From the NCBI GenBank assembly GCA_021818265.1, contig JAKAEP010000003.1:50335-114334 (forward strand): a stretch of 64,000 bases of DNA. The letters are read 5' to 3'. Source of the stretch: Actinomycetes bacterium (GTDB lineage Bacteria > Actinomycetota > Acidimicrobiia > Acidimicrobiales > RAAP-2). A program made the position numbers and the translations under genes. Below the pieces are notes generated by a model. The model did no database searches and was not told where the DNA came from. It saw only the letters and a list, made by a program, of their open reading frames with translations. Below, piece by piece: positions 1 to 64,000 of the stretch (position 1 is the stretch's first letter; every line of letters starts with the position of its first letter).

Positions 1-2
1 CC

Positions 3-668
3 GCGGGGCACTGCCTCGGGGTCATCGGGCCCAACGGGGCGGGTAAGTCGACCCTGCTCAACCTCCTGAGCGGGATCCTGCGCCCGAGCGCCGGCACGGT
101 CGAGGTCGCGGGGCGCGACGTCACCGCCCTCGACGCGGTCGCCCGGGCCCGTCTGGGCCTCGGGCGCACCTTCCAGACCTCGAGCCTCTTCGCCACGCTC
201 AGCGTGCTCGAGAACGCGCGCCTCGCCGCGGAGGCCCGCCGGGGCGGCAGCCGCCGGTTCTGGCACCGGCCCCGTTCGACCGACGAGGCCACGCGAGTCG
301 CGCACGACGCGCTAGGGGCCGTCGGCCTCGAGCCCCTCGCCTGGCGGCCGGCGGGCGCGCTCTCCCACGGGGACAAGCGCAAGCTCGAGCTCGCGATCCT
401 CATCGCCTCCGACGCCCGCACGCTCCTGCTCGACGAGCCGATGGCCGGGGTGAACACCGAGGACGTCGAGCCCCTGACCGCGCTGATCGCCGGCCTGGTG
501 CGCGAGGGCCGCACGGTCGTGCTGATCGAGCACCACATGTCGGTCGTCGTCGGCCTGGCCGAGTCGATCGCCGTGCTCGACTCGGGCCGGCTCCTCGCTC
601 ACGGCACGCCCGAGGAGGTCATCGCCAACGACGAGGTCCAGCGGGCCTACCTGGGACAGCCCCTATGA
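3..668 (+). CDS. livG: Branched-chain amino acid-type ABC transporter ATP-binding protein (LivG-like), 5' truncated by window edge
   Basis: Frame open from window start; Walker A GPNGAGKST at the 5' edge, LLLDEPMAGVN Walker B, LivG-type C-terminus; followed by LivF/H/M. Confidence 0.9.
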   Translation, partial: AGHCLGVIGPNGAGKSTLLNLLSGILRPSAGTVEVAGRDVTALDAVARARLGLGRTFQTSSLFATLSVLENARLAAEARRGGSRRFWHRPRSTDEATRVAHDALGAVGLEPLAWRPAGALSHGDKRKLELAILIASDARTLLLDEPMAGVNTEDVEPLTALIAGLVREGRTVVLIEHHMSVVVGLAESIAVLDSGRLLAHGTPEEVIANDEVQRAYLGQPL

Positions 669-1363
669 CCTACGCGGTCGAGCTCGAGGACGTCCACGTG
701 AGCCTCGGGGGCTCCCACGTGCTCCAGGGCGTCTCCTTCCGCGTCCCCACCGGCGGGGTCACGGCCCTCCTCGGGCGCAACGGTGTCGGCAAGACCACGA
801 CGCTGCGCGCGGTTATGGGCCTCGCGCCCCACACGGGCACCGTGCGCGTTCTCGGCCACGACACCGGGGGCCTCGCCGTCCACCGGGTCGCCCGTCTGGG
901 GGTCGGATACGTGCCCGAGGACCGCGACGTCTTCGTCGGCCTCACCGTCGCCGAGAACCTCCGCCTGGCCGAGCGCGTCGAGGCGCCGGCCTACGACGAC
1001 GCGTTCGCCCTCTTCCCCGACCTCGCGGCCCGGCTCCGCCAGCGGGCCGGCTCGCTCTCGGGGGGCCAGCAGCAGATGCTGGCCATCGCGCGGGTCCTGC
1101 TCAACCGGTGGCCCCTGCTCGTCGTCGACGAGCCCTCGAAGGGCCTCGCCCCGAAGCTCGTCGGCGAGGTCGCCGACGCGCTCGCGCGCGTCGCCACCAC
1201 CTCGACCGTGCTGCTCGTCGAGCAGAACCTCGCGGTCGTGCGCCGCCTCGCCGAGCGCGTGGTCGTGCTCGACCACGGCCGGGTCGTCCATGAAGGGCCG
1301 GTCGCCGACCTCGACGACGCCGACCTCGCCCGCCAGCTGCTCGGGGTCGCGGCGGCGCAATGA
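665..1363 (+). CDS. livF: Branched-chain amino acid-type ABC transporter ATP-binding protein (LivF-like)
   Basis: GRNGVGKTTTLRAVMGL, LSGGQQQMLAIAR signature, VVDEPSKGLAP; ATGA overlap with livG. Confidence 0.92.
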   Translation: MTYAVELEDVHVSLGGSHVLQGVSFRVPTGGVTALLGRNGVGKTTTLRAVMGLAPHTGTVRVLGHDTGGLAVHRVARLGVGYVPEDRDVFVGLTVAENLRLAERVEAPAYDDAFALFPDLAARLRQRAGSLSGGQQQMLAIARVLLNRWPLLVVDEPSKGLAPKLVGEVADALARVATTSTVLLVEQNLAVVRRLAERVVVLDHGRVVHEGPVADLDDADLARQLLGVAAAQ

Positions 1364-2265
1364 CGACCTTCCTCTCGCTCACCTTCGCCGGGCTCGCCCT
1401 GGGCGCGGTGTACTTCCTCGCCGCCTCGGGGCTCTCTTTGATCTACGGGCTGATGGACATCCTCAACTTCGCCCACGGGATGTTCATGACCCTCGGCGCC
1501 TACGCCGGCTGGGACCTCGCGACCCACCTGCCCGCGAGCACGCCCTCGGCCCTCACCTTCGCCCTCGAGGTCGTCGCCGCGGTCGCCGGTGGCGCGGTCG
1601 CGGCGCTCCTCACCGAGGTCGTATTCATCCGCCCCCTCTACGGCAAGCCCCTCAGCCAGGTCCTGGTCACGATCGGGCTCGACCTGGCCGTCGTCGCCCT
1701 CCTGCTCGGCGGCTTCGGGGCCAACTCCCTCTCGTTGCCGGTCCCCCTCTGGTTCCTCGAGGCCAGCCACGTTGGTGCGGTCCTGCTGCCCAACGCCGAC
1801 TTCGTCGCGCTGGTCGCGGGCGTTCTCGTGCTGGTCGTGCTCGAGTGGTTCCTGCGGCGAACCCGCTTCGGCATCGTCATCCGGGCTGGCGTGGAGAACC
1901 GCGAGATGGTGAGCGCCCTGGGCGTCGACGTCGGTCGGGCCTTCACGCTCGTCTTCGTCATCGGCGGGGCGATGGCCGGACTCGCCGGGCTGCTCTACAC
2001 CGCCGTCTTCACCGGCGACCTGCTCTCGCCCCTCCAGGGGGACGGCCTCTTGATCTTCGCCTTCATCGTGGTGGTGATCGGCGGCCTCGGCTCGATCCGG
2101 GGGTCGGCGGTGGCCGCCGTCGTCGTCGGCCTGCTCCAGGACTACGCCAACTACTACGGCGGCCAGCACGCCGGCTTCTCCGAGATCGGCAACCTCTCCA
2201 CGGTCCTGCTGCTCGCCCTCGTGCTCGAGGTCCGCCCGCGCGGCCTCTTCGGGCGGGCGACGTGA
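1360..2265 (+). CDS. livH: Branched-chain amino acid-type ABC transporter permease (LivH-like)
   Basis: Hydrophobic; SGLSLIYGLMDILNFAHGMFMTLGAY motif typical of LivH; operon context. Confidence 0.92.
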   Translation: MTTFLSLTFAGLALGAVYFLAASGLSLIYGLMDILNFAHGMFMTLGAYAGWDLATHLPASTPSALTFALEVVAAVAGGAVAALLTEVVFIRPLYGKPLSQVLVTIGLDLAVVALLLGGFGANSLSLPVPLWFLEASHVGAVLLPNADFVALVAGVLVLVVLEWFLRRTRFGIVIRAGVENREMVSALGVDVGRAFTLVFVIGGAMAGLAGLLYTAVFTGDLLSPLQGDGLLIFAFIVVVIGGLGSIRGSAVAAVVVGLLQDYANYYGGQHAGFSEIGNLSTVLLLALVLEVRPRGLFGRAT

Positions 2266-3392
2266 GGGTCCCGCGCCTCGGGCTCGCCGTGGGCGTGGCG
2301 CTCGTGGTCCTGGCCGCCCTCGTCCCCTACCTCGGCCTGCACGTCCCGGCGGTGCTGCCGGGGACCGAGGACGTGCTCAACTCGGCCGGCAACCTCTCGA
2401 TCCTCGCGGTCTGCTTCGTCTTCGGCGCGGTCGCCCTGGGCTACGACGTCCTGTTCGGCTACACGGGGCTGCTCTCGCTCGGGGTGGTGCTGCACTTCGC
2501 CGCGGGCGTCTACGTCTTCGACATCGCCCTCACCGACTGGCACTGGTCGCTCGGGGCGGCCCTCGCGGTGACCCTGGCCGCCGGCCTCGGGCTGGCCCTG
2601 GTGGTGGGCGCGGTCAGCCTGCGGGTCACCGGCATCGCCTTCACCATGGTCACCCTGGCCTTCGCCCAGGCCTTCTACTTCTTGATCCAGGACAACCCCC
2701 ACGGGCTCACCGGCGGCCAGGACGGGCTCGCCCTCTCCACCACCCGGCTCCCGTCGGTCCTCTCGGGGGCCGTCTCGAACACCCGCTCCCTCTACTGGCT
2801 GGCCCTCGCCTTCCTCGTCGTCGCCGGGGCCGTCGTGTGGGTCTTCATCGAGTCCTCCGTCGGCCACGTGCTCGTCGCGGTGCGCGACAACGAGGCCCGC
2901 GCCGAGGTGCTCGGGGTGCGACCCTTCGGCTTCAAGCTCGCCGCCTACACGCTCTCGTCCCTCGTGGCGACGGGGGCCGGGGTCGTCTACCTGCTCCTCA
3001 TCGGCACGGCCGTCCCCGACGCGGTGGCGACCACCACCTTGACCCTGTCGATCGTGGTGATGGTGATGCTCGGGGGCGCGGCCTCGCGCGGGGGCGCCGT
3101 CACCGGCGGCATCCTCTACTGGTACCTCGAGTCCCTCCTCGTCAAGGTCTCGGGCCAGCCCTCCTTCGCCGGCCTGCCGGCCGTGGTGCGCGTCCCGCTC
3201 TCCCAGCCCCAGTTCCTGCTCGGGGCGGTCTTCATCCTCTTCGTGTTCTTCGTCCCCGGCGGGCTCGCCGGGGCGGTCGCCCGGCTGCGCGCCCGACGCG
3301 CCGGCGGGCTCCCCGGTCCTAGCCAGCCGGTGACGGCGCACTCGGTCCTCGCCCGGCTCGTCCCCTCGAGAAGCGACAAGGAGGCATCGTGA
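2262..3392 (+). CDS. livM: Branched-chain amino acid-type ABC transporter permease (LivM-like)
   Basis: GTG start at 2262 overlapping livH stop (GTGA); FGYTGLLSLGVVLHFAAGVY and RDNEARAEVLGVRPFGFKLAAY motifs; the longer 783..3392 ORF is an out-of-frame extension. Confidence 0.9.
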   Translation: MRVPRLGLAVGVALVVLAALVPYLGLHVPAVLPGTEDVLNSAGNLSILAVCFVFGAVALGYDVLFGYTGLLSLGVVLHFAAGVYVFDIALTDWHWSLGAALAVTLAAGLGLALVVGAVSLRVTGIAFTMVTLAFAQAFYFLIQDNPHGLTGGQDGLALSTTRLPSVLSGAVSNTRSLYWLALAFLVVAGAVVWVFIESSVGHVLVAVRDNEARAEVLGVRPFGFKLAAYTLSSLVATGAGVVYLLLIGTAVPDAVATTTLTLSIVVMVMLGGAASRGGAVTGGILYWYLESLLVKVSGQPSFAGLPAVVRVPLSQPQFLLGAVFILFVFFVPGGLAGAVARLRARRAGGLPGPSQPVTAHSVLARLVPSRSDKEAS

Positions 3393-4174
3393 CCCTCACC
3401 GGCCGACACGCGCTCGTGACCGGCTCGACCAGCGGGATCGGCTGGGGCGTCGCGAGGGCCCTGGCCCACGCCGGGGCCGACGTGATGCTGAACGGCTTCG
3501 GCGACCCCGGGGAGATCGACGGGCGCCGTCGCGCGCTCGCCGAGGAGTTCGGGGTCGCCGTCGCCTACGACCCGGCCGACCTCTCGAGCGCCGAGGGCGT
3601 GGCCGGCCTCGTCGAGCGCACCCAATCGGCCTTCGGCTCGCTCGACGTGCTCGTGAACAACGCCGGCATCCAGCACGTGGCGCCCCTCGAGGAGTTCCCC
3701 GTCGAGCGCTGGGACGCGGTGATCGCCCTCAACCTGTCGGCGGTCTTCCACGGGATGCGCTGTGCGATCCCCCAGATGCGCGAGCGCGGCTGGGGACGCA
3801 TCGTCAACATCGCCTCGGCCCACGGGCTGGTGGCGAGCACCCAGAAGGTCGCCTACGTCGCCGCCAAGCACGGTGTCCTCGGTGCCACCAAGGTCGCCGC
3901 GCTCGAGCTCGCCAACACCGGGGTCACGGTGAACGCCGTCTGCCCGGGCTGGGTCCTCACCCCCCTCGTCGAGCGCCAGATCGCCGACCGCGCGGCGGCG
4001 AACGGCACCTCGGTGGCCGAGGAGTCGGTCGCCCTGCTCTCCGAGAAGCAGCCGATGCACCTCTTCACCACGCCCGAGCAGATCGGCGACCTGGTCGTCT
4101 TCCTGTGCTCGGACGCCGCGGCGACCATGACCGGCGCGCCCGTGTCGATCGACGGGGGCTGGACCGCCCAGTGA
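3389..4174 (+). CDS. SDR family oxidoreductase, 3-hydroxybutyrate dehydrogenase-like
   Basis: TGSTSGIGWG Rossmann motif, NNAGIQHVAPLEEFP, YVAAKHG active site, VCPGWVLTPLVERQI as in D-3-hydroxybutyrate dehydrogenases; GTGA overlap with livM. Confidence 0.85.
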   Translation: MTLTGRHALVTGSTSGIGWGVARALAHAGADVMLNGFGDPGEIDGRRRALAEEFGVAVAYDPADLSSAEGVAGLVERTQSAFGSLDVLVNNAGIQHVAPLEEFPVERWDAVIALNLSAVFHGMRCAIPQMRERGWGRIVNIASAHGLVASTQKVAYVAAKHGVLGATKVAALELANTGVTVNAVCPGWVLTPLVERQIADRAAANGTSVAEESVALLSEKQPMHLFTTPEQIGDLVVFLCSDAAATMTGAPVSIDGGWTAQ

Positions 4175-4205
4175 TCGCCCGACGCCGCGCCCGCGCCGAG
4201 CGCGG

Positions 4206-4715
4206 TCAGCCCCGGCGCCAGAGCTCGTAGCCGTCAGCCTCGCCCACCGTCACGAACCCGAGCCGAGCGAGCACCCGGGCCGAGGCCCGGTTGTCGGGGT
4301 CCGTGCGCGCGGTGAGCGCGCTTACGCCCACTTGCGCCTCGGCCCACGCGCAGAGCCTCCCCACGGCCTCGGTGGCGTAGCCCCGCCCGCGCCAGTCGGG
4401 CGCGAGGGCGTAGCCGATCTCGAGCGTGCCCGCCGGGTCGGGCGGTCCGTGGAAGCCGACGTCGCCGATCAGGGTGCGCGCGGACTCCTCGATCACGACC
4501 CACACGCCAAAGCGCGGGTCGGCCTCGAGACCGGGGATCCCCTCGGCGAACCTCTGGCGCACGGGGGGCGCGGGCCACTCGGGGGCACTCGCGAGCCCGA
4601 GCCGCTCCGCCAGAGCCGCGGGGTCGCGACCGAGGGCCGATATCTCGTCGCGTGTCAGGGCCCGGAGAGAGACCCGCTCGGCCGAGAGCTCCGACGGGTG
4701 CCCTGCCACCGTCAC
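4206..4715 (-). CDS. GNAT family N-acetyltransferase
   Basis: RimJ/RimL-like pattern: IGDVGFHGPPDPAGTLEIGYALAPDWRGRGYATEAV...NRASARVLARLGF. Confidence 0.85.
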   Translation of the reverse strand: MTVAGHPSELSAERVSLRALTRDEISALGRDPAALAERLGLASAPEWPAPPVRQRFAEGIPGLEADPRFGVWVVIEESARTLIGDVGFHGPPDPAGTLEIGYALAPDWRGRGYATEAVGRLCAWAEAQVGVSALTARTDPDNRASARVLARLGFVTVGEADGYELWRRG

Positions 4716-6005
4716 CTACAGGAAGGGGAGGTACTCGCGCAGCTCCCAGTCGGTCGTCGCCGCGCAGTAGCGCTCCCACTCCGAGCGCTTCACCGCGAGG
4801 TGCTGGGCCACGAGCTCCGCGCCCACCGCCTCGACCAGGTCGGCGTCGGCCTCGAGCTCGTTGAGCGCGTCGTGGAGCGAGTGGGGCACCCCCACCGTCG
4901 CCTCGATGGTGTCGAGGCCGTTGCCCGCCTCGGGCGGCCCGGGGTCGACACCTTGGAGGACGCCCAGTCGCGCCGCCTGCAAGACGGCGGCGATCGCCGT
5001 GTGCACGACGGCGGCCCCGTCACTCAGGCGGTGCTCGAGGCGGGTGCCCTCGCCCCTCGCCCCGGGGACCCGGATCGTCGCACCGCGGTGGTCGTAGCCC
5101 CAGTTGGCCCAGAAGCCCGAGAGCGACGCGGGCCGCAGCCGCTTGTAGGCGTTCACCGTGGGGGCGCACAGCCCGGCGAGAGCGCGGTGGTGCTCGAGCA
5201 GGCCACCGATCGCGTGGTGCGCACGCGTCGAGAGCCCGTCGGCGGACGCCGCGTCGGCGAAGGCGTTGTGGCCCTCGTCGTCGCGCAGCGAGAAGTTCAC
5301 GTGCAGCCCCGACCCGCCGCGGTCGCTCAGCGGCTTGCCCATGAAGGTGAGCAGCAACCCGAAGCGGTGGGCCACCTCGCGGGCGAGCACCTTGAACAAG
5401 AAGGCGTCGTCGGCGGCGCGCAGGGCGTCGCTGTAGCGCAGGGTGAACTCGAACTGGGGCGAGTCGTACTCGGAGTTGACCGACTCGAGCGGCAGCCCCG
5501 CCTCGGCGCAGGCCGACCAGATGGCGTCGATGAGCCCGTCGGGGTCGACCGCCGGCCCGGTGCCGTAGACGTAGGCCCCCGGCGTGTCACGGGGCCGCCA
5601 CCCCCCCTGGCCGTCGGGGGCGAAGACGAACGCCTCGAACTCGATGCCGACGTAGGGCGCCAGACCTATCGCGCGCCAGTCCCCGACCGCCTTGGTGAGG
5701 GCGGCCCGGGGCGACACGGCGAGCGGGGCGCCGTCGCGCGTGAGCTGGGCCACCACCACGCGGGTCCGCGGCTCCCACGACGGGCGCAGGTCGGCCTCGT
5801 CGAAGGCGGCCTCGAAGTCCGGGAGTCCCTCGTTCCATCCGCTCCCGGGGGTGTAGGGGGTCATCGTCCGGTCGTAGGCGAGGGCCCAGGTGCCCGTGCA
5901 GTGACGGGCCCCCTCCGCGACCATGTCCGCGGGGATGTACTTGCCCCGCGCGAGGCCGAGGTGGTCGGGCCACAGGACCCGCACGCGATCGAAGTCTGCC
6001 GCCAT
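4716..6005 (-). CDS. Glutamine synthetase-like (GlnA/PuuA superfamily) ligase
   Basis: VGIEFEAFVF, SGLHVNFSL, NAYKRLRPASLSGFWANWGYDHRGATIRVPG motifs; ATG at 6005 preferred over upstream start. Confidence 0.85.
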   Translation of the reverse strand: MAADFDRVRVLWPDHLGLARGKYIPADMVAEGARHCTGTWALAYDRTMTPYTPGSGWNEGLPDFEAAFDEADLRPSWEPRTRVVVAQLTRDGAPLAVSPRAALTKAVGDWRAIGLAPYVGIEFEAFVFAPDGQGGWRPRDTPGAYVYGTGPAVDPDGLIDAIWSACAEAGLPLESVNSEYDSPQFEFTLRYSDALRAADDAFLFKVLAREVAHRFGLLLTFMGKPLSDRGGSGLHVNFSLRDDEGHNAFADAASADGLSTRAHHAIGGLLEHHRALAGLCAPTVNAYKRLRPASLSGFWANWGYDHRGATIRVPGARGEGTRLEHRLSDGAAVVHTAIAAVLQAARLGVLQGVDPGPPEAGNGLDTIEATVGVPHSLHDALNELEADADLVEAVGAELVAQHLAVKRSEWERYCAATTDWELREYLPFL

Positions 6006-6103
6006 CACGCCTCCTCGAGGGACGGGGCGAACGTAGCACGCCGTTACGGGCGCGGTTTGTAGTGTGGGGGAATCATTCGTACGCAAACGACCTCGGAGGG
6101 CCG

Positions 6104-6997
6104 GTGGAGTTCCGACGCATCCTGCTGGAGGGCAACGCGGTCGAGGTGATCTGCGAGGGCGCGACCCTCGTGGCGGCCGACGGGCGCCGCGTCGAGGCCG
6201 CGACCGCCGTGCACCTGCCCCCGGTGACGCCGACGAAGATCCTGTGCTGCCACCTCAACCACGTGTCGCGCGTGCGCGAGTTCGGGGTCGGCCTGCCTCC
6301 GGCGCCCACCTGGTTCCAGAAGCCCGTCTCGGCGCTCAACGCCCACGGGGGGGCGGTCGTGCGGCCCGCGAACTGCCACTACCTCAACTACGAGGGCGAG
6401 GTGGCGATCGTCATCGGCCGGACCGCGCGCAACATCGCCCTGGCCGACGCCGCCCACTACATCTACGGCTACACGGTCGCCAACGACTTCGGCCTGCACG
6501 ACTTCCGCGACACCGACGCCGGTTCCATGCTGCGGGTCAAGGGCGCCGACACCCTCTGTCCGATCGGGCCGGGCGTCGTCACCGACTGGTCGTTCGCGGG
6601 CAAGGCCCTGCGCACCGCCGTGAACGGTGAGGTCCGCCAGGACGGCTCGACCGACGAGATGGCCTGGGACATGCACTACCTGGTGACCGACCTCGCCCGG
6701 CTGATCACGCTTGTGCCGGGCGACGTCATCTTGACCGGCACGCCGGCTCGCTCGCGGCCCGTCGCGCCCGGGGACGTGGTCACCGTCGAGGTCGAGGGCC
6801 TGGGCGCCCTCACCAACCACGTCGTGGCCGGCCCCGAGCCCGTGAGCGACGAGGTCGGCGCCCAGCCGACCGCCACCGAGGAGGTGCTCTCCACCGCGCT
6901 CGGCGGCGACTGGCCCCTGCGCGGACAGCGCCGTCCCGTCGCGACGGACCGCTCCCAGCTCCCCTACCCCCGCGTGCGACCCCGGTTCGAGGCGTGA
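6104..6997 (+). CDS. Fumarylacetoacetate hydrolase family protein (HpaG-like isomerase/decarboxylase)
   Basis: KPVSALNAHGG...NYEGEVAIVIGRTARN, YTVANDFGLHDFRDTDAGSMLRVKGADTLCPIGP; likely GTG start at 6104. Confidence 0.85.
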   Translation: MEFRRILLEGNAVEVICEGATLVAADGRRVEAATAVHLPPVTPTKILCCHLNHVSRVREFGVGLPPAPTWFQKPVSALNAHGGAVVRPANCHYLNYEGEVAIVIGRTARNIALADAAHYIYGYTVANDFGLHDFRDTDAGSMLRVKGADTLCPIGPGVVTDWSFAGKALRTAVNGEVRQDGSTDEMAWDMHYLVTDLARLITLVPGDVILTGTPARSRPVAPGDVVTVEVEGLGALTNHVVAGPEPVSDEVGAQPTATEEVLSTALGGDWPLRGQRRPVATDRSQLPYPRVRPRFEA

Positions 6998-8457
6998 GCG
7001 CCCGGGCTGACGTCGCGGGCGTCCCGGTCGCCACGGGCCACTTCATCGCCAACGAGCGCGTCGACTCGGCCGCCACCTTCACCGACCGCAGCCCCCTCGA
7101 CTGGTCGCTCGCCCTCGCCGAGGTGTCGCGCGGGTCGGCCGCCGACGCGTCGGCGGCCGTCGGCGCCGCGGCCGACGCGTTCCCCGCCTGGGCCGCCCTC
7201 GCACCGGCCGAACGCGGCGCCTACCTTCACCGCCTGGCCGACCTGATCGACGCGAACGTCGAGCGCCTCGCCCGGGTCGAGTGCCTCGACATGGCCATGC
7301 TCGAAGAGAGCCTCCGGCTGCGGGTCATCGGACGCGGCGCGCGCAACTTTCGCGCCTACGCCGACCTGGCCGCCGGCTACGAGGGCCGTTCCTGGTCCTC
7401 CAACGGCACCGAGAACCACGTCCAGCGCATGCCCGCCGGTCCCACCGTCGTGATCACGCCCTGGAACGCCCCTTTCATGCTCTCGACCTGGAAGTGCGCG
7501 CCCGCCCTCGCGGCCGGCAACACCGTCATCTTGAAGCCGGCCGAGTGGTCGCCGCTGTCGTGCTCGCTGCTCATGGACCTCGTCGCCGAGGCGGGCCTCC
7601 CGCCCGGGGTGTTCAACCTGGTCCAGGGCATCGGCGAGGAGGTCGGCGCGGCTCTGGTGGCTGATCCAGGCGTCCGGCGGATCTCCTTCACCGGCTCGCC
7701 CGAGACGGGCCGTGCCATCGGGCTCGCCGCGGCGGCCAACCTCGTGCCCTTCACGGCCGAGCTCGGGGGCAAGGGCCCCTTCGTCGTCTTCGCCGACGCC
7801 GACCTCGACCTCGCGGTCGATCGGGCCGCCGTGATGTACGACGACGCGGGCCAGGTCTGCCTCGCCGGGACCCGGCTCCTCGTCGAGGCCCCGGTCTACG
7901 ACGAGTTCCGCGACCGGCTCGTCGAGCGGGCCCGGGCCCACGTGCTCGGCGACAGCCGCGACCCCGCCACCACCGTCTCGCCCCTCATCCACCCCGACCA
8001 CCTGGCCCGAGTCGAGGGCTTCGTCGAGCGGGCCCGGGCCGAGGGCCACCGGGTCCTCACGGGGGGCCGGCGCTGGCGTGACGACGGCCTGTGGTACGAG
8101 CCGACGGTGATCGAGCCCCTGGACAACGGCGCCGAGATCGTCCAGCGCGAGGTCTTCGGCCCGGTGCTCACCCTGCAGCGCTTCTCCGGCGAGGCCGAGG
8201 CCGTCGCCCTCGCCAACTCGACCCGCTACGGCCTCTCGGCCATGGTCTTCACCCAAGACCGCGCCCGGGCCGACCGGGTGGGGGCGCGCGTGAGGGCCGG
8301 GACGGTCTGGGTGAACTGCTTCTTGGTCCGTGACCTCACGGCGCCCTTCGGCGGCACCGGCATCTCGGGAATCGGGCGCGAGGGCGGCGACTACGCCCTC
8401 GACTTCTACAGCGACCTGAAGACCTACCAGGTGAAGGAGGGGACCACCCATGGGTGA
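6994..8457 (+). CDS. Aldehyde dehydrogenase, 5-carboxymethyl-2-hydroxymuconate semialdehyde dehydrogenase-like (HpaE-type)
   Basis: ITPWNAPFMLSTWKCAPALAAGNTVILKPAEWSP, FTGSPETGR, ELGGKGPFVVFADADLD, GQVCLAGTR; in a cluster with hpaD/hpaG-like genes. Confidence 0.85.
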   Translation: MSARADVAGVPVATGHFIANERVDSAATFTDRSPLDWSLALAEVSRGSAADASAAVGAAADAFPAWAALAPAERGAYLHRLADLIDANVERLARVECLDMAMLEESLRLRVIGRGARNFRAYADLAAGYEGRSWSSNGTENHVQRMPAGPTVVITPWNAPFMLSTWKCAPALAAGNTVILKPAEWSPLSCSLLMDLVAEAGLPPGVFNLVQGIGEEVGAALVADPGVRRISFTGSPETGRAIGLAAAANLVPFTAELGGKGPFVVFADADLDLAVDRAAVMYDDAGQVCLAGTRLLVEAPVYDEFRDRLVERARAHVLGDSRDPATTVSPLIHPDHLARVEGFVERARAEGHRVLTGGRRWRDDGLWYEPTVIEPLDNGAEIVQREVFGPVLTLQRFSGEAEAVALANSTRYGLSAMVFTQDRARADRVGARVRAGTVWVNCFLVRDLTAPFGGTGISGIGREGGDYALDFYSDLKTYQVKEGTTHG

Positions 8458-9331
8458 GATCGTCGGGGCGGGCCTCTTGGCCCACGTGCCCACCATCGTC
8501 CTGCCCGACGAGGAGCGCCGGGCCCTCAACCGCGGCCGCGAGAGCACGCTCTTCTCGGGCCTTCACCGGCTGCGCCAGGAGGTCTTCGACGTGCTGGCAC
8601 CCGACCTCGTCGTGGTCTTCGACAGCCACTGGTTCACCACCGTCGAGTTCGTCGTGACCGCGGCCGAGCGGCGCCACGGGTTCTTCACCTCCGAGGAGCT
8701 GCCCCGGGGGATGTCGAGCGTGCCCTACGACGTGAAGGGCGACCCCGCCTTCGCGAAGCTCGTCGGCGAGGTCGCCCTCGCCACGCCCGAGTGCTGGATC
8801 ACCCCCATCGACAACGAGCACCTGCCCATCACCTACGCCACGACGAACTTCCTGGGCTTCCTCCAGGGCGACGAGGCCTGGGTCTCGGTCAGCGTCTGCC
8901 AGACGGCCGAACCCGAGGACTTCGCCACCGTCGGTCGGGTCGTCCGCGAGGCCGTGGACCAGAGCGACCGGCGCGTCGTGCTCATCGCCTCCGGGGCCCT
9001 CAGCCACACGTTCCACCCCCTGCGGCGCCTGCGCGACCACGAGGCGGCCGACGAGGAGCACATCTACTCCGATGCGGCGCGCGAGTGGGACCACCGGGTC
9101 ATCGAGGCCTTCGAGCGCGGCGACCACGCCTTCGTCGTCGACCACCTCGCCGACTTCGCCGCCGTCAAGCCCGAGGGGCGCTTCGGCCACTACCAGATGA
9201 TGGTCGCGGCGCTCGGCGGGCGCGACTGCGTGGCCCCGGGCCGGCTCTACTCGGACTACGAGAACGCGATCGGGACCGGGCAGGTCCACGTCTGGTTCGA
9301 CCGCCCGGCGAACGGCTGGGCGCGCCCGTGA
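8450..9331 (+). CDS. Class III extradiol ring-cleavage dioxygenase, 3,4-dihydroxyphenylacetate 2,3-dioxygenase-like (HpaD/HpcB type)
   Basis: HVPTIVLPDE, VVFDSHWFTTVEFVV...FTSEELPRGM, IASGALSHTFHPLR, C-terminal GTGQVHVWF matching E. coli HpaD-type enzymes. Confidence 0.85.
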   Translation: MGEIVGAGLLAHVPTIVLPDEERRALNRGRESTLFSGLHRLRQEVFDVLAPDLVVVFDSHWFTTVEFVVTAAERRHGFFTSEELPRGMSSVPYDVKGDPAFAKLVGEVALATPECWITPIDNEHLPITYATTNFLGFLQGDEAWVSVSVCQTAEPEDFATVGRVVREAVDQSDRRVVLIASGALSHTFHPLRRLRDHEAADEEHIYSDAAREWDHRVIEAFERGDHAFVVDHLADFAAVKPEGRFGHYQMMVAALGGRDCVAPGRLYSDYENAIGTGQVHVWFDRPANGWARP

Positions 9332-10125
9332 CCGCTCGCGGCCTCCCGTTCCCCCGGACCCCGAGCGGGCGCGCGTCGCTCCTACCGGCACCGCCCTGGC
9401 ACTACTCGGGGGACCTGCTCACCGTCGAGTACCGGACCGACCCCGCGGCCGTCGCGGCCCTCCTGCCCGAGGGCGTGGAGCCGGCCCACGACGACGAGGA
9501 CCCCGGGGCGGTCGCCTTCATCTGGGCCGACTGGCAGAGCTGCGGGGCCGACGGCGCCGAGCTCCTCGACCCGGTGCGCAGCCAGTACCGGGAGGCGTTC
9601 GTCGTGGTGCGCTGCCGCTACCGCGACGCCCTCTACAGCCGGTGCCTCTTCATCTGGGTCGACACCGACTTCGCGCTCGTGCGCGGCCACCTCCAGGGCT
9701 ACCCCAAGAAGCTCGGCTCGATCCACCAGACCCGCCCGGTGAGCGTCGGACGGGCCGGGCCCCGGGTCGGCCCCGGGGGGCGCTTCGGGATGACCCTCGC
9801 CGCGGCCGACCGCCGCCTGGCCCAGGGCACGGTAACCCTCGAGGCCGAGGCGCCGAGCGCCGGGTTCGTGAACGGCCACCCGATGCTGCACCACCGCTAC
9901 CTCCCGCGCATCGAGCTCGACGGCACCGACTCGCTCGAGGAGGTCGTCACGATGGCCGGGGTCGACCTCGAGCTCGGGCCCGCGTGGCGAGGCAGCGCCA
10001 CCCTCGACCTCTTCGACGCGCCCACCGAGGAGCTCGCCTCGATCGCCCCCCGGGAGATCATCGCCGGCTACTACCGCGCCGTCGGCACCACCTTCGCGGG
10101 AGGCACTACCCTCGAGACCCGATGA
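9328..10125 (+). CDS. Acetoacetate decarboxylase family protein
   Basis: GDLLTVEYRTDPAAVAALLPEGVEP, AFIWADWQS, GHLQGYPKKLGSIHQTRP (YPKK Schiff-base Lys region); GTG start overlapping previous stop. Confidence 0.78.
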   Translation: MTARGLPFPRTPSGRASLLPAPPWHYSGDLLTVEYRTDPAAVAALLPEGVEPAHDDEDPGAVAFIWADWQSCGADGAELLDPVRSQYREAFVVVRCRYRDALYSRCLFIWVDTDFALVRGHLQGYPKKLGSIHQTRPVSVGRAGPRVGPGGRFGMTLAAADRRLAQGTVTLEAEAPSAGFVNGHPMLHHRYLPRIELDGTDSLEEVVTMAGVDLELGPAWRGSATLDLFDAPTEELASIAPREIIAGYYRAVGTTFAGGTTLETR

Positions 10126-10652
10126 GCCGGCGGATCGCGAGCAACGAGGCGGCCGTCGTCTCGGGGGCCGAGCGCGACATCCGCGCGCGGCTCGAGGGGC
10201 ACGAGCTCGACTTCACCGCCATGAGCGCCGTCTCGAACATCTACCGCTCGGGGTCAGCGGTGCGCAACCACATGGAGCGCACGGTGCTCTCCGACTACGA
10301 CCTGAGCTGGGTGGCCTTCACGGTCCTGTGGGTGCTGTGGATCTGGGGCGACCAGGAGACCGGCCACGTCGCGGCGGAGGCCGGGGTCACCAAGGGCACC
10401 CTCACCGGGGTGATCAAGACCCTCCAAGGACGGCGACTCATCCGGCGCCTCCCTCACCGTGACGACCGCCGTCGCGTCTCGATCGGCCTCACGCGCTCGG
10501 GTACCCGCCTCATCGAGACGGTCTTCCCCGCTTTCAACCGCCACGAGTCGGTCGCGGTCGCGGGGCTCTCGCGCGCCGAGCAGGACGAGCTCGCGCGGCT
10601 CCTGCGCAAGGTCTTGGCGACGGTGAGCTCGGTCGACGCCACGACGGCGTAG
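10122..10652 (+). CDS. MarR family transcriptional regulator
   Basis: wHTH pattern AAEAGVTKGTLTGVIKTLQGRRLIRRLPHRDDRRRVSIGLTRSG; ATGA overlap with preceding gene. Confidence 0.88.
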   Translation: MSRRIASNEAAVVSGAERDIRARLEGHELDFTAMSAVSNIYRSGSAVRNHMERTVLSDYDLSWVAFTVLWVLWIWGDQETGHVAAEAGVTKGTLTGVIKTLQGRRLIRRLPHRDDRRRVSIGLTRSGTRLIETVFPAFNRHESVAVAGLSRAEQDELARLLRKVLATVSSVDATTA

Positions 10653-10676
10653 GACTCGCGCGTCGAACGCGAGTCC
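10652..10676 (+). terminator. Hairpin immediately downstream of MarR gene (9-bp stem GGACTCGCG/CGCGAGTCC, 7-nt loop)
   Basis: Perfect inverted repeat beginning at the last base of the MarR stop codon, between convergent genes; no clear U-tract. Confidence 0.55.
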
Positions 10677-10748
10677 CTCACGCCCGCGATCTCCGCACCG
10701 GGATGCGCCCGTTCCCGACCCCGCTTGGAGTCTCCGGACGGGGCGGAT

Positions 10749-12254
10749 TTACTCCCTCGCCGCGTCGGCCGTGGCGATCAGGTGGCGAGCGGCACGGGCC
10801 TCGTCGACGCGCGCGACCGGGGTCGTCTGGGGCGCCCGGTGCAGACCCTCAGGATCGGTCGCGGCGCGCTCGGCGATGCGCTCGATCGCCTGGGCCAGGG
10901 CCTCGAGCGTCTGGGGGCTCTCGGTCTCGGTCGGCTCGAACATGAGCGCCTCGTCCACGATGAGCGGGAAGTAGACGGTGGGCGCGTGGAAGCCCTCCTC
11001 TAAGAGGGCCTTGGCGACGTCGAGGGCCCGCACGCCGTAGGCGTCCTTGAGGGCCGTGGCGCGCAGGGTGCACTCGTGCATGCACATCCGGTCGTGGGCG
11101 GCCGGCAGGATCGCCGCCAGGCGCCGGCGCAGCCAGTTGGCGTTCAGCACGGCGTGCTGGGCCACCCGGGTCAGCCCCTCGGCCCCGTGGACCTGGATGT
11201 AGGCGAGGGCCCGGGCGAGCACCAGCGCGTTGCCGTGCCAGCCGTGGACCCGGCCGATCGAGCGCGACGGCGTCGCCCAGGCGAAGCCCTTACCCTCGCG
11301 CACGGCCCGCGGCCCCGGCAGGAACTCGACCAGGTGCGCCGCGACCGCGACCGGCCCCGCCCCCGGGCCGCCGCCGCCGTGGGGGGTGGCGAAGGTCTTG
11401 TGCAGGTTCATGTGCACGATGTCGAAGCCCATGTCCCCGGGGCGCACGACCCCGAGGATCGCGTTGAGGTTCGCCCCGTCGTAGTAGAGGAGCCCGCCCA
11501 CCTCGTGCACGGCGGCAGCGATGCCCTCGATCTCCTCCTCGAAGAGCCCGAGCGTGTTGGGGTTGGTGAGCATGATGCCCGCGACGTCGGGACCGAGCAC
11601 GCCGCGCAGCGCCTCAAGGTCCACGAGCCCCCGGTCGTTCGAGGGCACCGTCGTCACCTCGTAGCCGCCGAGGGTGACCGAGGCGGGGTTGGTGCCGTGG
11701 GCCGAGTCGGGGATGATGACCCGCCGGCGGGCGTCGCCGCGGCTCTCGTGGTAGGCGCGCATGAGGAGGAGCCCCGTCAGCTCGCCGGCCGCGCCGGCCG
11801 CCGGCTGGAGGGTCGCCGCGGACATCCCCGTGATCGCGCAGAGCCGCTCCTCCAGCTCGACCAGGATCTCCAGCCAGCCCTGGGTGAGGGCGGCCGGCGC
11901 GGCGGGGTGCACGCTCGCGAGCGCGGGGTCGGCCGCCACCGCGTCGCAGAACTTGGGGTTGTACTTCATCGTGCACGAGCCGAGCGGGTACATCCCGAGG
12001 TCGACCGAGAACTGGCGGTGGCTGAGCCGGGTCACGTGGGCCACGAGGTCGCGCTCGGAGACCTCGGCGATCGCCACGGGCACCTCGGCCAGGTGCGCGG
12101 CCGGGACCAGCTCGGCGAGGGGGCGGGCCGGCACCTCGGTCGTGCGCAGCTGGTAGGCGCGGCGCCCGGGCACGGAGATCTCGAAGAGGGTGGGCTCGGC
12201 GTCGCGCCCCATGAGGGGCGCCGACGAGGCCCGCCCGGCGGGGCTCGCGGTCAC
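10749..12254 (-). CDS. gcvPB: Glycine dehydrogenase (decarboxylating) subunit 2
   Basis: LGSCTMKYNPKFCD, QPAAGAAGELTGLLLMRAYH, IPDSAHGTNPASVTLGGYE, NLHKTFATPHGGGGPGAGP (PLP Lys); GTG start overlaps gcvPA stop. Confidence 0.95.
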   Translation of the reverse strand: MTASPAGRASSAPLMGRDAEPTLFEISVPGRRAYQLRTTEVPARPLAELVPAAHLAEVPVAIAEVSERDLVAHVTRLSHRQFSVDLGMYPLGSCTMKYNPKFCDAVAADPALASVHPAAPAALTQGWLEILVELEERLCAITGMSAATLQPAAGAAGELTGLLLMRAYHESRGDARRRVIIPDSAHGTNPASVTLGGYEVTTVPSNDRGLVDLEALRGVLGPDVAGIMLTNPNTLGLFEEEIEGIAAAVHEVGGLLYYDGANLNAILGVVRPGDMGFDIVHMNLHKTFATPHGGGGPGAGPVAVAAHLVEFLPGPRAVREGKGFAWATPSRSIGRVHGWHGNALVLARALAYIQVHGAEGLTRVAQHAVLNANWLRRRLAAILPAAHDRMCMHECTLRATALKDAYGVRALDVAKALLEEGFHAPTVYFPLIVDEALMFEPTETESPQTLEALAQAIERIAERAATDPEGLHRAPQTTPVARVDEARAARHLIATADAARE

Positions 12255-13615
12255 TGGAGGGCTCCTCTCATCGCCACGACGTAGCGGTCGATCTCCGCCC
12301 GGGTGCGCCGCTCGGTCACCGCGACGAGCAGCACCTCCTCGGGCGCCTCGATCGAGCGGTCCCCCGGCCCCACCAGCGCGTCCAGGGCGACCCCGGCGAG
12401 GATCCCCTCCTCGGCGAGGCGCGCCACCACCTCGCGGGCCGGACGGCGCAGGCGCAGCGCGAACTCCCGGAAGAAGGGCGCCGGGCTCGCCGGGGCGACG
12501 CCGTCGAGCTTCGTCAGCTCGTCGAAGAGGTAGTGGGCCCCCTGGGCGCAGCGCGTCGCCACCTCGCGCAGGCCCGCCGTCCCGAGCCAGCCCAGCTGCA
12601 CGGCCGCGGCGACGGCCATCAGCGTCTGGTTGGTGCAGACGTTCGAGGTCGCCTTCTCGCGGCGGATGTCCTGCTCGCGCGCGCGCAGCGTGGTGACGTA
12701 GGCGCGGCGGCCCTCGGTGTCGAGCGTCTCGCCGACGATGCGCCCGGGCAGGCGGCGCACCTGGGCCTCGGCGCAGGCGAAGAGACCGAGGTAGGGGCCG
12801 CCGAAGGAGAGCGCCGTGCCGAAGGGCTGGCCCTCCCCCACGAAGACGTCGGCGCCCCACGAGCCGGCCGAGCGCAGCACCCCCGCGGCCACCGGGTCGC
12901 CCGCCACGACGAAGAGGCCCCCGGCCGCCGTGGCGAGGGCCCTCGCCTCGGCGGGGTCCTCGAGGACCCCGAGGTAGTTGGGGTAGGCCACGACGACCGC
13001 GGCGACCCCCTCGGGGTCGACCCCGGACCAGTCGGTGCGCCCCTCGAGGAGGGGCACCTCGACGACCTCGTGGCCGGTGCCGGCGGCGAAGGTGCGCGCG
13101 ACGGCCCGCCAGTGCGGGTGCACCCCCGAGGAGACGAGCATGCGCGAGCGGCCCGTCGCCCCGTGGGCCATGTTGAGCGCCTCGACGAGCGCCGTGGCGC
13201 CGTCGTAGAGGGAGGCGTTGGCGATCGGCAGGCCCGAGAGGCGCGCCACCAGCGTCTGGTACTCGAAGATCGCCTGGAGGACCCCCTGGGCGACCTCGGG
13301 CTGGTACGGGGTGTACGCCGTGACGAACTCGCTGCGCCCGGCGAGGGCCCGCACGACCGGGGGGACCTCGTGGTCGTAGGCCCCGGCGCCGGCGAAGCAG
13401 ACCAGCTCGGCCGCGCGCGCCGCGTTGGCCGCGCCGTAGCCCGCGACGACGGCCGCGGCGTCGGGCTCGGTCATGCCGGCCGGCAGGTCGAGCCCCCCGG
13501 CCAGGCGCACCGCGACCGGGACGTGGGCGTAGAGGCCCTCGAGCGAGTCGACCCCGACGAAGGCGAGCATCGCCTCCACCTCCTCGGGGGTGTGGGGAAG
13601 GTAGTCGGCCATCAC
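12251..13615 (-). CDS. gcvPA: Glycine dehydrogenase (decarboxylating) subunit 1
   Basis: MADYLPHTPEEVEAMLAFVGV, FVTAYTPYQPEVAQGVLQAIFEYQTLVARLSGLPIANASLYDGATA. Confidence 0.95.
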   Translation of the reverse strand: MMADYLPHTPEEVEAMLAFVGVDSLEGLYAHVPVAVRLAGGLDLPAGMTEPDAAAVVAGYGAANAARAAELVCFAGAGAYDHEVPPVVRALAGRSEFVTAYTPYQPEVAQGVLQAIFEYQTLVARLSGLPIANASLYDGATALVEALNMAHGATGRSRMLVSSGVHPHWRAVARTFAAGTGHEVVEVPLLEGRTDWSGVDPEGVAAVVVAYPNYLGVLEDPAEARALATAAGGLFVVAGDPVAAGVLRSAGSWGADVFVGEGQPFGTALSFGGPYLGLFACAEAQVRRLPGRIVGETLDTEGRRAYVTTLRAREQDIRREKATSNVCTNQTLMAVAAAVQLGWLGTAGLREVATRCAQGAHYLFDELTKLDGVAPASPAPFFREFALRLRRPAREVVARLAEEGILAGVALDALVGPGDRSIEAPEEVLLVAVTERRTRAEIDRYVVAMRGALQ

Positions 13616-14664
13616 GACTCCTTGGCGACGAAGGGCAGGGCGACGACGGTGGCCTCCACCTCACGGCCGCGCAGCGCGACCGTGACGGTCTCGCCGACGG
13701 CGAGACCCGGGGTGAGCAGCCCCATCCCGATCCCGCGCTCGAGGACCGGCGAGTAGTTGCCCGAGGACAGAAAGCCCACCGAGCGGCCCTCGGCGAGGAC
13801 CTCGGCCCCCTCGCGCAGGGGCTGGCGGCCCGACGAGGCCAGGCCCACCAGCCGCCGGCGCGGGCCGCTCGCGCGCTCGCGCTCGACGGCCGCCCGGCCC
13901 CGGAAGGTCGGCTTGTTCCAGCCGAGCACCCAGCCGAGGCCCGCCTCGAGGGTCGTCGAGGTCAGCGAGAGCTCGTGGCCGTAGAGGGGCAGCCCGGCCT
14001 CGAGGCGCAGGGTGTCGCGCGCGCCCAGGCCCGCCGGGGTCACCCCGGCCGCCACCAGCGCCCGCCACAGCCCCTCGGCCACCTCGTTGGGGGCCGCGAT
14101 CTCGATGCCGGGCTCGCCGGTGTAACCGGTGCCCGCGACGCGCACCTCGACGCCCCCGTAGTCGAGGCGCGCCACCCGGTTGCGGGCGACCTCGCCGAAG
14201 CGCGGGTCGACCCGTGCCGCGCGCTCGCGCGCGCTCGGCCCCTGCACGGCGAGCACGCTGCGCCCGGCGGTGACGTCGAACCCCGGCAGCGCCGAGAGCA
14301 CCCCGGAGGTGTTCGAGGCGTTGGGCATGACGTCGAAGGAGTCCTCGTCGACCCACCAGACGATGATGTCGTCGACGACGAAGCCGTCCTCGGTGAGCAG
14401 GTGGGTGTACTGGGCCCGGCCCGGGGCGACCTTGGTCAGGTCGTTGGTGAGGGTCGCCTGCAGGGCGTCGAAGGCGCCCGGCCCCTCGCAGCGCACCGTG
14501 CCGAGGTGGCTGACGTCGAAGACCACGGCGTCGCGCCGGCAGGCGAGGTGCTCGGCGAGCGTGCCCGTGGGGTACGCGAGCGGCATCTCCCAGCCGCCGA
14601 AGGGGACCATTTTCGCCCCGAGCTCGACGTGGACGTCGTGGAGGTGGCTGCGGCGCTCGTCCAC
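13612..14664 (-). CDS. gcvT: Aminomethyltransferase (glycine cleavage T protein)
   Basis: LHDVHVELGAKMVPFGGWEMPLAYP...FDVSHLGTVRCEGPGA, GYTGEPGIEI, RLEAGLPLYGHEL; GTG start at 14664. Confidence 0.95.
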   Translation of the reverse strand: MDERRSHLHDVHVELGAKMVPFGGWEMPLAYPTGTLAEHLACRRDAVVFDVSHLGTVRCEGPGAFDALQATLTNDLTKVAPGRAQYTHLLTEDGFVVDDIIVWWVDEDSFDVMPNASNTSGVLSALPGFDVTAGRSVLAVQGPSARERAARVDPRFGEVARNRVARLDYGGVEVRVAGTGYTGEPGIEIAAPNEVAEGLWRALVAAGVTPAGLGARDTLRLEAGLPLYGHELSLTSTTLEAGLGWVLGWNKPTFRGRAAVERERASGPRRRLVGLASSGRQPLREGAEVLAEGRSVGFLSSGNYSPVLERGIGMGLLTPGLAVGETVTVALRGREVEATVVALPFVAKES

Positions 14665-15062
14665 TAGGCGGCCGCCTCCAGGGGGGTCGCGAGACGGGCG
14701 ACCTCGAGCAGGCGCTCGAAGTCGCGCCGGTACACCACGACCAGGGGCACCTCGGGGTAGAGGTCGCGGAACCGGCGCACCTTGCGGTTCTTGCGGGTCA
14801 CCAGGCGCTGGGCGAGCACCGTCAGCTCGACGAAGACGCCGGGCCCGGCGAGGTAGAAGTCGGGGCGGAAGGCGCGCGTGGGCGAGCCGTCGGGTCCCCA
14901 CTCGAGCGGGAACTCCACCGGCTCGTAGAGCCAGTCGTGCCCGGACACCGTGAGGAGCCGCGCGAAGAGGGCCTCGGAGGGGTGCGCGAAGGTGCCCTCG
15001 ACCGGGACCGCGGCGCTGGGGTGGCGACGACGGGTGTCCCCGCCACGCTGGGGCGAGCTCAC
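14664..15062 (-). CDS. Conserved hypothetical protein, possible PD-(D/E)XK nuclease-like fold
   Basis: HPSEALFARLL...EFPLEWGPDGSPTRAFRPDFYLAGPGVFVELTVLAQRLVTRKNRKVRRFRDLYPEVPLVVVYRRDF; GTGA overlap with upstream MerR gene and overlap with gcvT. Confidence 0.7.
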   Translation of the reverse strand: MSSPQRGGDTRRRHPSAAVPVEGTFAHPSEALFARLLTVSGHDWLYEPVEFPLEWGPDGSPTRAFRPDFYLAGPGVFVELTVLAQRLVTRKNRKVRRFRDLYPEVPLVVVYRRDFERLLEVARLATPLEAAA

Positions 15063-15511
15063 GCCGTGACGGCCCCCTTCTCCGACGTCAAGGGCTCGGC
15101 GCCCAGGGTGGTCGAGAGCTCGGCGACCACCGTGGCGAGCGGGACGATGTTGAAGACGCCCTGGCCCCCGCGCAGCAGGTCGACCAGTTCGCCGTCGTCG
15201 TGGGCGAGGACCGAGCCGGCGTCGGAGAGCACCAGGCTCGCGGCGGCCAGGTCGGCCCCGAGCGCGCGGCGCAGGCACTCCACGGCCTGGCGGGCGCGCG
15301 CGAGCGACACCCCGGCGTCGAGGAGGCGCTTGATGACCTTCACCTCGAGGATGTCGGCGTAGGCGTAACGCCGCTTGGAGCCGCTGCCGCGCGCCACGGC
15401 GATCGAGGGGGTGACGAGGCCCGTGCGCGCCCAGTAGTCGAGCTGACGGTAGGTCACGCCGGTGAGCCGGCACACGGTGGGTCCGCTGAATCCGAAGTCG
15501 CTGTCGCCCAT
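15059..15511 (-). CDS. MerR family transcriptional regulator
   Basis: VCRLTGVTYRQLDYWARTGLVTPSIAVARGSGSKRRYAYADILEVKVIKRLLDAGVSLARAR MerR HTH; heads gcvT/PA/PB operon. Confidence 0.88.
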   Translation of the reverse strand: MGDSDFGFSGPTVCRLTGVTYRQLDYWARTGLVTPSIAVARGSGSKRRYAYADILEVKVIKRLLDAGVSLARARQAVECLRRALGADLAAASLVLSDAGSVLAHDDGELVDLLRGGQGVFNIVPLATVVAELSTTLGAEPLTSEKGAVTA

Positions 15512-15548
15512 CTCCCCCTCCCGACCGAGGCACCCGGGAACCGCCCGG

Positions 15549-15564
15549 ACTACACGAGTGTAGT
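15549..15564. promoter_or_regulatory. Candidate operator: palindrome ACTACAC-GA-GTGTAGT upstream of MerR gene
   Basis: Perfect 7-bp inverted repeat with 2-nt spacer, 38 nt upstream of the MerR start. Confidence 0.6.
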
Positions 15565-15574
15565 TAGCCCCGGA

Positions 15575-16354
15575 CTACTCGGCAAACAGGTCGGGTCGCC
15601 CGAGGGCGCTCGTGGAGGCCTCGGCGTAGAGCCGGGGCGGGATCCGCCCGGCCCGTCGGGCCAGCCAGCCGGCCCGCACCGCCGTGGCGACGGCCTCGCC
15701 CATGGCCACGGGGTCGAGGGCGCGGTTGATGGCCGAGGCGGCGAGCACCCCGGCGCAGCCCAGCTCCATGGCGAGCGCCGCGTCCGAGGCCGTCCCCAGC
15801 CCGGCGTCGAGCAGCACCGGCACGCCGACCCGCTCGCAGATCAGGGCCACGGCGTGGGGGTTGCGCACCCCGAGCCCGGAGCCGATGGGCGAGCCCAGGG
15901 GCATCACGGCCACGCAGCCCGCCTGCTCGAGCCGCTGGGCGATCACGAGGTCGTCGTTCGTGTAGGCCCACACCTCGAAACCGTCGGCGACCAGCTCCTC
16001 GGCGGCCGCCAGGGTCTCGACCACGTCGGGCAGCAGCGTGCGGTCGTCGCCGATCACCTCCAGCTTCACCCGGTCGGTCTCGAAGGCCTCGCGGGCGAGC
16101 CGGGCCGTCGCGACGGCCTCGCGGGCGCTGAAACAGCCCGCGGTGTTGGGCAGCAGGGCCACCTTGTTGCGCTCGAGCACGTCGTAGAGGGAGCCCTCGA
16201 CCGACGGGTCGACCCGGCGCAGCGCTACCGTCGCGATGGTGACGTGGGCGGCCTCCAGGGTCGCCTCGAGGACCTCGAGGGACCGGAACCCGCCCGTGCC
16301 GAAGACCAGTCGCGAGTCCGACTCGAACGAGCCGACGGCCAGCAGCTCTTCCAC
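15575..16354 (-). CDS. thiG: Thiazole synthase
   Basis: [71 protein letters not shown]. Confidence 0.95.
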
Positions 16355-16397
16355 CGCGCCCAGCGTAGTTCCGCCGTGGCGAAACTAGGGTTGGAGC

Positions 16398-17207
16398 GTG
16401 CAGCCCGCGGTCGCCCTGACCATCGCCGGCTCGGACTCGGGCGGGGGCGCCGGGATCCAGGCCGACCTCAAGACCTTCGCCGCCCTCGGGGTATTCGGCA
16501 CCTCGGCGCTCACCGCCGTCACGGCCCAGAACACCCTCGGGGTCGAGGCGGTGGCCGTGCTCACCCCCGACGAGGTCGAGGCCCAGGTGCGCGCGGTCGT
16601 CGGGGACCTCGCCGTCGCCGCCGCGAAGACCGGGATGCTCGCCACGCCCGAGGTGGTCGAGCGGGTGGCCGCCCTCGCCGAGGGCGGGCTGCTCGGCCCG
16701 CTCGTCGTCGACCCCGTCCTCGTCGCCACGAGCGGCGACCACCTCATGAAAGACGGCGGTGTCCAGGCCTACCGGGAGCGGCTCGTGCCCCTGGCGACGG
16801 TCGTCACCCCCAACCTCGCCGAGGCGGCCGCCCTCGTCGAGGTGGACCCCCGCGACGTGCGCGCCGTGGAGGACCTCGTCGCCCTGGCCCGGCGCGTCGG
16901 GGCCCTCGGGCCGGCCGCCGTCCTCGTCAAGGGCGGCCACCTCCACGCGCTCGAGCGCTCCCCCGACGTGCTCATCGTCGAGGGCACCGTGAGCGTGCTC
17001 GACGGCGCCCGCGTCGCGACCGAGAACGACCACGGGACCGGGTGCACCCTCTCGGCGGCGATCTGCGCCGGCCTGGCGCGGGGCCGCTCGGTGCCCGAGG
17101 CGGTCGCGGAGGCGAAGGCCTACGTGCGCGCGGCCCTCGAGGGCGCGGCGAACTGGCGTCTCGGCCGGGGACGCGGTCCGATCGACCACTTCGGATGGGG
17201 ACGGTGA
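16398..17207 (+). CDS. thiD: Hydroxymethylpyrimidine/phosphomethylpyrimidine kinase
   Basis: [41 protein letters not shown]...[15 protein letters not shown]. Confidence 0.95.
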
Positions 17208-17773
17208 GCGACACCCCTCGCCCGCCGCTCACCACGACGACGAGCATCTGGCCCGCCGCGACGATCGCCGTGGTGGGGGTGGCGCTGCTCGCCGCGTTCC
17301 TCATCGTCGACTGGGTGACGGCCCGACCGGTCGTCACGCGCAGCGGCCCAGCACCGGTGGTGGTGGGCGGCCTCGGTGTCGAGCGGCCGCTCGTCGCCGG
17401 GCTCGCCTACTGCGACCAGCCCCTCGAGGTGCCCCACGACCTCGAGAGCGGCTTCGTCTTCCCCGTGGGCACCACGCCGCGCCCCGGCTCGAACACGCCC
17501 AACCTCGGGGCCGGCGACTTCGACTGCGTGGAGAACCTGGCGACGGCCCACGCCACGAGCGGCGAGGTCCTCGGCTTCTACCGCGCCCACCTGCCGGCGC
17601 TCGGCTGGAGCCTCTTCTCGACGAGCCCCTCGCCGACCGGCCATCCCCAGTACCTGTTCCAGCGTTCCTCGAGCGACGGCTTCTACTGGGAGATCGGCGT
17701 GACGATCCGCTCCACCACGCCGGGTCACGTGCGCTGGAGCTTCACCCTCTTCCAGAACTCCCAGACGGTCTAG
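17204..17773 (+). CDS. Hypothetical membrane-anchored protein
   Basis: GTG start overlapping thiD stop; N-terminal TM helix IAVVGVALLAAFLIVDWV then extracytoplasmic domain. Confidence 0.7.
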   Translation: MSDTPRPPLTTTTSIWPAATIAVVGVALLAAFLIVDWVTARPVVTRSGPAPVVVGGLGVERPLVAGLAYCDQPLEVPHDLESGFVFPVGTTPRPGSNTPNLGAGDFDCVENLATAHATSGEVLGFYRAHLPALGWSLFSTSPSPTGHPQYLFQRSSSDGFYWEIGVTIRSTTPGHVRWSFTLFQNSQTV

Positions 17774-19038
17774 GCCGCGACCGCGACGAGCTCGGGCTCT
17801 TCTATCGGGGCCCGCCGGGTGATCGAGGACCACAGGGCGAGGTTGAGCGGGTAGATCACGTAGCCGATCCGGGTCGCGGAGGCCACGCAGATCACGACCG
17901 CGAAGGCCACCGAGAGCACGGCGAGCAGTTGGCTGAGCGAGAGCGGGTGGTGCCGGCGCAGGTAGCGGGCGAAGAACGTCCCGCCGACGACGAAGGTCAC
18001 GGGGGCGAGCACGTGGCCGAGCACGGGCTCCCAGGTCGTGAGGATGTGCCCGGGCAGGGCGCTCGCCGCGGGCGAGGTCACCCCGGCCAGGCCGAGCGGG
18101 AAGGCGAAGACGTTCGCCGCGAAGGCCACCGGGTCGCGCACGGCGAAGGGCAGCGTCGTGGCGAGCACGATCACCCCGACCCAGGCGAGGACCCGCGGCC
18201 AGCTGGCGCGCCCCTCGCGGTCGCGCGCGACGAGCAGCGCCCCCGCGGCGAGCGGCCAGGCCGTCAGCTTCATCGCCGCCGCGAGCCCGAGCGCGAGGCC
18301 GGTCAGGTTGGCCTGGCGGCGCTGCAGCGCGGCCACCGCGAGCAGGCACAGCGCGAGGATCGGCATGTCGTCCCCGCCGGTCGAGAGGAAGAGCGCCCCG
18401 GTCGGCAGGGCGAGGAGAACCTGGGCGACGCGCAGCTTCTGGTCGGCGCGCGCGCGCAGGAGCGCGAGCGCTGCGCCGCTCGTCACGAGGGTCATGAGCG
18501 TCATGATGATGCGCGCGTCGGTGAGGCCGTCGGCCTCGTGGGTCGTCGCCGAGGGCAGCCCGAAGACGCCCATGAGCGGGAAGTACGGGAAGAACGACTC
18601 GAAGGCCGGCAGCCCCTTGATCTCGCCGACGACCTTGCCGTTGTGGTCGTAGGCCCGGTACGGCGTGTGGTCCTTCGAGAGCGCCTGGCCGGCCCGGGTG
18701 ATGACCCCGACCTCGGGCTGGGCGTGGTGCCAGTGGGCCTCGAGCCCGAGGGGCACCGCGACCGCGCCGACCCCCACCGCCACGAGCAGGACGACCCGGG
18801 CCAGGTGGACCCGACGGCGCACCCGTCGGGCGAGGACCAGCGCCGCGACGCCGACGAGCGCGTAGGGGCCGATCGTGAGGTAGCCCCACTGCCACTGGGC
18901 GCCCTGGGTCGAGAAGACCCCGAGCAGGGCCGCGAAGACGGCCGAGGCCAGGTAGAGCACGCCGTCGCCCGCGAGCCCCCCGAGGCGGGCCCATCGGGAG
19001 GCGGCGGCGTCGCGAAGCCTCACCAGGCGAGCCACCAC
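17770..19038 (-). CDS. Polytopic membrane protein, probable GT87/DUF2029-like glycosyltransferase
   Basis: Multiple TM segments; LPAFESFFPYFPLMGVFGL, GLALGLAAAMKLTAWPLAAGALL pattern of DUF2029 proteins. Confidence 0.65.
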   Translation of the reverse strand: MVARLVRLRDAAASRWARLGGLAGDGVLYLASAVFAALLGVFSTQGAQWQWGYLTIGPYALVGVAALVLARRVRRRVHLARVVLLVAVGVGAVAVPLGLEAHWHHAQPEVGVITRAGQALSKDHTPYRAYDHNGKVVGEIKGLPAFESFFPYFPLMGVFGLPSATTHEADGLTDARIIMTLMTLVTSGAALALLRARADQKLRVAQVLLALPTGALFLSTGGDDMPILALCLLAVAALQRRQANLTGLALGLAAAMKLTAWPLAAGALLVARDREGRASWPRVLAWVGVIVLATTLPFAVRDPVAFAANVFAFPLGLAGVTSPAASALPGHILTTWEPVLGHVLAPVTFVVGGTFFARYLRRHHPLSLSQLLAVLSVAFAVVICVASATRIGYVIYPLNLALWSSITRRAPIEEPELVAVAA

Positions 19039-19100
19039 CGCCCAAGTGTACCGAGCGGCCCCGCCGCGGCCCCGGTTCCCCGCGCCTAGGCTCGGGGGCC

Positions 19101-20081
19101 GTGCGAGCCCTGGTGATCACCGAGTCCGACGGCGAGGTGACCCTCAGCGTGGACGAGGTCGCCCCCCACGGCTTCGACCAGGACGACGCCCACGTGGCGG
19201 TCGAGTACTCCGGGGTGAACTTCAAGGACGCGATGGTCGCCGCGGCGCGCAGCCGCGTGCGCCGGGTGCCGCGGGTCGTCGGCGGCGTCGACGCGGCGGG
19301 CACCCTGGTCGAGCCCTTCGGCGCCCTTCCGGCCGGGACGGCCGTCGCCGTGCACGGCGGCGGCCTCGGGGTCGAGCGCGACGGCGGCTTCGCCACCGAG
19401 GTGCGCGCCCCCGCGCGCTGGGTCTCGCCGCTGCCCGAGGGGCTCAGCCCGCGCGCGGCCATGATCGTCGGCACGGCCGGCTGGACGGCGATGGCGAGCG
19501 TCGTCGCCCTCGAGCACCACGGCCTCGCCCCCGACGCCGAGGTCCTCGTCACCGGGGCGACCGGCGGGGTGGGCTCCCAGGCCGTCTTCTACCTCGCGAG
19601 ACGCGGCTACCGGCCGATCGCCTCGACCGGCTCGCCCGACGCGGCCGAGTGGCTGCACGCGCTGGGCGCGGCGGCCGTGATCGGGCGCGAGGACGTGAGC
19701 GACCGGCCGGACCGGGTCCTCGCGAGCGAGCGCTGGGACGGCGCGATCGACTGCGTGGGCGGCCCGACCCTCGCCCAGGTCCTGCGCGCGCTGCGCCACG
19801 GCGCGGCCGTCGCCGCGAGTGGCCTCGTGGCGAGCGCCGACCTGCCCACCACCGTCTACCCCTTCATCACCCGCGCGGTGAGCCTGCTCGGGATCGACGC
19901 GGTGGAGGCGCCCACGCTCCAGCGCGCCCGGGTCTGGGAGGAGGTCGCGCGCACGGTGCGCGCGGGCGACCTCGAGGTCTTCGTCGACCGCGAGGTCGGC
20001 CTCGGCGAGCTCGGCGCGGCGTTCGACGACCTGCGCCACGGGCGCACCCGCGGTCGGATCCTGGTCGACCCCCGCCGCTAG
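19101..20081 (+). CDS. MDR family quinone/acrylyl-CoA reductase-like oxidoreductase (YhdH/AcuI type)
   Basis: EYSGVNFKDAM, GTAGWTAMASV, VLVTGATGGVGSQAVFYLARRGY, LGIDAVEAP motifs. Confidence 0.85.
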   Translation: MRALVITESDGEVTLSVDEVAPHGFDQDDAHVAVEYSGVNFKDAMVAAARSRVRRVPRVVGGVDAAGTLVEPFGALPAGTAVAVHGGGLGVERDGGFATEVRAPARWVSPLPEGLSPRAAMIVGTAGWTAMASVVALEHHGLAPDAEVLVTGATGGVGSQAVFYLARRGYRPIASTGSPDAAEWLHALGAAAVIGREDVSDRPDRVLASERWDGAIDCVGGPTLAQVLRALRHGAAVAASGLVASADLPTTVYPFITRAVSLLGIDAVEAPTLQRARVWEEVARTVRAGDLEVFVDREVGLGELGAAFDDLRHGRTRGRILVDPRR

Positions 20082-20686
20082 ACGCCGGCGAAGAACGGCG
20101 ACACCGTGAGGGTGCCGTTGCACGCCTGGACCGGAGGGGCCGCCGTCACCGTCACCTCGGCCGCGCCGCCGGGCAGCTGCACGCTCAACGTCACGGCGTT
20201 GGGGCAGCTCGAGCCGTCCGAGACGTCGGAGTAGATGAGGTCGAAGGTCGCCGACTGGTTGTCCCCGAGGGTCAGCGCGCGGGGGGGCTGGTTGGCCTGG
20301 GGCGGGGACAAGAACGCGCCCGAGGTGGTGGCGTTGGGCGCGTCGGTCGCCGTGGTGGGGATGAGCCCACCCTGGCGGTCGAGCAGGGTGAGGCGCGGCC
20401 ACCCCTCGAGCGTGCAGGTGCCCGCGGTGTCCTTGGTGATGGTCACGCTGGCGTAGACGTCGCCGCCCGCGCCCTGACCCTGGTTGAAGCGGCCGGCGAA
20501 GTCCCCGGCCGCGCACGCGGCCGGACCGGCGGCGGTCGTGGTCGTCACCGCCGGGACGCTCGTCGTGGTGCTCGGCGTCGAGGTCGTGGTCGTCGAGCTC
20601 GAGTGCGCGTCGATCGCGTGGCGACTGATCGTGTAGATGACGACGAAGGCGAAGAAGAGCGCGAGCCCCTTGAGCGCTCGGCTCAC
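20078..20686 (-). CDS. Membrane-anchored DUF4232-like protein with Ser/Thr-rich linker
   Basis: N-terminal TM, STTTTSTPSTTTSVPAVTTTT linker, CTLEGWPRLTLLDRQGG motif. Confidence 0.65.
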   Translation of the reverse strand: MSRALKGLALFFAFVVIYTISRHAIDAHSSSTTTTSTPSTTTSVPAVTTTTAAGPAACAAGDFAGRFNQGQGAGGDVYASVTITKDTAGTCTLEGWPRLTLLDRQGGLIPTTATDAPNATTSGAFLSPPQANQPPRALTLGDNQSATFDLIYSDVSDGSSCPNAVTLSVQLPGGAAEVTVTAAPPVQACNGTLTVSPFFAGV

Positions 20687-21201
20687 TTACCGAAGTCCTC
20701 GGGATCCACCCGGTCGAGGAACGCCCGCAGCTCGGCCACCAGGTCGGCCTCGTCGGCGACGTCGATCACCGGGGCCTCCTCGTCCTCCTCCTCCTCGGAC
20801 AGGTCCATGACGCGACCCTCGCTCGCCATCAGCGCGTCGCTGACGAGGATCGGGGCGCCCACCCGCAGTGCGAGCGCGACGGCGTCGCTGGGCCGGGCGC
20901 TCACCACGACCTCCTCGCCCCCGCGCAGCATCCGCAGGTTGGCGTAGAACGTGCCGGCCACGAGCTCGGTGATCTCCACCGAGAAGAGGCGAGCGCCGAG
21001 CGCGGTGATCACGTGGCCCATGAGGTCGTGGCTCATCGGGCGGGGCGCCTCGACCCCTTGGAGGGCGTAGGCGATGGCCGCCGCCTCGGGGGTGCCTACG
21101 AAGATCGGCAGGACCCGCTCGCCGGCGACCTCCTCGAGCAGCAGGAGCGGCGTCGCGGATCCCACGTCGACCCGCACCGCCCTCAGCACGACCTCGATCA
21201 C
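20683..21201 (-). CDS. Bifunctional nuclease family protein (BFN/DUF151)
   Basis: LPIFVGTPEAAAIAYALQG, PMSHDLMGHVITALGARLFSVEITEL, RPSDAVALALRVGAPI. Confidence 0.9.
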   Translation of the reverse strand: MIEVVLRAVRVDVGSATPLLLLEEVAGERVLPIFVGTPEAAAIAYALQGVEAPRPMSHDLMGHVITALGARLFSVEITELVAGTFYANLRMLRGGEEVVVSARPSDAVALALRVGAPILVSDALMASEGRVMDLSEEEEDEEAPVIDVADEADLVAELRAFLDRVDPEDFGK

Positions 21202-21210
21202 GATTCCAGC

Positions 21211-22017
21211 CTAGGCCCCGTGGGGAGCGAGAGAGCGGGCGGCGAGCTCGCGCTCGAGCTCGCGCGCCACCAGCTCGGCCCGCAACGCCGCGACCTGGTC
21301 GGCCACGTCGGTCAGCCGCTCGCCGGGCGCTTCCGGGTGGGCCCAGGGGGGGCCGGCGATCTCGGCGGCCACGCCGACCTCGCGCTCGGCCACCCTCGAG
21401 AGGGCGCGCACCTGGCGTGGGTCGGCCCCGCGCGCGAGCAGGTCGCGCACGAGGCGCACGACGCGCACGTCGCGATCGTCGTAGCGGGCCTGTCCGTCGA
21501 CGACCGACGGCGCGAGGATGCCCAGCGCCAGCACCTGGTTGAGCTCGTCGGGCGTGAGGCCGCTCTCGACGAGCAGCTCGGCGACCGAGCGCGGGCCCGC
21601 CACCCCGTCGGGCGCACCCTCGTCCGTGCTCGGGTCCTCGGCCTCGGGCTCGACGGCGCGCACGACCGTGAGGGCGCGCGCGGGCGTCGGGGCCGGCGCG
21701 ACGACCGCGGGGGCGAGGGCCTCGCGCGCCGCCACCCGGGTCGTCGCCACGGGACCGTCGGCGAGCAGGCCCTGGTCGATCAGGCGCAGGCGCACCACCC
21801 GCAGCGGGACGAACTCCTCCTGGGCGAGGCGGATAGCCTCGCGCAGACAGGCCACGTCGCGCTCGGAGTAGAGCCGGTAGCCCTTGCGGCTGCGGCTCGG
21901 CCGTACCAGGCCCTTGTCCTCGTAGTAACGGATCTTGGAGAGCTCCAAGTCGGGGAAGTCGCGCCGCAGGCGCGCGTGGACCTCCCCGATGCGCATCGTT
22001 CCCTGCTCGAGGGTCAT
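21211..22017 (-). CDS. MerR family transcriptional regulator, FtsR (Rv1828)-like
   Basis: MRIGEVHARLRRDFPDLELSKIRYYEDKGLVRPSRSRKGYRLYSERDVACLREAIRLA; synteny with FHA and DUF151 genes. Confidence 0.88.
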   Translation of the reverse strand: MTLEQGTMRIGEVHARLRRDFPDLELSKIRYYEDKGLVRPSRSRKGYRLYSERDVACLREAIRLAQEEFVPLRVVRLRLIDQGLLADGPVATTRVAAREALAPAVVAPAPTPARALTVVRAVEPEAEDPSTDEGAPDGVAGPRSVAELLVESGLTPDELNQVLALGILAPSVVDGQARYDDRDVRVVRLVRDLLARGADPRQVRALSRVAEREVGVAAEIAGPPWAHPEAPGERLTDVADQVAALRAELVARELERELAARSLAPHGA

Positions 22018-22478
22018 GAGTTCGCCTCCCAGAACACGAGCTTGAACTTCCCGATCTGGACCTCGTCGGCCGAGTGGAGCGTGGTCTCCTCGACCCGTCG
22101 GCCGTTGACGTAGGTGCCGTTGAGCGAGTTGAGGTCACGCAGGGTCACCCGCCCGCTCGCGGTGCGCGTGAAGACGGCGTGGTGGCGCGAGACCGAGACG
22201 TCGTCGAGCAGGATCTCACTCGCCTCGTGCCGACCGACCGACGTCACGTCGCCCTTGAGCTCGATGCGCGCGCCGGCCTCGGGGCCGGCCGCGATCACGA
22301 GTTCGTCGCCGTGCTCCCCACCCGGGCCGCGCCACGCCTCGGGGTGCAGGGTGTCGGGCGCGTGCACCACCGGCACCGCCACCGTCTCGGGCGAGGAGGT
22401 CGCGTGCTGGGGCGCGCCGCAGGCCCAACAGAAGTTGGCGTTGGCGTTGAGGATCTCCCCACAGCGACGGCAGTTCAC
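22014..22478 (-). CDS. FHA domain protein with N-terminal zinc ribbon (GarA/OdhI neighbourhood)
   Basis: CRRCG...CWACG zinc ribbon; VGRHEASEILLDDVSVSRHHAVFTR...LRDLNSLNGTYVNGRRV FHA core. Confidence 0.92.
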   Translation of the reverse strand: MNCRRCGEILNANANFCWACGAPQHATSSPETVAVPVVHAPDTLHPEAWRGPGGEHGDELVIAAGPEAGARIELKGDVTSVGRHEASEILLDDVSVSRHHAVFTRTASGRVTLRDLNSLNGTYVNGRRVEETTLHSADEVQIGKFKLVFWEANS

Positions 22479-22532
22479 GGCGCCCAGACTAGTTAACCCC
22501 CGCCCGGCTCGCCGGGGCCGAGGGGAGCCCGC

Positions 22533-22913
22533 TCAGTGGCCGGTCAGCGCCTCGTAGCCGGCCGCGTCGAGGAGCCCGTCGTACTCCGCGCTGGAGGCGA
22601 CCTCGATCTCGCACAGCCAGCCCTCGCCGTAGGGGTCGGCGTTGACGAGCTCGGGCGACTGGCGCAGCGCCTCGTTCACGGCGCGCACCGTCCCGCTCAC
22701 CGGGGCGTAGACCTCCGAGACGGACTTGGTCGACTCGACCTCGCCGAGCGTGCCGCCCACCCCCACCGCGTCGCCGACCTCGGGCAGGTCGACGAAGACC
22801 ACGTCGCCGAGGGCGTCCTGGGCGTAGTCGGTGATGCCGACGCGCACGACGTCGCCGTCCTTGCGCGCCCACTCGTGGTCGTTCGAGTAGCGCAGGTCGC
22901 CCGGGATCTTCAC
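22533..22913 (-). CDS. gcvH: Glycine cleavage system H protein
   Basis: IPGDLRYSNDHEWARKDGDVVRVGITDYAQDALGDVVFVDLPEVG...EVESTKSVSEVYAPVSG (lipoyl Lys). Confidence 0.97.
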   Translation of the reverse strand: MKIPGDLRYSNDHEWARKDGDVVRVGITDYAQDALGDVVFVDLPEVGDAVGVGGTLGEVESTKSVSEVYAPVSGTVRAVNEALRQSPELVNADPYGEGWLCEIEVASSAEYDGLLDAAGYEALTGH

Positions 22914-22922
22914 GGCGCCAAC

Positions 22923-23543
22923 TTACACAACCCGGCCCGCGCGGGCGGCCCGACCCTCGGCGAGGGCCCGACGGGCCGGGCCGACGTAGCCGGCCGCGAC
23001 GACCCAGGCGAGCGCCAGCCCGAGCACCCCGATGACGTAGCCCGCGACCCGGCCGTCGCGCTGCCACGCGGCGAGGGCGGCGTGGTGGGGGTTCGAGCAA
23101 AGGAGGAAGAGTGGATACGTCGTCATCAGGGCGAACGTCGAGACCTTGCCCCAGAACAGCACGTCGATCCGCCGGGCGCCCAGGGCGGCGATCGCCAGGG
23201 TCACCCCCGAGACGATCACCTCGCGCGCCAGGGTGAGCCCGGCGAACCACCAGGGCACCGCGCCCACCACCGCGACCGACACCAGCCCCGCGACGACGAG
23301 GACCCGGTCGGCCGTGGGGTCGAGGACCTTGCCGAGGGCCGAGACCTGGTGGAGACGGCGGGCGAGGTACCCGTCGACCCAGTCCGTCGCCCCGAGCACG
23401 CCGAGCAGCCAGGCCGCGAGGGCGCGGTGGTCGGTCGCGAGCACCAAGACCAAGTACACCGGTATCGCGAGCAGGCGCAGCACCGTGACGGCGTTGGGCC
23501 AGGTGGCCCAGCCCCGCTCGCTCGCCTCGTCGGCCGCGGCCAC
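22923..23543 (-). CDS. CDP-alcohol phosphatidyltransferase family protein (PgsA-like)
   Basis: DGYLARRLHQVSALGKVLDPTADR matches DGxxARxxxxxxxxGxxxDxxxD. Confidence 0.9.
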   Translation of the reverse strand: MAAADEASERGWATWPNAVTVLRLLAIPVYLVLVLATDHRALAAWLLGVLGATDWVDGYLARRLHQVSALGKVLDPTADRVLVVAGLVSVAVVGAVPWWFAGLTLAREVIVSGVTLAIAALGARRIDVLFWGKVSTFALMTTYPLFLLCSNPHHAALAAWQRDGRVAGYVIGVLGLALAWVVAAGYVGPARRALAEGRAARAGRVV

Positions 23544-24593
23544 CTAGGCGACGGTGACGGACTCGTCCAGGTAGACGTCCTGGACAGTGCGGATGACCTC
23601 CGCGCCCTCGGCGAGGGGGCGCTGGAAGGCCTTGCGGCCGAGGATCAGCCCCTGTCCCCCGGCCCGCTTGTTGATCACCGCGGTGCGCACGGCGTCGGCG
23701 AGGTCGTCGCCGCCCTTGGACTCCCCGCCGGAGTTGATCAGCCCGATCCGGCCGGCGTAGCAGTTGACGACCTGCCAGCGCGTGAGGTCGACCGGGTGCT
23801 CGGTCGTGAGCTGGCCGTAGACCCGCGCGTCGGTCTTGCCGAACTTGAGCACGTTGTAGCCGCCGTTCACGGTGGGCTGCTTCTGCTTGATGATGTCGGC
23901 CTCGATCGTCACGCCCACGTGGTTGGCCTGACCGGTCAGGTCCGCGGACACCGCGTAGTCGACCCCGTCGTGCTTGAAGGCGTCGTTGCGCAGGTAGCAC
24001 CACAACACCGTGAAGAGCCCGGCGCGGTGGGCCTCGGCGAAGGCCGCCGACACCTCCTCGATCTGTCGGGCCGACTCGGGCGAGCCGAAGTAGACGGTCG
24101 CCCCCACCCCCACCGCGCCGAGGTCCACCGCCTGGCGGACCGAGGCGAAGGGCCGCTGGTCGTAGGTGTTGGGGTAGCGCAGAAGGTCGTTGTGGTTCAG
24201 CTTGACGATGAAGGGGATCTTGTGGGCGTAGCGACGCGCCACGATCCCGAGGCCGCCGAGCGTGGTGGCGATGGCGTTGCAGCCCGCCTCGATCGCCAGG
24301 TCGCAGAGCCGTGCGGGGTCGAAGTACTCGGGGTTGGGCGAGAAGCTCGCCGCGGCCGAATGCTCGATCCCCTGGTCGACGGGGAGGATCGACACGTAGC
24401 CGGTGCCGGCCAGGCGGCCGTGGTTGTAGAGCGCCCCCAGGTTGCGCAGAACGGCCGGCGGGCGGTCGCTCGCGACGAAGACTCGGTCGAGGAAGTCTGG
24501 GCCGGGCAGGGTCAGGCGGTCCTTGGGGAAGGCGCTCGCCGTGTGGTCGAGGAGGCCCTCGGCCTCGTCGCCGAGCAGTGACGCGATGTCCAT
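23544..24593 (-). CDS. Class I fructose-bisphosphate aldolase (FbaB-like)
   Basis: [76 protein letters not shown]. Confidence 0.9.
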
Positions 24594-24695
24594 TGCACGA
24601 GACTACCCCTGGCCCCAAGCACCGCCCAGGGGCCTCGGTACGCTGACGCGATGGTCGACGCGTAACGCGCCTCCCTCGCGCGGCGCCTGAGCGCC

Positions 24696-25217
24696 GTGCA
24701 CCATCTCTACCTCGAGGCCTGCGCCACGATGAGCCTCGAGCAGGTGCACGCCGTCGCGGCGCCCACGACCCTGCCGATCGCCTTCTCCCTCCTCCACCAG
24801 CTCCTCATCGAGGACCTGAGTCGGGCCCTCTGCGGGGGGTCCGGGCCGCTGTGCGAGCCGGCCGCCCTCGCGGCCCTGCGGCTCGGGGTCCACGACCGCG
24901 GCAAGGAGCGCCCGGTCGAGGGGATGATGGCCCAGCGCTTCGGCGACTACGGCGCCTTCTGTGCCCTCCAGGAGAGGGTCTTCGACGCCACAGAGGCCTA
25001 CGTGGGTGGGGTCACACCGGCCTCCTTCGACGAGGTCCTCGTCGCCGCCCCCTACCCCGAGCGGCTCGCCCACACCTTCTCCGCCCTCGTGGGCGCCGAG
25101 CGGGGCATCACCCGCTCCGACGCGCTCGAGTGCTGGGTGTACCAGCACGCTCTGCGCCACCTCGGTGGGATCGAGCACCGCCGGTCCCTCGGGGGGCTCG
25201 GGGGGATGACCAGCTAG
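24696..25217 (+). CDS. DinB-like/unknown small alpha-helical protein
   Basis: Complete GTG-initiated ORF on otherwise empty strand; helical pattern; family assignment uncertain. Confidence 0.5.
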   Translation: MHHLYLEACATMSLEQVHAVAAPTTLPIAFSLLHQLLIEDLSRALCGGSGPLCEPAALAALRLGVHDRGKERPVEGMMAQRFGDYGAFCALQERVFDATEAYVGGVTPASFDEVLVAAPYPERLAHTFSALVGAERGITRSDALECWVYQHALRHLGGIEHRRSLGGLGGMTS

Positions 25218-26956
25218 TCGTCCCGGCGCTTGGTGGAGGTGGGCGTGGCGCGCCGCTTGCGGTTCTTGCGCACGGCGTGGCCGACCTCGCCGAGGCGCGC
25301 GGCCGCGTCGTAGGCCTCGGGCTCGACCGCCACGATGCGTGCGAAGAGCTCGCGGGCGTTCGTGGTGTCGCCCGCGCGGTCGTACACGTCGGCCAGCGCG
25401 TACCAGAGCCGGACGTGGCGGAAGGAGGGGTTGCGCAGCTTCTTCGCGGCCCCGGCCCGCACGAGCAGGTCGATCGCTTCGGGGTAGCGCCGCTCGTCGG
25501 CCCACGCGCCCGCGAGCACGATGCGCGCCTCGGCCAGGACGTCGGCCGAGGGCTCGGCTTCCAGGACCTCGGCGTAGACGCGCTCGACGGCCCGCGGGTG
25601 GTGCAGGGCCCGCTCGGCGTCCATCACGAGGGGCAGGTGCTCGGCGTCCCCGGTGATCTCGAAGTAGGCGCGCAGCTGGTTCCGCGCTATCGCCCAACGC
25701 TCGGCCCGGTAGGCGGCGAGCCCGGCGAGCTCGCGCACCGCGCCGACCCCCGGGACGAGGTCGGCCACGGCGCGGGCGTGGCGCAGCGCCTCCTCGTAGC
25801 GGTGCCGGTCGTACGCCTCGGCGGCCTTGGTCAGCTCCGTGACGGCGCGCTCACGGGCGTGAGCCGTGCCGATGAAGGCGCGGCGCACCTCGCTCGCGAC
25901 GTCTCCGGGCAAGGCGTAGGGGGCGCGCGGCCGGCGGGGCTCGCTCGGGCGCTCGCTCCGGGGCGCCTCTTCACGCACCCATTCGGCTATGGGCGCTGGG
26001 GCCGCGCCCTCCGGGCGCCGGGGCATCACACGCTCGGCCTCACCCATCGACGCGGCGCCGCGCCGGGCGAGTCCGCCCCAACCCTTGTCGCGCGCGGCTC
26101 GTTCAATTTCCTCGCGACGGCGCTCCTCGGGCGACACGGGCCGGGGGCGGCGGGCCGGGGCACCGGCACGCGACCGTGAAGGGCGAAAGTCATCTCGCTG
26201 CGGACGGCCCCCCGAACGTGCGCCGCTCCTCTCGCCCGTCGGGCGCGGCGGGCGGCCGGGGCGCTCGGTGTCGCGGGGCCGCTCGTCGTAGGGGCGTGGG
26301 GGTCGGCCCTCGCGGGACTCGTAGGGGCGGCGCGGTCCGCTCGTGGGGCGTGGGGGTCGGCCCTCGCGGGACTCGTAGGGGCGGCGCGGCCCGCTCGAGG
26401 GGCGCGCCGGGCGACCGGGGCGCTCGGTGTCACGGGGCCGCTCGTCGTAGGGACGCGGGGGTCGGCCCTTGCGGGACTCGTAGGGGCGGCGCGGTCCGCT
26501 CGAGGGGCGTGGGGGTCGGCCCTCGCGGGACTCGTAGGGGCGTGGGGGTCGGCTCTCGCGGGACTCGTAGGGGCGGCGCGGCCCGCTCGAGGGGCGCGCC
26601 GGGCGACCGGGGCGCTCGTCGTAGGGGCGTGGGGGTCGGCCCTCGCGGGACTCGTAGGGGCGGCGCGGTCCGCTCGAGGGGCGCGCCGGGCGACCGGGGC
26701 GCTCGGTGTCACGGGGCCGCTCGTCGTAGGGACGCGGGGGTCGGCCCTCGCGGGACTCGTAGGGGCGGCGCGGTCCGCTCGAGGGGCGTGGGGGTCGGCC
26801 CTCGCGCCCGTCGGCCTTCCCGCCTCCGGAGGCGCCACGGCCGCCCGACCGCCCGTTCGAGCGGGGCCCCGAAGGGCCCGAGGAGCGGCCACCGCGTCCC
26901 GTCCCGCCCCCGGGGCGCGAGGAGCCGGGTCGTCGAGGGGGGTTTGCGGGAGCCAC
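25214..26956 (-). CDS. Protein with Arg/Pro-rich tandem-repeat N-terminus and TPR-like C-terminus
   Basis: Repeats GRPPRPSSGPRRPYESRE / GRPPRPYDERPRDTERP then helical C-terminal domain (RYEEALRHARAVADLVPGVGAVRELAGLAAYRAERW...). Confidence 0.8.
   Translation of the reverse strand: MAPANPPRRPGSSRPGGGTGRGGRSSGPSGPRSNGRSGGRGASGGGKADGREGRPPRPSSGPRRPYESREGRPPRPYDERPRDTERPGRPARPSSGPRRPYESREGRPPRPYDERPGRPARPSSGPRRPYESRESRPPRPYESREGRPPRPSSGPRRPYESRKGRPPRPYDERPRDTERPGRPARPSSGPRRPYESREGRPPRPTSGPRRPYESREGRPPRPYDERPRDTERPGRPPRPTGERSGARSGGRPQRDDFRPSRSRAGAPARRPRPVSPEERRREEIERAARDKGWGGLARRGAASMGEAERVMPRRPEGAAPAPIAEWVREEAPRSERPSEPRRPRAPYALPGDVASEVRRAFIGTAHARERAVTELTKAAEAYDRHRYEEALRHARAVADLVPGVGAVRELAGLAAYRAERWAIARNQLRAYFEITGDAEHLPLVMDAERALHHPRAVERVYAEVLEAEPSADVLAEARIVLAGAWADERRYPEAIDLLVRAGAAKKLRNPSFRHVRLWYALADVYDRAGDTTNARELFARIVAVEPEAYDAAARLGEVGHAVRKNRKRRATPTSTKRRDD
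26258..26800 (-). repeat. In-frame coding tandem repeat (units of about 54, 51 and 33 nt)
   Basis: About 11 near-identical units encoding GRP[PA]RP[ST]SGPRRPYESRE (18 aa), GRPPRPYDERPRDTERP (17 aa) and 11-aa variants. Confidence 0.9.
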
Positions 26957-27031
26957 GAGCCATTCTACCCCTGGCCCTCCGGGGCCCTCCCCGAGTGCGG
27001 ATGACGACGGGAGGACGTCCGGTAGCGAGCG

Positions 27032-29167
27032 CTACAGCGAGCGAGCGCGAGGGACGATCACGGCGTCCAGGGCGACCACGCCGCGGCCAGCCTCGCGCAC
27101 GAGCACCGGGTTGAGCTCGATCTCGTCCAGCTCGTCGCTCGCCTCGAGCGTGCGCGCGAGCACCGACACCATCGTGACGAGCGCCTCCACGTCGAGGGGC
27201 ACGGCTCCGCCGCTCAACGCGCGTGCGAGCTCGAGGCCCTCCAGGGCGCGGCGGACCTCGGCCCGCCCGGCCGCGGCGCCCACGACGGCGACGTCGCGGG
27301 CCGACTCGACGGCGGCCCCGCCCGAGCCCACGACCGCGACCACCCCCCAGGTGGGGTCCCGGCGGGCGCTCACGATCGCCTCGACGCCGCCCGAGAGCAC
27401 CTCTTCGACGAGGACGCCCTCCACGCGGGCCTCCGGCGCGGCGCGGCGCACCCGTGCGAGCAGCCCGTCGTAGGCCGACGCGAGGGCCGAGGGCTCCGCG
27501 ACGACCGCCACGCCCCCGACGGCGGCTTTGTGCACGACGTCGGGCGAGGAGACCTTGAGGACGACGGGGTAGCCCAGCGCCGCGGCCGCCTCGCGCGCGT
27601 CGCCCAGGTCGCCCACGCGTCGGCCCGCCGGGACCGCGATCCCCACCCCGGCGAGGAGCGCCTTGGCGGCGTGCTCGCTCGGGGGACCACCGTCGCCCAG
27701 GTGCAGCGCCACCCCCGGGCGGGCCGGCTCTCGCGCGTCGAGGGCGCGCGCCGCCTCGACGAGGTCGACCAGGTGGCCCAGGGCCCGCAGGGCCCGCTCC
27801 GGGGAGCGAAAGAGCGCCACGTCGGCGTCGAGGATGGCGAGCACGTTCTCCTCGGGCAGGGGGCAGTCCCCGCCCATGATCGCGTAGAGCACCGGCTTGG
27901 CCGCCCCGGCGATCGCCGGCACCAGCGCGCCGACCTGCTGGGCGCCCTGCAGGGGTGAGCCCGGCATCACGGCGAGCACGACCCCCGCCACCTCGGGCGC
28001 GTCGAGCAGGACGCTCGCTGCTCGGGCGTAGAGGCTGGGGTCGTTGAGGCCCGTGGCGGTGATGTCGACCGGGTTCTCGGCGACGGCGAACGCCGGCAGC
28101 TCGACCCCGAGGGCGCGCGTGGCGTCCTCGCCGAGGGTGGCCAGCGAGAGCCCCAGGGCGTCGCCCACGTCGATCGAGAAGGTCTTCATCGCGCCCGAGT
28201 CGGTCACGACCCCGATACCGCGCCCCCGCGGCGCCGGGCACTTGGTCACGACGTCGGCCAGGTCGATCAGCTCGTCGATCGACTCGAGGACGACGACGCC
28301 CTCGGCCGCGAGCGCCGCGCGGGTCACCGTGTAGTCGCCCGCCAGGGCGCCCGTGTGGGTGAGCGACGCCGCCCGCGCCCGCTCCCCGCGCCCGAGGTGC
28401 ACCACGAGAACCTCGCGGCCGCGCTCGCGGGCCCGACGCGCCGCGGCGAGGAACTCCCCGGGCCGGCGGATCTGCTCGACGAGCATCGCCACCGCCGCCG
28501 TGGCGTCGTCATCGGCGAGGGCGTCGAGGTAGTCCTCGATCCCGACGACGGCCTCGTTGCCCGTGGAGACGGCGTAGGTGACCGTGACGTCCTTGGCCAT
28601 CGCCGCGTAGGTCAGCGCGAGGGTCATCGCCCCGCTCTGGGCGACGATGGCGAGCCCCCGGGGCCGGACCCGGCGGTTCGGCGAGGCGTCGCCGAAGGTG
28701 AGCGGCACCCGGTCCACGAAGTTGACGAGCCCCAGGCAGTTCGGACCGGCCAGGGCCAGGCCGTGCGCTCGTGCGAACGCCGCGAGCGCGCGCTGGTCCT
28801 CGGCCCCCTCGGGCCCGGTCTCGGCGTAGCCCGAGGAGAAGACCACGGCGCCGCCCACTCCCCGTCGGCTGAGGGCCTCGAGCGCGCCCGGCACGGCCGC
28901 CCGCGGGATGGCGAGGATGGCGGCGTCGACGCCCCGGGGCAGGTCGTCGATCGAGTGCAGGCAGGCCCGTGCGCCGATGGCGTCGCGCGAGGGGCTGACC
29001 GGGTAGACCTCGCCGGCGAAGCCGAAGCGGTCGAGCAGGGCGAGCGGCGCGCCCCCGACCGAGGTCGTGACGTCCGAGGCGCCCACCACGGCCACCGAGC
29101 GCGGCCGCAGCAGCCGCCCGAGCGCGAGCGCGTCGACGCGCGCGGGGACGGCCGGCTCAGTCCCCAC
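27032..29167 (-). CDS. ADP-forming acyl-CoA synthetase (CoA-binding plus ATP-grasp), candidate feruloyl-CoA synthetase of FerA type
   Basis: LLRPRSVAVVGASDVTTSVGGAPL, GPNCLGLVNF, AQSGAMTLAL, AALGYPVVLKVSSPDVVHKAAVGGV; 711 aa; directly downstream of and overlapping hydratase/lyase gene. Confidence 0.85.
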   Translation of the reverse strand: MGTEPAVPARVDALALGRLLRPRSVAVVGASDVTTSVGGAPLALLDRFGFAGEVYPVSPSRDAIGARACLHSIDDLPRGVDAAILAIPRAAVPGALEALSRRGVGGAVVFSSGYAETGPEGAEDQRALAAFARAHGLALAGPNCLGLVNFVDRVPLTFGDASPNRRVRPRGLAIVAQSGAMTLALTYAAMAKDVTVTYAVSTGNEAVVGIEDYLDALADDDATAAVAMLVEQIRRPGEFLAAARRARERGREVLVVHLGRGERARAASLTHTGALAGDYTVTRAALAAEGVVVLESIDELIDLADVVTKCPAPRGRGIGVVTDSGAMKTFSIDVGDALGLSLATLGEDATRALGVELPAFAVAENPVDITATGLNDPSLYARAASVLLDAPEVAGVVLAVMPGSPLQGAQQVGALVPAIAGAAKPVLYAIMGGDCPLPEENVLAILDADVALFRSPERALRALGHLVDLVEAARALDAREPARPGVALHLGDGGPPSEHAAKALLAGVGIAVPAGRRVGDLGDAREAAAALGYPVVLKVSSPDVVHKAAVGGVAVVAEPSALASAYDGLLARVRRAAPEARVEGVLVEEVLSGGVEAIVSARRDPTWGVVAVVGSGGAAVESARDVAVVGAAAGRAEVRRALEGLELARALSGGAVPLDVEALVTMVSVLARTLEASDELDEIELNPVLVREAGRGVVALDAVIVPRARSL

Positions 29168-30017
29168 GGGCCTGGTCGGCCTCGGCGCCGAGGCCGGGCC
29201 GGAAGCTCTTCTTGTCGAGGAAGCCCTCGAGGCCCCGCTGCTTGGAGCGCTCGGGGTCGCCCAGGATCCCCTGGTCGAACTTGGCGTAGAGGAACTCCTC
29301 GGCGTCGTCCCAGGCCATGAGGCGGGCCTTGCGGAAGCCGCCCTTGGCCGCGCGCATCACCGAGGGGCTGACCGCCGCGAGCCGGTGGGCGACCTCGACC
29401 GTGCGCTCGCGCAGCCGCTCGCGGGGCACCGCCTCGTTCACCAGGCGCATCTGGGCGGCCCGCACGCCGTCGATCGGCTCGCCGGTCATGATGAGCCACA
29501 GGGCGTCGCGGGTCGAGACCGTCTCGGCCAGCGAGCGGGTGACGAGGCCCCCCGGGGGGATGCCCCAGTTGACCTCGGAGAGGCCGAAGACGGCGTCCTC
29601 GGCCGCCAGGGCCAGGTCGCAGCACACGAGGGGGGTGATCGCCCCGCCGAAGCACCAGCCGTTGACCATCGCGATGGTCGCCTTGGGGTAGTTGATGAGC
29701 CGGCGCCACTGCCACTCGGCGCTCTCGCGTCGCACCCGCGTCTGGACGTGGGCCGGGGCCTGGTCGACCTCGCGGAAGTACTCCTTCAGGTCCATCCCGG
29801 CCGACCACGACTCCCCCTCGCCGGTCAGGACCACCACGCGGACCCGGTCGTCGGCCTCGAGGCGCTCGAGCGACTCGGTCATCTCGAGGTTGAGCGTCGG
29901 GTTCATGGCGTTGCGCTTCTCGGGCCGGTTGAACGAGAGCCACCCGATGGGGCCCTCGACCTCGACGCGCACCGTCCCCTTCGTCGTCGTCCAACTCGTC
30001 GCCTCGGACTGCGTCAT
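29157..30017 (-). CDS. p-Hydroxycinnamoyl-CoA (feruloyl-CoA) hydratase/lyase
   Basis: Crotonase with hydratase/lyase-diagnostic stretches SWSAGMDLKEYFREVD, WQWRRLINYPKATIAMVNGWCFGGAITPLVCCDLALAAEDAVFGLSEVNWGIPPGG; ATG at 30017. Confidence 0.9.
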   Translation of the reverse strand: MTQSEATSWTTTKGTVRVEVEGPIGWLSFNRPEKRNAMNPTLNLEMTESLERLEADDRVRVVVLTGEGESWSAGMDLKEYFREVDQAPAHVQTRVRRESAEWQWRRLINYPKATIAMVNGWCFGGAITPLVCCDLALAAEDAVFGLSEVNWGIPPGGLVTRSLAETVSTRDALWLIMTGEPIDGVRAAQMRLVNEAVPRERLRERTVEVAHRLAAVSPSVMRAAKGGFRKARLMAWDDAEEFLYAKFDQGILGDPERSKQRGLEGFLDKKSFRPGLGAEADQARGD

Positions 30018-30082
30018 GCGACCCCCCCTCGACGGCCCCTCGACCGGCGGCGCCGGTGTGCCGCGTGTAGCAAGGTACCTGA

Positions 30083-30137
30083 TACCAACGACCGCGACAA
30101 GCACCGTCGTCCCCGGGGCGCGTCGCGCGCGTTGGTA
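30083..30137. promoter_or_regulatory. Candidate MarR operator region: inverted heptamers TACCAAC ... GTTGGTA in ferB/marR divergent intergenic region
   Basis: TACCAAC at 30083-30089 and GTTGGTA at 30131-30137; nearby GGTACCTGATACC at 30074-30086. Confidence 0.4.
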
Positions 30138-30147
30138 CGCTGCGGAC

Positions 30148-30618
30148 GTGTCCCGACCGACGACGCCCGCCGTGCCCGAGCATCCCCAGGCCCGCCTGAC
30201 GTACCTGGTCAAGCAGCTCGAGCGCGCGATCCGGGTCGCCATGGAGGACATCACCCGGGAGTTCGGGCTCACCCCCATCCAGTACACCGCGCTCAGCGTG
30301 CTCGTGCGCAACCCGGGCATGTCCTCGGCCCAGCTCGCCCGGCGCAGCTTCGTGAGCCCCCAGGCCTGCTACGAGATGATCCTCATCCTCGAGCGCAACG
30401 GCCTGGTGACCCGCACCCCCACCGCGGCCAACCGCCGCGTCCTCGGCATCGCGGTGACCCGGCGCGGGGTGGGCGTCCTCACCAAGTGCGACCGCAAGAT
30501 GGACGAGCTCGAGGGCCGCATCTTCGCCACCCTCGACGGCGCCGACCGCCGCCAGTTCCGCGACGCCCTGACGGGCTGTCTCGCCGCGATCTACCCCGAG
30601 ATCCGCCGGCCCCTCTAA
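30148..30618 (+). CDS. MarR family transcriptional regulator, divergent from hydratase/lyase gene
   Basis: FGLTPIQYTALSVLVRNPGMSSAQLARRSFVSPQACYEMILILERNGLVTRTPTAANRRVLGIAVTRRG. Confidence 0.88.
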   Translation: MSRPTTPAVPEHPQARLTYLVKQLERAIRVAMEDITREFGLTPIQYTALSVLVRNPGMSSAQLARRSFVSPQACYEMILILERNGLVTRTPTAANRRVLGIAVTRRGVGVLTKCDRKMDELEGRIFATLDGADRRQFRDALTGCLAAIYPEIRRPL

Positions 30619-30632
30619 GCCATCGGGCCCCG

Positions 30633-31640
30633 CTAGCGCTCGCGCACCCGGTAGCCCACGGGCAGCAGCTCGAAGCGGGTCTTGTCGCGCACCAGCCCCC
30701 AGACGCCGCCGGGCTGCCACAGCGCGACCGCGACGGCCAGGGCCCCGAAGATGATGAGGTACCACGCCCCCAGGCCCTGGAGGGACTGGTAGAGGACGAA
30801 GTAGACGATCGTGCCGACGATCGGCCCCTCGACGGTGCCGATGCCACCGATGATCGTGGCGAAGAGCATCTCGGCCAGCCAGTTGATGTTGAACGCGTTG
30901 CCCGGCTGGACGAAGGGCTGGCTGATGGCGAGCACGGCCCCGGCCGCGCCGCAGCCCACCGCGGCGATCACGAAGATCCACCGGCGCGTCGAGGTGACCC
31001 GCGCCCCCGAGGAGCGCGCGGCCGTCTCGCTGTCGCGCATCGAGGCGAGCACGAGTCCCAGGCGCGAGCGCAAGAGCAGGTACGTCCCGACGCTCACCAC
31101 CAGCGCCGTCAGCCAGGTCGCGAGGTACGAGTCGTGGTTGTACTGGGCCGGGCTGAGCCCCGTGAGCCCCGGCATCGGCCGGCCCGTCCCGCCCCCGAGG
31201 TAGGAGATCGAGAGGATGATCAGCATGGCGCTGTCGGCCACGACCCACGTCGCCACGGCGAAGTAGCCCCCGCGCAAGCGAAAGAGCAGGAACGTCACCG
31301 GCACCGCGATGGCCCCGGCGACCAGGGCCGCCAGCGGGATGGCCGCGAACGGGTTCATACCCTTGAGGGCCAGGTAGAGCAGGGCGTACGAGCCGAGCCC
31401 GATGAAGCCCTGCTGGCCGATCGAGACCATGCCGGCGTAGCCCGCGAGCAGGTTCCACATGGTGGCCATGATGAGCAGCAGGAAGAAGTTGTTGAGCACC
31501 GACACCCACGCGGCCGGCAGGATCCACGGCGCCAGGGAGAAGAAGGCCGCGACCACGACCGCCCCGGTGACGAGGATCGCCGGGTGGTAGTTGGCCCGCA
31601 CCACGGTGCGCCCGACGTCGGGCACCAGGGTCGCGCTCAC
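30633..31640 (-). CDS. livM: Liv-type ABC transporter permease (LivM-like)
   Basis: LLAGYAGMVSIGQQGFIGLGSYALLYLAL, LVLASMRDSETAARSSGARV; GTG start overlaps livH stop. Confidence 0.92.
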   Translation of the reverse strand: MSATLVPDVGRTVVRANYHPAILVTGAVVVAAFFSLAPWILPAAWVSVLNNFFLLLIMATMWNLLAGYAGMVSIGQQGFIGLGSYALLYLALKGMNPFAAIPLAALVAGAIAVPVTFLLFRLRGGYFAVATWVVADSAMLIILSISYLGGGTGRPMPGLTGLSPAQYNHDSYLATWLTALVVSVGTYLLLRSRLGLVLASMRDSETAARSSGARVTSTRRWIFVIAAVGCGAAGAVLAISQPFVQPGNAFNINWLAEMLFATIIGGIGTVEGPIVGTIVYFVLYQSLQGLGAWYLIIFGALAVAVALWQPGGVWGLVRDKTRFELLPVGYRVRER

Positions 31641-32512
31641 GTGAGCGCCTCCTTCTTGCCGAAGAGGCCCTGGGGCCGCAGCGCGAGGATGGCGAGGAAG
31701 AGGACGTGGCCGGCGAGGACCTGGTAGGCGGGGTTGTAGTGGGCCCCGACCTGCTGGGCCACCCCGAGCAGGATCCCACCGATGAGGGTCCCCCACAGCG
31801 AGCCGATGCCGCCGATCACCACCGCCTCGAAGGCGTAGAGCAGGACCTGGGAGCCGCCGGTCGTGGGGGTCAGCTCGGTGAGGATCCCGTAGGAGATCCC
31901 CGCCAGGGCCACCGTCGCCACGGCGATCGCCGCGGCGATGCCGAAGATGTGCCGGTAGTTGGCCCCGCAGATCTGCGCGGCCTCGCGGTCGTCGGAGACG
32001 GCGCGGATGAGCCGGCCCGTGCTGGTCTTTGACAGGTAGAGCTGCAGGATCCCGAGGACCGCCACCGCCACGATGAGGACCACCAGCTCGAACCACGAGA
32101 CGTAGATGGTCGAGTTCACCTGCCAGGAGTTCCCGATGAGCGAGCCGATGTTCACCGACTGGCCGTTCGCCGTGTAGATCTCCAGGAGCAGGTTCTCGAT
32201 CAGGACCGACAGGCCGAAGGTCACGAGCAAGGTCGTGAACGGGCTGCGGTCGAGGGCCGCCTGCAGGACGGTGCGCTGGAGCACGTAGCCGACGAGCGCG
32301 AAGATCGGCACGACGACGATGAAGCCCCAGACCTCGGCGATGTGCAGGTGGGGCACGAGGAAGACGGCCGTGTAGCCCGCGACGACGGCGATGTCGCCGT
32401 GGGCGAGGTTGATGATCCGCATCACGCCGAAGAGCAGGGACAGCCCGCAGGCGAAGAGCGCGTAGAAGCCCCCGAAGAGGACCCCCTGGACGATGACGTT
32501 GGTCCAGGTCAC
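31637..32512 (-). CDS. livH: Liv-type ABC transporter permease (LivH-like)
   Basis: YALFACGLSLLFGVMRIINLAHGDIAVVAGY, FEAVVIGGIGSLWGTLIGGILLGV. Confidence 0.92.
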   Translation of the reverse strand: MTWTNVIVQGVLFGGFYALFACGLSLLFGVMRIINLAHGDIAVVAGYTAVFLVPHLHIAEVWGFIVVVPIFALVGYVLQRTVLQAALDRSPFTTLLVTFGLSVLIENLLLEIYTANGQSVNIGSLIGNSWQVNSTIYVSWFELVVLIVAVAVLGILQLYLSKTSTGRLIRAVSDDREAAQICGANYRHIFGIAAAIAVATVALAGISYGILTELTPTTGGSQVLLYAFEAVVIGGIGSLWGTLIGGILLGVAQQVGAHYNPAYQVLAGHVLFLAILALRPQGLFGKKEALT

Positions 32513-33243
32513 GTCGTGCCCCCCGGCCGGCTGTGGTGGAGGTCGGCCCCGAAGTAGGCCTCCTCGATCTGATGCGCGCTCAGCTCGTCGGGCCGCCCCT
32601 CGAGCGAGGTCCGCCCCTCGAGCAGGCAGTGCACGCGGTGGGCCACCTTGAGGCCCTGGCTGACGTCCTGCTCCACCAGCAAGACGGTGACGCCCTGGGC
32701 CACGATGGCGGGGATCACCTCGTAGATCCGCTCGATGACGATGGGGGCGAGCCCGAGGGAGACCTCGTCGAGCATGAGGACCCGGGGGTTGGCGACGAGG
32801 GCCCGGCCGATCGCCACGGCCTGCTGCTCGCCACCGGAGAACTGCGCGACGCTCGCGCGCCGGCGCTCTCTCATCCAGGGGAAGATCTCGTAGACGGCCG
32901 GGATGTCGAAGGAGCCCTCGAGCGCCTTGTGGGCCCCGACGAGCAGGTTCTCCTCGAGGGTGAGCGAGCGGAAGAGCCGCCGGCCCTCGGGCACGAGCGA
33001 GATCCCCCGGCGGACCCGCTCGTGGGCCCCGAGCCGAGAGATGTCCTCCCCGGCGAAGCGCACGACGCCCCTGCTCGGGCGGTGCAGGCCGGCGATCGTG
33101 CGCAGCAGGGTCGACTTGCCCGCCCCGTTGGCGCCCACGACGGCGAGCACCTCGCCCTCGGCCACGTGGAACGACACGTCGTCGACCGCGCAGAGCTGGC
33201 CGTGGTGCACCACGAGTCCCTCGACCTCGAGCAGGGCGCTCAC
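32509..33243 (-). CDS. livF: Liv-type ABC transporter ATP-binding protein (LivF-like)
   Basis: GANGAGKSTLLRTIAG, FSGGEQQAVAIGRALVANPRVLMLDEVSLGLAPIVIERIYEVI. Confidence 0.93.
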   Translation of the reverse strand: MSALLEVEGLVVHHGQLCAVDDVSFHVAEGEVLAVVGANGAGKSTLLRTIAGLHRPSRGVVRFAGEDISRLGAHERVRRGISLVPEGRRLFRSLTLEENLLVGAHKALEGSFDIPAVYEIFPWMRERRRASVAQFSGGEQQAVAIGRALVANPRVLMLDEVSLGLAPIVIERIYEVIPAIVAQGVTVLLVEQDVSQGLKVAHRVHCLLEGRTSLEGRPDELSAHQIEEAYFGADLHHSRPGGTT

Positions 33244-33977
33244 GACACCGCCTCGTTGATGATGGCGCCGCCCATGTAGACCCGACGGACGGCTTCGGAG
33301 TTGAGGACCTCCCGGGGCGCGCCGTCGGCAACCAGCTCCCCCCCGGCGAGGCAGACCAGTCGGTCGACCGTCGAGAGCAGGGCTCGCACGACGTGCTCGA
33401 TCCAGACGATCGTCACCCCGTCGGCGCGCAGGGAGCGGATCACCTCGGTCAGCTCGACGACCTCGAGGTCGGTCAATCCGCCGGCGATCTCGTCGAGCAA
33501 GAGCAGCTCCGGCCCGGTCGCGAGCGCCCGGGCCAGTTCGAGTCGCTTGCGGTGCAAGAGGCCGAGCGCCCCCGCCGGCCGGTTGGCCAGGTCGATGAGG
33601 CCCGTGCGCACCAGCGCGTCGAGCGCCCGCTCGGAGCCCTCGCGCCCGTGGACCCGCGCGCCCTGGTGCACGGCGACGAGGGCGTTCTCGAAGACCGACA
33701 GGTGCTCGAAGGGTTGGGGGATCTGGTAGGTCCGCCCGATCCCCGCCCGGCACCGGGTGGCCACCGCGGCGCGGGTGATGGAACGCCCCTTGAAGAGGAT
33801 CTCCCCCGCGTCGACGCGAACGTCGCCCGCGATCATCGAGAAGAGCGTCGTCTTGCCCGCCCCGTTGGGTCCCACGATGCCGACCGCGTCGCCCGCCTCC
33901 AGCTGCAGGGAGACGCCGTCGGCCACGACCACCTGGCCGAAGCGCTTCGAGACGCCCTGCAACTGGAGGAGGGACAC
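33240..33977 (-). CDS. livG: Liv-type ABC transporter ATP-binding protein (LivG-like)
   Basis: GPNGAGKTTLFSMIAGDV, GIGRTYQIPQPFEHLSVFENALVA, LLLDEIAGGL. Confidence 0.93.
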   Translation of the reverse strand: MSLLQLQGVSKRFGQVVVADGVSLQLEAGDAVGIVGPNGAGKTTLFSMIAGDVRVDAGEILFKGRSITRAAVATRCRAGIGRTYQIPQPFEHLSVFENALVAVHQGARVHGREGSERALDALVRTGLIDLANRPAGALGLLHRKRLELARALATGPELLLLDEIAGGLTDLEVVELTEVIRSLRADGVTIVWIEHVVRALLSTVDRLVCLAGGELVADGAPREVLNSEAVRRVYMGGAIINEAVS

Positions 33978-34019
33978 GGTCGACTACTTCTGGGGCGCGT
34001 TACGCGTGCGGGCGTCCGG

Positions 34020-35459
34020 CTAGGGGTTCGTCGGCTCCAGGGACGCCTGGAGGGGGATGTGGGGGTTGAGAGAGTTGTCGACCACGTAGGGCGACCACGG
34101 CCACTTCTTGCCCCCGACGAGCTTCGTCGAGCCCGGCTTCCACTGGATCCCGACCGGCTTGATGATGCCGATGCCCTTGGCGGGCGCGGTCTTGGCCGAG
34201 AAGTTGAGCGGGCCGCACATGCCCACGTAGTTGACCTCCCGGAGGGCGTGCGCGACGGCCTTGCGGTCGTGGGGGTTCTTCACCTTCTTCAGCGCCTCGA
34301 TGACGATCTCGAAGAGCGAGTAGGTCGAGCCCATCGACTGCACCCACTGGGTCTTGGTGACCTGCTGGTAGCGGGCGGCGAACTTCTCCGCCGTCATGCC
34401 CGTGAGCGACGACTTGTAGGGCGAGTTCGGCGTCCACCAGGCGTCGGTCGCGATGTTGTTCGACAGCGACCCGAGCGCGTACACGTCGGTCGGGAAGAGC
34501 ATCACCTTGGCGACGGTCGCCAGCTTCGGCTTGAACCCCTGCTGGTTGGCCTGCTTCCAGAAGGTGTTGAAGTCGGGCGGCAGCGGCGCGTTGACGTAGA
34601 AGTCGCACGGCTTGCCGTTGGCGCCCGCCTTGAACGTCTGGATCATCGAGGTGTAGTCGGTGGTGCCGTCGGTGTAGGCGCCGCCGAAGACCTCGACCCA
34701 CTGTCCGTGGCCCTCCGCCCCGCTGATCGCGTTGAGCGTCGGGGGCCACGCGGCCGCGAAGGCGTTGCCGTCGGCGTCGTTCGGGAACATCGCCGCGTAG
34801 ACGTTGGACGCGTTGAGCCGCTTCTGGATCTTCAGCCACATAGGCATGAACGTGCCGACGAACTCCGGGATGCCGAAGAAGAACATGGTGCAGTACGTCG
34901 GCGAGGTGCCCACCGCGTTGCCGGTCGCGCCGATCGAGTTCGAGGGGTTGACCCCGGTCCACCAGGCCTCCCACGGGCAGACGGTCGAGACGCACGGGAT
35001 GCCCGCCTGCTCGCACACCGCCGACACCGGGATGGTCGTCTCGGGCGCCGAGGAGGTCACGACGATGTCCACGCCGGTCGACTGGATCAGCTGGGTCGTC
35101 ACCTGGCTCGCCACCGAGGGGTTGGACTGGCTGTCCTTGACAGTGATCTCGAACTTGTAGGTCTTGCCACCGATCTTCATCCCCTTGTGGAAGGCGCCCG
35201 AGGCCTTCACCAGGCTGATGACGTAGCTGTCCGGTCCGGCGAAGTCCGCGAGCGCGCCCGTCTTGGGGGTGACGTAGCCGATCTTGATGACGTTCGACTT
35301 GCTCGCCGCCCCCGCCGCCGCCGCCTTGGCGAGGCTCGCGACCCCGCCGGCGAGGGCCGTCGCCCCGATCGCCTTAAGCCCGAGGCGTCGGCCGAACTCC
35401 ACGCTGCCCCAGCCCGGGACGACGATGCCCTCGTCCCCGTGCACTTGCTCACCGCTCAT
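34020..35459 (-). CDS. Liv-type ABC transporter substrate-binding protein (possible Tat-like leader)
   Basis: GRRLGLKAIGATALAGGVASLA leader, NVIKIGYVTPKTGALADFAGPDSYVIS; adjacent to livGFHM. Confidence 0.88.
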   Translation of the reverse strand: MSGEQVHGDEGIVVPGWGSVEFGRRLGLKAIGATALAGGVASLAKAAAAGAASKSNVIKIGYVTPKTGALADFAGPDSYVISLVKASGAFHKGMKIGGKTYKFEITVKDSQSNPSVASQVTTQLIQSTGVDIVVTSSAPETTIPVSAVCEQAGIPCVSTVCPWEAWWTGVNPSNSIGATGNAVGTSPTYCTMFFFGIPEFVGTFMPMWLKIQKRLNASNVYAAMFPNDADGNAFAAAWPPTLNAISGAEGHGQWVEVFGGAYTDGTTDYTSMIQTFKAGANGKPCDFYVNAPLPPDFNTFWKQANQQGFKPKLATVAKVMLFPTDVYALGSLSNNIATDAWWTPNSPYKSSLTGMTAEKFAARYQQVTKTQWVQSMGSTYSLFEIVIEALKKVKNPHDRKAVAHALREVNYVGMCGPLNFSAKTAPAKGIGIIKPVGIQWKPGSTKLVGGKKWPWSPYVVDNSLNPHIPLQASLEPTNP

Positions 35460-35548
35460 TGTGTTGCCCCCCTAGCACGAATGCCATTTCTTAGCACGCG
35501 GCGCTCTTCGCCACGTGGTCACTCTCGCCCCAACCACCGCTCGACCGC

Positions 35549-36583
35549 TCAGCTCGACGCCGCCAGCTCCTCTCGTGCCATCTCGTCCAGGATGCGACGT
35601 GCCGCCAGGCCGCCGCGGTCGATCTTGATCGAGACCTCGGTCGTCTCGTTGCCCTCGTCGAGGCGCGACTGCAAGATGGTGAGCGCGTCGACGTCCTCTT
35701 GGACGACGCCGGCCTGCATCTTGGCGAGGAAGTCGTCCACCGTGCGGTCCTCCACGGCGAAGTCCCGCGACAGCGCCCAGAAGTCCCAGACCGTCCGCTC
35801 CGTCGCGGGGGTGAGCCCGTAGAAGATCTTCATGTGGAAGGCGTGGTCGTCGCTCCCGTCGGGCAGCGGCGGGCGGCCCGTCGGCGCGAGGCGCGCGTTG
35901 AGTTGGTAGAAGCCCGGTGGGTGGTACTCGATGTCCTGCCAGCGGTCCACGAGGCCCTCGAGGCCCGTCGTGTTCGCGTAGAACGGCGGGCAGACCACCG
36001 CGGTCATGTGGCGGTAGACCTCGACGCGCCGGGCCGCCTCGTCGACCTCCACCTCGATCGGGGTCTCGGCGACCTCCGGGGTGCCGATCGAGCCCGCGTG
36101 GAGGAACGTCTCGTGCGAGAGGTCGAGCAGGTTGTCCACGAGCAGGGTGAAGTTGGCCTCGATCGCGGCGACCCCGGCGATCACGGCCCGCTCGTGCGAG
36201 GCCTCGAGCCACGGCGCGTCGGGCAGGAGCGTACGGTCGGGCTCGCCGGCGCCCATCCAGATGAAGACCCACGCGCCGCGCTCGACCAGCGGGTACGTGC
36301 GCACGTGCAGGCGGCTCGGGATCCGGTCCTGGCCGGGCACCGCCACGCACGAGCCCGCGGCGTCGAAGGTGAAGCCGTGGTAGCCGCACACCAGGTGCTC
36401 GCCGACGACCCGGCCCAGCGAGAGCGGGTAGCCCCGGTGCGGGCAGGTATCGCGCAGGGCGACCACCTCGCCCGAGTGGTTCCGGTACATCGCGACGTGC
36501 TCGCCCAGGATCGTCCGCCCGATCGGCCGCTCGGACAGCTCGGCCGCGAGCGCCGCGACGTACCAGCGCTGGCGAATGAACAC
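35549..36583 (-). CDS. vanA: Rieske non-heme iron oxygenase, vanillate O-demethylase oxygenase subunit-like
   Basis: MFIRQRWYVAALAAEL, RDTCPHRGYPLSLG..VCGYHGFTFD Rieske motif, DNLLDLSHETFLHAGSIG iron site typical of VanA. Confidence 0.85.
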   Translation of the reverse strand: MFIRQRWYVAALAAELSERPIGRTILGEHVAMYRNHSGEVVALRDTCPHRGYPLSLGRVVGEHLVCGYHGFTFDAAGSCVAVPGQDRIPSRLHVRTYPLVERGAWVFIWMGAGEPDRTLLPDAPWLEASHERAVIAGVAAIEANFTLLVDNLLDLSHETFLHAGSIGTPEVAETPIEVEVDEAARRVEVYRHMTAVVCPPFYANTTGLEGLVDRWQDIEYHPPGFYQLNARLAPTGRPPLPDGSDDHAFHMKIFYGLTPATERTVWDFWALSRDFAVEDRTVDDFLAKMQAGVVQEDVDALTILQSRLDEGNETTEVSIKIDRGGLAARRILDEMAREELAASS

Positions 36584-36700
36584 TCCCTGTCTCCCCCTAT
36601 GAACCCAGGAGCGAGATGGACGTCGTCGGCCATCGGCTGGTGACGACGCTAGTGACTGTGTGCTATTGAGTCAAGTACGTTGAGATTGAAAGGGGCTCTG

Positions 36701-38158
36701 ATGGGACTCATGGACGGCGCGCCCTGGGGGGGCAAGATCTTCACCGGCGAGTGGGTCGCCGGATCGGGCGGCGAGCACCGCGTCACCGAGCCCGCGACCG
36801 GCGACGCGCTCGGCGCGGTCGGCTTGGCCACGCCGGCCGACGTCACCGCGGCCGCCGCCCGGGCCGCCGAGGCCCAGCGCGCCTGGGCCGAGCTGCCCTT
36901 CAACCAGCGCGCGGCCGTGCTGCGCCGCGCGGGCGACGCGTTCGTCGCGAACCACGCCGAGATCGCCGAGTGGATCGTGCGCGAGTCCGGGGCCATCGGG
37001 CCCAAGGGCGACCTCGAGGTCCACGTCGCGGCCGAGGAGTGCTACGAGGCCGCGGCGATCGCGTCGCACCCGATCGGCGAGATCCTCCGTTCGGAGTTCC
37101 CGCGCCTGAGCTTCAGCCGCCGGGTGCCCGTGGGCGTGGTGGGCGTGATCGCGCCGTTCAACTTCCCGCTCATCTTGTCGATCCGCTCGGTGGCCCCGGC
37201 CCTCGCGCTCGGCAACGCCGTCATCTTGAAGCCCGACCCCCGCACCGCCGTGTGCGGCGGCGTGTCGCTGGCGCGCGTCTTCGAAGAGGCCGGCCTCCCG
37301 GCCGGACTGTTCAGTGTGCTGCCGGGCGGCGCCGACGTGGGCGAGGCCCTCGTCGTCGAGCCCTCGGTGCGCGTCATCGCCTTCACGGGTTCGACGGCCG
37401 CCGGCCGCACCGTCGGTGCGGTCGGGGCCCAGCACCTCAAGCGCGTCCACCTCGAGCTCGGCGGCAACTCCGCCCAGATCGTCATGGGCGACGTCGACGT
37501 GGAGAAGGCCGCCTCGGTCGGGGCCTTCGGGTCCTTCTTCCACCAGGGCCAGATCTGCATGACGACCGGGCGCCACATCGTCGACGCGGCGATCGCCACC
37601 GACTACGCGGCGGCCCTGGCCGAGCACGCGAAGCACCTGCCGGTGGGTGACCCCAAGACCGGCCAGGTCGCCCTCGGCCCGCTGATCGACGAGCGCCAGC
37701 GCGACCGGGTCCACGCCATGGTCTCGGACACGGTCGCCGCCGGCGCCACGGTCGCGGCCGGCGGATCCTACGAGGGGCTCTTCTACCAGCCCACCGTCTT
37801 GACCGACGTGCCGCTCAGCGCGCCGGCCTACGCCGAGGAGGTCTTCGGCCCGGTGGCGCCGGTCGTGCCGTACCACTCGCTCGACGAGGCGGTCGCCCTC
37901 GCCTCGGCCTCGCCCTACGGGCTCAGCTTCTCGATCCTCGCCGGGGACGGGCTCAAGGCGCTCGAGGTGGCCAGTCGCATCCCCTCGGGGGCCATCCACA
38001 TCAACGACATGACCGTGGCCGACGAGGCGACGATCCCCTTCGGCGGGTTCGGCGTCTCGGGCAACGGCTCGCGCATGGGCGGCCTCGCCAACCTCGAGGC
38101 CTACACCGAGCGCCAGTGGGTCACCGCCCAGAGCGAGCTGCCGGCCTACCCCTTCTAG
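36701..38158 (+). CDS. vdh: Vanillin/benzaldehyde dehydrogenase-like aldehyde dehydrogenase
   Basis: FSRRVPVGVVGVIAPFNFPLILSIRSVAPALALGNAVILKPDPRTAVCGG, FTGSTAAGRTVG, ELGGNSAQIVMGDVD, GQICMTTGRH; SD-like gaaagggg upstream of ATG. Confidence 0.85.
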   Translation: MGLMDGAPWGGKIFTGEWVAGSGGEHRVTEPATGDALGAVGLATPADVTAAAARAAEAQRAWAELPFNQRAAVLRRAGDAFVANHAEIAEWIVRESGAIGPKGDLEVHVAAEECYEAAAIASHPIGEILRSEFPRLSFSRRVPVGVVGVIAPFNFPLILSIRSVAPALALGNAVILKPDPRTAVCGGVSLARVFEEAGLPAGLFSVLPGGADVGEALVVEPSVRVIAFTGSTAAGRTVGAVGAQHLKRVHLELGGNSAQIVMGDVDVEKAASVGAFGSFFHQGQICMTTGRHIVDAAIATDYAAALAEHAKHLPVGDPKTGQVALGPLIDERQRDRVHAMVSDTVAAGATVAAGGSYEGLFYQPTVLTDVPLSAPAYAEEVFGPVAPVVPYHSLDEAVALASASPYGLSFSILAGDGLKALEVASRIPSGAIHINDMTVADEATIPFGGFGVSGNGSRMGGLANLEAYTERQWVTAQSELPAYPF

Positions 38159-38171
38159 GGGGCCCGCGGGC

Positions 38172-39365
38172 TCAGTCGCCCAGGTCCACGCTGGAGAGGT
38201 CGACGTAGTTGCGCGCGAGCGTCTCGGTGGCCGTGCGGACGCTCACGGCCTGACGCAGCCGGGCGAGCTGCACGCCGTTCTCGAAGTCGTCGCTCGGGTG
38301 GGGGTGGAGCATCTGGGTCATGTAGGTCGAGAACTCCTCGGCCCGCCAGATCCGACGGAGACAGGCGTCGGAGTAGGCGTCGAGCGGGCGTTCGTCGCCC
38401 TCGAGCACCCCGGCCACCAGGGCCGGGGCGAGTCGGCGCACGTCGGCGAGGGCGAGGTTCATCCCCTTGGCACCGGTCGGGGGCACGATGTGGGCGGCGT
38501 CCCCGGCGAGCACCAGGCGCCCGTAGCGCAGCGGGGCGCGCACGATCGAGCGCATCGCCGTGATCGAGCGCTCCACGACCGGCCCCTCCTCGATCGTGGG
38601 CATCTCGGCCGTGGCCAGGCGGGCGTTGAGCTCGGCCCAGATCCGGTCGTCCGACCAGTTCTCGAGCGACTCGCTCGGGTCGACCCCGAGGTAGAGGCGG
38701 CTGATGGTCGGTGAGCGCATCGAGTAGAGCGCGAAGCCCCGCTCGTGGCGGCAGTAGATCAGCTCCTCGGTGGCGGGCGGGGCCTCGGCGAGGATCCCGA
38801 GCCACGCGTAGGGGTAGGTGCGTGCGGCCACGCTGAAGTGGCCCTCGGGCACGCCGCGCGCGGCCACGCCGTGGGCGCCGTCGGCGCCCACCACCCAGTC
38901 GGCCTCGACCCGCACGGGGCCCTCGGGGCCCGTCGCGACCACGACCGGCCGGTCCTGGTCGAGCCCCTCGATGGCCTCGACCTCGGTCTCGAAGAGCAGG
39001 GGCCGCCCCGACGCCAGGCGCAGCCGGTTGAGGTCCTTCACGAGCTCGGTCTGGCCGTAGACGGTGATCGGGTGGCCGTCGTAGAGCTCCGAGAGCGCCA
39101 CCCGATGGGACCGGCCCTCGAAGCGCAGCTCGATGCCGTGGTGCACGAGGCCCTTCTCGCGCATCCGCTCGCCGACCCCGATCTCGGCGAGGAAGTTGGC
39201 GATCCCGTACTCGATGACCCCCGCGCGCACGCGCTGCTCGACGTAGGCCCGGCTGCGCCGCTCCAGGACGACCGTCTCGACCCCGGCGGCGTCGAGGAGG
39301 TGGCCGAGCACGAGCCCGACCGGTCCCGCCCCGACGATGGCCACCGGAACTCGAATGGTCTCCAC
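38172..39365 (-). CDS. pobA: 4-Hydroxybenzoate 3-monooxygenase (FAD-dependent)
   Basis: VAIVGAGPVGLVLGHLL, RVRAGVIEYGIANFLAEIGVGERMREKGLVHHGIELRFEG, TVYGQTELVKDL, LAGDAAHIVPPTGAKGMNLALADV. Confidence 0.9.
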   Translation of the reverse strand: METIRVPVAIVGAGPVGLVLGHLLDAAGVETVVLERRSRAYVEQRVRAGVIEYGIANFLAEIGVGERMREKGLVHHGIELRFEGRSHRVALSELYDGHPITVYGQTELVKDLNRLRLASGRPLLFETEVEAIEGLDQDRPVVVATGPEGPVRVEADWVVGADGAHGVAARGVPEGHFSVAARTYPYAWLGILAEAPPATEELIYCRHERGFALYSMRSPTISRLYLGVDPSESLENWSDDRIWAELNARLATAEMPTIEEGPVVERSITAMRSIVRAPLRYGRLVLAGDAAHIVPPTGAKGMNLALADVRRLAPALVAGVLEGDERPLDAYSDACLRRIWRAEEFSTYMTQMLHPHPSDDFENGVQLARLRQAVSVRTATETLARNYVDLSSVDLGD

Positions 39366-39496
39366 GCGCCCTCCCGTCCGCGACAGAACCTATCGCGCGC
39401 GGCCGGGGGTGTTTGCCAGGTGCCTTGCGACGTGCCACAGTGGGTGGACCACGGCGTCAGCGTTGAGGACGTGGGTCGCGCAATCGAAGGGGACCT

Positions 39497-40183
39497 ATGG
39501 CCGTCGTCGTCACGAACACGCCACGGACCCCGCTCGCGCTCGTCGAGGAGTTCGCCGTCCTCGGGGTCGCCACGGTCCACGAGGCGCAGGGCCGAACGGG
39601 GCTGCTCCACCACCGCCTGCGCCCGATCTACCGGCCGATCCACGTGGCCGGCACCGCCCTCACCTGCGAGGTCGCCCCCGGCGACAACTGGTCGATCCAC
39701 GTCGCGGCCGAGCAGGCCCGCCCCGGCGACGTCCTCGTCGTCACGCCCACGAGCCCTTGCGACGACGGCTACTTCGGCGAGCTGCTCGCGACCAGCCTCC
39801 GGGCCCAGGGGGTGCGCGGGCTCGTCATCGACGCCGGCGTGCGCGACGTCGCCGAGCTCACCGCCCTGGGCTTCCCCGTCTGGTCGAGAACCGTGAGCGC
39901 CCAGGGGACGGTCAAGGAGACACCGGGCAACGTCCAGACACCGATCGTCGTCGCCGGCCAGCGCGTCGAGCCCGGCGACGTGATCGTCGCCGACGACGAC
40001 GGCGTCGTCGTCGTCGCGCGCGACCGGGCCGAGGCGGTGCTCGACGCGGCGCGCGCCCGCGAGGCGAACGAGGCCGCCAAGCGCGCCCGCCTCGCCGCCG
40101 GCGAGCTGGGGCTCGACCTCTACGCCATGCGCGATCGCCTGGCCGAGCGGGGCCTCACCTACCGTGAGTACGACGGGGCATGA
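39497..40183 (+). CDS. ligK: 4-Carboxy-4-hydroxy-2-oxoadipate aldolase (RraA/LigK-like)
   Basis: [71 protein letters not shown]; start of lig-like operon. Confidence 0.85.
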
Positions 40184-41277
40184 ACGACCAGCGGGCGATC
40201 GCCTGCTCGGTGCTGCGCGGGGGCACCAGCAAGGGCCTCTACTTCCGCGCCGAGGACCTGCCCGAGGCGCGCGCGGTGCGCGACCGGGTCCTGCTCGCCG
40301 CCCTGGGCTCACCCGACCCCCGCGAGATCGACGGGATGGGCGGCGCCCACCCCCTCACCTCGAAGGTCGCCGTCGTGCGCCGCTCGAACCGACCCGACGC
40401 GGACGTCGACTACCTCTTCTTGCAGGTGTGGCCCGACCGGCCCGAGGTCTCCGACACCCAGAACTGCGGGAACCTGCTCGCCGGGGTGGGCCCCTTCGCC
40501 CTCGAGGAGGGCCTCGTCGCCCCCGCGGGGGAGGTCACCGACGTGCGGATCTGGATGGAGAACACCCAGAGCCGGGCCGTCGCGCGCGTCCAGACCCCGG
40601 GGGGCGTCGTGCGCTACGCCGGCGACGCGCACATCGACGGCGTGCCCGGCACCCACGCGCCGATCCCCATCGAGTTCCTCGACGTGGCCGGCTCCTCGTG
40701 CGGGGCGCTGCTCCCGACCGGCCGGGTGCGCGACGTCGTCGAGGGCATCGAGGTGACCTGCGTCGACAACGGCATGCCGGTCGTCTGCGTGCGCGCCGCC
40801 GACCTGGGCCTGGAGGGCACGGAGTCCCCGGCCGACATCGAGGCGCGCCCGGAGGTGCGCGAGCGCGTCGAGGCGCTGCGCCTCGCCTGCGGCCCGCTCA
40901 TGAACCTCGGCGACGTCGCGAGCTCGACGGTGCCCAAGGTGAGCCTGCTCTCGCGCGCCCAGCGCGGCGGGGCCCTCTCCACCCGCACCTTCATCCCCCA
41001 CCGGGTCCACGAGGCGATCGGGGTGTTCGGCGCCGTCTCGGTGGCGACGGCCTGCGTGCTCACCGGCTCGGTCGCGGCGGAGGTGTCGGGGCTCCCCACG
41101 CGCCCGGGCGAGACGACCCTCGACATCGAGCACCCCACCGGCTACTTCTCGGTGACCCTGGAGGTGGTGGCGGGGCCCGACGGCCCGACCGTCGCGCGCG
41201 CCGCCCTGCTGCGCACGGCGAGGCTCTTGATGCGCGGCGAGGTGTACGTGCCCGACGCGACCTGGGAGGAGCGGTGA
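40180..41277 (+). CDS. 4-Oxalomesaconate tautomerase (PrpF family, LigU/GalD-like)
   Basis: [55 protein letters not shown]. Confidence 0.85.
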
Positions 41278-42293
41278 TCGTCGACTGCCACGGCCACTAC
41301 ACGACGGCCCCCGCGGCCCACAGCGCCTGGCGCGCCGCGCAGGTCGCGGCCGCCGCCGAGGGCCGCGTCGCCCCGGCGTACCCGACGATCGGCGACGACG
41401 AGATCCGCGAGACGATCGAGCAGAACCAGCTGCGCCTCCAGCGCGAGCGCGGGTCCGACCTGACGCTCTTCTCGCCACGGGCCTCGGCGATGGAGCACCA
41501 CGTGGGCGACGCGGCGGTCAGCCTCGCCTGGTCGAGGGCGTGCAACGACCTGATCGCCCGGGTGGTCGAGCTCTTCCCGGAGAACTTCGCCGGGGTGGCC
41601 ATGCTCCCCCAGTCCCCCGGCGCGGACCTCGCGGCCTCGGTGGCGGAGTTGCGCCGCTGTGTCGAGGAGCTGGGCTTCGTCGGCTGCAACCTCAACCCCG
41701 ACGTGAGCGGCGGCCGCTGGGACGGACCGCCGCTCACCGACCGCTACTGGTACCCGATCTACGAGGTCATGGTCGAGCTCGACGTGCCGGCCATGGTCCA
41801 CGTCTCGTCCAGCTGCAACCCGAACTTCCACGCGACCGGCGCGCACTACATCAACGCCGACACCACCGCCTTCATGCAGCTGATCCAGGGCGACCTCTTC
41901 GCCGACTTCCCCACCCTGCGCCTGGTGATCCCCCACGGCGGGGGCGCCGCGCCCTACCACTGGGGCCGCTACCGCGGGCTCTGCGACATGCTGGGTCGCC
42001 CGCCCCTCGAGGAGCACGTCATGGGCAACGTCTACTTCGACACCTGCGTCTACCACCAGCCCGGTATCGACCTGCTCCTCGAGGTCGTCGACACCCCGAA
42101 CGTCCTGTTCGGGTCGGAGATGCTCGGCGCGGTGCGCGGGGTCGACCCGCGCACCGGCCACCACTACGACGACACCAAGCGCTACCTCGACGCCGCGACG
42201 CTCACCGCCCCCGCGCGCCAGGCGATCGACGAGCGCAACGCCCGGCGCGTCTACCCCCGCCTCGACGCGCGCCTCGAGGCCTTGGGGCGATGA
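41274..42293 (+). CDS. ligJ: 4-Oxalomesaconate hydratase (amidohydrolase family, LigJ-like)
   Basis: [101 protein letters not shown]. Confidence 0.9.
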   Translation: MIVDCHGHYTTAPAAHSAWRAAQVAAAAEGRVAPAYPTIGDDEIRETIEQNQLRLQRERGSDLTLFSPRASAMEHHVGDAAVSLAWSRACNDLIARVVELFPENFAGVAMLPQSPGADLAASVAELRRCVEELGFVGCNLNPDVSGGRWDGPPLTDRYWYPIYEVMVELDVPAMVHVSSSCNPNFHATGAHYINADTTAFMQLIQGDLFADFPTLRLVIPHGGGAAPYHWGRYRGLCDMLGRPPLEEHVMGNVYFDTCVYHQPGIDLLLEVVDTPNVLFGSEMLGAVRGVDPRTGHHYDDTKRYLDAATLTAPARQAIDERNARRVYPRLDARLEALGR

Positions 42294-43178
42294 CCCCGGC
42301 CTTCACCATGGACCCGGGCTGGCTGGCCTACTGTCCCCACCCCTCCACGCCGGCCCTCGTCCTGCCCGAGGGGGCGGTCGACGCGCACTGCCACGTCTTC
42401 GGCCCGGGCGACGTCTTCCCCTACGCCCCCGAGCGCAAGTACACCCCCTGTGACGCCGGCAAGGACGCGCTCTTCGCCCTGCGCGACCACCTGGGCTTCT
42501 CGCGCAACGTCATCGTCCAGGCCACCTGCCACGGCGCCGACAACTCCGCCATGGTCGACGCCCTTCGCGCCAGCGGCGGGCGGGCCCGCGGGGTGGCGAC
42601 GGTGCGACCCGAGGTCACCGACGAGACCCTCGCCGAGATGCACGCCGCCGGCGTGCGCGGGGTCCGCTTCAACTTCGTGCGCCGGCTGGTCGACCCCAAG
42701 CCCGACGCGTACTACCGCTCGATCGTCGAGCGGATCGCCCCGCTGGGCTGGCACGTCGTCGTCTACTTCGAGGCCGCCGACCTCGCCGAGCGCTGGGACC
42801 TCTTCACCACCCTCGGGGTGCCGGTCGTGGTCGACCACCTGGGACGGCCCGACGTGACCCGGAGCGTCGACGGGCCCGAGTTCGGCCTCTTCCTGCGCTT
42901 CATGGAAGAGAACGAGCAGGTCTGGGCCAAGCCCACCTGCCCCGAGCGGCTCTCGGTGGCCGGGCCGCCCTACGACGACGTGGTGCCCTTCATGCGCCGG
43001 GTGATAGAGGGCTTCCCCGACCGGGTGCTCTGGGGCACCGACTGGCCCCACCCGAACCTGACCCGCGAGATGCCCGACGACGGGTGGCTCGTCGACTTCG
43101 TCGCGCGCGTGGCCGTGACCGAGGACCTCCAACGTAGACTCCTCGTCGACAACCCGACGCGGCTGTACTGGGGGGACG

Positions 43179-43186
<8 letters not shown>
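42290..43186 (+). CDS. ligI: 2-Pyrone-4,6-dicarboxylate lactonase (LigI-like)
   Basis: GAVDAHCHVFGPGDVFPYAPERKYTPCDAGKDALFALRDHLGFSRNVIVQATCHGADN, VLWGTDWPHPN. Confidence 0.92.
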
Positions 43187-44407
<1,221 letters not shown>

Positions 44408-44418
44408 CCCCGGGAACC

Positions 44419-45357
44419 GTGCGGATCGCCCTCGCCGGAGCCGGCGCCTTCGGCCTCAAGCACCTCGACGCGCTGGCGCGCGTCGAGGGCGCCGAGGTCG
44501 TCGCGATCGTCAGCCGCCGGCTGGAGCAGGCGCGCGAGGTCGCCGACCGCTACGGCGTGCCCGCGGCCTACACCGAGCTCGACGACGTGCTGAACCGCGG
44601 CGACGTCGACGCCGTCATCTTGTGCACGCCGACCCAGCTGCACGCGGCCCAGGCGATCGCGGTGATGGACGCCGGCAAGCACGTCCAGGTCGAGATCCCC
44701 CTCGCCGACAGCTACGAGGACGCCCAGGCCGTGGCCGCGCTCCAGCGTGCGACGGGCCTGGTGTGCATGGTGGGCCACACGCGGCGCTTCAACCCCAGCC
44801 ACCAGTGGGTCCACCGGCGCATCGCCGAGGGCGAGCTCTCCCTCTACCAGATGGACGTGCAGACCTACTTCTTGCGCCGGACCAACCTCAACGCTCTGGG
44901 CCAGCCACGCAGCTGGACCGACAACCTCCTCTGGCACCACGCCGCCCACACCGTCGACCTCTTCGCCTACCAGTGCGCGTCGCCGATCGTGGCGGGCCAC
45001 GCGATGGCCGGACCGGTCCACCCCGACCTGGGCATCCCCATGGACATGTCGATCCAGCTCAAGACCGCCCAGGGCCAGCTCTGCACGCTGTCGCTGAGCT
45101 TCAACAACGACGGGCCGCTCGGCACCTTCTTCCGCTACATCGGCGACACCGGCACCTACGTCGCGCGCTACGACGACCTCGTGACGGGCCGCGACGAGCC
45201 GGTCGACGTGAGCCGCGTGGCGGTCTCGACCGACGGTATAGAACTCCAGGACCGCGAGTTCCTCGCGGCTATCGACGAGGGTCGCGAGCCCAACGCCTCG
45301 GTCCACCAGGTCCTCGACTGCTACCGCGTCCTCGCTGAGCTCGAGGCCCAGCTCTAG
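44419..45357 (+). CDS. ligC: 4-Carboxy-2-hydroxymuconate-6-semialdehyde dehydrogenase (LigC-like)
   Basis: [23 protein letters not shown] Rossmann, [46 protein letters not shown]; adjacent to ligAB. Confidence 0.92.
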
Positions 45358-45400
45358 CCCTACGACGGCGCGGGGTCACGCGCTAGGTTGGCTGCGACCC

Positions 45401-47026
45401 ATGGCCACCACCCTGCCCTCCCAGCGCCCGACGTGGAAGGCGCTGGCCGTGCGCGCCCGCGAGGTCCACACCCGTCACCTGCGCACCCTGTTCGAGGCCG
45501 ACCCCTCGCGTGGATCCTCCCTGGTCGCCGAGGGTGCCGGGCTGTACCTCGACTACTCGAAGAACCTCCTCGACGAGGGCGTGGTGGACCTGCTCGTCGA
45601 GCTCGCCGCCGAGTGCGGGGTCTTCGCGCGTCGCGACGCCCTGTTCGCCGGGGCGCCGGTGAACGCGACCGAGCACCGCGCGGCCCTCCACAGCGCGCTG
45701 CGGCTGCCCGAGGGCGCGACCCTCGTCGTCGACGGCGTCGACGTCGCGGCCGAGGTGCACGCCGTCCTCTCGCGGATGCGGGCCTTCGCCGAGGGCGTCC
45801 GCGAGGGCCGTCACCGGGGCGCGACGGGCCGGCGGCTGACCAACGTGGTGAACATCGGGATCGGGGGGTCCGACCTCGGCCCGGTCATGGCCTACGAGGC
45901 GCTGCGCCACTACAGCGACCGGGACCTGACACTGCGCTTCGTCTCCAACGTCGACGGCACCGACCTCGCCGAGGCCCTGCGCGGCCTCTCGCCCGAGGAG
46001 ACCCTCTTCATCGTCTCCTCCAAGACCTTCGCCACGGCCGAGACCCTCACCAACGCGACCTCGGCCCGACGGTGGCTGACCGAGGCGCTGGGCGAGGCGG
46101 CCGTCGCCGACCACTTCGTCGCCGTCTCGACGGCGACCGAGCGGGTCGCGGCCTTCGGCGTCGACCCGTCGCGGATGTTCGGCTTCTGGGACTGGGTCGG
46201 CGGGCGCTACTCGATGGAGAGCGCCATCGGGCTCTCGACGATGATCGCGATCGGCCCGCGCCACTTCGCCGAGCTCCTCGCCGGCAGCCACGCCATGGAC
46301 CGCCACTTCGCCACCGCCGCGCCGAAGGAGAACCTGCCGGTCCTGCTGGGGCTCGTCGGGGTGTGGAACAGGTCGTTCCTCGGTCACCCCACGGTCGCCG
46401 TGTTGCCCTACGACCAGTACCTGCACCGACTGCCGGCCTACCTCCAGCAGCTCACCATGGAGTCCAACGGCAAGCACGTGACCCTCGAGGGCCAGCGGGT
46501 GGACTACCCGACCGGCGCCATCTACTGGGGCGAGCCCGGCACCAACGGCCAGCACAGCTTCTACCAGCTCCTGCACCAGGGCACCACCGTGGTGCCGGCC
46601 GACCTCATCGTCGTGGCCCAGAGCCTCAACCCCCTCGAGGGCCACCACGACCTCCTGGTCGCCAACGCCCTCGCCCAGGCCGCCGCCCTCGCCTTCGGCC
46701 GCCCGCCCGCCGCGGTGCGCGCCGCGGGTGCCGAGGAGCCGCTCGTCGCGCACCGCCAGATGGACGGCGACCGGCCGACCAACCTGATCATGATGGACCG
46801 GCTCACCCCCTACAGCCTGGGGGCCCTCGTCGCGCTCTACGAGCACGCCGTCTTCGTCCAGGGCGCCCTCTGGGGGATCGACTCGTTCGACCAGTGGGGG
46901 GTCGAGCTCGGCAAGCAGATGGCCACGGCCATCGTGCCCGAGCTCCAGGGCGCGCCGGCGGGGCCCGAACGGGACTCCTCGACGCGCGCCCTGATCGAGC
47001 GGTACCGAGCGAGGAGGCAGGCGTGA
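45401..47026 (+). CDS. pgi: Glucose-6-phosphate isomerase
   Basis: [68 protein letters not shown]. Confidence 0.97.
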
Positions 47027-48042
47027 GCGGGGCGCAGCTGGGGATGGTGGGACTGGGTCGGATGGGCGCGAACATCGTGCGCCGGCTCCTGCGCGGCGGT
47101 CACCGGGTCGCCGCCTACGACGTGAACGCCGAGGCCGTCGCGGCCGTCACGGCCGACGGCGCGATCGGGGCGGCCACGCTGGCCGAGCTGGTCGACGCCC
47201 TCGAGGCCCCCCGGGCCGTCTGGCTGATGCTGCCGGCCGCCCTCACCCAGGGGGTGCTCGAGGAGGTCGCCGATCTCCTCGGCGCCGGGGACGTCATCAT
47301 CGACGGGGGCAACTCCTACTACCACGACGACGTCGACCGCGCGGCCGCCCTCACCGCACGCGGCCTGCACTACGTCGACTGCGGCACGAGCGGCGGGGTG
47401 TGGGGCCTCGAGCGGGGCTACTCGCTCATGATCGGCGGCGAGGACGAGGTCGTCGCGCGCCTCGACCCGCTGTTCGCCACGATCGCCCCGGGCGACGACG
47501 GCACCGCGCCGACGCCGGGGCGCGCGCCCGGCACGACGGCCGCGCGGGGCTACCTGCACTGCGGCCCGGCCGGGGCCGGTCACTTCGTGAAGATGGTCCA
47601 CAACGGGGTCGAGTACGGGATGATGGCGGCCATCGCCGAGGGTCTCTCGGTGCTGCGCCACGCCGACGTCGGCCTCCACCCCGCCACGGCCGACGCCGAG
47701 ACCTCCCCGGTGCGCGAGCCCGAGTACTACCGCTACCACTTCGACCTCGCCGACGTCGCCGAGGTCTGGCGCCACGGCTCGGTCGTCAGCTCGTGGCTGG
47801 TCGACCTCACGGCCGAGGCCCTCGCCGGCTCGCCCGAGCTCGCCGAGTACTCCGGCCACGTCGCCGACTCCGGCGAGGGCCGCTGGACCCTCGAGGCCGC
47901 CATCAACGAGTCGGTGCCCGCCCCGGTCCTCGCCTCGGCGCTCTTCGCCCGCTACGAGTCGCGTGACCGCGGGGAGTTCGCGGCGAAGGTCCTCTCGGCC
48001 ATGCGCGCCGGCTTCGGCGGCCACGTGGAGAGGACGGCGTGA
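47023..48042 (+). CDS. gnd: 6-Phosphogluconate dehydrogenase, decarboxylating (short form)
   Basis: [72 protein letters not shown]; 339 aa. Confidence 0.93.
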
Positions 48043-48701
48043 GCCTCGACCTGCGGGTCCTGCCTGACCCCGAGGCCCTCGCCGAGGTGGCGGCCGACTG
48101 GCTGCGCGGGGCCATCGACGCCCGCCGGGCCGAACGCACCCCGGTCTCGCTCGCGCTCTCGGGCGGCACCACCCCCTGGGCGATGGTCGCCCACCTGCGC
48201 GACGTCGTCCCCTGGGGCGAGGTCGAGGTCTTCCAGGTGGACGAGCGCGTCGTGCCGGTGACGAGCGAGCTGCGCAACTGGCGCCACCTCGAGGCCGGCC
48301 TCGGGGGCTCGGGCGCGCGGCTCGTCCCGATGCCCGTCGACGACGCCGACCTCGAGGCCGGCGCCCACCGCTACGCCGAGGCGCTGCCCGAGCGGCTCGA
48401 CGTCGTGCACCTCGGGCTCGGCGCCGACGGCCACTGCGCCTCGCTGGTCCCCGACGACCCGGTCCTCGCGGTCGCCGACCGCGCCGTCGCCCTGACGGCC
48501 CACCCCTACCAGGGGCACCGGCGCATGACGCTGACCTACCCGACCTTGAACGCCGCGCGCCGGGTCCTCTGGCTCGTGAGCGGCAAGGACAAGCGCGAGG
48601 CGCTGGCGCGCCTCCTCGAGGGCGACCGCTCGATCCCCGCCGGGCGCGTCGCCGCCGAGTCGCAGGTGGTCTTCTGCGACGCGGCCGCCCGCGGGGATTA
48701 A
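48039..48701 (+). CDS. pgl: 6-Phosphogluconolactonase
   Basis: LALSGGTTPWAMVAHL, VEVFQVDERVVP, LGLGADGHCASLVPDD; between gnd and zwf. Confidence 0.92.
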   Translation: MSLDLRVLPDPEALAEVAADWLRGAIDARRAERTPVSLALSGGTTPWAMVAHLRDVVPWGEVEVFQVDERVVPVTSELRNWRHLEAGLGGSGARLVPMPVDDADLEAGAHRYAEALPERLDVVHLGLGADGHCASLVPDDPVLAVADRAVALTAHPYQGHRRMTLTYPTLNAARRVLWLVSGKDKREALARLLEGDRSIPAGRVAAESQVVFCDAAARGD

Positions 48702-48710
48702 GGAGAGCCC

Positions 48711-50141
48711 ATGCCCAGCGCCCGCCCCCGGCCCGAGGACCACGTCATCGTCATCTTCGGGATCACGGGCGACCTCGCCCGCCGCAAGATCATCCCCGGC
48801 CTCTACCACCTGGCCGCGGCGGGACTGCTGCCCGCGAACTACCGAATCGTCGGCTGCGCGCGGCCCTCGTCGAAGATGAGCGACGACGAGCTGCGCGCCT
48901 ACGCCTACGACGCGACCTGCCAGTTCGCCACCGAGAAGCCTGACGAGGAGGGCTGGGCCGCCTTCGCCGGGAACCTGCTCGCCGCGATCGACCCCGACGA
49001 CGGCCCCGACGGGCTCTCCCAGGTCATGGCGCGCGCCGAGGCCGCGATCGGCGGCGAGCCCCGCCGCCTGTTCCACCTGGCCATCCCGCCCGACGCCATG
49101 CGCCAGGTGATCGAGCTGCTCGGCCAGAAGGGCCTCAACGAGCGGGGCCGGATCATCTGCGAGAAGCCCTTCGGCACCGACCTCGCCTCGGCCCGCGAGC
49201 TCAACCAGGAGATCACCCGCCACTTCGACGAGAGCCAGGTCTTTCGCATCGACCACTTCCTCGGCAAGGAGTCGATCGACAACATCCTGGCGCTGCGCTT
49301 CGCCAACGAGCTCTTCGAGCCCCTCTGGCGGCGCAACCACGTCCGCTACGTCCAGATCGATGTCCCCGAGACCCTCTCGATCGAGGGCCGGGGCGCCTTC
49401 TACGAGGAGACCGGCGCCTTCAAGGACATGGTCGTCACCCACCTCTTCGAGGTGCTCGGCCAGCTCGCCATGGAGCAGCCCACCTCGCTCACCGCGAAGC
49501 CCCTACGCGACGAGGTCTCCAAGGTCTTCGAGACGATGCGCCCGCTCGACCCCCGCGAGGTCGTGCGCGGCCAGTACGAGGGGTACCGCGACGAGGAGGG
49601 CGTGGCCAAGGACTCGACGACCGAGACCTTCATCGCGCTGCGGGCCTGGGTCGACAACGCCCGCTGGATGGGGGTGCCCTTCTACCTGCGCACCGGCAAG
49701 CGCATGGCCCAGAGCCGCCAGATCATCACCCTCGGCCTGCGCGAGCCGGTCATGGAGATATTCCCCGAGCTCAAGGCCAACCCCAACCGGGACTCCAACA
49801 AGCTGATCATCGACTTCAAGGACCCCGGCTCGATCCACGCCGAGTTCCTCGCGAAGCAGCCCGGGCCCGAGATGGTGCTCGGCACGGCCCGGATGCACTT
49901 CCACTACCGCGAGAGCTTCCAGATCTCGAACAACCTCGAGGCCTACGAGCGGCTCCTGCTCGAGGTCATGCTCGGCAACCAGGCCCTCTTCACCCGCAGC
50001 GACGGCATCGAACGGCTGTGGGAGGTCTCCGCGCCGGTGCTCGAGAACCCGCCGCCCATCGAGTTCTACCCCCAGGGCACCTGGGGCCCGTACTCGATCG
50101 AGCGGGTCATCGCCCCGCACCGCTGGACCCTGCCCCAGTGA
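48711..50141 (+). CDS. zwf: Glucose-6-phosphate 1-dehydrogenase
   Basis: IFGITGDLARRKIIPGLYHL, EKPFGTDLASARELN, FRIDHFLGKESIDNILALRFAN, FYLRTGKRM. Confidence 0.97.
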   Translation: MPSARPRPEDHVIVIFGITGDLARRKIIPGLYHLAAAGLLPANYRIVGCARPSSKMSDDELRAYAYDATCQFATEKPDEEGWAAFAGNLLAAIDPDDGPDGLSQVMARAEAAIGGEPRRLFHLAIPPDAMRQVIELLGQKGLNERGRIICEKPFGTDLASARELNQEITRHFDESQVFRIDHFLGKESIDNILALRFANELFEPLWRRNHVRYVQIDVPETLSIEGRGAFYEETGAFKDMVVTHLFEVLGQLAMEQPTSLTAKPLRDEVSKVFETMRPLDPREVVRGQYEGYRDEEGVAKDSTTETFIALRAWVDNARWMGVPFYLRTGKRMAQSRQIITLGLREPVMEIFPELKANPNRDSNKLIIDFKDPGSIHAEFLAKQPGPEMVLGTARMHFHYRESFQISNNLEAYERLLLEVMLGNQALFTRSDGIERLWEVSAPVLENPPPIEFYPQGTWGPYSIERVIAPHRWTLPQ

Positions 50142-50944
50142 GCGTCCGGCTGGTCCTCTCCGACGTCGACGGGACACTCCTCACCTCGGACAAGACCCTC
50201 GCCCCGAGCACCCTCGAGGCGGTCGCCCGCCTCGAGGCCGCGGGGGTCGCCTTCGCCCTCACGAGCAGCCGGCCGCCCCGGGGGCTCGCCGCGCTCGTCG
50301 ACCCCCTGAGGCTGCGCCTACCGCTCGGTGCCTTCAACGGCGGGATGATGGTCACCCCCGACCTCGCCGTCGAGTTCGAGGCCGCTATCGAGGACCGCCA
50401 CGTCGGCCCGATCGTCGAGGACCTGCTCGCCCGGGGGCTATCGGTCTGGGTCTACCAGGGGTCGAGGGACTGGTACGTGCTCGACCGCGAGGGCCCCCAC
50501 GTCGAGCGCGAGGTGCACGCCGTCGGCTTCGAGCCCGTCGTCCTCGACTCCTTCGAGGGGCTGCGCGGCGACGTCGTCAAGGTCGTGGGCGTCTCGGACG
50601 ACCCGGAGCGCGTCGCGGGGGCCGAGGCGTCCGTGCGCGAGCGCGTGGGCGAGTCGGTCTCGGCGACGCGCTCGCAGGCCTACTACCTCGACGTCACCGA
50701 CTCGCGCGCCCACAAGGGCGCCGTCGTGCGCTACCTCTCGGACCACCTGGGCGTCCCCGTCACCGACATCGCGACCGTCGGCGACGGCGGGAACGACGTG
50801 GACATGTTCGCCGTCTCGGGCGTGAGCGTCGCCATGGGCAACGCCACCGACGAGGTGCGGAGCGCCGCGACGCACGTCACCACCTCCCACGACGACGACG
50901 GCTTCGCCGGGGCGATCGAGACGATCCTCGCCCTCCGGGGCTGA
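50138..50944 (+). CDS. Cof-type HAD-superfamily hydrolase
   Basis: LVLSDVDGTLLTSDKTL, TSSRPPRGLAAL, IATVGDGGNDVDMFAVSGVSVAMGNATDEVR. Confidence 0.92.
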   Translation: MSVRLVLSDVDGTLLTSDKTLAPSTLEAVARLEAAGVAFALTSSRPPRGLAALVDPLRLRLPLGAFNGGMMVTPDLAVEFEAAIEDRHVGPIVEDLLARGLSVWVYQGSRDWYVLDREGPHVEREVHAVGFEPVVLDSFEGLRGDVVKVVGVSDDPERVAGAEASVRERVGESVSATRSQAYYLDVTDSRAHKGAVVRYLSDHLGVPVTDIATVGDGGNDVDMFAVSGVSVAMGNATDEVRSAATHVTTSHDDDGFAGAIETILALRG

Positions 50945-51070
50945 GCCCCCGGCCCCGGCCCGAACGGGTCAGACCTTCGGCCCTAGTGGGGCGCGTGGGG
51001 CCGCGAAAGGCTGGTCGGGGTGGGCGCCCCGCGACCGCGCACGGTGCCCGACACCCGGAGAGGTGGCGCG

Positions 51071-53515
51071 ATGACCGAGACGACCTACATCAGGACGTTC
51101 GACGAGATCGGCCGGGACGACGTGCCCCTGGTCGGCGGGAAGAACGCCTCTCTGGGCGAGATGTACCGCCACCTCGGCGCGCTCGGGGTGCGGGTGCCCA
51201 ACGGCTTCGCCGTCACCGCCCCGGGGTACCGGCACGTCCTCGACGAGGCCGGGGCCTGGCCCGAGCTGCACGCCCTCCTCGACGGCCTCGCCGGCGACGA
51301 CGTCGAGGCCCTGGCCCACGCCGGGCAGCGCGCGCGCCGGGTCGTCTACGACGCGGGCCTGCCCGAGGACCTGCGCGCCGCCATCCTCGAGGGGTACCGC
51401 GGCCTCCAGCGCCAGTACGGCGAGGGCGTCTCGCTCGCGGTGCGCAGCTCGGCGACGGCCGAGGACCTGCCCACCGCCAGCTTCGCCGGCCAGCACGAGA
51501 CCTTCCTCAACGTGCGCGGGGACGACGCGCTGCTCGACGCCTGCCGGCGCTGCTACGCGAGCCTCTTCACCGACCGCGCCATCCACTACCGGATCGACAA
51601 CGGCTTCGACCACTTCGCGGTCCTGCTCTCGGTCGGGGTGATGAAGATGGTGCGCTCGGACCTCGCCGCGTCGGGCGTCGCGTTCTCCCTCGACACCGAG
51701 TCGGGCTTCACCGACGTCGTGCTCGTGACCGGCTCCTACGGGCTCGGCGAGAACGTGGTGCAGGGCGTCGTCGACCCCGACGAGTTCTACGTCCACAAGC
51801 CCACGTACCGCGCCGGCCGGCGCGCCGTGCTGCGACGCTCGCTCGGCGGCAAGTCCACGACCATGGTCCTCGCGCCCGGCGGGTCGACGCGCACGACCCG
51901 CAACGTCCCCACCCCCGAGCCGGACCGGCGCCGCTACTGCCTCACCGACCCCGAGGTCCTCGAGCTCGCCGGCTGCACCCTCGCCGTCGAGGACCACTAC
52001 GGGCTGGCCGTGGACGTGGAGTGGGCGAAGGACGGCGAGGACGGGCTCCTCTACCTCGTCCAGGCGCGGCCCGAGACGGTGGCCTCCCGGCGCGCCCCCA
52101 CCGCGGTGGAGAGCTACGTCCTCGACGGCCGGCCCGGCCCGGCGCTGTGCGCCGGGCGCGCGGTCGGCGAGCGTGTCGCCACCGGCACGGTCCGCCTGGT
52201 CACGGGGCCCGAGGACCTCGCGGCGTTCCGTCCGGGCGAGGTGCTGCTCGCCGGCTCGACCTCCCCCGACTGGGAGCCGGTCATGAGGACCGCGGCCGCC
52301 ATCGTCACCGACCGCGGCGGTCGGACCTGCCACGCGGCGATCGTCGCGCGCGAGCTCGGCATCCCCGCCGTCGTGGGCACCGGCACGGCGACCGCGGCCG
52401 TGGCCGCCGGGTCCAGCGTGACCGTCTCGTGCGCCGAGGGCGACACCGGCCACGTCTACGAGGGGGCCGTCTCCTACCACGTCGCGCGCCTCGACCTGGG
52501 CGACCTCCCCCGCCCCGCCACGGCCATCATGGTCAACCTCGGCAACCCGGACCTCGCCTTCAAGACCTCCTTCTTGCCCAACGACGGCGTGGGGCTCGCC
52601 CGTATGGAGTTCATCATCTCCGAGGCGATCAGGGCCCACCCCCTCGCCCTGGCGCACCCCGAGCGGGTCTCCGACCCCGCGGTGCGCTCCGCCGTCGAGC
52701 GGCTCTTCGCCGGCTACCCGGACGGCGAGGCCTTCTTCGTCGAGCGCCTCTCCGAGGGGATCGGGACGATCGCCGCCGCCTTCTGGCCGAAGCCCGTCGT
52801 GGTGCGCATGTCGGACTTCAAGACGAACGAGTACGCCAGCCTGCTCGGCGGGGCCGACTTCGAGCCCACCGAGGCCAACCCGATGCTCGGCTTCCGGGGG
52901 GCCTCGCGCTACGCGCACCCCGCCTACGCCGAGGGGTTCGCACTCGAGTGCCGGGCGATGGCCCGGGTGCGCGGGGAGATGGGCCTCACCAACGTCGTTC
53001 TGATGCTGCCGTTCGTGCGTCGGGTCGACGAGGCCGACCGGGTGCTCGCGCGCATGGCCGAACTCGGCCTGCGCCGGGGCGAGGACGGCCTCCAGGTCTA
53101 CGCCATGTGCGAGATCCCGAACAACGTCATCCTGATCGACCGGTTCGCCACCCGCTTCGACGGCTTCTCCATCGGGTCGAACGACCTCACCCAGCTGACC
53201 CTGGGCGTCGACCGCGACAGCGAGATCGTGGCCTTCGACTACGACGAGCGCGACGAGGGGGTGAAGGAGCTGATCCGCCTGGCCGTCGAGGGCTGCCGGC
53301 GCAACGGCATCCACTCGGGGCTCTGCGGCCAGGCGCCCTCGGACTACCCCGACATGGCCGCGTTCCTCGTCGAGACCGGCATCGAGTCGATCAGCCTCAA
53401 CCCCGACACGCTGGTCGCGACGACCCGGGCCGTGCTCGACCTCGAGGCGCGCCTCGGGCGCCACCGCCCGGACGACGTCGAGGACCGCGCCCCCGCCGGC
53501 GTCGCGACGCGCTAG
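51071..53515 (+). CDS. ppsA: Phosphoenolpyruvate synthase
   Basis: VGGKNASLGEMYRHL, VRSSATAEDLPTASFAGQHETFLNVRG, TDRGGRTCHAAIVARELGIPAVVG, MCEIPNNVI, GSNDLTQLTLGVDRDS, LCGQAPSDYPD. Confidence 0.96.
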   Translation: MTETTYIRTFDEIGRDDVPLVGGKNASLGEMYRHLGALGVRVPNGFAVTAPGYRHVLDEAGAWPELHALLDGLAGDDVEALAHAGQRARRVVYDAGLPEDLRAAILEGYRGLQRQYGEGVSLAVRSSATAEDLPTASFAGQHETFLNVRGDDALLDACRRCYASLFTDRAIHYRIDNGFDHFAVLLSVGVMKMVRSDLAASGVAFSLDTESGFTDVVLVTGSYGLGENVVQGVVDPDEFYVHKPTYRAGRRAVLRRSLGGKSTTMVLAPGGSTRTTRNVPTPEPDRRRYCLTDPEVLELAGCTLAVEDHYGLAVDVEWAKDGEDGLLYLVQARPETVASRRAPTAVESYVLDGRPGPALCAGRAVGERVATGTVRLVTGPEDLAAFRPGEVLLAGSTSPDWEPVMRTAAAIVTDRGGRTCHAAIVARELGIPAVVGTGTATAAVAAGSSVTVSCAEGDTGHVYEGAVSYHVARLDLGDLPRPATAIMVNLGNPDLAFKTSFLPNDGVGLARMEFIISEAIRAHPLALAHPERVSDPAVRSAVERLFAGYPDGEAFFVERLSEGIGTIAAAFWPKPVVVRMSDFKTNEYASLLGGADFEPTEANPMLGFRGASRYAHPAYAEGFALECRAMARVRGEMGLTNVVLMLPFVRRVDEADRVLARMAELGLRRGEDGLQVYAMCEIPNNVILIDRFATRFDGFSIGSNDLTQLTLGVDRDSEIVAFDYDERDEGVKELIRLAVEGCRRNGIHSGLCGQAPSDYPDMAAFLVETGIESISLNPDTLVATTRAVLDLEARLGRHRPDDVEDRAPAGVATR

Positions 53516-54567
53516 GGCGTGCCGGTCCCCGGTGGGCGGGGATCCCCGAGAGAAGTGACCGCGTAGTCGGCGGGGGCCGACCGGAGCAGCGCCTCGAGGG
53601 CGATCTCGTCGAGCAGGCCGGCCTGGGAGCCGAGACGGCGGACCACGCTCATGGCGTTCGCGGGGGCGCGCCGCAGCGCCTCGGCGAACGGGCGGCCCTG
53701 GACGAGGGACGCGACGAGCGTCGAGGCGAACGCGTCCCCCGCCCCAGTCCGATCGACGACCGGGCCCTCGTCGGGGAACATGGGGACGCGGTAGTGGTGC
53801 CCTCGGTCCGCGCCCGTGGCGCCGGCGCGCGCGTCGGTCACGACGACCCGCCGCGGCCCGAGCGCGGTGAAGGCGTCGAGGAGCTCCGCCGGACCCGCCG
53901 ACGCGTCGAGCCCGGTGAGGGCGAGGGCCTCCTCCCGGTTGCACACGACCAGCTCCGCCCGCCGATACAGGGCCGCGAGGCGCGCCGCCCCCTGCTCGAT
54001 CTGGAAGGTCCCCGGCTCGAAGGCCAGGCGCACCGTGGGGTGGGCCGCGAGCCACTCGGCGATCGCGTCCTCGTACCCCTCGGCGTGCTCGCTGACCGAG
54101 GTGAGGTACAGCCAGGCCGGGACGTGGTTCATGCCCTCGGGGGGCCAGTGGTAGTCGTAGGTCTCGTGGTGGACGAGGATCGTGCGCTCGCCCTCCAGCC
54201 ACAAGACGAAGTGCACGTTGGTCGGCCGGCCCGGGTCGAGCCTCACGAGGCTCACGTCGACGTGCTCAGAGCCCAGGTGGACGAGGACGTCGCGGCCCAG
54301 GCGATCGCCGCCGAGGTAGCTCGCGAGGCCCGCGCGCAGGCCCAGGCGCGAGAGCGCGACGGCGACGTTGGCCGCGTCGCCCCCGGCCTCGACGGTCTCG
54401 GAACGCTCGAACGGGACCTTCGCGCCGAAGGGCAGGACGAGGCGCCGGTCGGCCCCTTCACCGAGGAGGGTGACCTGGTCGGCGCGCAACGCGATGTAGA
54501 CGTCCGTCGCCACGTCGCCCACGCACAGCACGTCCGGGCGCGAGTCTCCGCCCACTCTCTCGGTCAC
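53512..54567 (-). CDS. PfkB family carbohydrate kinase
   Basis: VEAGGDAANVAVALSRLGL, LVVCNREEALALTG, VVDRTGAGDAFASTLVASLVQG; GTG start at 54567. Confidence 0.88.
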   Translation of the reverse strand: MTERVGGDSRPDVLCVGDVATDVYIALRADQVTLLGEGADRRLVLPFGAKVPFERSETVEAGGDAANVAVALSRLGLRAGLASYLGGDRLGRDVLVHLGSEHVDVSLVRLDPGRPTNVHFVLWLEGERTILVHHETYDYHWPPEGMNHVPAWLYLTSVSEHAEGYEDAIAEWLAAHPTVRLAFEPGTFQIEQGAARLAALYRRAELVVCNREEALALTGLDASAGPAELLDAFTALGPRRVVVTDARAGATGADRGHHYRVPMFPDEGPVVDRTGAGDAFASTLVASLVQGRPFAEALRRAPANAMSVVRRLGSQAGLLDEIALEALLRSAPADYAVTSLGDPRPPGTGTP

Positions 54568-54668
54568 CGTGCCCCGACTGTCGCACCGCCCGAGTCGGGC
54601 CCGCCACGGCCGTTGGTCCCTAGCCGCTCCGTGGCGCCCCGGCTCGCCGGTCCGCGCCTCGCCCCGGA

Positions 54669-54709
54669 CGCACCGAGCCGCCACCCCGGTGGGGTGGCGG
54701 CTCGGTGCG
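54669..54709 (-). terminator. Strong hairpin downstream of Ig-like repeat protein (19-bp stem, 3-nt loop)
   Basis: CGCACCGAGCCGCCACCCC-GGT-GGGGTGGCGGCTCGGTGCG, perfect inverted repeat just 3' of the stop at 54725. Confidence 0.8.
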
Positions 54710-54724
54710 CGTGCGGCCGGGCTA

Positions 54725-56941
54725 CTACCGACGCAGCATGAAGCGGAGCGCCGCGCGCTGGCCATTGGGCTCGATGATCACGAGCACGTGGATGCCGGCG
54801 CGATTGCGTGGGCTCGAGTTGATGATGATCGTGAGCAGCCGACCCGTGTTGCGGGCCACGAGGGCGGTAAAGCCGGCTGTGTTGCTGATCACCCGCGGCC
54901 GACCCCAGAACCCGACCCCCGAGACCCGGATGACCATGCGGTGGCCCATGTACACCGGACCGATGACGCGGTAGGCGCGCAGGAGCTGGGCGCCGATGGT
55001 GACGGTGGTCGCCGCCGAGGTCGCCTGAGCGTAGTTGCCGCTCGCGGCCTTGGTGGCCGTCACGATGCAGGTGCCCTGGGAGCTCGTCTTCAGCGCGCCG
55101 TTGACGATCACGCAGTTTTTCGCCGTGCCGTTCACGACCGTGAAGGTCACGGCGCCGGTGCCGGCGCCACCGGTGGTCGTGAGCTTGAGCGGCGTCTTGA
55201 AGAAGCCCTTGGTCGAGGTGACGACGAGCGTCGGCTGGGGCTGGCCCACCTGGACGCTGGCCTGGGCGGTCGTGAGCGGCCGCGACAGGTCGGTGGCGGT
55301 GAGCACGCACGTGCCCGGCGTGGTGATCGTCACCGCGCTGAACGTGGCCACGCCCGAGACGGCCGCGACCGTCGTGGTGCCCGTCAGGGTGCAGTTGGTC
55401 GAGGTGATCTGGATGTTGTCCGTCGAGCCCAGCGAGGTCGCCGTCACGTTGCCGTAGACGTCCTCGACCGAGACCTTGAACGTCGGCAGCGGGGCCGTCA
55501 GCGATCCGTAGGTCGTGGGCGGGGCCGTCGTGAAGGCGACGTGCGTTGGCGCACCTGCCGACACGAGGACCGCCGGACTCGTCGCCGCAGCAATTCCCGG
55601 ATAACTGTCAGTTGCGACCAAGGTGCACGATCCAGTGGTCTGGAAGACGACATTCGTGAATGTCGCAACACCCGCATTCAGCGCCACGACAGTCGTCCCA
55701 GCCAACTTGCAGGTGGAGGTCAACGTAATATTGCCCGTGCCAGAGTTAGTAGGTACACCGTTTGCCTGCTCAACGGAAACCGTGAAGGAGGTAAGGGCAA
55801 TACCTACCGTTCCTGTTGTGGGGAACGGCGCGGTGAAGCCAAGCTTGGTGGCGGTCGTTCCACTAACGGAGATCGAGCTACTCAGCGCAGGAGTAATTCC
55901 AGCACGTGAGTCCGTTGCCGTAATGGAACACGTCGTTGCAATAGTCCCCGAGAACGCCACCCCCGTGAATGTTGCCGTACCGCTGCTCCCCACAACCGAT
56001 GTAACCGGTGTGGTGGTGAAGGCGCAACCCGTTGACGGAGTCAGCGTGATGGTATCGCCCACACCGACACCGCCAACTTCGATGTTCCCCGCGGCGTCTT
56101 CCTGAGCAACGACAAACGACGACATGCCCACGTTGTAAGTTGCCGCTGCCGGCGGTTGGGTGGTAAATGCCAACTTAGTAAAGGTGCCGGGGACCGTCAC
56201 CGTGTTGCTGGTCACCTGAGGCGAGGCCAGGGCCGCATCCGTTGCCGTGATGGAGCACGACTGTGGGGCACTTGTCTGGGTGAAGCTCAGGCCCGTGAAC
56301 TGATAAGTGCCGTTCGCGAGAGCGTTAACCTTCGATCCACTAAGCGTGCAACTGGACGTGAGTGTGACGGAGTCGGTATTCGTGCCCACCACGTTGTTAT
56401 TCGCGTCTTCAGCCGCGACAGTGACACTGAACGTCCCCGCGATGGGCGAGGGGGGCTGCTGCGTGAATGCGAGATGTGTAGCAGTGCCGTACACCGCGAC
56501 ACCCGACTGCGAGACAGGACCGCTCACTGTCGCCGTGTCACCGGTGCCGGCGGTGTACGTCGCGGTGATGGTGTACGTGCCCGGGGTGGAAATCGAGAAG
56601 GCCGGAAACGTTGCCTGGCCGGCAGAGAAGGATACCGGTCCGGCCCCCGTCGCGGCCACGCTGGGAGTGGTCGAAAGGGACACTGTTCCATTCATCGTCG
56701 AGGATGTGTCAAGTGACGTTCCATTCATTAGATCCACGGTGATGCTCGTGGACCCACCGGCGGCGAAGGACGAAATGGGCGTGTGAAACGCCAACGTGTC
56801 GGTTGTGGTCGCTCCTGCCGGAATCGCTGTGACGAGCACGCCCGCCCCAATCCCCAGGACGGCCGTGGCGGCCGCGACGAGCGCCCGCAGCCTCGATCCC
56901 GTGGCGCGTGGTCTCGATCGATCGGCGGATTCTGTTCGCAT
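54725..56941 (-). CDS. Secreted/surface protein with tandem Ig-like repeats
   Basis: Signal peptide (LVAAATAVLGIGAGVLVTAIPAGA); four ~95-105 aa repeats of the T[HK]LxFTxxPP...CTLSG...CSITATD type; additional C-terminal Ig-like region. Confidence 0.8.
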   Translation of the reverse strand: MRTESADRSRPRATGSRLRALVAAATAVLGIGAGVLVTAIPAGATTTDTLAFHTPISSFAAGGSTSITVDLMNGTSLDTSSTMNGTVSLSTTPSVAATGAGPVSFSAGQATFPAFSISTPGTYTITATYTAGTGDTATVSGPVSQSGVAVYGTATHLAFTQQPPSPIAGTFSVTVAAEDANNNVVGTNTDSVTLTSSCTLSGSKVNALANGTYQFTGLSFTQTSAPQSCSITATDAALASPQVTSNTVTVPGTFTKLAFTTQPPAAATYNVGMSSFVVAQEDAAGNIEVGGVGVGDTITLTPSTGCAFTTTPVTSVVGSSGTATFTGVAFSGTIATTCSITATDSRAGITPALSSSISVSGTTATKLGFTAPFPTTGTVGIALTSFTVSVEQANGVPTNSGTGNITLTSTCKLAGTTVVALNAGVATFTNVVFQTTGSCTLVATDSYPGIAAATSPAVLVSAGAPTHVAFTTAPPTTYGSLTAPLPTFKVSVEDVYGNVTATSLGSTDNIQITSTNCTLTGTTTVAAVSGVATFSAVTITTPGTCVLTATDLSRPLTTAQASVQVGQPQPTLVVTSTKGFFKTPLKLTTTGGAGTGAVTFTVVNGTAKNCVIVNGALKTSSQGTCIVTATKAASGNYAQATSAATTVTIGAQLLRAYRVIGPVYMGHRMVIRVSGVGFWGRPRVISNTAGFTALVARNTGRLLTIIINSSPRNRAGIHVLVIIEPNGQRAALRFMLRR

Positions 56942-57085
56942 GGGGTCTCCTTGGTCGGCGGTCGGCCCGCCCGATGGGGCGCGCCTGCGCCTTCCAGTCT
57001 CCCACCCGTTCCTTAGAGAACCCTGGCAATCCCCTGGCGTTTTCCTTCCAATGCACCCGCTCTTCCATACAGGCATCAGGTGAAT

Positions 57086-58234
57086 TCAGCGGATCGACAC
57101 CGCGCGCCAGTTGTGACCTTGGTCACTCGACACCATGAGCCGCGGCGCCGCGACGGGGCTCGTCGAGCCCGTGCACGTGATCGCGCCGTGGCGAGAATCG
57201 GAGAAGGTCTCCGACGTGAAGTCCGCGCACGGCAACGGTCCGACGCGCACCGGGCGGAGCCCCGGAGCGCGCACGACGTAGAGCACGTGGCGGGGATAGC
57301 CGTAGTCGAGGTAGGCGGTCGAGGACGACGCGGCGGCGAAGAACCCGCCGCCGGTGCCTGAGAACTGCCCCTGGTGGACGGCCGACCAGGTGCGGCCCCC
57401 GTCGGCGCTGCGATAGAAGCTCACCTGCATCCCCGTCGGGCACGACGCCCACAGCACAAGGGGGCCCTCGGGACTCAACGAGCAGCCGGCGATGTTCGCG
57501 AGCGTCGGCCAGGCGACGCTGCGCGTCGTCCAGGTGCGACCGGCGTCGGGCGAGGTGCGCACCAGCGTCACCGACCCCTGGGAGGTCTGAACCACGACGA
57601 CGCGCGAACCGTACGCGGCGACCGACCCGAGCTGGGGGCCAGAGAGGGCAGCGGGTGGCCCGGCGGTCACCGCCGCCGGGACGCGCTCGCTCGTCCAGGC
57701 GCGCGCGGCACTCGCGTGCGCGAGGACGAAGTCGCGACAGCGTTCGAATCCCCTCGTCGTGCGACAGTGGGCGAGGACGACGTAGACCGCGCCTCCGCCC
57801 GCGGTGACGTCCAGGACGCTCTCACCGGGCCCGAAGGCGACGCGCTGCCACGAACGGGCCCCATCGCTCGTCGCGTAGACCTTCTGCGTCGTGCCGTTCT
57901 GGCCCACCAGGGCCACGCCGAGCCGGGCCGAGGCGAAGGCCAGGCGGCCGAGGTCGCCCGAGGGCGAGTCGCGCACCGGCGAGAGTGGGGGACGCGTCAC
58001 CCGGGTGATCCGCCCGGTCACCGGGTCGAGCCGGTCGAGCACGAGACAGCGGAGGCTCGCGCACCCCTCGGCGACGAGCACGTAGTCGGACCTCGTGCCC
58101 GCCCCCACGACGAGGACGGGGTAGTTCCCACCTCGCGTCGAGGCCGCCGCCACCGGCGCGACGAGGAGCGCCCCGAGGAGTCCCACGAGGGCCAGCCCAC
58201 GGCGTACACGCCGTCGCCCCAATCCCATCGACAT
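57086..58234 (-). CDS. Secreted BNR/Asp-box beta-propeller-like protein
   Basis: Signal peptide; four Asp-box-like motifs (TSDGARSWQ, SPDAGRTWT, SADGGRTWS, SSDQGHNWR). Confidence 0.72.
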   Translation of the reverse strand: MSMGLGRRRVRRGLALVGLLGALLVAPVAAASTRGGNYPVLVVGAGTRSDYVLVAEGCASLRCLVLDRLDPVTGRITRVTRPPLSPVRDSPSGDLGRLAFASARLGVALVGQNGTTQKVYATSDGARSWQRVAFGPGESVLDVTAGGGAVYVVLAHCRTTRGFERCRDFVLAHASAARAWTSERVPAAVTAGPPAALSGPQLGSVAAYGSRVVVVQTSQGSVTLVRTSPDAGRTWTTRSVAWPTLANIAGCSLSPEGPLVLWASCPTGMQVSFYRSADGGRTWSAVHQGQFSGTGGGFFAAASSSTAYLDYGYPRHVLYVVRAPGLRPVRVGPLPCADFTSETFSDSRHGAITCTGSTSPVAAPRLMVSSDQGHNWRAVSIR

Positions 58235-58332
58235 CGGGTCAGTATCGCATCGAGCGCACGACCCCAAGGGCCCGACCGCGCCCGCCGGTGGGCGACCCCG
58301 AGGACGGCAGCGACCGGTCCTAGCGTGGGTCC

Positions 58333-59550
58333 ATGGCGACGCGAGGCCCCACGACCCGAGATGGCACCGGGCCCCTGGTGCGCCCGCGAAGCCGGGGGCG
58401 GGCGTGGCGGACCCTCACGGGCGCCCTCCTCGGTGCCGCTCTCGTCGTCCTCAGCCCCCTCGCCGTCCCCGTGGCGAGCGCGGCGGGCACCACCGCATCG
58501 GGGCCCCTCGTGCGCGGGGTCAGCGGCGCGCGCTTCGGCGTGCACACCCCCATCCGCGTCGTCAGCTTCAGTGGCCCGAGCTACACGCTCGCCGTCGGAC
58601 TCGCCAACCACGCCGTCGACGGCACACTCGAGCGGCCGAGCGCGATGTGCCGCACGACCCCGGGGTGCGTGGCGGCGGTGAACGGGGACTTCTTCGACGT
58701 CACCCCGCGGGGCGCGATCGACCCCGGCGACGTGGTGGGCGGGATCATCCAGGACTGCGTGCTGCTGCACACTCCCCAGATCTCCCACCAGGAGGTGAAC
58801 CTCGACCAGCACACGGTGAGCCAGGGCCTCAACTGGTCGAGCACGCTCACCGTCAACGGAGCGTCCGTAGCGATCACGGCCGTGAACCAGGAGCTGCCGA
58901 TGCGCTACCCCGGGGTGGACCTCCCCCTCGCGGGCACGCTCCTCTACACCTCGGCCTACTACATCGCGACCCCCTGGGCGCCGGGCTGGACGACGTACCG
59001 CTTCGCCCAGGTCGACCCGGGCGCGAGCCCGACCACCCTCAACTCGACCGCATCGCTGCAGTTCGTCGGGGCGCTCGCCCACGCGACCCACGTCACCCCC
59101 GGCGAGGTCGTCGTCGTCGCCCCGCCGGGCTCGCCCCTGGGGGCCCTCGCGCCCGGCGCGACCGCCGCGCTCGCCACCACCTCGAACGCCGGGTGCGACG
59201 TGCTCGGCGGTCATCCAATCCTGCTGGAGAACGGCACGCCGGTGCGGGTCAGTCGGACGGACACCTACATGTGGCAGCGCTTCCCGCGCACGGTGCTCGG
59301 CTGGACGAGCAGCGGATCGACCGTCCTCATGACCGTCGGGGGCACCGACCAGCGCGCCGGCGCGACCGCCGGCCAGCTCATCAGGATCCTCCAGTCCCTC
59401 GACGTGGTGACGGCGATCGACCTCGACGGGGGCCAGTCGACGTCGATGTTCGCGAACGGCCGGGTCGTCTACCACCCGGGACGGGTCGAGCGGCCCGTCG
59501 CGACGGCGCTGCTGGTCCTCCAGGCCCCGGCGGCCCCGGCGACGGCCTAG
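58333..59550 (+). CDS. Secreted phosphodiester glycosidase family (NAGPA-domain) protein
   Basis: Signal peptide; AAVNGDFFDVTPRG, MTVGGTDQRAGATAGQLIRILQSLDVVTAIDLDGGQSTSMFANGRVVYHPG. Confidence 0.82.
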   Translation: MATRGPTTRDGTGPLVRPRSRGRAWRTLTGALLGAALVVLSPLAVPVASAAGTTASGPLVRGVSGARFGVHTPIRVVSFSGPSYTLAVGLANHAVDGTLERPSAMCRTTPGCVAAVNGDFFDVTPRGAIDPGDVVGGIIQDCVLLHTPQISHQEVNLDQHTVSQGLNWSSTLTVNGASVAITAVNQELPMRYPGVDLPLAGTLLYTSAYYIATPWAPGWTTYRFAQVDPGASPTTLNSTASLQFVGALAHATHVTPGEVVVVAPPGSPLGALAPGATAALATTSNAGCDVLGGHPILLENGTPVRVSRTDTYMWQRFPRTVLGWTSSGSTVLMTVGGTDQRAGATAGQLIRILQSLDVVTAIDLDGGQSTSMFANGRVVYHPGRVERPVATALLVLQAPAAPATA

Positions 59551-59602
59551 GGCCTCCCCGCTCGTGGCGGGCGCACGCCCTCCCCGGAACGGCGTCGACC
59601 CG

Positions 59603-59935
59603 TTAGGGGCAGATCATCTCCCGGCGCAGGACGTCGTTGTCGGCGTCGGGCGTCGCGTCGAGGATCCTCGAGCGCGCCGCGTCGTTGTCGCGCGAGGGTG
59701 GCAGCGTCGTCGGTGGCCCCACCTGGTTCGAGTGGACCGTGCTGAGCGTCGGGCCCCCGACCACGTAGCGGATGGTGCACGGGATGGAGGTGTGCTCGTT
59801 CGCGACGTACATGAAGATGCCTCCGCCGATCACCACGAGGGCGATGACCGTGGCGATCAGGACCTGCACACCCTCGCTCAGCCTCGGCCGGCGCGCCACG
59901 TCGGCGGGGTCCACGGGCGGGGTCTCGGGGGTCAC
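59603..59935 (-). CDS. Small single-pass membrane protein, unknown function
   Basis: TM segment VQVLIATVIALVVIGGGIFMYVA; GTG start inferred at 59935. Confidence 0.6.
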   Translation of the reverse strand: MTPETPPVDPADVARRPRLSEGVQVLIATVIALVVIGGGIFMYVANEHTSIPCTIRYVVGGPTLSTVHSNQVGPPTTLPPSRDNDAARSRILDATPDADNDVLRREMICP

Positions 59936-60009
59936 GCCGGAGGATTCTAGGGTGAGGACCCGCTCGCCCCACCGCCCCGCGGGCCCGGCGACGGGCGCCC
60001 GCACAGCGG

Positions 60010-60036
60010 AAGACCCCCGCACGAGGCGGGGGTCTT
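60010..60036 (-). terminator. rRNA operon terminator-like hairpin
   Basis: AAGACCCCCGC-ACGAG-GCGGGGGTCTT, 11-bp stem just downstream of 5S. Confidence 0.75.
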
Positions 60037-60044
60037 CCTTAGAA

Positions 60045-60160
60045 ATCCCGGCGGCGACCTACTCTCCCAGGGGGGGACCCCCAAGTACCATCGGCGCGGG
60101 TGGGCTTGACTTCTGTGTTCGGAATGGGAACAGGTATATCTCCACCGCCATGACCACCGG
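60045..60160 (-). rRNA. rrf: 5S ribosomal RNA
   Basis: Characteristic 5S sequence on minus strand (..GGTGGTCATGGCGGTGGAGATATACCTGTTCCCATTCCGAACACAGAAGTCAAGCCC..); ends approximate. Confidence 0.9.
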
Positions 60161-60239
60161 AAACCTACGCTCCACCGGAGTGGGGGCCGTCACGACCCCT
60201 TGAGCGTCTTAGAACGAGCACGAGCATCATCAACTCCAA

Positions 60240-63292
<3,053 letters not shown>

Positions 63293-63567
63293 GAAATTGA
63301 TATTTATTAGATGCTCGTGCTCGTTCTAAGAATCTCAAGGATCGCAACGACGCTCGACCCACGCCGCTAGACAACCGCGGGCGGGGAACGTCGGGGCGAG
63401 AGGCCCCCGAGGGGGCGTCGCCGGAGGAGTCGCTCCTCCAAAACGGAAGACGAGAGTCCGGACACCCACCACCCACGACACGCCACACGGGCGCGCCCTC
63501 GGGGCGACGGGGCCGACTAGCCAGCATTCAACTCGGTAGCTGTCTGCCCCCAATGGGCAGATGTGCT

Positions 63568-64000
<433 letters not shown>

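Follow-up and report, generated by a model that had tools for sequence, protein, structure and literature searches.

A predicted catabolic cluster for plant phenolic acids with protocatechuate 4,5-cleavage in Acidimicrobiaceae

Described systems and their relation to the locus

In published work, protocatechuate 4,5-dioxygenases are regarded as nearly restricted to proteobacteria, and a single match was noted among 53 actinobacterial genomes (PMC8431788). The pathway itself is already known, including in Arthrobacter and Pseudarthrobacter. The lig and pmd clusters of Sphingobium SYK-6 and Comamonas carry the same seven enzymes, LigA, LigB, LigC, LigI, LigJ, LigU and LigK, that are encoded by the locus described here, and the solved LigAB, LigI and LigJ as well as Comamonas PmdC give high, full-length scores with its proteins. 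The layout differs, wherein the present genes form a compact KUJIABC operon running in one direction, whereas ligIUK are oriented opposite to ligJABC in the Sphingomonas and Brevundimonas loci. Actinobacterial 4,5-cleavage is also encoded by the pcm/pca clusters of Arthrobacter keyseri 12B (plasmid pRE1) and Pseudarthrobacter phenanthrenivorans Sphe3 (plasmid pASPHE302), with LigJ 68% identical. However, these clusters are plasmid-borne, have fused LigA and LigB, follow the order J-K-I-AB-C, include a LysR regulator and group with proteobacteria in the Lig tree discussed below.

For the ferulate genes, the closest arrangements are ferCBA of Sphingobium SYK-6 and its Polymorphobacter megasporae relative, wherein a MarR gene is divergent from that for p-hydroxycinnamoyl-CoA hydratase/lyase (HCHL), which is followed by a gene for an NDP-forming ligase with overlapping ends (as seen in Polymorphobacter). 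The FerA domain type and the FerC regulator have been described (PMC5863372, PMC6388921). The sphingomonad HCHL and ligase are 49-59% and about 42% identical, respectively, to the proteins reported here, whose HCHL groups instead with those of Rhodococcus and Acidimicrobiaceae. A Rhodococcus opacus cluster similarly brings together MarR, HCHL (62% identical) and an aldehyde dehydrogenase, but its ligase is of the AMP-binding type and no lig genes are annotated in the 12.8-kb stretch covered.

The window, which is the whole stretch of 64,000 nucleotides that was analysed, comes from a metagenome-assembled genome (MAG) that is 91% complete and represents an uncultured actinobacterium of an acidic habitat. 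The locus is a block of approximately 18 kb (27032-45357) that carries fcs, hchl, marR, a five-gene ABC importer, vanA, vdh, pobA and ligKUJIABC. These genes are long open frames with a strong coding signal, and their families were confirmed by Pfam, NCBIfam and PDB searches. Thus, the genes named in the original prediction exist with essentially the coordinates and strands first proposed, and the rRNA operon reported from the same window is present at 60046-64000. The family and structure matches likewise support the functional annotation of the genes and the 4,5-cleavage route. We estimate a probability of roughly 85% that the locus is a chromosomal catabolic cluster through which phenolic acids from lignin and plant walls are channelled to protocatechuate and then degraded by 4,5-cleavage.

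Identity and ancestry of the lig operon

Neighbouring genes of the lig operon (39497-45357, forward strand) overlap or sit a few bases apart, and for each of the seven enzymes there is either a characterised counterpart or a curated model that it matches. The product of ligK (39497..40183), 4-carboxy-4-hydroxy-2-oxoadipate aldolase, scores 330 bits against TIGR02798 (cut-off 304.5) and 354 against NF006731 (cut-off 179). It is followed by ligU (40180..41277), encoding 4-oxalomesaconate tautomerase (NF033377, 510 bits against a cut-off of 440), ligJ (41277..42293), encoding 4-oxalomesaconate hydratase (PDB 6dxq, 562 bits, full length), and ligI (42290..43186), encoding 2-pyrone-4,6-dicarboxylate (PDC) hydrolase (PDB 4d8l, 345 bits, full length). 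The alpha and the catalytic beta subunits of protocatechuate 4,5-dioxygenase are encoded by ligA (43179..43568; TIGR02792, 211 bits, cut-off 108.6) and ligB (43568..44407; NF009903, 496 bits, cut-off 317; PDB 1b4u, 435 bits), and CHMS dehydrogenase is encoded by ligC (44404..45357; OxRdtase_C, 290 bits; PmdC, PDB 9azo, 518 bits). On comparison with 1b4u, LigB keeps the iron and catalytic residues His12, His61, His195 and Glu242. Similarity to solved enzymes places LigAB and LigI, and also HCHL, with their characterised functional clades. TIGR02422, which represents the beta subunit of protocatechuate 3,4-dioxygenase, scores above its cut-off in 13 of the 296 genomes sampled from the class and finds nothing in this genome. 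A second, 3,4-cleavage route was therefore rejected, in keeping with the expectation that it is absent.

LigU, LigJ and LigK also take part in gallate routes, and one could imagine that the cluster is used mainly for gallate or syringate-type compounds. Some LigAB-type enzymes do accept gallate, as is the case for Pseudarthrobacter PcaA (PMC8431788). However, LigB scores 242 bits against gallate dioxygenase and 435 bits against protocatechuate 4,5-dioxygenase, and we rejected a gallate pathway on these scores. A separate LigA, LigC and LigI specific to the PDC branch (9azo and 4d8l), and PobA are present as well, making a role centred on gallate very improbable.

Among 296 genomes sampled from the class only 7 have a true LigB, and among 397 sampled from the phylum only 4 do, which together with the published survey (PMC8431788) agrees with the proposed rarity of 4,5-cleavage among actinobacteria. 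By calling the locus an island, the original prediction suggested an imported block. Lateral acquisition from lignin-degrading Pseudomonadota would fit the reported proteobacterial character of the route, its scattered presence across the class sample, and the position of other actinobacterial copies (those on Arthrobacter, Pseudarthrobacter and Streptomyces plasmids, and that of G157) on the proteobacterial side of the Lig tree. However, a concatenated LigKUJIABC tree, used in place of a single-gene LigJ tree that was too poorly resolved, puts the operon within an actinobacterial clade (100 SH-aLRT) that includes many Acidimicrobiaceae and stands apart from both the Pseudomonadota and the Arthrobacter/Pseudarthrobacter plasmid version. 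Recent import from proteobacteria is thus not supported, and was rejected on this tree. In addition, one gene order is maintained across Acidimicrobiaceae, the G+C content of the block is in line with its surroundings, and the lig operon adjoins pgi in five relatives. The latter gene (45401..47026, forward strand; PGI, 667 bits) encodes phosphoglucose isomerase and lies outside the pathway. We consider lateral origin improbable, and favour descent of the operon within actinobacteria.

The genes pobA, vdh and vanA and those of the ABC importer are collinear with the lig operon in 14 MAG loci from Acidimicrobiaceae or misnamed organisms. This count comprises loci with all eight upstream genes; further loci are cut by contig ends. 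The same block is kept by close relatives that come from peat and from acidic sites, and is thus a trait inherited in the family and no one-off oddity. The block is therefore not singular, being conserved in many Acidimicrobiaceae MAGs. Nor is a funnel in one locus peculiar to the phylum, since in Sphingomonas guangdongensis L085 a stretch of about 15 kb combines lig genes and pobA with genes for HCHL, an NDP-forming ligase and an aldehyde dehydrogenase.

Genes predicted to supply protocatechuate

Upstream of the lig operon is pobA (38172..39365, reverse strand), encoding a probable 4-hydroxybenzoate 3-monooxygenase. PobA exceeds the cut-off of the subfamily model NF006091 (511 bits against 351) and matches PDB 7on9 with 381 bits, while its score of 434 bits against the equivalog model TIGR02360 lies below the cut-off of 538.7. 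The adjacent vdh frame (36680..38158, forward strand; likely start at the ATG at 36701) encodes a putative vanillin/4-hydroxybenzaldehyde dehydrogenase. It matches generic aldehyde dehydrogenase models (Aldedh, 469 bits) and no specific curated model, and its PDB ranking is headed by aldehyde dehydrogenase 8zcx, followed by 4-hydroxybenzaldehyde dehydrogenase 9jw2 (328 bits) and benzaldehyde dehydrogenase 3r64.

Divergent from vdh is vanA (35549..36583, reverse strand), wherein the region between the two genes (36584..36679) is nearly invariant among three close relatives and is a candidate shared promoter/operator. The vanA product is a VanA-type Rieske oxygenase and putative vanillate O-demethylase oxygenase subunit, with Rieske and VanA_C above cut-off, its metal-ligand motifs kept and 50% identity to VanB-linked homologues. 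No VanB-type reductase gene adjoins vanA, and none was found in this genome, where a reductase search returned one partial Fer2 match and one weak NAD_binding_1 match. A VanB query that picks up G302 at 48% also gave nothing here, and a VanB encoded elsewhere in the genome was rejected on these domain and query searches. There is likewise no VanB-type reductase in 25 of the 27 related genomes searched. Since VanA is without VanB in this genome and in almost every relative, the pathway is weakest at the demethylation of vanillate. Thus, the description of the locus as a complete funnel holds for nearly all genes and is overstated for the vanillate step. An electron-transfer chain other than VanB is predicted; electrons may come from a ferredoxin that is reduced by the only FAD-type ferredoxin reductase of the genome.

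Another possibility is that the oxygenase acts on some other methoxylated or ring-substituted aromatic acid, such that the cluster serves 4-hydroxybenzoate or p-coumarate plus a different methoxy-acid. The missing VanB partner points in this direction, as do the closest solved enzyme, dicamba O-demethylase DdmC (173 bits), and the plasmid homologues, which are at most 50% identical. However, the metal ligands are kept, vanA is divergently paired with an aryl-aldehyde dehydrogenase gene in many genomes, and Streptomyces NBC_00342 carries a 50%-identical homologue with VanB beside pobA and 3,4-cleavage genes. We therefore judge a different substrate unlikely, though less so than lateral origin, and retain vanillate as the putative substrate of VanA.

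The importer genes (30633-35459, reverse strand) encode livM-like (30633..31640; BPD_transp_2, 114 bits) and livH-like (31640..32518; BPD_transp_2, 89 bits) permeases, livF-like (32509..33243; ABC_tran, 107 bits) and livG-like (33240..33977; ABC_tran, 97 bits, and BCA_ABC_TP_C) ATPases, and a substrate-binding protein of 479 amino acids (34020..35459; Peripla_BP_6). Vanillate- or hydroxybenzoate-type acids are more likely substrates than ferulate, because the importer, with the gene for its substrate-binding protein, still adjoins vanA where hchl-fcs is missing from the genome.

The ferulate module, marR-hchl-fcs, is an accessory unit with a patchy distribution. It is intact in two close relatives at 85-97% identity (L132, and L133 on a short contig), and a third carries a damaged hchl. 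The hchl gene (29157..30017, reverse strand, with its ATG at 30017) encodes a ferB-like HCHL of 286 amino acids (NF006588, 400 bits against a cut-off of 276; PDB 6l3o, 338 bits) that keeps Glu143 and Tyr239 and has a conservative change of Ser123 to Thr relative to 6l3o. Directly behind it, with an overlap of 11 bases, is fcs (27032..29167, reverse strand), encoding a putative ferA-like NDP(ADP)-forming hydroxycinnamoyl-CoA (feruloyl-CoA) synthetase of 711 amino acids with CoA_binding_2, Succ_CoA_lig and ATP-grasp_5 domains. It shares the NDP-forming architecture and PF13380 with FerA. Its NCBIfam and PDB matches are to generic acyl-CoA ligases, none of the libraries used gave a match to a feruloyl-specific model, and its predicted substrate thus rests on context; hchl is paired with an NDP-forming ligase gene also in Polymorphobacter, Neorhizobium and Sphingomonas. 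The divergent marR (30148..30618, forward strand; MarR_2, 43 bits, and MarR, 38 bits, both above cut-off) occupies a FerC/CouR-like position, and the hchl-marR intergenic region contains an imperfect inverted repeat of 24 bases (79% complementary). An operator motif common to the marR/hchl, vanA/vdh and pobA/ligK regions was sought and none was found.

Proposed pathway and meaning for the family

In the proposed pathway, the NDP-forming ligase would activate ferulate or p-coumarate by forming a CoA thioester, which HCHL would split into acetyl-CoA and vanillin or 4-hydroxybenzaldehyde. The aldehyde dehydrogenase would then yield vanillate or 4-hydroxybenzoate, from which protocatechuate may be formed through O-demethylation by the VanA-type oxygenase or hydroxylation by PobA, respectively. 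Ring opening by LigAB would be followed by formation of PDC by LigC and its hydrolysis by LigI, and isomerisation by LigU, hydration by LigJ and cleavage by LigK would deliver pyruvate and oxaloacetate. The MarR protein probably represses the hchl-fcs unit, with relief by a hydroxycinnamoyl-CoA as for FerC or CouR. The sequences show the identities of the Lig enzymes and HCHL, the gene order and its conservation, and the ancestry of the lig operon, and they support the identity of PobA; the substrates of the ligase, the aldehyde dehydrogenase, VanA and the importer, all of the regulation and the operation of the pathway are predictions.

A broader reading, which we put forward tentatively and at less than even odds, is that Acidimicrobiaceae have inherited an actinobacterial-lineage 4,5-cleavage operon in fixed order with a vanillate/4-hydroxybenzoate module, wherein a one-gene VanA on a shared ferredoxin chain replaces VanB. 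Of the leads from this locus, the newest is the conserved VanA without a VanB partner, which makes the source of its electrons a well-defined question for biochemistry. A literature search for Acidimicrobiia, Acidimicrobiales or Acidimicrobiaceae together with protocatechuate found nothing relevant. At Stordalen Mire, Actinobacteriota are reported to be rich in polyphenol metabolism, and the main text of that report mentions neither protocatechuate nor Acidimicrobiia (PMC11153144). The tree and synteny show that the entire operon forms an actinobacterial line of its own, present in many Acidimicrobiaceae of thawing permafrost peat, and the locus supplies concrete marker genes for the Stordalen Mire metatranscriptomes. 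If the broader reading is true, uncultured actinobacteria of peat and acidic sites would represent an aerobic sink for plant phenolics that has so far been missed.

Genes of the aromatic block

The original prediction listed genes for funnelling ferulate, vanillin, vanillate and 4-hydroxybenzoate into protocatechuate 4,5-cleavage, and this list was borne out, since it matches the open frames and coding signal across 22-50 kb. Gene identities were obtained from Pfam, NCBIfam and PDB searches. The block begins with an NDP-forming acyl-CoA synthetase (fcs, 27032-29167) and a hydroxycinnamoyl-CoA hydratase/lyase (HCHL, 29157-30017), which scores 400 bits against NF006588 (cut-off 276) and retains Glu143 and Tyr239, with Ser123 replaced by Thr. 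These are followed by a MarR regulator (30148-30618), an ABC importer of the branched-chain-amino-acid type (30633-35459), a Rieske/VanA_C oxygenase (35549-36583), an aldehyde dehydrogenase (vdh, 36680-38158), PobA (38172-39365) and LigK, U, J, I, A, B and C (39497-45357).

The ring-cleavage and downstream enzymes are assigned by strong similarity. LigB aligns over its full length to the solved LigB 1b4u (435 bits, versus 242 bits for gallate dioxygenase), and in the alignment to 1b4u it retains the iron/catalytic residues His12, His61, His195 and Glu242. PDB searches matched LigJ to a solved hydratase (562 bits), LigI to a solved PDC hydrolase (345 bits) and LigC to PmdC (518 bits). The predicted identities of the CoA ligase and the aldehyde dehydrogenase are less secure than the remaining enzyme calls because they are matched by generic models only, as is that of PobA because it passes the NCBI subfamily cut-off and misses the TIGR equivalog cut-off. 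Substrates of the peripheral enzymes are assigned from gene context. The overall flow, from ferulate-type acids to pyruvate and oxaloacetate, would follow the established chemistry of these enzyme families.

Central carbon genes flank the block (45401-53515 and 23544-24593) and encode phosphoglucose isomerase (pgi), a 6-phosphogluconolactonase-type protein, G6PD, PEP synthase and a class I fructose-bisphosphate aldolase. The PEP synthase (51020-53515) and nearby pgi are circumstantial evidence that fits gluconeogenic use of pyruvate. The window also carries the glycine cleavage genes gcvPA, gcvT and gcvH (12251-14901 and 22533-22913), which might offer one-carbon units an outlet.

A second set of genes for aromatic ring cleavage is located at 6062-9331 and encodes an HpaG-like FAH hydrolase, an HpaE-like semialdehyde dehydrogenase and an HpaD-like LigB-family dioxygenase of the homoprotocatechuate type, the last scoring under curated cut-offs. 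Nearby are an SDR and a second branched-chain-type importer with its binding protein (204-4174, and just upstream on the same contig, C48, at 8644-10203 of locus L028). A third LigB-family gene of the genome (G000:C66:11452-12099) scores 95 bits.

A VanA-type oxygenase lacking an evident VanB

VanAB demethylases are two-component enzymes (PMC9867520). Among VanA homologues (50% identical) on Streptomyces and Pseudonocardia plasmids, a PDR/VanB reductase is adjacent or one gene off in each. No VanB-type reductase was found in the window's genome, where domain searches gave one partial Fer2 and one weak NAD_binding_1 match and a VanB query gave none. Among 27 related genomes, this query matched G302 at 48% and one other genome very weakly; G302 belongs to those genomes in which vanA has diverged further (54%) and has another position. 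Thus, VanA either draws on a shared ferredoxin chain or acts on a different substrate. The window's genome encodes a single FAD-type reductase carrying a Reductase_C domain, which is a candidate partner.

Conservation and ancestry

A 1.95 Mb MAG that is 91% complete is the source of the window, which forms the end of its contig C48. This contig terminates in a minus-strand 16S-23S-5S operon (60046-64000), with the break falling within 16S, and no tRNA genes were found in the whole 64 kb window. The closest LigJ genes (93-94%) are from the MAGs Actinobacteria bacterium 21-73-9, JA4.bin50 and WH2.bin133. Next come numerous Acidimicrobiaceae MAGs whose sample names are palsa, bog and fen, terms that PMC11153144 applies to Stordalen Mire habitats. 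The same-genus genome G250 has one contig identical to PKWW01000001 (Acidimicrobiaceae palsa_658).

Among the best 80 LigJ loci, 14 carry the full livM-livH-livF-livG-SBP-vanA-vdh-pobA series (SBP, substrate-binding protein) upstream of ligK in the same order and strands, and in several more the block is interrupted by a contig end. Five loci have pgi as a common neighbour. The cluster also occurs at L049, L055 and L059 in MAGs titled Acidobacteria, with Acidimicrobiaceae-like sequences and gene order; these are probably misnamed or mixed bins.

The marR-hchl-fcs genes are intact in JA4.bin50, where they adjoin the block on a contig beginning within pobA (L132; the lig side is L041), and on a short contig of WH2.bin133 (L133). 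The 21-73-9 MAG has the entire block on a single contig (L134), with hchl some 46 residues short and the reading frame of fcs split (16621-19451), which suggests that the ferulate module is decaying or that the assembly is in error. At L136, hchl-fcs is near livM (54-62% identity). HCHL of this type is present in 8 of the 30 genomes behind the loci and was not found in G250 and many other related genomes. Therefore, the ferulate module is, judging from gene distribution, an optional add-on to a steadier vanillate/4-hydroxybenzoate/lig core. The importer keeps its adjacency to vanA even where hchl is missing, so vanillate or hydroxybenzoate is predicted as a likelier substrate for it than ferulate. 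The vanA/vdh intergenic region (36584-36679) is almost invariant among relatives that differ in the region between hchl and marR, which makes it a candidate for a constrained shared promoter or operator.

A concatenated LigKUJIABC tree (unrooted, quick search) was built from the window and 72 loci picked by LigJ similarity. A branch with 100 SH-aLRT separates the actinobacterial operons and three MAGs titled Acidobacteria, which look misnamed or mixed, from Pseudomonadota, the plasmid copies of Arthrobacter keyseri, Pseudarthrobacter and Streptomyces, and genome G157. The window's operon is placed among Acidimicrobiaceae. This topology favours descent inside the phylum over a recent import from proteobacteria. 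HCHL and ligase trees group the window with Acidimicrobiaceae, and HCHL also with Rhodococcus, at moderate support.

Rarity and relation to known systems

Sampling 296 genomes of the class and 397 of the phylum gave 7 (the window's genome counted) and 4, respectively, with a true protocatechuate-type LigB, defined by E < 1e-100. HCHL at E < 1e-50 or 1e-60 was seen in the window's genome only across both samples, with few of the many crotonase candidates per genome scored. The protocatechuate 3,4-dioxygenase beta subunit exceeds its cut-off in 13 of 296 class genomes, and a model cut-off search found none in the window's genome.

The MarR-HCHL-NDP-ligase arrangement is of the FerC-FerB-FerA type (PMC5863372, PMC6388921) and is matched in Polymorphobacter; Sphingomonas (L085) likewise has most of the funnel at one site. 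The ring-cleavage route itself is known: earlier work demonstrated it in A. keyseri and Pseudarthrobacter (PMC8431788). Relative to the literature searched, it is the missing VanB and the conserved Acidimicrobiaceae block that appear to be undescribed.
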